Shown: positions 1 through 20,558 of the stretch, in pieces
Numbering within the stretch: position 1 is the first letter of the stretch
Layout: every line of letters begins with the position of its first letter
NCBI GenBank assembly: GCA_017470045.1
Contig: JAFUFG010000247.1
Location: 1-20,558 of the forward strand
DNA length: 20,558 nt
Reading direction: 5' to 3'
DNA from: Bacilli bacterium
GTDB taxonomy: Bacteria > Bacillota_I > Bacilli_A > RF39 > UBA660
Program-made: the position numbers and the translations under genes
The notes under the pieces: generated by a model
Told to the model about the DNA's origin: nothing
Databases searched by the model: none
What the model saw: the letters and a program-made list of their open reading frames with translations, nothing else

Positions 1-353
1 AAGATGTTGCTATGCAAACAGCTGCTATGAACCCAACTGCATTAAATAGAGCAGGAGTTCCACAAGAAGATATCGATAGAGAATCTAAAGTTATTAAAGA
101 ACAAGTTATGTCTGAAGGAAAACCAGAAGATATCGCTGAAAAAATGGTTGTTGGACGTTTAAATAAATTCTATAAAGAAGTATGTCTTGAAGAACAAGCA
201 TTCATCAAAGATTCTGGTGTATCTGTTAAAGATTATGTTAAGAACAATGGTGGAGAAATCGTTTCTATGACTCGTTTTGCTGTAGGTGAAGGAATTCAAA
301 AGAAAGAAGAAAACTTTGCTGAAGAAGTTATGAGTCAAATTCAAAATTCTTAA
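1..353 (+). CDS. tsf: Elongation factor Ts, C-terminal part (partial, cut by window start)
   Basis: Elongation factor Ts is the cytosolic guanine nucleotide exchange factor that recycles EF-Tu from its GDP to its GTP form. Only the last roughly 116 codons are present; the reading frame is open through the first bases of the window and runs to a TAA at 351-353. The family pattern is clear: a stretch beginning DVAMQTAAMNP, then EGKPEDIAEKMV-GRLNKFYKEVCL (read from about position 114), then the closing block RFAVGEGIQKKEENFAEEV. The ATG at 12 is internal and not a start. A GAAA-loop terminator follows within 20 bases, so tsf is the last gene of its transcript. rpsB would be expected just upstream, outside the window. 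Confidence 0.96.
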   Translation, partial: DVAMQTAAMNPTALNRAGVPQEDIDRESKVIKEQVMSEGKPEDIAEKMVVGRLNKFYKEVCLEEQAFIKDSGVSVKDYVKNNGGEIVSMTRFAVGEGIQKKEENFAEEVMSQIQNS

Positions 354-367
354 TAATGATACGGATT

Positions 368-398
368 AAAAAAAGAATAGGAAACTATTCTTTTTTTT
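368..398 (+). terminator. Intrinsic terminator after tsf
   Basis: A 13-bp stem (368-380 with 385-397) closes on a GAAA tetraloop and ends in a run of eight T. The outer half of the stem is A/T only and the inner half is GAATAG/CTATTC. It lies 15 bases after the tsf stop codon. Confidence 0.93.
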
Positions 399-460
399 GT
401 AAATAAAATGTAAAGAAGACTTTCTAAGCCTTCTGTTTGCTTTTAAAATCAAGGCTTTTG

Positions 461-469
461 TGGTATAAT
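461..469 (+). promoter_or_regulatory. Extended -10 sigma-A promoter for the tail-anchored protein gene
   Basis: TGGTATAAT fits an extended -10 element (TG, one base, TATAAT at 464-469). No good -35 box is present at 17 bases, which is usual for extended -10 promoters. Transcription would begin near 476, leaving a leader of about 24 bases before the chosen start codon. Confidence 0.7.
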
Positions 470-499
470 AGGCACTAGTTATAGGGGAGGATGGTTAAA

Positions 500-949
500 A
501 TGATGAATTCTATTGAAAAATTAGATCAACAAATTGAAATGTTAACATCTAAGAAGTTCCGTGAGAGAACAACAATAAGTGCAGCATTTCAACCAATTGA
601 AAGAAAAAGAAAAGTGATATTAGAGGAACCTACGAAAGTAGATATTATGGCGGATTTATTGCCTGATACGAAGGATGAAACGGTTGTATTCGGAATGAAA
701 GATGCGAATTTAGAGAGTACGAAACAATTGAATAGTATTGATGCTATTCGTTTTGAACGTACTAATCATGTTTCAAGTACAAAGAATTATAATGTAATAG
801 ACTTTATTACAGATAAGTATGCTTTTATAAAGAAGTGGGTATATGATTATATTAATACTGGAGATTTAGATGAAAAGATTTCTGATTTATTATCTATTAT
901 CTTATGTATGATTATTATTTTTATTGTTCTATTTACTATTATTCTTTAA
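500..949 (+). CDS. Small tail-anchored membrane protein, unknown function
   Basis: The function is not recognised. The 149-residue product is polar and charged for its first 129 residues, with a short helical start (SIEKLDQQIEMLTSKKF), and ends in an uninterrupted hydrophobic segment of 20 residues that reaches the last codon. That makes it a tail-anchored protein with its bulk in the cytoplasm. An ATG at 491 touches the end of the GGGGAGG ribosome binding site (484-490); the ATG at 500, nine bases after it, is preferred, and 503 is possible. The gene has its own extended -10 promoter and no terminator before frr 47 bases downstream, so the two may be co-transcribed. It occupies the place where pyrH often sits between tsf and frr. 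No cysteine pairs or catalytic motifs are visible. Confidence 0.8.
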   Translation: MMNSIEKLDQQIEMLTSKKFRERTTISAAFQPIERKRKVILEEPTKVDIMADLLPDTKDETVVFGMKDANLESTKQLNSIDAIRFERTNHVSSTKNYNVIDFITDKYAFIKKWVYDYINTGDLDEKISDLLSIILCMIIIFIVLFTIIL

Positions 950-962
950 TTTTTTTCAATTT

Positions 963-968
963 TATAAT
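963..968 (+). promoter_or_regulatory. Possible -10 box before frr
   Basis: A perfect TATAAT stands 29 bases before the frr start, but no recognisable -35 or TG extension accompanies it. In a sequence this rich in A and T it may be chance; frr could instead be read through from the upstream gene. Confidence 0.3.
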
Positions 969-996
969 ATAATTGTTGTAGGGAGAGATGAAATTA

Positions 997-1545
997 ATGG
1001 ATACTGAGATGATTACTTTAGAAACAACTGAAAAGATTGACAAAGCTTTAGAAAACTTAGAAAAGAGATTTGCTACTGTTCGTGCAGGTCGTGCTAATCC
1101 TTCAAGTTTAGATGGTATTATGGTTGATTATTATGGTTCTATGACTCCATTAAAACAACTTGCTACTATTTCTGTACCAGAAGCTAGACAATTATTAATT
1201 AAGCCTTTTGATAAGAGTTGTTTAAGTGGTATTGAAAAGGCAATTCTTACTTCTAACCTTGGTTATAATCCTGGTAATGACGGAGAAACAATTCGTATTG
1301 TTATTCCAGAATTAACAGAGGATAGAAGACGTGAATTAGTAAAACAAGTTAAAGCTTTAGCAGAGGAAGCAAAAGTTAGTGTACGTAATATTCGTCATGA
1401 AGCTTTAGAAGATGTTGAAAAGGCTGATTTACCAGAAGATCAAGAAAAATCAATGGAAAAAGAAATCCAAGATATGGTAAATGAAGCAAATAAGAGAATC
1501 GAAGCAAAATTCAAAGAAAAAGAACAAGAATTACTAACTGTTTAG
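997..1545 (+). CDS. frr: Ribosome recycling factor
   Basis: With EF-G, ribosome recycling factor splits the post-termination ribosome in the cytosol so that subunits can be reused. The 182-residue product has the usual family length and all its landmarks: the ATVRAGRANPSSLDGIMVDYY block near the N-terminus (residues about 27-47), then TPLKQLATISVPEARQLLI, then the long GYNPGNDGETIRIVIPELTEDRR-RELVKQVK region and a lysine/glutamate-rich C-terminal helix. The ATG at 988 lies directly against the GGGAGAG Shine-Dalgarno sequence (981-987); the ATG at 997 has proper spacing and gives MDTEMITLETTEKI, so it is preferred. The stop codon TAG lies inside the stem of the following terminator. The gene is essential in known bacteria. 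Confidence 0.97.
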   Translation: MDTEMITLETTEKIDKALENLEKRFATVRAGRANPSSLDGIMVDYYGSMTPLKQLATISVPEARQLLIKPFDKSCLSGIEKAILTSNLGYNPGNDGETIRIVIPELTEDRRRELVKQVKALAEEAKVSVRNIRHEALEDVEKADLPEDQEKSMEKEIQDMVNEANKRIEAKFKEKEQELLTV

Positions 1546-1559
1546 TAATTCTTTTTTTT
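1526..1559 (+). terminator. Intrinsic terminator overlapping the end of frr
   Basis: A perfect 12-bp stem (1526-1537 with 1542-1553) with a CTGT loop runs into eight consecutive T (1552-1559). Its 5' arm is coding sequence for the last frr codons and its 3' arm contains the stop codon, so ribosomes finishing frr would pass through the hairpin. Confidence 0.93.
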
Positions 1560-1577
1560 GAATTTTTTTCTTTTTTT

Positions 1578-1606
1578 TTGACCTATAATAAGTTGTAAAA
1601 TAGACT
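1578..1606 (+). promoter_or_regulatory. Candidate promoter of the signal peptidase/AAA+ operon
   Basis: TTGACC (1578-1583), 17 bases, then TAGACT (1601-1606) is the best-spaced pair upstream of the operon. The -35 is good and the -10 is weak. A competing -10, TATACT at 1629-1634, is closer to consensus but lacks a -35 partner and would leave a leader of only about 15 bases. Confidence 0.45.
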
Positions 1607-1654
1607 CGATTATGATAAGATTATTTTGTATACTAGGAAAGTAGGATGAGAATT

Positions 1655-3697
1655 ATGGCTACGGAAAAAAGGGGTCTATTGAAAAACATAATTAATATTC
1701 TTTTAGATATATTGATGGTATTATTTGGAATCATATTAGTTATATCGATTTATACCAATTTACAAGTACATGTATTTGGAAGTAAATATGCTAGTTTTTT
1801 TGGATATTCTAATTTTGAGGTTCAAACTGGTAGTATGGAACCAACAATATCAGCTGGAGATTGGATTGTAGTTAAGCAAACAAAACAAGTTAAGTTAGAT
1901 GATATTATCACTTATGAGAAAGAAAATGAGTTTATTACTCATCGTGTTATTGAAGCTTATAAGGGTACGTATATTACTAAGGGAGATGCGAATAATAGTA
2001 AAGATGAAGCAATTAACCAAGATCAAGTAGTTGGTACTGTTGTTAAAATCTTACCTGGATTCGGAATTATTCGTAAAACAATCTTTAATCCAATTGTATT
2101 AATTGCTTTAATGGTTACGTTATATCTTTTAGGATATGCTTTAAAAGGAAACAAAAAGAATAGTGAAGAAGGATTACTAAGCAAGTTGTTCGATACTAAG
2201 ATGGTTCCTAAGAAGCCTATTAAAATTAAAAAGAAAGTTGTTGTTCAACCTGTTATTGAAGAAAAAGTTGTTGAAGTCGAAGAAGTAGAAGAGGTTGACG
2301 AGGAAATACCTGAGGTAGAGGAAATCACTGAAGAAGTGGTAGAAGAAACAATGGAAGAAACAGTGGATGAAATGGAAGAAGTTAATGAGGATACTGTTTC
2401 TGAGGTTGTAGAAGAACCAATTAGTGAAGAAGATATGAATCGTACGATGTATTTCCGTATGGTTAATGTTAGTAAGGAAGATTTAAATAGTAATTCTATT
2501 GAGGTACCTCAAGAAGAAGTAGAAGAAACAATGGAAGAAGAAAAGGTTGTTGATGAAAAACCTGAAAACTCTGAAGTTGCTGATAAGATTAAATTAATTC
2601 AAAATAAACGTAAGAAATATAAAAATATTATCGATAAGGTAATGTACATTAAGTCTGAAGAGTTAAATGAAATTATTGATATTCTTAATAATAATGATCG
2701 ATATAAAGTTAATGAATCTACAATTAAAGATGAGTTATTAAAAGATTATATCGATGGAAAATATTATAATTACTGTGGAAATGTTAATGTCGAATATAAT
2801 GGTAAGAATATGCTTTCTCGTATTGATGGAGAATTAAAAGCAAAAGGAGATTCTTTAGTAAAAAAATATAAAGGCAGCGATAGTAATTATCCAGGCAAAG
2901 TAAAGAAATTTGTTAATCTATTCTTATTAATTAATAGTTTAGAAGAGTTGTTCCGTAAGGATGATGACTCAAAAGCAAAAAGAGATAATTATACCAATAA
3001 GATTAATAAATATTTAGGAAATCTTACTAATTTCGAATTAAAGAATATGGTTTCTAAGATTTTAAAGGTTCAACGTATTTATGCCAGTGTTGTTAGTCAT
3101 TTATTAAATGAACAAGCCTCTACTACTTTCCAATTAGAGTTTTCTAAGATAACTGGTCATAAAGAATTAGTTGGAGCGGATTTAAATCATAATATTCAAT
3201 TTAGTAAAGTATATAGCGATTATATTGTTAAAAAGACTTATAACGATGGAACTGTAGCAGAAGATAAGTCTATTATCCTAGTAAACTTATTATTAGTAGA
3301 AGTTTTAAAAGATATGTATGCTGGAGATTTCTTTAAGAATTATATTATTCCAATCGCTGGAAGTATTTATTCTAAAACGAATAAGATGGATCGTACTTTT
3401 GATTTACTTGGAGATGAATATGCGAAAAAGAATATTATTGTATTAGTTGAATATCAAGATATGATTGAGAATAAGATAGTATTAAAAGCTTTGAAGAAGG
3501 CTGGATACCGATTCGCAGTAGTGTTCCGTATGGGAGATGAAATTAAAGATAAAGATCAAAAGATTTTAAGTATTGCGGATTATGCTTTTGTGGATAAGAA
3601 AGAAACGAATATCTTGAATAATTTACCAGAAGAGTTAAAGAATTCTATTATTCATGATGATATCTTAAAAAAATTAAATGTTGATGGGGGTAAATAA
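1655..3697 (+). CDS. SipW/ER-type signal peptidase fused to a long acidic linker and a large cytoplasmic domain
   Basis: Residues 1-165 form a type I signal peptidase of the archaeal/ER (S26B, SipW) kind, which cuts signal peptides outside the membrane with a Ser-His arrangement. Seen here: a membrane segment at about 9-33; catalytic Ser60 in TGSMEPTI; His96 in ITHRV; the TKGDANNSKD box with Asp111 and Asp117; and a second membrane segment at 144-165. SipW proteins normally stop near 190 residues. This one continues with a Glu/Val-rich linker (about 190-306) and a further domain of about 370 residues (307-680), mostly helical, ending in an alternating strand/helix section (about 590-660). Topology puts this tail in the cytoplasm. 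The last part faintly resembles an EAL-type barrel in strand pattern only; I do not assign it. The start at 1655 follows AGG at 1643-1645 by nine bases; 1646 is possible. An AAA+ ATPase gene starts two bases after the stop. Confidence 0.9.
   Translation: MATEKRGLLKNIINILLDILMVLFGIILVISIYTNLQVHVFGSKYASFFGYSNFEVQTGSMEPTISAGDWIVVKQTKQVKLDDIITYEKENEFITHRVIEAYKGTYITKGDANNSKDEAINQDQVVGTVVKILPGFGIIRKTIFNPIVLIALMVTLYLLGYALKGNKKNSEEGLLSKLFDTKMVPKKPIKIKKKVVVQPVIEEKVVEVEEVEEVDEEIPEVEEITEEVVEETMEETVDEMEEVNEDTVSEVVEEPISEEDMNRTMYFRMVNVSKEDLNSNSIEVPQEEVEETMEEEKVVDEKPENSEVADKIKLIQNKRKKYKNIIDKVMYIKSEELNEIIDILNNNDRYKVNESTIKDELLKDYIDGKYYNYCGNVNVEYNGKNMLSRIDGELKAKGDSLVKKYKGSDSNYPGKVKKFVNLFLLINSLEELFRKDDDSKAKRDNYTNKINKYLGNLTNFELKNMVSKILKVQRIYASVVSHLLNEQASTTFQLEFSKITGHKELVGADLNHNIQFSKVYSDYIVKKTYNDGTVAEDKSIILVNLLLVEVLKDMYAGDFFKNYIIPIAGSIYSKTNKMDRTFDLLGDEYAKKNIIVLVEYQDMIENKIVLKALKKAGYRFAVVFRMGDEIKDKDQKILSIADYAFVDKKETNILNNLPEELKNSIIHDDILKKLNVDGGK
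2331..2539 (+). repeat. In-frame direct repeat within the acidic linker
   Basis: A 29-base segment at 2331-2359 recurs at 2511-2539 with two mismatches, exactly 180 bases later and in the same frame. Both copies encode VEETMEE. They bracket the Glu-rich linker of the fused signal peptidase, which suggests that the linker grew by duplication or can change length by recombination. Confidence 0.75.
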
Positions 3698-3699
3698 TT

Positions 3700-5265
3700 A
3701 TGAACACATTTTTAAGATTTTTTTACGAATTTGTTTCTGTATTCTTTGATGGATTAGTATCCATTGTAAATGGTTTTGCGTCTGGTGTTGTTAAAATGTT
3801 TAGTTTTAGTGAATACGGAAGAATCATTGAAAATTATAAGGAATACTTCAATGGAAAAGAAAAAGTATTTGTTATTATGGCTGTAGTATTCCTTGTTTTG
3901 ATTGTTTTAATTATTGGTGGATTAATCTTCTTATTTATTAAGAAACTATTAAGAAGAATGCAAAATCGTTATAGTAAGGAAGAAATGCTTGAAGAGATTG
4001 GTAGTTTAAATGATCAAGTCTTAAAGCTAAAGAAACAAAATGATGAACTTATGGCTATGAAAGTATCTCAACTTGGTTTAAAGCCTGATGGTGATACAGA
4101 AGGCGATGGTAAGGATGCTGCTAAGAAAGATGCAAAAGATGGTGAAGCAGCAGAAGAAGGGGAAGAGGAAGATCCAGGAGAAGCTGGAATTCGTTTCCCT
4201 AAACTTTGTTCTTATGATGAACAATTTAAAGGTAAAAAACCTAAGAATTATGATACTGGTTATACGTTACCAGAATTAATTGATAACTTCAGATGTTTCT
4301 CTGCAAGTCAATTACATTTATATTATGACTTCACGATTTTAAGACCGTTCTTTGCAGGACTTGCTTGTGGTAAGTTAATTATCCTACAAGGTATTTCTGG
4401 TACTGGTAAAACATCTCTAGCTTATGCTTGGGGTAAATTTGTTAAGAATGATTCCTGTGTTACTGCAGTTGAGCCTTCTTGGCGTGATAAATCGGATTTC
4501 TTAGGTTACTTCAATGAACTTACTAAGAAGTTTAATGAAACTCGTGCTTTAGGTGAGATTTATGTAGCTGGTTATGATGACAATGTTCATACAATCATCC
4601 TAGATGAAATGAACCTAGCTCGTGTTGAGTATTATTTCGCCGATTTATTATCTATTTTGGAAATGCCTAACCGTCAAGAGTGGTTGGTTGATATCGTATC
4701 TTCCTCTTGGCCAAAGGATCCAAAGAATATTGTTGCTGGTAAGTTAAGACTTCCAGGAAACTTATGGTATATTGGAACCATCAATAATGATGACTCAACC
4801 TTCATGGTTACTGATAAGGTTTACGATAGAGCTATGCCTCTTGATATCAATACAAAAATTGATCCATTTACTTGTCGTGAGCAAGAAGCAGTAGAAGTTA
4901 GTGCTACTTACTTAGAAAGTTTATTTGCAGAGGCTATTGAAAAGAATCCGGTTTCTCCAAAAGGATTAGAAGCTATTCGTGAAATCGATGATTATGTTAC
5001 GGAACATTTCCGTATTGCTTTTGGTAACCGTATTATGAAACAATTAAATGTCTTTGCCCCAGTATATGTTGCTTGTGGTGGTAAAGAGATGGAAGCAATT
5101 GATTACTTTATTGCTAGAAAGATTTTACGTAAGTTTGACCAATTAAGTGTTAACTTTATACGTGATGAATTAAATCCATTTATCGCATTCTTAAATAAGA
5201 AGTACGGTAAAGGTACAATGAAAGAATGTATCGCTTTCATTGAAAACTTAAAGAAGAGTATATAG
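3700..5265 (+). CDS. Membrane-anchored McrB-like AAA+ ATPase
   Basis: This is an ATP- or GTP-driven ring ATPase tethered to the membrane. From the N-terminus: an amphipathic or membrane-dipping stretch (about 5-34), a clear membrane segment (about 56-80) followed by KKLLRRMQNR, which places the rest in the cytoplasm, a short coiled coil (95-122), an acidic low-complexity linker (128-162), and the AAA+ module (about 190-450). Its Walker A is GISGTGKTS (231-239), its Walker B is HTIILDEMN (297-305, D302/E303), its sensor 1 is GTINNDDSTF (359-368), and YDRAMP (375-380) is a likely arginine finger. The SWRDKSDFLGYFN block (260-272) is typical of the McrB branch. The gene sits between a signal peptidase and a DUF2357-like gene, with 2 and 12 bases of spacing, so one transcript and probably one complex. 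There is no DNA-binding N-terminal domain as in restriction McrB. The true substrate is unknown. Confidence 0.88.
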   Translation: MNTFLRFFYEFVSVFFDGLVSIVNGFASGVVKMFSFSEYGRIIENYKEYFNGKEKVFVIMAVVFLVLIVLIIGGLIFLFIKKLLRRMQNRYSKEEMLEEIGSLNDQVLKLKKQNDELMAMKVSQLGLKPDGDTEGDGKDAAKKDAKDGEAAEEGEEEDPGEAGIRFPKLCSYDEQFKGKKPKNYDTGYTLPELIDNFRCFSASQLHLYYDFTILRPFFAGLACGKLIILQGISGTGKTSLAYAWGKFVKNDSCVTAVEPSWRDKSDFLGYFNELTKKFNETRALGEIYVAGYDDNVHTIILDEMNLARVEYYFADLLSILEMPNRQEWLVDIVSSSWPKDPKNIVAGKLRLPGNLWYIGTINNDDSTFMVTDKVYDRAMPLDINTKIDPFTCREQEAVEVSATYLESLFAEAIEKNPVSPKGLEAIREIDDYVTEHFRIAFGNRIMKQLNVFAPVYVACGGKEMEAIDYFIARKILRKFDQLSVNFIRDELNPFIAFLNKKYGKGTMKECIAFIENLKKSI

Positions 5266-5277
5266 GAGTGAGGGAGC

Positions 5278-6417
5278 ATGGCTAAGAAGAAGTCTACTTT
5301 TACAGAGAGTATTGATACTGAAATCAAAGCAAAAAAAGATTCTTTTATTAATTCTCTTGGATCAGAAATGTATTATGAGTCGGACTTAAACGGTGGATCA
5401 ATGTCATTCGAGTGGCTTGATCAAATCGAATTTGCCGCTCCTTTTATTGATAATGTTGTTCGTATTCCAAAATTATCTTTGGTAAAACAAGAGATTATTG
5501 TTAATGCGGAAAGAACAAAAAAAGTTACTGTTGAAAGTATCAAAGATTTAGCAAAGCATCCTAATTATGTTGATAAAATGGATCCTGCTACTGGTGATGT
5601 TCAACCTAATCGTATCTTAAATGTTATTTCGGAAGAGACATATAACATTTATGAAAATCGTTTCTTATATACTTTAATTCATGATATGGAAACGTTTATT
5701 CGTAAAAAAGAAGACGAATTAAAGAACTTAAAGTTGAGTACTCATAAGTTCTTGGAGTATAGTGGAAGTACTAAGACTGATATGGAAAATGTTAGTATTG
5801 AATTACGTATTACTTCTGATACATTTCCTTCGGATGTTGCGGATAAGAAATTAAAAGATGAAATTCGACAAGTTAAGGTTCGACTAAAGAGAATAAATGA
5901 TTTTATTTCTAGTTGGCATCGTAGTGCGATGTTTAAGGAATTAGATAAGGCTCATGTTCATTATTTAAATCCTCCAATTAAGAAAACTAACATTTTCTTA
6001 AAGAATCCGAATTTCCAAGTAGCTCAGAAATTATATGACTACTTATTAAAACAAAATGGTAGTGACGATGATAACTCTAGTGCTAATTTAGAAAAAAACA
6101 GTGATCCTTTTCAAGGATTCTTAGATCATTCTTTCTTAATAGACTTCTGTGTTTTAGATTCTGTCTCTAGAAAAAAACGTGATCAGAAAGAGAAGATGAG
6201 TTACTATGCCATTCTATTACTAAAGGAAGAAATTCATAGAACACTTGATATGCTAATGAGTGCTGGAATTGACATTAGTGATGATGAACTTATAAAAATG
6301 ATTGCAGAAGAACTTAAGAAAGATCGTAATAATCGACTAGTTGGTGTAGATGATGTTAAGAAAAAGTTTAAGACTGCTATCGACGAATATATGGAAAGGA
6401 TGCAAGATTACTTGTAG
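5278..6417 (+). CDS. DUF2357-like partner of the McrB-type ATPase, no nuclease domain seen
   Basis: The 379-residue protein is soluble and cytosolic, with no signal peptide or membrane segment. The stretch from PNRILNVISEETYNIYENRF (110-129) into LYTLIHDME resembles the conserved ENRF region of DUF2357 proteins, which are commonly encoded next to McrB-like AAA+ ATPases and related to the N-terminal part of McrC. The remainder is helical and charged (lysine and glutamate rich), with a low-complexity SDDDNSS region near 262-270. I cannot find a PD-(D/E)xK nuclease signature, so restriction is unlikely. By analogy with McrC it may stimulate or position the ATPase encoded 12 bases upstream. The ribosome binding site AGGAGTGAGGGAG (5265-5276) is strong. 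The DUF2357 assignment is from remembered motif and gene context and needs a profile search. Confidence 0.72.
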   Translation: MAKKKSTFTESIDTEIKAKKDSFINSLGSEMYYESDLNGGSMSFEWLDQIEFAAPFIDNVVRIPKLSLVKQEIIVNAERTKKVTVESIKDLAKHPNYVDKMDPATGDVQPNRILNVISEETYNIYENRFLYTLIHDMETFIRKKEDELKNLKLSTHKFLEYSGSTKTDMENVSIELRITSDTFPSDVADKKLKDEIRQVKVRLKRINDFISSWHRSAMFKELDKAHVHYLNPPIKKTNIFLKNPNFQVAQKLYDYLLKQNGSDDDNSSANLEKNSDPFQGFLDHSFLIDFCVLDSVSRKKRDQKEKMSYYAILLLKEEIHRTLDMLMSAGIDISDDELIKMIAEELKKDRNNRLVGVDDVKKKFKTAIDEYMERMQDYL

Positions 6418-6426
6418 TGATTAAAT

Positions 6427-6999
6427 ATGAAGAAATTTTTTGAAAGCAAAGCATTTAAAATATGTCGTTCTGTTGTTAATATTGCTGTTGTGGTATTAGT
6501 AATAGCATTTGTACTAATTGTTTGTCTACAACGATTTAGTAATAATTGTATTTCCTTCTTTAATTATCGTATGTTTACGGTAATTTCTGGATCCATGGAG
6601 CCAAAATATAAAGTAGGGGACGTTTTAGTTGCCAAAGAAGTAGCTCCTGAGAAAGTTAAAGTTGGGGATACGATTTCTTATTTGGGTAAAGTTGGTCAAT
6701 TTAATGATAAGGTTATTACCCATGAAGTTGTTGAAATAACGAAAGATGAGAATGGAAAATTATTGTTCCATACAAAAGGTCTAGCTAATTTGGTAGAAGA
6801 TCCTATTGTTGGGCAAGACCAGTTATATGGTGTAGTAGTTTATCGATCATTTATAATGTCATCTATTTATAAGATTGTTGGTACTACCGTTGGTATGTTT
6901 ATCTTTATTATTATTCCTATATTTTATATATTAGGATCTGAAATTATTACAGCAATGTTAGAAAAAGAAGAAGAAAGAAGAAGTAAGTCTAAAAAATAA
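6427..6999 (+). CDS. sipW: SipW-type signal peptidase I (second copy)
   Basis: The 190-residue protein is the usual size of a SipW/ER-type signal peptidase, a membrane enzyme that removes signal peptides on the outer face. It has a membrane segment at about 14-36, catalytic Ser56 in VISGSMEPKY, His99 in ITHEV, a TKG box at 116-118, a second membrane segment at about 150-176, and a basic cytoplasmic tail (RRSKSKK). In the TKGD-A-N box the Asp found in the other peptidase of this operon (Asp111 there) is Leu119 here, while the later Asp (Asp125) is kept. This may alter activity or shift the acidic role to Asp125. No clear Shine-Dalgarno sequence precedes it; translation probably depends on ribosomes leaving the upstream gene, whose TAG ends nine bases earlier. 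It probably processes the secreted proteins encoded around it. Confidence 0.93.
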   Translation: MKKFFESKAFKICRSVVNIAVVVLVIAFVLIVCLQRFSNNCISFFNYRMFTVISGSMEPKYKVGDVLVAKEVAPEKVKVGDTISYLGKVGQFNDKVITHEVVEITKDENGKLLFHTKGLANLVEDPIVGQDQLYGVVVYRSFIMSSIYKIVGTTVGMFIFIIIPIFYILGSEIITAMLEKEEERRSKSKK

Positions 7000-7031
7000 T
7001 CTTTTTATCAAGTAGAGAGGAGGGAAAACTT

Positions 7032-8246
7032 ATGGATCAAAAAAAGCGTATCTATTTAAAACTTAATTTGGTTTCGCTATTTTTCATAGCTGTTTCCCTA
7101 ATCTCTGTTACTTTAGCTTGGTTTGCTTATAGTGGACTTGCGAAAGTAGATACGGAAATTGATGTTAAGACTTGGTATATTGAATTCCAGAAAGGGGAAG
7201 AAGCAGTAAGTAATAATATTGTTATTTCTTTATCAGATATCTCTCCTGGAATGGATTTGGTAAAGGAAACTGTCAAGATTATGAATAAAGGAGACTCTGA
7301 TGCTCAATTAAGTTATTCGATTGTTTCTGCTAATATTATGGGAGAAGAATTAGATAGTACGAATGGTTCAGAATACTTGGAAGATAAGTTAAGTCATGAT
7401 TATCCATTTCATATTAATTTAAATCTTGATAAGAATTTTGCTTTATCTGGTGAAGAATTTAGTCAATTTGATTTATCTGTCTCTTGGCCATTGGATTCTG
7501 GAGATGATCATTTTGATAGTGAGTGGGGTACAAAAGCTTATCAATATCAAAAATCAGAGCAGGCAAAGGTTGCTGCTGATAATACGTATGTGGCAAAGCC
7601 ATCTATTAAAATCGTAATTAGTGTTAAGGCAGAACAGTTACTTACTTTAAGTACTTCTCCTGATCCAGATTATGAGTTAGGAGCATTAGTATTATTTGAT
7701 ATTTACCAAAAGATGAGATGTACTACTTTAAGTAATACTTGTCTTAGATCTCATGTTATTGATTCCAATAATAAGTTGGGGGATACAACAGTTTCTTTAA
7801 TTTCTGATTTATATGGAACTTATGGTAGTGGAACATTTGAGAATTATAATAGTTTACTTGCAAGTAATGTTAGTGGATGGAATGTTACGACTCGAGCTTT
7901 GACTGCAGATGATTTATTAAGTGTAATATCTGGTGATGTTATTAATTCTATTATTATTGGAGATCAAGTATCGAATCGTATTATTGGTGATGTAAAATAC
8001 GGAACACGTGCTAATCAAGTTCGTACCTGGACAGTCGGTAAGAATGGATTGTTCCGATTCAATAATGATTCTTATCCATATCTTGTAACGAATAAATGTT
8101 ATTGGACTAATACTGCTTATGATGAAGATCGTGGTTTTGCATTAACAAAGATTGATGATACTTATTCTAAGGTTTATGGTGAAGGTAAGACTGATAATTG
8201 TAGCGTAGTTCCAGTAATCGTTGCGAATAAAACGGATTTAAAATAA
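7032..8246 (+). CDS. Secreted protein with SipW-type signal peptide, TasA/camelysin-like N-terminal part
   Basis: The 404-residue protein is exported and has a positively charged start, a hydrophobic core (about 11-27) and a probable cut after Ala29 (SVTLA, then WFAYSG). This matches the other secreted proteins here. Residues about 30-200 look like an extracellular beta-sandwich (alternating strands, SDISPGMDLVKETVKIMNKG), as in TasA/camelysin-type proteins. The C-terminal part (about 215-404) is different: it has four cysteines, a CYWTNTAYDEDRGFALT segment and an ending SVVPVIVANKTDLK. This ending resembles the RPV-like end of C-type-lectin-fold or DUF6273-type surface domains; that resemblance is tentative. 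The ribosome binding site GAGGAGGG is strong. As the last gene of the peptidase operon it may be a tip, adaptor or first substrate. It has no sorting signal or C-terminal anchor. Confidence 0.82.
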   Translation: MDQKKRIYLKLNLVSLFFIAVSLISVTLAWFAYSGLAKVDTEIDVKTWYIEFQKGEEAVSNNIVISLSDISPGMDLVKETVKIMNKGDSDAQLSYSIVSANIMGEELDSTNGSEYLEDKLSHDYPFHINLNLDKNFALSGEEFSQFDLSVSWPLDSGDDHFDSEWGTKAYQYQKSEQAKVAADNTYVAKPSIKIVISVKAEQLLTLSTSPDPDYELGALVLFDIYQKMRCTTLSNTCLRSHVIDSNNKLGDTTVSLISDLYGTYGSGTFENYNSLLASNVSGWNVTTRALTADDLLSVISGDVINSIIIGDQVSNRIIGDVKYGTRANQVRTWTVGKNGLFRFNNDSYPYLVTNKCYWTNTAYDEDRGFALTKIDDTYSKVYGEGKTDNCSVVPVIVANKTDLK

Positions 8247-8273
8247 GGTAATTTGAATTACCTTATTTTTTTT
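8244..8273 (+). terminator. Intrinsic terminator ending the peptidase/AAA+ operon
   Basis: A perfect 9-bp stem (8244-8252 with 8257-8265) closes on a TTGA loop, followed by eight T. The 5' arm begins with the TAA stop codon of the upstream gene. Confidence 0.92.
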
Positions 8274-8280
8274 GCATAAT

Positions 8281-8310
8281 AAAAAGGAACATTGCTGTTC
8301 CTTGTTTTTT
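8281..8310. terminator. Bidirectional terminator between convergent genes
   Basis: AAGGAAC (8284-8290) pairs with GTTCCTT (8297-8303) around an ATTGCT loop. T follow on the plus strand (8305-8310) and an A run precedes it (8281-8285), giving U on the minus transcript. It can end the minus-strand gene at 8309 and back up the plus-strand terminator. Confidence 0.85.
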
Positions 8311-8929
8311 AATTTAATTTTTGTTCGAATGTCATGTTAACTTGCATTTGTAATGTATTGGTATCTGCGTTGATTCCTAATAGGGTATCGTCATCGTCAT
8401 CCATTGTTTCGTTGTTACCTTCATACCATTCGAAGTAGATTCTTATGGTCATTGGTTCAAATGCAAAGTTTTCTGTATTTTTATCGTAATTTAAGCTTCC
8501 TTGAATTGTATTATTTTGAATTACGTTTTGAGTGATTTGATCTCCTTCTTCGTAATCACTGTCAAGAATTGCATATTTTGTAATCATAATATCTGGCATA
8601 TTTTGGTTTACTACAGATAATGAAATATTATAATTAAATGATAGTTCTACATTTGATGGATCAATGTCTATATCAAAATATCCTTTAGATGATGGAGCTA
8701 ACTTATTACTTTTTACGTTTGCATTTTCTTCTACTACTGGTGTTAATGTTATTGATGAAGTATTACCGTTTGTGATATCTGTTTCATTTACTAATATTTG
8801 CCACTTACTAAATGATACTTCAACGTTTCCAGTTGTATCGGCAACGTATCTTGAATAAGTATTGCTCATCAAGCATAATGTGATAGATAGAGACATTAGA
8901 ACCACCAAGAAACGAAACTTAGTGTTCAT
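8309..8929 (-). CDS. Secreted TasA/camelysin-like protein, SipW-type signal peptide
   Basis: The 206-residue exported protein has a short basic start, a hydrophobic core (about 6-22) and a likely cut after Ser26 (NTYS, then RYVADTTG). After it come FSKWQILVN and a series of beta strands with many Asn/Asp/Thr residues, an acidic patch (MDDDDDT) and a strand-like end (LQMQVNMTFEQKLN). The size and fold pattern suit a small TasA/camelysin-type subunit. It is the only gene on the minus strand, convergent with the peptidase operon and divergent from the subunit operon. The ribosome binding site AAGGGAG lies eight bases before the start, and a well-spaced promoter lies 30-58 bases upstream. The stop TAA nearly abuts the shared terminator. 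There are no mature cysteines and no cell-wall anchor. It could be a minor or capping subunit, or one under separate control. Confidence 0.85.
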   Translation of the reverse strand: MNTKFRFLVVLMSLSITLCLMSNTYSRYVADTTGNVEVSFSKWQILVNETDITNGNTSSITLTPVVEENANVKSNKLAPSSKGYFDIDIDPSNVELSFNYNISLSVVNQNMPDIMITKYAILDSDYEEGDQITQNVIQNNTIQGSLNYDKNTENFAFEPMTIRIYFEWYEGNNETMDDDDDTLLGINADTNTLQMQVNMTFEQKLN

Positions 8930-8958
8930 AAGAATTACTCCCTTCTTATCTTAATTTA

Positions 8959-8987
8959 ATCATACTAGTATTATGTCCACTTTGCAA
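8959..8987 (-). promoter_or_regulatory. Sigma-A promoter of the minus-strand secreted gene
   Basis: Read on the minus strand, TTGCAA (8987-8982), 17 bases, then TATGAT (8964-8959). Transcription would start near 8952, leaving a leader of about 23 bases that contains the AAGGGAG ribosome binding site. Confidence 0.72.
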
Positions 8988-8993
8988 CATTTA

Positions 8994-9017
8994 ACACTTT
9001 AATATTTTGTAAAGTGT
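8994..9017. promoter_or_regulatory. Inverted repeat next to the minus-strand promoter (possible operator)
   Basis: ACACTTTA (8994-9001) and TAAAGTGT (9010-9017) form a perfect 8-bp dyad with an 8-base spacer. It begins seven bases upstream of the minus-strand -35 box, a place suited to an activator or repressor. Confidence 0.5.
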
Positions 9018-9105
9018 GTCTAGTATTTGTAAAATAATTTTACGATTTTGATTGTCAAGATTAAATGTATAATTTTTTCTAAAATGTGTATACTATTTGT
9101 ATAGT
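9011..9105 (+). repeat. Imperfect 25-base direct repeat, two copies
   Basis: Positions 9011-9035 and 9081-9105 match at 20 of 25 positions, sharing the cores TGTGT and TATTTGTA, at a spacing of 70 bases. The second copy contains the small dyad ACTAT-TTGT-ATAGT (9092-9105). Such pairs can be tandem regulator sites, though A/T richness makes chance similarity possible. Confidence 0.5.
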
Positions 9106-9143
9106 CCTTTTGTGTGCAACTTTTTTCGTTTTTTCCTACTTAG

Positions 9144-9161
9144 AATAAGGTTTTCCTTATT
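9144..9161. promoter_or_regulatory. Dyad overlapping the -35 of the subunit operon (possible operator)
   Basis: AATAAGG, a TTTT spacer, and CCTTATT form a perfect 7-bp dyad. Its last two bases are the first two bases of the TTGACT -35 box. A further CCTTAT half-site lies beyond the start point at 9223-9228. Binding here would compete with or touch RNA polymerase. Confidence 0.5.
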
Positions 9162-9188
9162 GACTTTTTATTTTTGCGTGTATATAAT
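9160..9188 (+). promoter_or_regulatory. Strong sigma-A promoter of the subunit operon
   Basis: TTGACT (9160-9165), exactly 17 bases, TATAAT (9183-9188): only one base departs from consensus, the best promoter in the window. Start of transcription would be near 9195, giving a leader of about 68 bases. Confidence 0.9.
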
Positions 9189-9196
9189 TAAATTGT

Positions 9197-9231
9197 ATTA
9201 TAAAGGATACTAGGATGGAGTACCTTATAAT
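9197..9231 (+). promoter_or_regulatory. Hairpin in the 5' leader of the subunit operon
   Basis: Near the very 5' end of the predicted transcript, ATTATA/TATAAT, AGG/CCT and TAC/GTA pair to give 12 base pairs interrupted by single bulged A at 9203 and 9207, with a 9-base loop TAGGATGGA (9211-9219). It may protect the transcript 5' end or bind a regulator. It has no U run and is too small for a known metabolite riboswitch. Confidence 0.5.
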
Positions 9232-9262
9232 TATTTAGATAGTTAGAAGGGTAGGAATTCGT

Positions 9263-9958
9263 ATGGAGAAGAAGGTTACGTTAAGCTCAGAAAAAATGAA
9301 ACGTGAAAAGAAAATACGTAAGTTCTTCAAAATCGCGTTGCTATGTCTTTTGCTTCTATTAATTATAATTTATTTCATTGTGGGTATTATTTATAATAGT
9401 GGAAATTTTAGCATTACGATGGACAAAAACCTGTATTTTGAGAAGAATTTGATCATATACGACAGTCCTATATATAAGGTATATAGAACTGAGTTGTATG
9501 CTAAAGCGCCAAATACTTTTGATAACATTTCTTACAAGTGGCTTCCTGATAATCTTGATGATTTGGGTGGTGGATCCCACAATGGTCAAAATTATCTATC
9601 CTATACTTTCTTTATTGAAAATATGGGAAAAGATATTTCTGATTATTGGAGTGAAGTCATCGTTGATGACGTAATAAGGAACGTGGATGAAGCTGTAAGA
9701 ATTAGAGTCTATAGGGATGGCGAACCTGTCACGTATGCTAAATTATCTGCAAGGGGAACTGCTGAGCCAGAAACAGTTCCGTTTGATTCGGATGAATTAG
9801 TTGTCCGTGAACATATCACTAATTTCAAGCCAGGAGACATTAGTAGATATACGATTGTTTTATGGATTGAAGGTAGTGATCCAGAATGCACTGATAACAT
9901 TCTGGGTGGAGAATTCAAAGTCCATATGGATTTCAAATCAGAATTTGTAGAAGATTAG
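9263..9958 (+). CDS. Membrane-anchored extracellular beta-rich protein, possible fibre anchor
   Basis: The 231-residue protein has a basic start (KMKREKKIRKFF) and one long hydrophobic segment (about 23-46). That segment lacks the [ST]-x-[AS] cut site seen in its neighbours, so it is probably kept as a signal anchor. The outside part (47-231) is beta-rich with a YTFFIENMGKD strand and ends with LWIEGSDPECTD (200-211). That is the same R-x-x-(I/V)-x-x-WIEG-x-D theme found near the end of the three subunit paralogues encoded downstream. It is the first gene of the operon, behind the strongest promoter, and its codons are more mixed (ATA, AGG, GGG, GCG) than those of the next two genes, suggesting lower output per transcript. 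By position it recalls TapA in the B. subtilis tapA-sipW-tasA operon, but no sequence homology is claimed. Confidence 0.78.
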   Translation: MEKKVTLSSEKMKREKKIRKFFKIALLCLLLLLIIIYFIVGIIYNSGNFSITMDKNLYFEKNLIIYDSPIYKVYRTELYAKAPNTFDNISYKWLPDNLDDLGGGSHNGQNYLSYTFFIENMGKDISDYWSEVIVDDVIRNVDEAVRIRVYRDGEPVTYAKLSARGTAEPETVPFDSDELVVREHITNFKPGDISRYTIVLWIEGSDPECTDNILGGEFKVHMDFKSEFVED

Positions 9959-9973
9959 AAGGAGTAAAAAATT

Positions 9974-11254
9974 ATGGCTAAGAAGAAAAAAAGAGATAAC
10001 AAACATGAAAAACGCGTCAAGAAGCTCATTGTAGGAAGTTTCTTATGTGCAATTCTATTAGCAGTTTCAACATACGCATGGTTCATTGGTATGAGAACTG
10101 TTAACGTTTCTAGTTTCGATGTTTCAATCGCTGCTATTGAAGGATTATCATTATCTTTAAATGGTAAAGATTGGTCTGATACCGTAACTATTAACAAAGA
10201 TAATTACAATGATACTGAGAATACAGTATATGAAGGTAATACAAATACTTGGAGTGATGGTGGATTAATTCCTATGTCATCAGTTGGTAAAATTGATGGA
10301 ACATCATCAAGAATGGTTTTATTCGAAAAAGGATCATTAACGACAACACCTGGTGGATATCGTTTAATGGCTAGTCAAGTTCAAAATTCTGGCGAGAAAG
10401 AAGCAAAAGGTTATGTTGCTTTCGACTTATTTGTAAAGAACTTATCTGGTAACGAATATTATAGTGAAATGAACCAATTAAATGAAGAAGCAATTTACTT
10501 AACTACTGATTCAGAAGTTAAAGTTGCTCAAACTGGTGTAGCTAACACTGGTATTGAAAATAGTGTTCGTGTAGCATTTGCTCAAATCGGACGTGTAGTT
10601 GCTACTACTGATACACAAGCTACTATTACTGGTATCACTTGTAAATCTGAAAATGGTGTTACTGGTATCTGTGCTAACCGTGATGCTCAAATTTGGGAAC
10701 CAAATGATAAAGATCACGTACAAAATGCAATTAACTGGTATACAACTTCTTGTAAGAAGAGAACTGGTTCTGATGTAACAAATGCAGAATCTTATGGTAC
10801 TGCTTGTAAGACAGTTGAAGATGGACAAACTTATCATACATATGCAGTTAGTGGTGTAATTGATTATGCTCATAATGTAGATGTATATGATGGTGATGAT
10901 TATAATGGATATACTGGAAGTGTAGCTGATGCTGCTGCTGAAGGTAAATTAGTTGCATATCCATACTTCACTGATACTATGAAAAATTTATCTGGAGTTA
11001 ATAGACCAACATTCATTACTTTAGCTCCAAATAGTATTACTAAGATTAGAGTATATGTTTATATTGAAGGTCAAGATGTTGATAACTATGACTTTGCTTC
11101 ATTAGGAAAGAAAATTTCTGTAGCGTTTGGATTAACTAAGGAAAGATTCTTCGATGAAGATGTTAACTATGATAGTACTAATACTGCTACATTACCAGAT
11201 GATGTAATTAAGAATGCTGAGAATAGATCTACAGCTAATAACACTGGTGCTTAA
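9974..11254 (+). CDS. Probable major extracellular fibre subunit A (SipW-type signal peptide)
   Basis: The 426-residue protein has a basic start (MAKKKKRDNKHEKRVKK), a hydrophobic core (about 18-31) and a predicted cut after Ala35 (STYA, then WFIGMR). The mature part is beta-rich, with four cysteines in two close pairs (ITC...GIC and TSC...TAC), a QIWEPND motif just after the first pair, a YPYFTDTMKNLSG segment, and TKIRVYVYIEGQDVDNYD near residues 354-372. It is a close paralogue of the next gene: nineteen residues from STYA through FDV are identical. Codon choice is narrow (TTA, GGT, GCT, ACT, GTT, AGA/CGT), as in strongly expressed genes. The AGAAGGAG site begins at the upstream stop codon. 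A large hairpin follows the stop. A structural fibre role like TasA is inferred, not shown. There is no sorting signal. Confidence 0.82.
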   Translation: MAKKKKRDNKHEKRVKKLIVGSFLCAILLAVSTYAWFIGMRTVNVSSFDVSIAAIEGLSLSLNGKDWSDTVTINKDNYNDTENTVYEGNTNTWSDGGLIPMSSVGKIDGTSSRMVLFEKGSLTTTPGGYRLMASQVQNSGEKEAKGYVAFDLFVKNLSGNEYYSEMNQLNEEAIYLTTDSEVKVAQTGVANTGIENSVRVAFAQIGRVVATTDTQATITGITCKSENGVTGICANRDAQIWEPNDKDHVQNAINWYTTSCKKRTGSDVTNAESYGTACKTVEDGQTYHTYAVSGVIDYAHNVDVYDGDDYNGYTGSVADAAAEGKLVAYPYFTDTMKNLSGVNRPTFITLAPNSITKIRVYVYIEGQDVDNYDFASLGKKISVAFGLTKERFFDEDVNYDSTNTATLPDDVIKNAENRSTANNTGA

Positions 11255-11263
11255 TAAGAAATA

Positions 11264-11303
11264 ATAATACTATGGTAACCTGATAAAGGTTGCCTGGTAT
11301 TAT
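11264..11303 (+). other. Intra-operon hairpin between the two major subunit genes
   Basis: ATAATACTA pairs with TGGTATTAT (one G-T) and GGTAACC pairs with GGTTGCC (one T-G), with a single bulged T at 11273 and a TGATAAA loop (11281-11287). This 16-bp stem has no U run after it, so it is more likely a transcript-stabilising or processing element than a terminator. Confidence 0.72.
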
Positions 11304-11335
11304 GCTAAATAAATAAAATATATATGGAGGATTTT

Positions 11336-12658
11336 ATGGCTAAACAAAATAAAAAGCGCAATAAAAAGTTACGTAAGCTTATAGCTATCTGCTTAATTTG
11401 TGCAATTATTTTAACAGTTTCAACATACGCCTGGTTTATTGGTATGAGAACTGTAAATGTTTCTAGCTTTGATGTTGAAATCGCTACTACTGAAGGTCTA
11501 TTCCTTTCTATGGATGGTGAAGATTGGAGATACAATCTTGATGCTAGAAATGCTACTGCTTATGAAAAAAATACAAATACATGGGCAGAAGATGGTTTAA
11601 TCCCTATGTCTACTGTTGGAGATATGGATTCTGCTGCTTCTCGTATGAAATTATACGAAAAAGCATCTTTAACTACTACAAAAGGTGGTTATCGTTTACT
11701 TACTAGCCGTGTTGCTAACAATACTAAAACTGATGAAGATCATATTGGATATATTGAAGGTAAAGGATATGTTGCTTTCGATTTATTCGTAAAAAATATG
11801 TCTGGTAATGAATATTATGAGACAAATGAACCATTAAATGAAGAAAATATTTATTTAACTACAAACTCATCTGTATCTGTAGCATCTGGTGGTGTTGCTA
11901 ATACAGGTATTGAAAATAGTGTTCGTGTAGCTATCGTTCAAATCGGACGTGTAAAAGCTGATACTACTGATGTATCTACTATTACTGGTATCACTTGTGC
12001 TGATTCTGCTGAAGGTGCTACTACAAAAGTTACTGGAATTTGTCGTAACGCTCAAATTTGGGAACCAAATGATACAGCTCACGTACAAAATGCTATTAAC
12101 TGGTATAACACTTCTTGTTTACCAAGAAAAGAAGCTGGTACTGATGTAACTAATGCTTCTAGTTATGATACTACTGATGGTGCTAAATGTACTGCTGTAG
12201 CTAATGAAAATGCTTATCCAACATATGCTGTTACTAGAGCTTTAGCTGTTGCTGATAATGTAGATGTATATGATGGTGAAAAGTATAATACTTATACTGC
12301 TAACTCTGCTGATTATGCTACTTATAGTGCTGCAGAAGATAAGAGTGGTTATAAATTAGTAAATTATCCATATTTCACTGATACTATGAAAAATTTAACT
12401 GGTACTGCTAGACCTGCATTCATGTCTTTAGCTCCAAATAGTATCACTAAGTTAAGAGTTTATATCTTTATTGAAGGACAAGATGTTGATAACTATGACT
12501 TCGCTTCTTTAGGAAAGATGATTTCTGTTAACTTTGGATTCACTAAGGAAAGATATACTGAATCTGATGTTAACTATACTGGTCCTAATACTCAAATTAC
12601 ACCTAGTGCTGCAGAAGAAGAAGCTGCTAGAAATACTACAAACAATAGTGGTGAATAA
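11336..12658 (+). CDS. Probable major extracellular fibre subunit B (SipW-type signal peptide)
   Basis: The 440-residue protein is a tandem paralogue of subunit A and shares its whole architecture: basic start (MAKQNKKRNKK), hydrophobic core, predicted cut after Ala32 (STYA, then WFIGMR), two cysteine pairs (ITC...GIC and TSC...AKC), QIWEPNDTAHVQ, YPYFTDTMKNL and KLRVYIFIEGQDVDNYD. It differs by insertions in surface-loop regions (for example TKTDEDHIGYIEG and ADYATYSAAEDKSGY) and an Ala/Glu-rich C-terminal tail. An ATG at 11324 precedes the GGAGG site (11326-11330) and would place the ribosome binding site inside the gene. The ATG at 11336, five bases after it, matches the MAK start of the paralogue. 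Codons are as restricted as in subunit A. It is followed by a terminator-like hairpin, so it probably closes the abundant part of the transcript. Confidence 0.83.
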   Translation: MAKQNKKRNKKLRKLIAICLICAIILTVSTYAWFIGMRTVNVSSFDVEIATTEGLFLSMDGEDWRYNLDARNATAYEKNTNTWAEDGLIPMSTVGDMDSAASRMKLYEKASLTTTKGGYRLLTSRVANNTKTDEDHIGYIEGKGYVAFDLFVKNMSGNEYYETNEPLNEENIYLTTNSSVSVASGGVANTGIENSVRVAIVQIGRVKADTTDVSTITGITCADSAEGATTKVTGICRNAQIWEPNDTAHVQNAINWYNTSCLPRKEAGTDVTNASSYDTTDGAKCTAVANENAYPTYAVTRALAVADNVDVYDGEKYNTYTANSADYATYSAAEDKSGYKLVNYPYFTDTMKNLTGTARPAFMSLAPNSITKLRVYIFIEGQDVDNYDFASLGKMISVNFGFTKERYTESDVNYTGPNTQITPSAAEEEAARNTTNNSGE

Positions 12659-12675
12659 TTGAAATAACATTTTAG

Positions 12676-12713
12676 AATAAAGAGTAATTTATTTCAATTA
12701 CTCTTTATTTTAT
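12676..12713 (+). terminator. Attenuator-like hairpin after the major subunit genes
   Basis: A perfect 14-bp stem (12676-12689 with 12696-12709) has a TATTTC loop and only a short T-rich tail (TTTTAT, counting the last bases of the stem). It sits inside the operon, with the next ribosome binding site only six bases further on. Partial termination here would leave the downstream genes at a lower level. Confidence 0.75.
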
Positions 12714-12728
12714 ATAAGGTGGTGTTTT

Positions 12729-13871
12729 ATGAAAAAGGAAAATACTACAACTAAATCTGCTAGTGAGAGTAAGAAAAAGTTAATCACTAGAAAACGTTTG
12801 AAGTCTATGAGAGAAAATCGTGATAAAAGAGAACGCAAGAATATGGTTTTACTTGTGTTCTCTATCTTCTCGATGGGTGTCTTATTAATTTTTTCAGCGT
12901 ATGCTTGGTTTTCTACAGCATTGAATGTACAAGTTCGTACATTTAATATGGTTGTTACTCGAAATAGTGGTTTGACCATATCTTTGGATGGTATTACTTA
13001 TGATAGTTTTGTCGAAATATCAAAAACGATTTTGATTGATGAATTACAAAATACTTATCCAAATAATTTGAGTCAATGGGCATCTAATGGAATGATTCCA
13101 GTTTCTTCGAATGGTATTCCAAATAATGATACTTATTTCTTTGATATTTATTCTAGTAGTGGAGTTCGTTATAAGAATAAAGCTCGTGAAGTAGGATATT
13201 TAAGTACGATTCGAGAAAGAGAAGAATATCGTCGTTCTTTCAATAACTGGATTGCTTTTGATTTATTCTTAAAGAATGATACTGGTTCTCCTATATCTGA
13301 TAATTTATATTTAGATGAAGGTACTGGAATTACTTTTGATAAAGATGAAGTTTCAGAGGAAATGCAAGGCCTTGTTAATTCTGCACGTTTTGGATTTGCT
13401 AGAGTTGGTACTGTTCCTAAAGATACCGATCCTACTACGGTTCAAAATCTGCAATGCAATGGTGGATGTGAATCTATCATTTATGAACCGTATGATAAAG
13501 CTCATACAGAATTAAGTAAGGAACGTGCTAAGAAGTATGGATTACATCTACAAGATGGAACTTATTTTCCAACTTATGCTTACGTTAAACAAGGTGGTCC
13601 TTTTGCTATGCATGATACTATTTCTGGTGCCGCTAATTTAAATTTAGAATATTTTAAGTTACAGAATACTATTACAGATGACTCTTTACGTACTCCTTTG
13701 TTTGAATTACCTGATGGAGTTACTAAGATGAGAGTTTATGTATGGATAGAAGGTCAGGATATTGATAGTTTAGAGACAAATTCTCAGGGTGCTGAAATTA
13801 CGATTTCTATTAACTTTATTAAGGATACTCGTGGTTATGAAGCATTTAATCAATATTCTTTAAATCAATAG
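12729..13871 (+). CDS. Divergent third subunit paralogue, secreted (SipW-type signal peptide)
   Basis: The 380-residue protein has an unusually long basic N-terminal tail (about 40 residues, lysine and arginine rich), then a hydrophobic core (about 39-56) and a predicted cut after Ala59 (SAYA, then WFSTAL). The mature part follows the plan of the two genes before it: an SLDG strand, a GMIPVSSNG segment like GLIPMSSVG, WIAFDLFLKN like YVAFDLFVKN, one close cysteine pair (LQCNGGC) followed by IIYEPYDKAH, and RVYVWIEGQDIDS near the end. It lacks the second cysteine pair and most loop insertions. Codons are less restricted than in the major subunits, and an attenuator-like hairpin precedes it, so it is probably a minor subunit (base, tip or initiator). 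The ribosome binding site AAGGTGGTG ends close to the start. Confidence 0.8.
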   Translation: MKKENTTTKSASESKKKLITRKRLKSMRENRDKRERKNMVLLVFSIFSMGVLLIFSAYAWFSTALNVQVRTFNMVVTRNSGLTISLDGITYDSFVEISKTILIDELQNTYPNNLSQWASNGMIPVSSNGIPNNDTYFFDIYSSSGVRYKNKAREVGYLSTIREREEYRRSFNNWIAFDLFLKNDTGSPISDNLYLDEGTGITFDKDEVSEEMQGLVNSARFGFARVGTVPKDTDPTTVQNLQCNGGCESIIYEPYDKAHTELSKERAKKYGLHLQDGTYFPTYAYVKQGGPFAMHDTISGAANLNLEYFKLQNTITDDSLRTPLFELPDGVTKMRVYVWIEGQDIDSLETNSQGAEITISINFIKDTRGYEAFNQYSLNQ

Positions 13872-13894
13872 AATAAAAGTGGTAGGTGATACGT

Positions 13895-14050
13895 ATGAGA
13901 AAAAAAGTAGAAGAAGAAAAAGTTGGCTTTGACTTATCTACCTTAAGTTTGCAGGAATTAATTAATACTTATAAAAATATTACAGATTTCATTCAATATT
14001 TAGATGATAATAAAATAATCGTAGAAGAAAAGGAAAATGATGATGATTAA
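13895..14050 (+). CDS. Small acidic protein, translationally coupled, unknown function
   Basis: A 51-codon frame begins at ATG 13895 behind a good AGGTGAT ribosome binding site (13884-13890) and ends with TAA at 14048-14050, overlapping the start of the next gene by 14 bases. The product is charged and probably helical (LSTLSLQELINTYKNITDFI) with an acidic tail (VEEKENDDD). It has no signal peptide or membrane segment, so it is cytosolic. Its spacing of 23 bases from the upstream gene and overlap with the downstream gene support real translation, with coupling to the 542-residue protein. I do not recognise the family. It could be a small partner or adaptor of the downstream product. Confidence 0.7.
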   Translation: MRKKVEEEKVGFDLSTLSLQELINTYKNITDFIQYLDDNKIIVEEKENDDD

Positions 14051-15665
14051 TTTTTTAAACTTTATTGAAAAAGATGTTTCTGCTAAAAAGACATTAATTA
14101 GTTCTATGCCAACCAAAACCAAAACAAATATTAAAAAATTCAATGAAAATATCGATTCTGTTCGTGAAAAATATGAAGAATATCGTAATAGTGTTCGTAA
14201 TTATTTACTTGCGAAGAGTCGTTCCTTTGAAGTAAAAAGTTCAAAAGATGACATTGATCGATTAAGTGAAAAAGTAATTTCTTTGGAACGTGTTAAATTC
14301 TTATTGAATCCTTCTAATACATACTTTGAAAAGATGAGTTTTGATGAATTGTTATTTCAATTAAATAACTCTTATATGTTTAACTTTAATTCATTAAGTG
14401 ATGTTATTAATAGTTTCTTAGATAAATTTGAATTAGTAGGTGTTCGATTAAAGAGTGATGATTTTCATTATACTTGCTATGTACATGAATATATGTCTTC
14501 TTTCTTAGAAGTACGTTATAGTGATACAGAAGATAAAAAATATGCAAAAGTAAATGAAATTTTTGAACAAATTTATTGGGTTAATCCGGAATTGATTGAA
14601 CATATTGAACTTAATTTTAGGAGATTAATTCGTGAACATGAGAAGAAGTTCACTGCTTATATTGCTAGACGTCAAAAAGAAGTTATGGCGGAAAATGAAA
14701 TTAAGAATTATGTTCATTGTCAAGAAAAGTTAAAAGCTGCTCATATTGAATTAAATATGGCAAATAGTGAGAGTGTTGCTGATTTAGTAGAACTTGCTAA
14801 GACTAATGGTTTTGATATTAATCAATATATGCCTGAATCTAAGGTTCGTTCTACTGCTTATGAATCTTTAATTGCTCCTAGTGTTGATATTCATGATAAA
14901 AATAAAATGAATAAGGTATGTAGGGCATTAGAAAAATTAAAGAGTAATATTATTGAATTTAATAATTATAATGATTTTTTACCATTATTTACGGATTTTA
15001 AGGAATCCTATCAAGATTTATTAAATGTTGATACTAAGAAATATAATGGATTAAAGAGTATATTAGATCAAATTGTTTCAAAAGAGAAAGAATTGGATAA
15101 ATTAAATGGAAAGATTTTTGGTGGTAGACCAGGATTCTTTGAATTTAATAACGAAAAAGATCTTCGTAAATTAAAAGTTCAATCTGTTTTAAAAGCGAAA
15201 GAGCTTTATGAATTATACAAACAATATGATGTAGAATATTTTAAAATGCATGTTTTAAATATTATTAGTAATACAATGACTGTTGCGGATGTATTGAATC
15301 TATATTATAGTTTTGATTACTTTAAAAAGATTGCAATTCGTAAAGTATATGAGTTAGAGGATTATTCTGAAGTAATGAAATACAGTGATAATTTCTACTT
15401 ATATGCGACAGATCCTACGAATGTTATTATCGCAGGAATTCCAATCTTTGAGGATGCTGAAATTGCACGAATCATAGCTAATAAATATCGTTTGAATAAT
15501 ATTAAGATTACGGAAGATGATTTAGCTGCATCTGATGCTTTACTTTCTAAGATTAACTTAATTCTTAGAGTTGAGAAAATTGAGGACAGTAAAGAGATTG
15601 ATTTAGAAAAAATTTGGTTTATGGTTCAAGTCAATAAAATTGTGGCTAGTGAAGAAAAAAAATAG
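14037..15665 (+). CDS. Large helical cytosolic protein of unknown function
   Basis: The 542-residue product has no signal peptide and no membrane segment. It is lysine/glutamate rich and almost entirely helical in character, with likely coiled-coil stretches at about 30-90, 190-260 and 330-385. The last part (about 390-540) is more globular, with an ADVLNLYYSFDYFKK segment and a DPTNVIIAGIPIFEDAE strand region. No catalytic or nucleotide-binding motif is visible. It starts at one of three successive ATG codons (14037, 14040, 14043) behind AAAAGG, inside the end of the small upstream gene. Being a cytosolic protein in an operon of exported subunits, it may be a scaffold, an export chaperone, or a link to the membrane ATPase of the other operon; none of this is shown by sequence. 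A terminator overlaps its stop codon. Confidence 0.82.
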   Translation: MMMINFLNFIEKDVSAKKTLISSMPTKTKTNIKKFNENIDSVREKYEEYRNSVRNYLLAKSRSFEVKSSKDDIDRLSEKVISLERVKFLLNPSNTYFEKMSFDELLFQLNNSYMFNFNSLSDVINSFLDKFELVGVRLKSDDFHYTCYVHEYMSSFLEVRYSDTEDKKYAKVNEIFEQIYWVNPELIEHIELNFRRLIREHEKKFTAYIARRQKEVMAENEIKNYVHCQEKLKAAHIELNMANSESVADLVELAKTNGFDINQYMPESKVRSTAYESLIAPSVDIHDKNKMNKVCRALEKLKSNIIEFNNYNDFLPLFTDFKESYQDLLNVDTKKYNGLKSILDQIVSKEKELDKLNGKIFGGRPGFFEFNNEKDLRKLKVQSVLKAKELYELYKQYDVEYFKMHVLNIISNTMTVADVLNLYYSFDYFKKIAIRKVYELEDYSEVMKYSDNFYLYATDPTNVIIAGIPIFEDAEIARIIANKYRLNNIKITEDDLAASDALLSKINLILRVEKIEDSKEIDLEKIWFMVQVNKIVASEEKK

Positions 15666-15689
15666 ATACTTAAAAAGTATCTTTTTTTT
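15664..15689 (+). terminator. Intrinsic terminator of the subunit operon
   Basis: AGATACTT (15664-15671) pairs with AAGTATCT (15675-15682) across an AAA loop, followed by a T run to 15689. The first stem bases belong to the TAG stop codon of the upstream gene. Confidence 0.88.
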
Positions 15690-15719
15690 ATTTGTTTGGA
15701 TGTAATTTCTTTCTATCTA

Positions 15720-15728
15720 TGTTATACT
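15720..15728 (+). promoter_or_regulatory. Extended -10 promoter of the large surface protein operon
   Basis: TGTTATACT gives TG, one base, TATACT (15723-15728), an extended -10 element without a convincing -35. The leader to the ATG at 15766 would be about 30 bases and includes the AATAGGGG ribosome binding site. Confidence 0.65.
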
Positions 15729-15765
15729 TAATTATAGTAATAATAGGTGGAATAGGGGTATTTGT

Positions 15766-18700
15766 ATGAAGAGTCCTAAATTTAAAAAGAAAATAAAAAT
15801 ATCTAGTCTTATTGTTCTTCTTTTTGTGGCTTTATTTATTGCAATTGCTGTTCCTTCTTTGGCACGTTATAAGAATCGTAGTTCGATTGCTGATGCTGAG
15901 GTTTGGGATGGTAGTGTTGCATCTTCTTACCGTAAGGGTACTGGTACTGTTAGTGATCCTTATGTTATTTCAAATGGTGCGGAATTTGCTTATTTTCAAT
16001 CACAACTTGAAAATACAAATTATGAGAATACGTATTTTGCATTAGGCAGTGATATTGTTTTAAATGATGGAATATTTGCTTATGATAATACGAATGGTAT
16101 TACTTATACAAAAGAGAATAATACTGTTTCAGTTACTCCTTATCAAGATCATTATGATGGACTTCATGCTTTTCCAGCTATTAAACAATTTAAAGGTAAC
16201 TTTAATGGTAATGGTTATCGTATTTATGGTTTATTTATTACGAAGAATACGAATGATCCTTTAGGTTTGTTTTTAAACTTAGAAGGTAACGTTTCTAATT
16301 TTTATTTAACGAATTCTATTATATATGGTGGTTCTATTACTGGTGGTATTGCTGGTAAAGCGAAGAATGCTTCTATTTCTGATGTCATGTTCCAAGGAAC
16401 TGTTGTTGGTAATAAGGAGGCTGTAGATAATCAATTTTTCTTAGCTCTTGAAGATTTTGATAAGACAATTGATAATACTACTGATACAGAAGTTATTTCT
16501 GTTCCTAATCAAAAGATTGGTGGTAAAATTACTTCCATTCATGCTACTGGGAATTTAGCCATTAGTGATAATGTTGGAACTGTTACTTTAAATGGTGAAT
16601 CTATTTCTAGTGGTAGTTTTGATGTTTCTTTAGGAACTTCTATTGAAAATCTTACTTTTGAATTTACTTCTACTGATAATGCGACTTATGAAATAACAAA
16701 TTTGCGTTATGCAATTAGTTATCGTTATGGTAATGGTGCTGGTATTGTTTCAGAAGCTGATAATGTAACATTCCAAAATATTAGTCAACGTGCAAATGTT
16801 TATTCTAGTTTTTATGCAGCTGGTATTACGAATGATGTTATTGGTGAAACTAATTTAACGAATGTTTATAATGCTGGAACCATTACTGGACGAATTGGTA
16901 GTGGTTTGATGAATCGAATTGATTTTGATACTTCTACTGTATCTATTCAAAAGAGCTATAATTCTGGAGAAATTTATGCTGTTAGTAGTTATGGATTTAT
17001 TGGTTCCATTGTAAATAGTACTGTTACTATTCAAAATAGTTTTAATCAGAATAACAATTTTGTTTTAGGTACTATTGAAAATAGTAGTGTTACAGTTCAA
17101 AATGTTTCTAATAGTACGAATAATTTTGTATCCAATGGTGTTATTACTGGTAGTATAGGTTATTCTGCTGATTTAGTTAGCTATGCTAAAACAATTGGAT
17201 TTGATGAATTTGTTGATTCTACTGACTTAGCAAGTAATCCTACTCATATTTGGGTATATGATGGTATGAATTTACCAATTCTTGCATTAGATGATATTCG
17301 TGATTCTATTGCTACGATTCATGTATCCGATCATTCTTGGAATAATGTAGGATATGATTTAAATTCGTTAAAATTTACTAGTTTATCTTTTACGATTCAA
17401 GAAGTTGATTCTTTAAAACCTATCAAAACCGTTTCTTATTACATTCATAACTCTAAAACGCCATTACGCAAGAGTGAAATTGAAGCGATTGATTCTTGGA
17501 CAAGTTATTCTAATGTCGTTTCTATTCCAGATGAAGGATTTTATATTGTTTATGCGAAAGTTACGGATATGAATGATCAAGTATCTTATTTAAATACAGA
17601 TCTATTAATCTTAGATTTAACTGGTTCTTCTATTACGATGAGTATTGATGGAGTAAATTGGACGGATGTACGTAGTACAGTTCCTTCTAAATATTATTCT
17701 TCTAATAAAACTTTAACGATTAGTGCTGTAGATGAATTATCTGGCGTTAAAACAATTCAATATTATATTGCGGATTCTGTATTAACGAATCAAGAGATAG
17801 AGGCTGTAAGCCAATGGCAAAATTATTCTGGTTCTATACCAATTACTTCTACTACTGGAGTAGTTGTTTATGCGAAAGTTACGGATAATACGAATTATGT
17901 TAGTTATGCGAATACCGATCGATTAAGAGTAGGGGGATATCAACAAACTAGTGTGATTGCTGGTACAAGTACTTCTTATTCTACTAATGTCATGGTAAGT
18001 GACAAGTCTTCTGTATCGATGTATTATTCTTTCTCTGATATTGCAAGTTATCCTAATGGAATTTCTCATTCCATTACTTTTAGTCAAGTATTACCAGAGA
18101 ATACGATGATTACGATTATGGATCGAAGTCGAAGTAAAACTTATAAGTATAAGACCACTAGTACTGATACAGACACTATTCTATTTACTAGTTTTCGTGA
18201 AGTAGGTACGACTAATCATTTTAGTGAATCTGTTTATACTGGTTCTATATCAGAAGACTATAAGATTATTGTTGATTTTTCAAAGACGGAATTAGAATCT
18301 AATATTACGAATTTAAGTGCTACGATTTCTATTGATTCTATACTTGAAACTACTGGTACTGTGGACGGATTTAACGTTATTCGAAATAGTGATGCGAATA
18401 GTACATTTATTTCTAATTATAGTGATACTCTTTACTATAATACGGATGCTACTTATTCGATTCCAATTACTGGTTCTTTACAATTTGCAACGTATCAAAC
18501 TTCTAATGTTATTGATACTACTCTAGAAGATAAGAGATTCGGATTAGCTTGTAGATTAGTTGATGAGAATGGTAATACAATATCTAAGAATTATTTACAA
18601 AACATTAAATTCCGAATTGATTCTAAATATTTCTTTATGGATAATGATGGAATTGTTCGAATGAATTTAGGAGTAGGTCTTGGTAATGTTAATAAGAATT

Positions 18701-19239
18701 TTGTTATTGAGACAAATAGTGCAAATATAGAATTACCAAATGGTACTTATACCTTTAAAATTGGATACTTTACTTCTTTTGATGGAACATATTCTAGCGA
18801 TATTACTTATTTTAAAGATGTACCTGTTACAGTTGCTGATAGTAGTTATCAAAAGATGCTTAACTTCCAGGTTCGAATGGATGATGAGGATCGAATTATG
18901 GATAAAACTTCTAGTAAACAATTTGTTGTAGGTGTTCTACAAAATAGTAGTTATTCTAATGCTAATGTAAAGGTTCGTTTACTTCGTAAGAGTACTTTTG
19001 CTGCTGCAGATCAAACTTATACTGAGATTGATTTGGCGGATTATTCGAATGCGGATTTAACGAATTTTGATGAAAATATTTATAATACTATTATTACTGG
19101 TAATCAAAGTGGTTATCGAAATGTTTCATTCGATTTCAATACTAACACTTTAGGTAGTGGAGCTTATTCCTTAGCCTTTGATTTATATGATGGAGATACT
19201 TATATCAAATCTATTGTGAAAAAGTTTATTATTCGTTAG
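15766..19239 (+). CDS. Large secreted beta-helix/Ig-like surface protein
   Basis: The 1157-residue exported protein has a lysine-rich start, a hydrophobic core (about 12-29) and a probable cut after Ala33 (PSLA, then RYKNRSS). Next comes a GTGTVSDPYVISNGAEFAYF module (about 54-73), widespread at the head of beta-helical surface proteins. Then follow a long Asn/Thr/Ser-rich beta-helix-like region with a GLUG-type motif (GGSITGGIAGKAKNASISDV, about 188-207) and repeated NSxVTxQN turns (about 410-460). Two tandem Ig-like domains follow (about 513-618 and 619-725); both have an I-K-T-V/I-x-Y-Y-I core, an EIEA helix with a W, and an end VYAKVTD...SY.NTD. The rest (726-1157) is further beta-rich extracellular sequence, with a YTFKIGYFTS segment and a strand-like end. 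There is no sortase motif, C-terminal membrane segment or cell-wall repeat. Adhesin or fibre-decorating roles are plausible. Confidence 0.85.
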   Translation: MKSPKFKKKIKISSLIVLLFVALFIAIAVPSLARYKNRSSIADAEVWDGSVASSYRKGTGTVSDPYVISNGAEFAYFQSQLENTNYENTYFALGSDIVLNDGIFAYDNTNGITYTKENNTVSVTPYQDHYDGLHAFPAIKQFKGNFNGNGYRIYGLFITKNTNDPLGLFLNLEGNVSNFYLTNSIIYGGSITGGIAGKAKNASISDVMFQGTVVGNKEAVDNQFFLALEDFDKTIDNTTDTEVISVPNQKIGGKITSIHATGNLAISDNVGTVTLNGESISSGSFDVSLGTSIENLTFEFTSTDNATYEITNLRYAISYRYGNGAGIVSEADNVTFQNISQRANVYSSFYAAGITNDVIGETNLTNVYNAGTITGRIGSGLMNRIDFDTSTVSIQKSYNSGEIYAVSSYGFIGSIVNSTVTIQNSFNQNNNFVLGTIENSSVTVQNVSNSTNNFVSNGVITGSIGYSADLVSYAKTIGFDEFVDSTDLASNPTHIWVYDGMNLPILALDDIRDSIATIHVSDHSWNNVGYDLNSLKFTSLSFTIQEVDSLKPIKTVSYYIHNSKTPLRKSEIEAIDSWTSYSNVVSIPDEGFYIVYAKVTDMNDQVSYLNTDLLILDLTGSSITMSIDGVNWTDVRSTVPSKYYSSNKTLTISAVDELSGVKTIQYYIADSVLTNQEIEAVSQWQNYSGSIPITSTTGVVVYAKVTDNTNYVSYANTDRLRVGGYQQTSVIAGTSTSYSTNVMVSDKSSVSMYYSFSDIASYPNGISHSITFSQVLPENTMITIMDRSRSKTYKYKTTSTDTDTILFTSFREVGTTNHFSESVYTGSISEDYKIIVDFSKTELESNITNLSATISIDSILETTGTVDGFNVIRNSDANSTFISNYSDTLYYNTDATYSIPITGSLQFATYQTSNVIDTTLEDKRFGLACRLVDENGNTISKNYLQNIKFRIDSKYFFMDNDGIVRMNLGVGLGNVNKNFVIETNSANIELPNGTYTFKIGYFTSFDGTYSSDITYFKDVPVTVADSSYQKMLNFQVRMDDEDRIMDKTSSKQFVVGVLQNSSYSNANVKVRLLRKSTFAAADQTYTEIDLADYSNADLTNFDENIYNTIITGNQSGYRNVSFDFNTNTLGSGAYSLAFDLYDGDTYIKSIVKKFIIR

Positions 19240-19254
19240 AAAGGAGAAATAATT

Positions 19255-19806
19255 ATGAAAAAGTTAAAAGTAAAATATCGAATTGTTGTTATTTTGTTTT
19301 TGCTTGTATCTTTAGTGATTGGTTCTTGTATTACTTACTCGTTGTTTCATTCTTCGATTCGTGTGAATGTAAATCAAGAATTAGCTCAGTTCGTATTTGA
19401 TGCAAGAAACACCGATCACATCGATTTGAATCTTGTAGGACTTACTCCTGGAGATTCTGAAGATTATTATTTCTCCGTAACGAATTCCAATAATAATAAA
19501 CTTAGTCATGTTACTTTGAATTATCAAATAACTGTTAAAACTCTACATACTATGCCACTTACTATTACTTTATATGATGTTACTGATGGAGAGAGTCAAA
19601 TATTACAATGTGATGAATCTTATTCTAGAGATGCGAATCATTATTTAATTTGTAATAGTCCTGTTATGGAAATGACTTATGAGAATGCTGTTGTTGATCG
19701 ATATAAAATAACGGTTGATTTTCCTGAACAATATAATGGAGTTGAGTATTCCGATTTAGTAGATTCTATTAGTGTTGATATTTCTAGTTGGCAGAAGGTT
19801 AGTTAG
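19255..19806 (+). CDS. Small secreted TasA/camelysin-like protein
   Basis: The 183-residue exported protein has a basic start (MKKLKVKYR), a hydrophobic core (about 10-25) and a likely cut after Ser29 (ITYS, then LFHSSIRVN). The mature 154 residues are beta-rich: QFVFDARNTDHIDLNLVGL, then TPGDSEDYYFSVTN, which is the linker-and-strand pattern typical of TasA/camelysin-like folds. A cysteine pair (ILQCDES and YLICNSP) could form a disulfide. The end (SVDISSWQKVS) is a final strand. The ribosome binding site AGAAAGGAG begins just before the upstream stop, and the gap to the large surface protein gene is 15 bases, so both are on one transcript. Probably a minor subunit or partner of the large protein. 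Confidence 0.83.
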   Translation: MKKLKVKYRIVVILFLLVSLVIGSCITYSLFHSSIRVNVNQELAQFVFDARNTDHIDLNLVGLTPGDSEDYYFSVTNSNNNKLSHVTLNYQITVKTLHTMPLTITLYDVTDGESQILQCDESYSRDANHYLICNSPVMEMTYENAVVDRYKITVDFPEQYNGVEYSDLVDSISVDISSWQKVS

Positions 19807-19815
19807 GGGGATTTT

Positions 19816-20558
19816 ATGAAAAAGAAACGTAAATTAAAATTACAATATCTCTTTATTGTTATTCTGATTTTAGGAGTTGCGGTTACTAGAGGGTTTTCTC
19901 TTGCTAAATATACTGCGTCTTCTGCTTGGAATTATTATTTAAAAAGTAATGGATTTTACTTTAGTACGGATTTTTCTGATCGTGATACGATTAATACGAA
20001 TTGGAATGGAAATCATATTCCATTTACGGTTTATAACTATGAAGAGGACTCTGTGACTAATTTTGATATTCGTTATCAAGTTACTTGTACAGTAGAAGGA
20101 AGTGCTGCTAGTATTAGTGAATGTCGTATTAATGGAACGAATTCTAATACTTTTACTGGAACATTATCTAGTAGTCAATATTGTTCTAATGCTGAGTATT
20201 TAACGCAAAGTACATGTGAAGCTCATGAAGAAGAGTGGACGATAGCTAAGACTTATCGTGATTTCTATTTTGATGTTGTTCCAACTGGTGATGATGAAAT
20301 TACAGGGGCTACTGTTAACGTTCAAGTTCGTTCTACTGCTCCTTTTCAAAAGACAATAAATCATCGTTATATTTTAACAAAAGGAAAAAGTGAGATTGGA
20401 ACTTTTACTTTAGATTATCAATCTAGACAACAACATGATCATTTAGTTGTTACAAATTCTTATAATGAAAATAAGTGTGTAAGAATTACTTGGGATAGTA
20501 GTAAAACAAGAATTGATTTGGAAGATGCTAGTTATGCAACTACTACGGATGCTGAAGG
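19816..20558 (+). CDS. Secreted protein, SipW-type signal peptide (partial, cut by window end)
   Basis: The frame opens at ATG 19816 behind AGGGGG (19805-19810) and stays open for 247 codons to the window edge. The start is lysine/arginine rich (MKKKRKLKLQ), the hydrophobic core spans about 11-26, and the likely cut is after Ala30 (FSLA, then KYTASSA), close to the SLARY site of the large surface protein. The mature part is beta-rich with several cysteines (YQVTCTV, SECRI, QYCSN, STCEAHEE, NKCVR). It lies nine bases after the previous stop, so it belongs to the same operon. Its full length, any C-terminal domain and any anchor cannot be seen. Confidence 0.82.
   Translation, partial: MKKKRKLKLQYLFIVILILGVAVTRGFSLAKYTASSAWNYYLKSNGFYFSTDFSDRDTINTNWNGNHIPFTVYNYEEDSVTNFDIRYQVTCTVEGSAASISECRINGTNSNTFTGTLSSSQYCSNAEYLTQSTCEAHEEEWTIAKTYRDFYFDVVPTGDDEITGATVNVQVRSTAPFQKTINHRYILTKGKSEIGTFTLDYQSRQQHDHLVVTNSYNENKCVRITWDSSKTRIDLEDASYATTTDAE

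Follow-up and report, generated by a model that had tools for sequence, protein, structure and literature searches.

The closest described systems are those named CoCoPALM by Bell et al. (2024; eLife, PMC11090510) within a survey of Type IV restriction. In the account given there, a McrB-like NTPase of the NxD branch (a motif defined in the same paper) has an N-terminal transmembrane (TM) part, homologous to FtsB and with a coiled coil, and a DUF2357 partner that often lacks a nuclease. Signal peptidase genes were reported nearby and pilus assembly was proposed. The term SipW is absent from the main text of that paper, which postpones CoCoPALM to a later publication (Bell et al., 2024); a search of the available literature found none. 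The window, meaning the whole stretch of 20,558 nucleotides analyzed here, resembles this description with an NxD NTPase, an N-terminal membrane segment, a DUF2357 partner and a nearby signal peptidase. This kind of system is thus already in print as CoCoPALM, and the signal-peptidase link is not wholly new. What the present analysis adds to that account is an EAL-fold domain as putative adaptor and its fusion to SipW, the loss of the nuclease, substrates that track SipW, and SipW-less sister systems with exported giant proteins.

A likeness to McrBC was also observed, with the AAA+ profile of the window matching McrB of Escherichia coli and the model of its DUF2357 protein resembling the McrC chains of both E. 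coli and Thermococcus gammatolerans. The window set differs from McrBC in the absence of a nuclease domain, in its membrane anchor and in its peptidase and secreted-protein neighbours, and no known nucleic-acid specificity domain was found in it at the Pfam cut-offs. FimX and LapD are degenerate EAL receptors which control pili and adhesin processing; sequence kinship to them was not found, and the EAL-fold domain of the window is instead joined to a signal peptidase. The tapA-sipW-tasA operon of Bacillus subtilis contains one SipW and is not known to include an ATPase. Common to it and the window are a peptidase of the SipW type and secreted proteins that have an aromatic residue close to the cleavage site, as described for the TasA signal (PMC10269814). 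However, the window peptidases miss the cut-off for the Bacillus SipW equivalog, and sequence searches did not recover a relative of TasA.

Organization of the locus

The core run lies on the plus strand at 1655–8246 and encodes SipW1, the AAA+ protein, the DUF2357 protein, SipW2 and a secreted protein, with intergenic gaps of 2, 12 and 9 bases and then 32 bases before the last gene. The first-pass annotation had described this tight run of two SipW-type peptidases, ATPase, DUF2357 protein and substrate, and its genes and gaps were found as claimed. The features of the window are as follows.

1655..3697, plus strand: SipW1, a SipW-type signal peptidase with an acidic cytosolic linker and an EAL-fold C-domain (TIGR02228, TM segments)
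2438..2458, plus strand: linker motif, residues 265–271, conspicuous in the alignment within the variable acidic linker
2618..3694, plus strand: SipW1 C-domain, a helical part followed by an EAL-fold barrel (model residues 169–349)
3700..5265, plus strand: membrane-anchored McrB-like AAA+ NTPase with an NxD (Asn-Asn-Asp) sensor motif
4390..4413, plus strand: Walker A motif, residues 231–238 (invariant columns in two alignments)
4783..4791, plus strand: NxD motif, residues 362–364, with a second Asp next to it (N362, N363 and D364 invariant)
5278..6417, plus strand: DUF2357 protein with a McrC-type N-terminal domain, a helical C-terminal tail and no nuclease domain
6427..6999, plus strand: SipW2, the second SipW-type signal peptidase (TIGR02228, 75.4 bits)
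7032..8246, plus strand: first secreted protein, SipW-type signal (signal rule; family beside the module in 73 loci)
8284..8303, both strands: terminator-like hairpin separating the core operon from the convergent gene (pattern scan)
8309..8929, minus strand: convergent secreted protein, SipW-type signal (signal rule)
9263..9958, plus strand: membrane-anchored exported protein (one N-terminal TM; fails the signal rule)
9974..11254, plus strand: secreted protein of the co-occurring substrate family (signal rule; family HMM seed)
11324..12658, plus strand: secreted protein of the same family (signal rule; family HMM seed)
12729..13871, plus strand: secreted protein of the same family (signal rule; family HMM seed)
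14037..15665, plus strand: cytosolic protein, function not assigned (no TM; Pfam cut-offs not reached)
15766..19239, plus strand: large exported protein of 1157 aa (signal rule, N-terminal TM)
19255..19806, plus strand: small exported protein (signal rule, N-terminal TM)
19816..20558, plus strand: exported protein truncated at the window end (signal rule, N-terminal TM)

Among related loci with an AAA+ ORF of more than 450 aa, DUF2357 came next in 77; the counts were 74 for SipW2 and 73 for the family of the first secreted protein, with some of the losses being due to contig ends. As these genes recur in the same order across genomes, the core order seen in the window is not a product of chance. 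The annotation had also placed seven more substrates and two cytosolic proteins in the adjacent operons. The count of seven holds up to the window end, but not for 8309–13871 alone, where five ORFs have an N-terminal TM and four of those the SipW-type signal pattern; the only TM-free protein of the adjacent operons is that at 14037–15665, relatives of which were detected in 23 of 81 sequences, with the window counted.

The SipW-type signal rule was matched by 8 of 16 window ORFs and by 23 of 382 control ORFs in a 400-kb portion of the genome of one relative (Fisher p 4.5e-6), this being a home-made rule for which many of the 23 control matches look spurious. Alignment of the first secreted-protein family showed invariant A29-W30, W48 and P72-G73-M74, and in 57 loci a member of the convergent protein's family was located no more than six genes away from the ATPase. 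The substrate family seeded from the window was present in 35/35 of the more distant loci with SipW and in 0/5 of those without (40 loci). This family was gathered in four rounds of profile search, so that drift towards the shared signal is possible, yet it was absent from the SipW-less loci. The searches for kinship with TasA produced no firm match: a PDB search was free of TasA at E ≤ 10, and among the family searches there was a weak Pfam camelysin match (E 0.0062) in one of 25 members. A fibre is therefore a guess.

The AAA+ protein and its DUF2357 partner

On its own the AAA+ protein of the window falls below every Pfam AAA cut-off. A profile of 24 relatives retrieved three sequences from the PDB at E ≤ 0.01, all of them E. 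coli McrB (E about 2e-4), and residues N362 and D364 were invariant in 24/24 sequences of one alignment and 32/32 of another. One hydrophobic stretch, around residue 50, is compatible with a TM helix; the other TM call (residue 211) falls within the AAA+ domain, where it is probably an artefact. The N-terminal part gave no Pfam domain above cut-off. The assignment of this ATPase as membrane-anchored and of the McrB branch is well supported by these results. In class I/II proteins at least one hydropathy segment preceded the AAA+ domain in 92/92 places. The anchor was also considered as a mark of SipW linkage and ruled out in that role, a predicted N-terminal TM being present in all classes.

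The third gene passes Pfam DUF2357 (PF09823) with 43.5 bits against a cut-off of 23.3, in agreement with its initial description as DUF2357-like. This family was matched by 47/47 of the DUF2357 proteins and a nuclease Pfam by 0/47 at E ≤ 0.01. The predicted C-terminal part is helical throughout. After re-ranking by VIA-align, the model was closest to the McrC chains of the two species named above, over residues 37–266 only; by Foldseek alone McrC was not matched. A hidden nuclease, which would have spoken against the original interpretation, was sought with Pfam and in the structure model and none was seen; nuclease Pfams were likewise absent from the longer DUF2357 proteins of four distant loci (L165, L161, L113 and L128) and from that of L121. 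That the partner is McrC-like and lacks a nuclease is well supported.

SipW peptidases, the EAL-fold domain and their distribution

Both peptidases score above the 51.85-bit cut-off of NCBIfam TIGR02228 (SipW/archaeal-type signal peptidase), SipW1 with 76.4 and SipW2 with 75.4 bits. Their scores against the Bacillus SipW equivalog NF046067 (59.3 and 67.6 bits, respectively) are far under the cut-off of 190. The SipW1 ORF spans 1646–3697 (683 aa); judging from the aligned homologues, most of which begin near it, the in-frame ATG at 1655 is the probable start. The peptidase part occupies about residues 1–185 (numbered from 1646) and there are two TM segments. S63, H99, D114 and D120 are each kept in 20/20 SipW1 relatives, while in window-type SipW2 one of the two Asp is missing (Asp at residue 119 in 0/34) and S56, H99 and D125 are kept in 34/34. 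The suggestion that each module contains one degenerate peptidase was ruled out, with Ser and His present in 25/25 upstream and 31/31 downstream SipW proteins of distant loci. Two SipW-type peptidases are thus present as initially proposed, SipW1 being a peptidase in one part only, since a cytosolic extension with the EAL-fold domain at its end makes up about half of the protein.

The final 180 residues of SipW1 adopt an EAL fold in the structure model, with a barrel that is degenerate and probably truncated. Pfam EAL matched 2 of 52 C-domain members at E ≤ 10 (best E 0.011), and the window C-domain gave no Pfam match, the gathering cut-off of EAL (PF00563) not being reached. Comparison of the C-domain profile with three canonical EAL proteins, and with five GGDEF-EAL proteins of SipW-less loci (probability 0.7%), did not reveal kinship. 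As these comparisons failed, the EAL kinship is one of fold. The linker motif was also considered as a constant feature and rejected, its regular expression matching only 12 of 24 fused proteins. The C-domain was found directly upstream of the ATPase (position −1) in 78/78 loci whose sequence extends that far. It is joined to SipW in 24 of them and stand-alone in 54, and this alternation at one position links the peptidase to the ATPase module through gene fusion. The constant position of this cytosolic domain, with SipW fusion in the window's own group, is well supported, as is the accompaniment of the set by a second SipW and a secreted-protein family with SipW-type signals.

In the class with AAA+ proteins of 480–570 residues, SipW was located within 6 kb of the ATPase in 87/92 loci, comprising 60/60 window-type and 27/32 more distant loci, and in the 570–700-residue class in 8/8. 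The pair is therefore not one that mostly occurs apart from signal peptidases, at least in this clade. It should be noted that the first 80 loci were the best 80 of at least 554, that L081–L110 were too short and were excluded from neighbourhood counts, and that L111–L130 were hand-picked from lower-scoring classes, so that all-class totals are not a random sample. The DUF2357 and SipW profiles were built on window-type loci and miss distant members, with DUF2357 found in 1/8 of the 570–700-residue class. SipW linkage is not specific to the AAA+/DUF2357 pair, as sister clades with a membrane pair do without it: 0/14 places in the tandem class, setting aside the window-type ATPase of L006 that was sorted there because it is split into two ORFs, and 0/4 in the 900-residue class. 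Five loci of the main class also lack SipW. Directly upstream of the ATPase they have a membrane protein passing Pfam EAL in 4/5 and GGDEF in 3/5, preceded by a gene for a very large protein, with cadherin-like repeats in the one tested.

Among 97 genomes of the order, SipW was detected in 93 and the ATPase in 28. The matches to SipW are few in each genome (1–9), and its proximity to the ATPase in 87/92 loci holds in spite of this. SipW does not depend on the module; genome-level SipW presence was uninformative at this frequency and was dropped as evidence. One relative occurs in a named, cultured, wall-less mollicute, which makes experiments possible.

A proposed role and its alternatives

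The explanation considered probable is that of a McrBC-derived machine which was relocated to the membrane and serves exported surface proteins. A functional link of the ATPase pair to SipW processing is supported by the 87/92 linkage and the fusion. The energy-driven module for surface-protein processing put forward in the first-pass annotation stands in this respect, but not as a specific association, given the SipW-less sister clades.

One alternative is a quality-control device that extracts uncleaved SipW-substrate precursors or cut signal peptides from the membrane for degradation and builds nothing. AAA+ rings often unfold or extract proteins, and this one is anchored in the membrane and linked to a peptidase. 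However, Pfam and NCBIfam revealed no protease among the core genes, and McrB-branch rings are known as nucleic-acid translocases rather than unfoldases, which leaves this alternative unlikely.

An anti-phage system of the McrBC/CoCoNuT kind is judged quite unlikely. Here the ATPase and DUF2357 protein would sense nucleic acid or infection, with the SipW products as an exported arm such as a phage-blocking pilus or coat. In PADLOC the AAA+ domain is matched by PDC-M26A, a family listed as candidate defence (E 8e-38 for the window and 1.3e-42 for L183), and CoCoPALM was described inside a Type IV restriction survey (Bell et al., 2024); the patchy presence of the ATPase suits defence and accessory surface traits alike. 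Against this, the DUF2357 protein has no nuclease and its own PADLOC match is a weak one to Cas2a (E 0.0059), while SipW1, SipW2, the first secreted protein and the cytosolic protein have none at E ≤ 0.1. The gene order is fixed around secreted proteins. The ATPase also appears from two loci to evolve slowly, nearly matching EF-Ts, with 72% identity in L002 (frr 81%, EF-Ts 85%) and 52% in L077 (EF-Ts 56%).

It is improbable that the EAL-fold domain is a cyclic-di-GMP receptor like FimX and LapD and thereby gates peptidase and ATPase. Neither Pfam nor the profile comparisons allowed a conserved EAL catalytic motif to be aligned. A GGDEF match above 85 bits was found in 9 and EAL above cut-off in 6 of 35 module-bearing genomes; most others gave about 64–82 bits for GGDEF to an ORF near 680 aa, which we take to be GdpP. 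A cyclic-di-GMP sensor in all hosts is weakened by this scarcity. Mere co-carriage of SipW genes and ATPase pair, despite SipW being common and sister ATPase clades managing without it, is highly improbable given the SipW fusion in 24 loci, the order constant in 78/78 and the substrates tracking SipW.

In the preferred reading of a machine serving surface proteins, the AAA+ protein would form a ring at the cytosolic face, by analogy with McrB, and the DUF2357 protein may enter this ring like the McrC finger. The EAL-fold domain would act as an adaptor joining ring and peptidase. Hydrolysis of GTP or ATP would pace or power the steps by which surface proteins are processed, released or assembled, and these proteins probably make up filaments or a coat. 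We infer the fibre, the motor action and the ligand. It is possible, if on balance doubtful, that membrane McrBC derivatives without a nuclease have become a motor of general use for exported surface proteins, both in Bacillota and in wall-less Mollicutes. In the largest branch of this family the motor would be coupled directly to signal peptidase, through either an EAL-fold adaptor or a SipW with a tail, so that hydrolysis inside paces processing or assembly outside.

How SipW-sorted fibres are assembled, and whether energy is used in this, is an open question in the field. The gene set, carried here by a gut bacterium, is conserved, and its NTPase is joined by gene fusion to the peptidase that starts the process. 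This NTPase is related to a defence enzyme that cuts DNA, from which it likely evolved, and the cutting part seems to have been lost, which suggests a motor-driven way to build the cell surface. If this is true, the set would represent a new class of machine for surface assembly in Gram-positive bacteria, with SipW-less sisters serving cadherin-like and other giant surface proteins. It would assign a function to a large AAA+ group (at least 8000 relatives scored for each of two AAA+ queries), would imply that defence catalogues may include non-defence relatives, as with PDC-M26A, and would show restriction machinery reused for surface building.

Gene layout of the window and its two signal peptidases

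The window begins with the end of the EF-Ts gene, followed by a gene for a small membrane protein, frr and a tight run of five genes. The features of this run and of the region beyond it are as follows:

1655–3697: SipW1, a signal peptidase with a cytosolic extension ending in the C-domain
3700–5265: membrane-anchored McrB-like AAA+ ATPase
5278–6417: DUF2357 protein, McrC-like, having lost the nuclease
6427–6999: SipW2, a second signal peptidase
7032–8246: secreted protein
8284–8303: terminator-like hairpin, 3' of the run
8309–8929: convergent gene, after the hairpin
14037–15665: conserved cytosolic protein of unassigned function, between substrate genes

Gaps of 2, 12, 9 and 32 bases separate the five genes, which confirms the tight packing of two SipW peptidases, an AAA+ ATPase, a DUF2357 protein and a secreted protein proposed in the first-pass annotation. 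Past the convergent gene, a second series of exported proteins runs to the end of the window, interrupted only by the one cytosolic protein. Signals matching the SipW-type rule were found in 8 of the 16 window ORFs, against 23 of 382 ORFs within 400 kb of one relative (p = 4.5e-6).

By profile score, both SipW1 and SipW2 pass TIGR02228, and both score far below the cut-off of the SipW equivalog of Bacillus. Ser63, His99, Asp114 and Asp120 of SipW1 are kept in all 20 of its relatives, as are Ser56, His99 and Asp125 of SipW2 in all 34 of its own. In the more distant loci, every SipW protein, 25 upstream and 31 downstream, retains the serine and histidine. Given these kept residues, it is likely from the sequences that both peptidases are active enzymes. 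The SipW2 site equivalent to the first aspartate of SipW1 is an aspartate in none of the 34 relatives, and with this residue missing it is possible that tasks or substrates are divided between the two.

Association of SipW with the C-domain and the ATPase

The position of the C-domain was followed in 81 sequences, namely 80 related loci and the window. In 78 it directly precedes the ATPase; in the remaining three the contig stops at that spot. It is fused to SipW in 24 of the 78 and forms a gene of its own in 54, mostly of 290–360 aa (contig ends truncate two of them, and another has 651 aa); in 26 of these 54 a separate SipW1-type gene is present upstream in the same locus, typically four genes ahead of the ATPase. 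A gene fusion found in one lineage, with the two parts encoded apart in neighbouring ones, is by established reasoning a classic sign of products working together, as the C-domain and SipW would then do.

Within one order, 28 of the 97 genomes have the ATPase, and within one phylum it was found in 84 of 392 (E ≤ 1e-10), with one DUF2357 match apiece in all nine genomes tested. An ATPase relative is also present in the cultured Peloplasma aerotolerans. A record labelled as the protist Anaeramoba ignava (P0306) contains another, which shares 72% identity with a bacterial ATPase and is likely to represent a symbiont or contaminant. Four contigs (L162, L163, L164 and L167) each carry two ATPase modules approximately 15 kb apart with a protein of approximately 2300 aa between them.

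When the ATPases were assigned to classes by length and score, SipW proved to be no more than 6 kb away in 87 of the 92 members of the 480–570-residue class (60/60 window-type, including the window, and 27/32 more distant) and in 8/8 of the 570–700-residue class. It was present in 0/14 of the tandem class, where two ATPases lie either side of the DUF2357 gene (a count leaving out one split window-type gene), and in 0/4 of the 900-residue class. An ATPase/DUF2357 pair occurring mostly without signal peptidases, named in the first-pass annotation as a result that would speak against its hypothesis, was not seen in the window's own clade. A tree of 79 sequences places the SipW classes to one side (support 91/92) and recovers the tandem class as a single group (support 99/95). 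It should also be noted that the AAA+ proteins of approximately 900 aa (L126–L130) have a dozen predicted TM helices ahead of the AAA+ domain and are paired with DUF2357 proteins, that of L128 giving sub-threshold zinc-ribbon matches.

The secreted substrate family

With three of the window's secreted proteins as seeds, a profile family reached 309 proteins in four rounds. Of the 40 distant loci L157–L196, 35 carry this family, in every case within 6 kb of the ATPase. These are exactly the 35 loci with SipW, and none of the five SipW-less loci has any member (Fisher p = 1.5e-6, a value that ignores kinship). The profile search did not find the family in L111–L130, a set that includes the SipW-bearing 570–700-residue class. 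One locus of that class (L121, 5076–17001) encodes exported proteins, SipW, the ATPase and a DUF2357-like protein, followed by an apparent ABC transporter pair and by two further products, one seemingly beta-helix-like (Pfam match below the threshold) and one seemingly lipoprotein-like. By eye, its upstream exports look SipW-type, but they lie outside the substrate family.

Possible surface or defence role

Such systems are described under the name CoCoPALM by Bell et al. (2024; PMC11090510). The setting of that description, together with the McrBC descent, the patchy presence and the match of the AAA+ domain to PDC-M26A, a candidate family of PADLOC, would fit a defence system. This is considered unlikely, as no nuclease was found, the exported neighbours are constant and conservation, in two loci, is close to that of EF-Ts. 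Gene content and order, the fusion, the loss of the nuclease and the co-occurrence are observed. Beyond these, a role in the processing or assembly of surface proteins is preferred, in which the AAA+ ATPase would form a ring on the inner face, with a finger of the DUF2357 protein inserted into it and the EAL-fold C-domain acting as an adaptor on the peptidase. Processing or assembly would then be paced by nucleotide, and filaments may form outside the cell. A search of open-licence papers found no account of the tie to SipW, of the EAL adaptor or of the substrate proteins, and other papers could hold one.

Five loci of the main class lack SipW (L182, L183, L193, L195 and L196). In these, the slot directly before the ATPase is taken by a membrane protein, passing Pfam EAL in four and GGDEF in three. 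The gene ahead of it encodes a protein of more than 2400 aa, with cadherin-like repeats in L183, the one scanned. Weak EAL matches were also given by proteins of approximately 410 aa in three module-bearing genomes (L134, L135 and L136), of which that of L134 is apparently a degraded GGDEF-EAL protein. The ATPases of the tandem class (L111–L118) are likewise McrB-like membrane proteins, and their neighbours are large single-anchor exported proteins. Three of these neighbours were scanned: one passed the Pfam transglutaminase core, one the MBG domain, and the third gave a sub-threshold YDG match. As both the SipW-less sisters and the tandem class lie beside exported proteins, the AAA+/DUF2357 group may be concerned with exported surface proteins of any kind, its main branch being the one with SipW.
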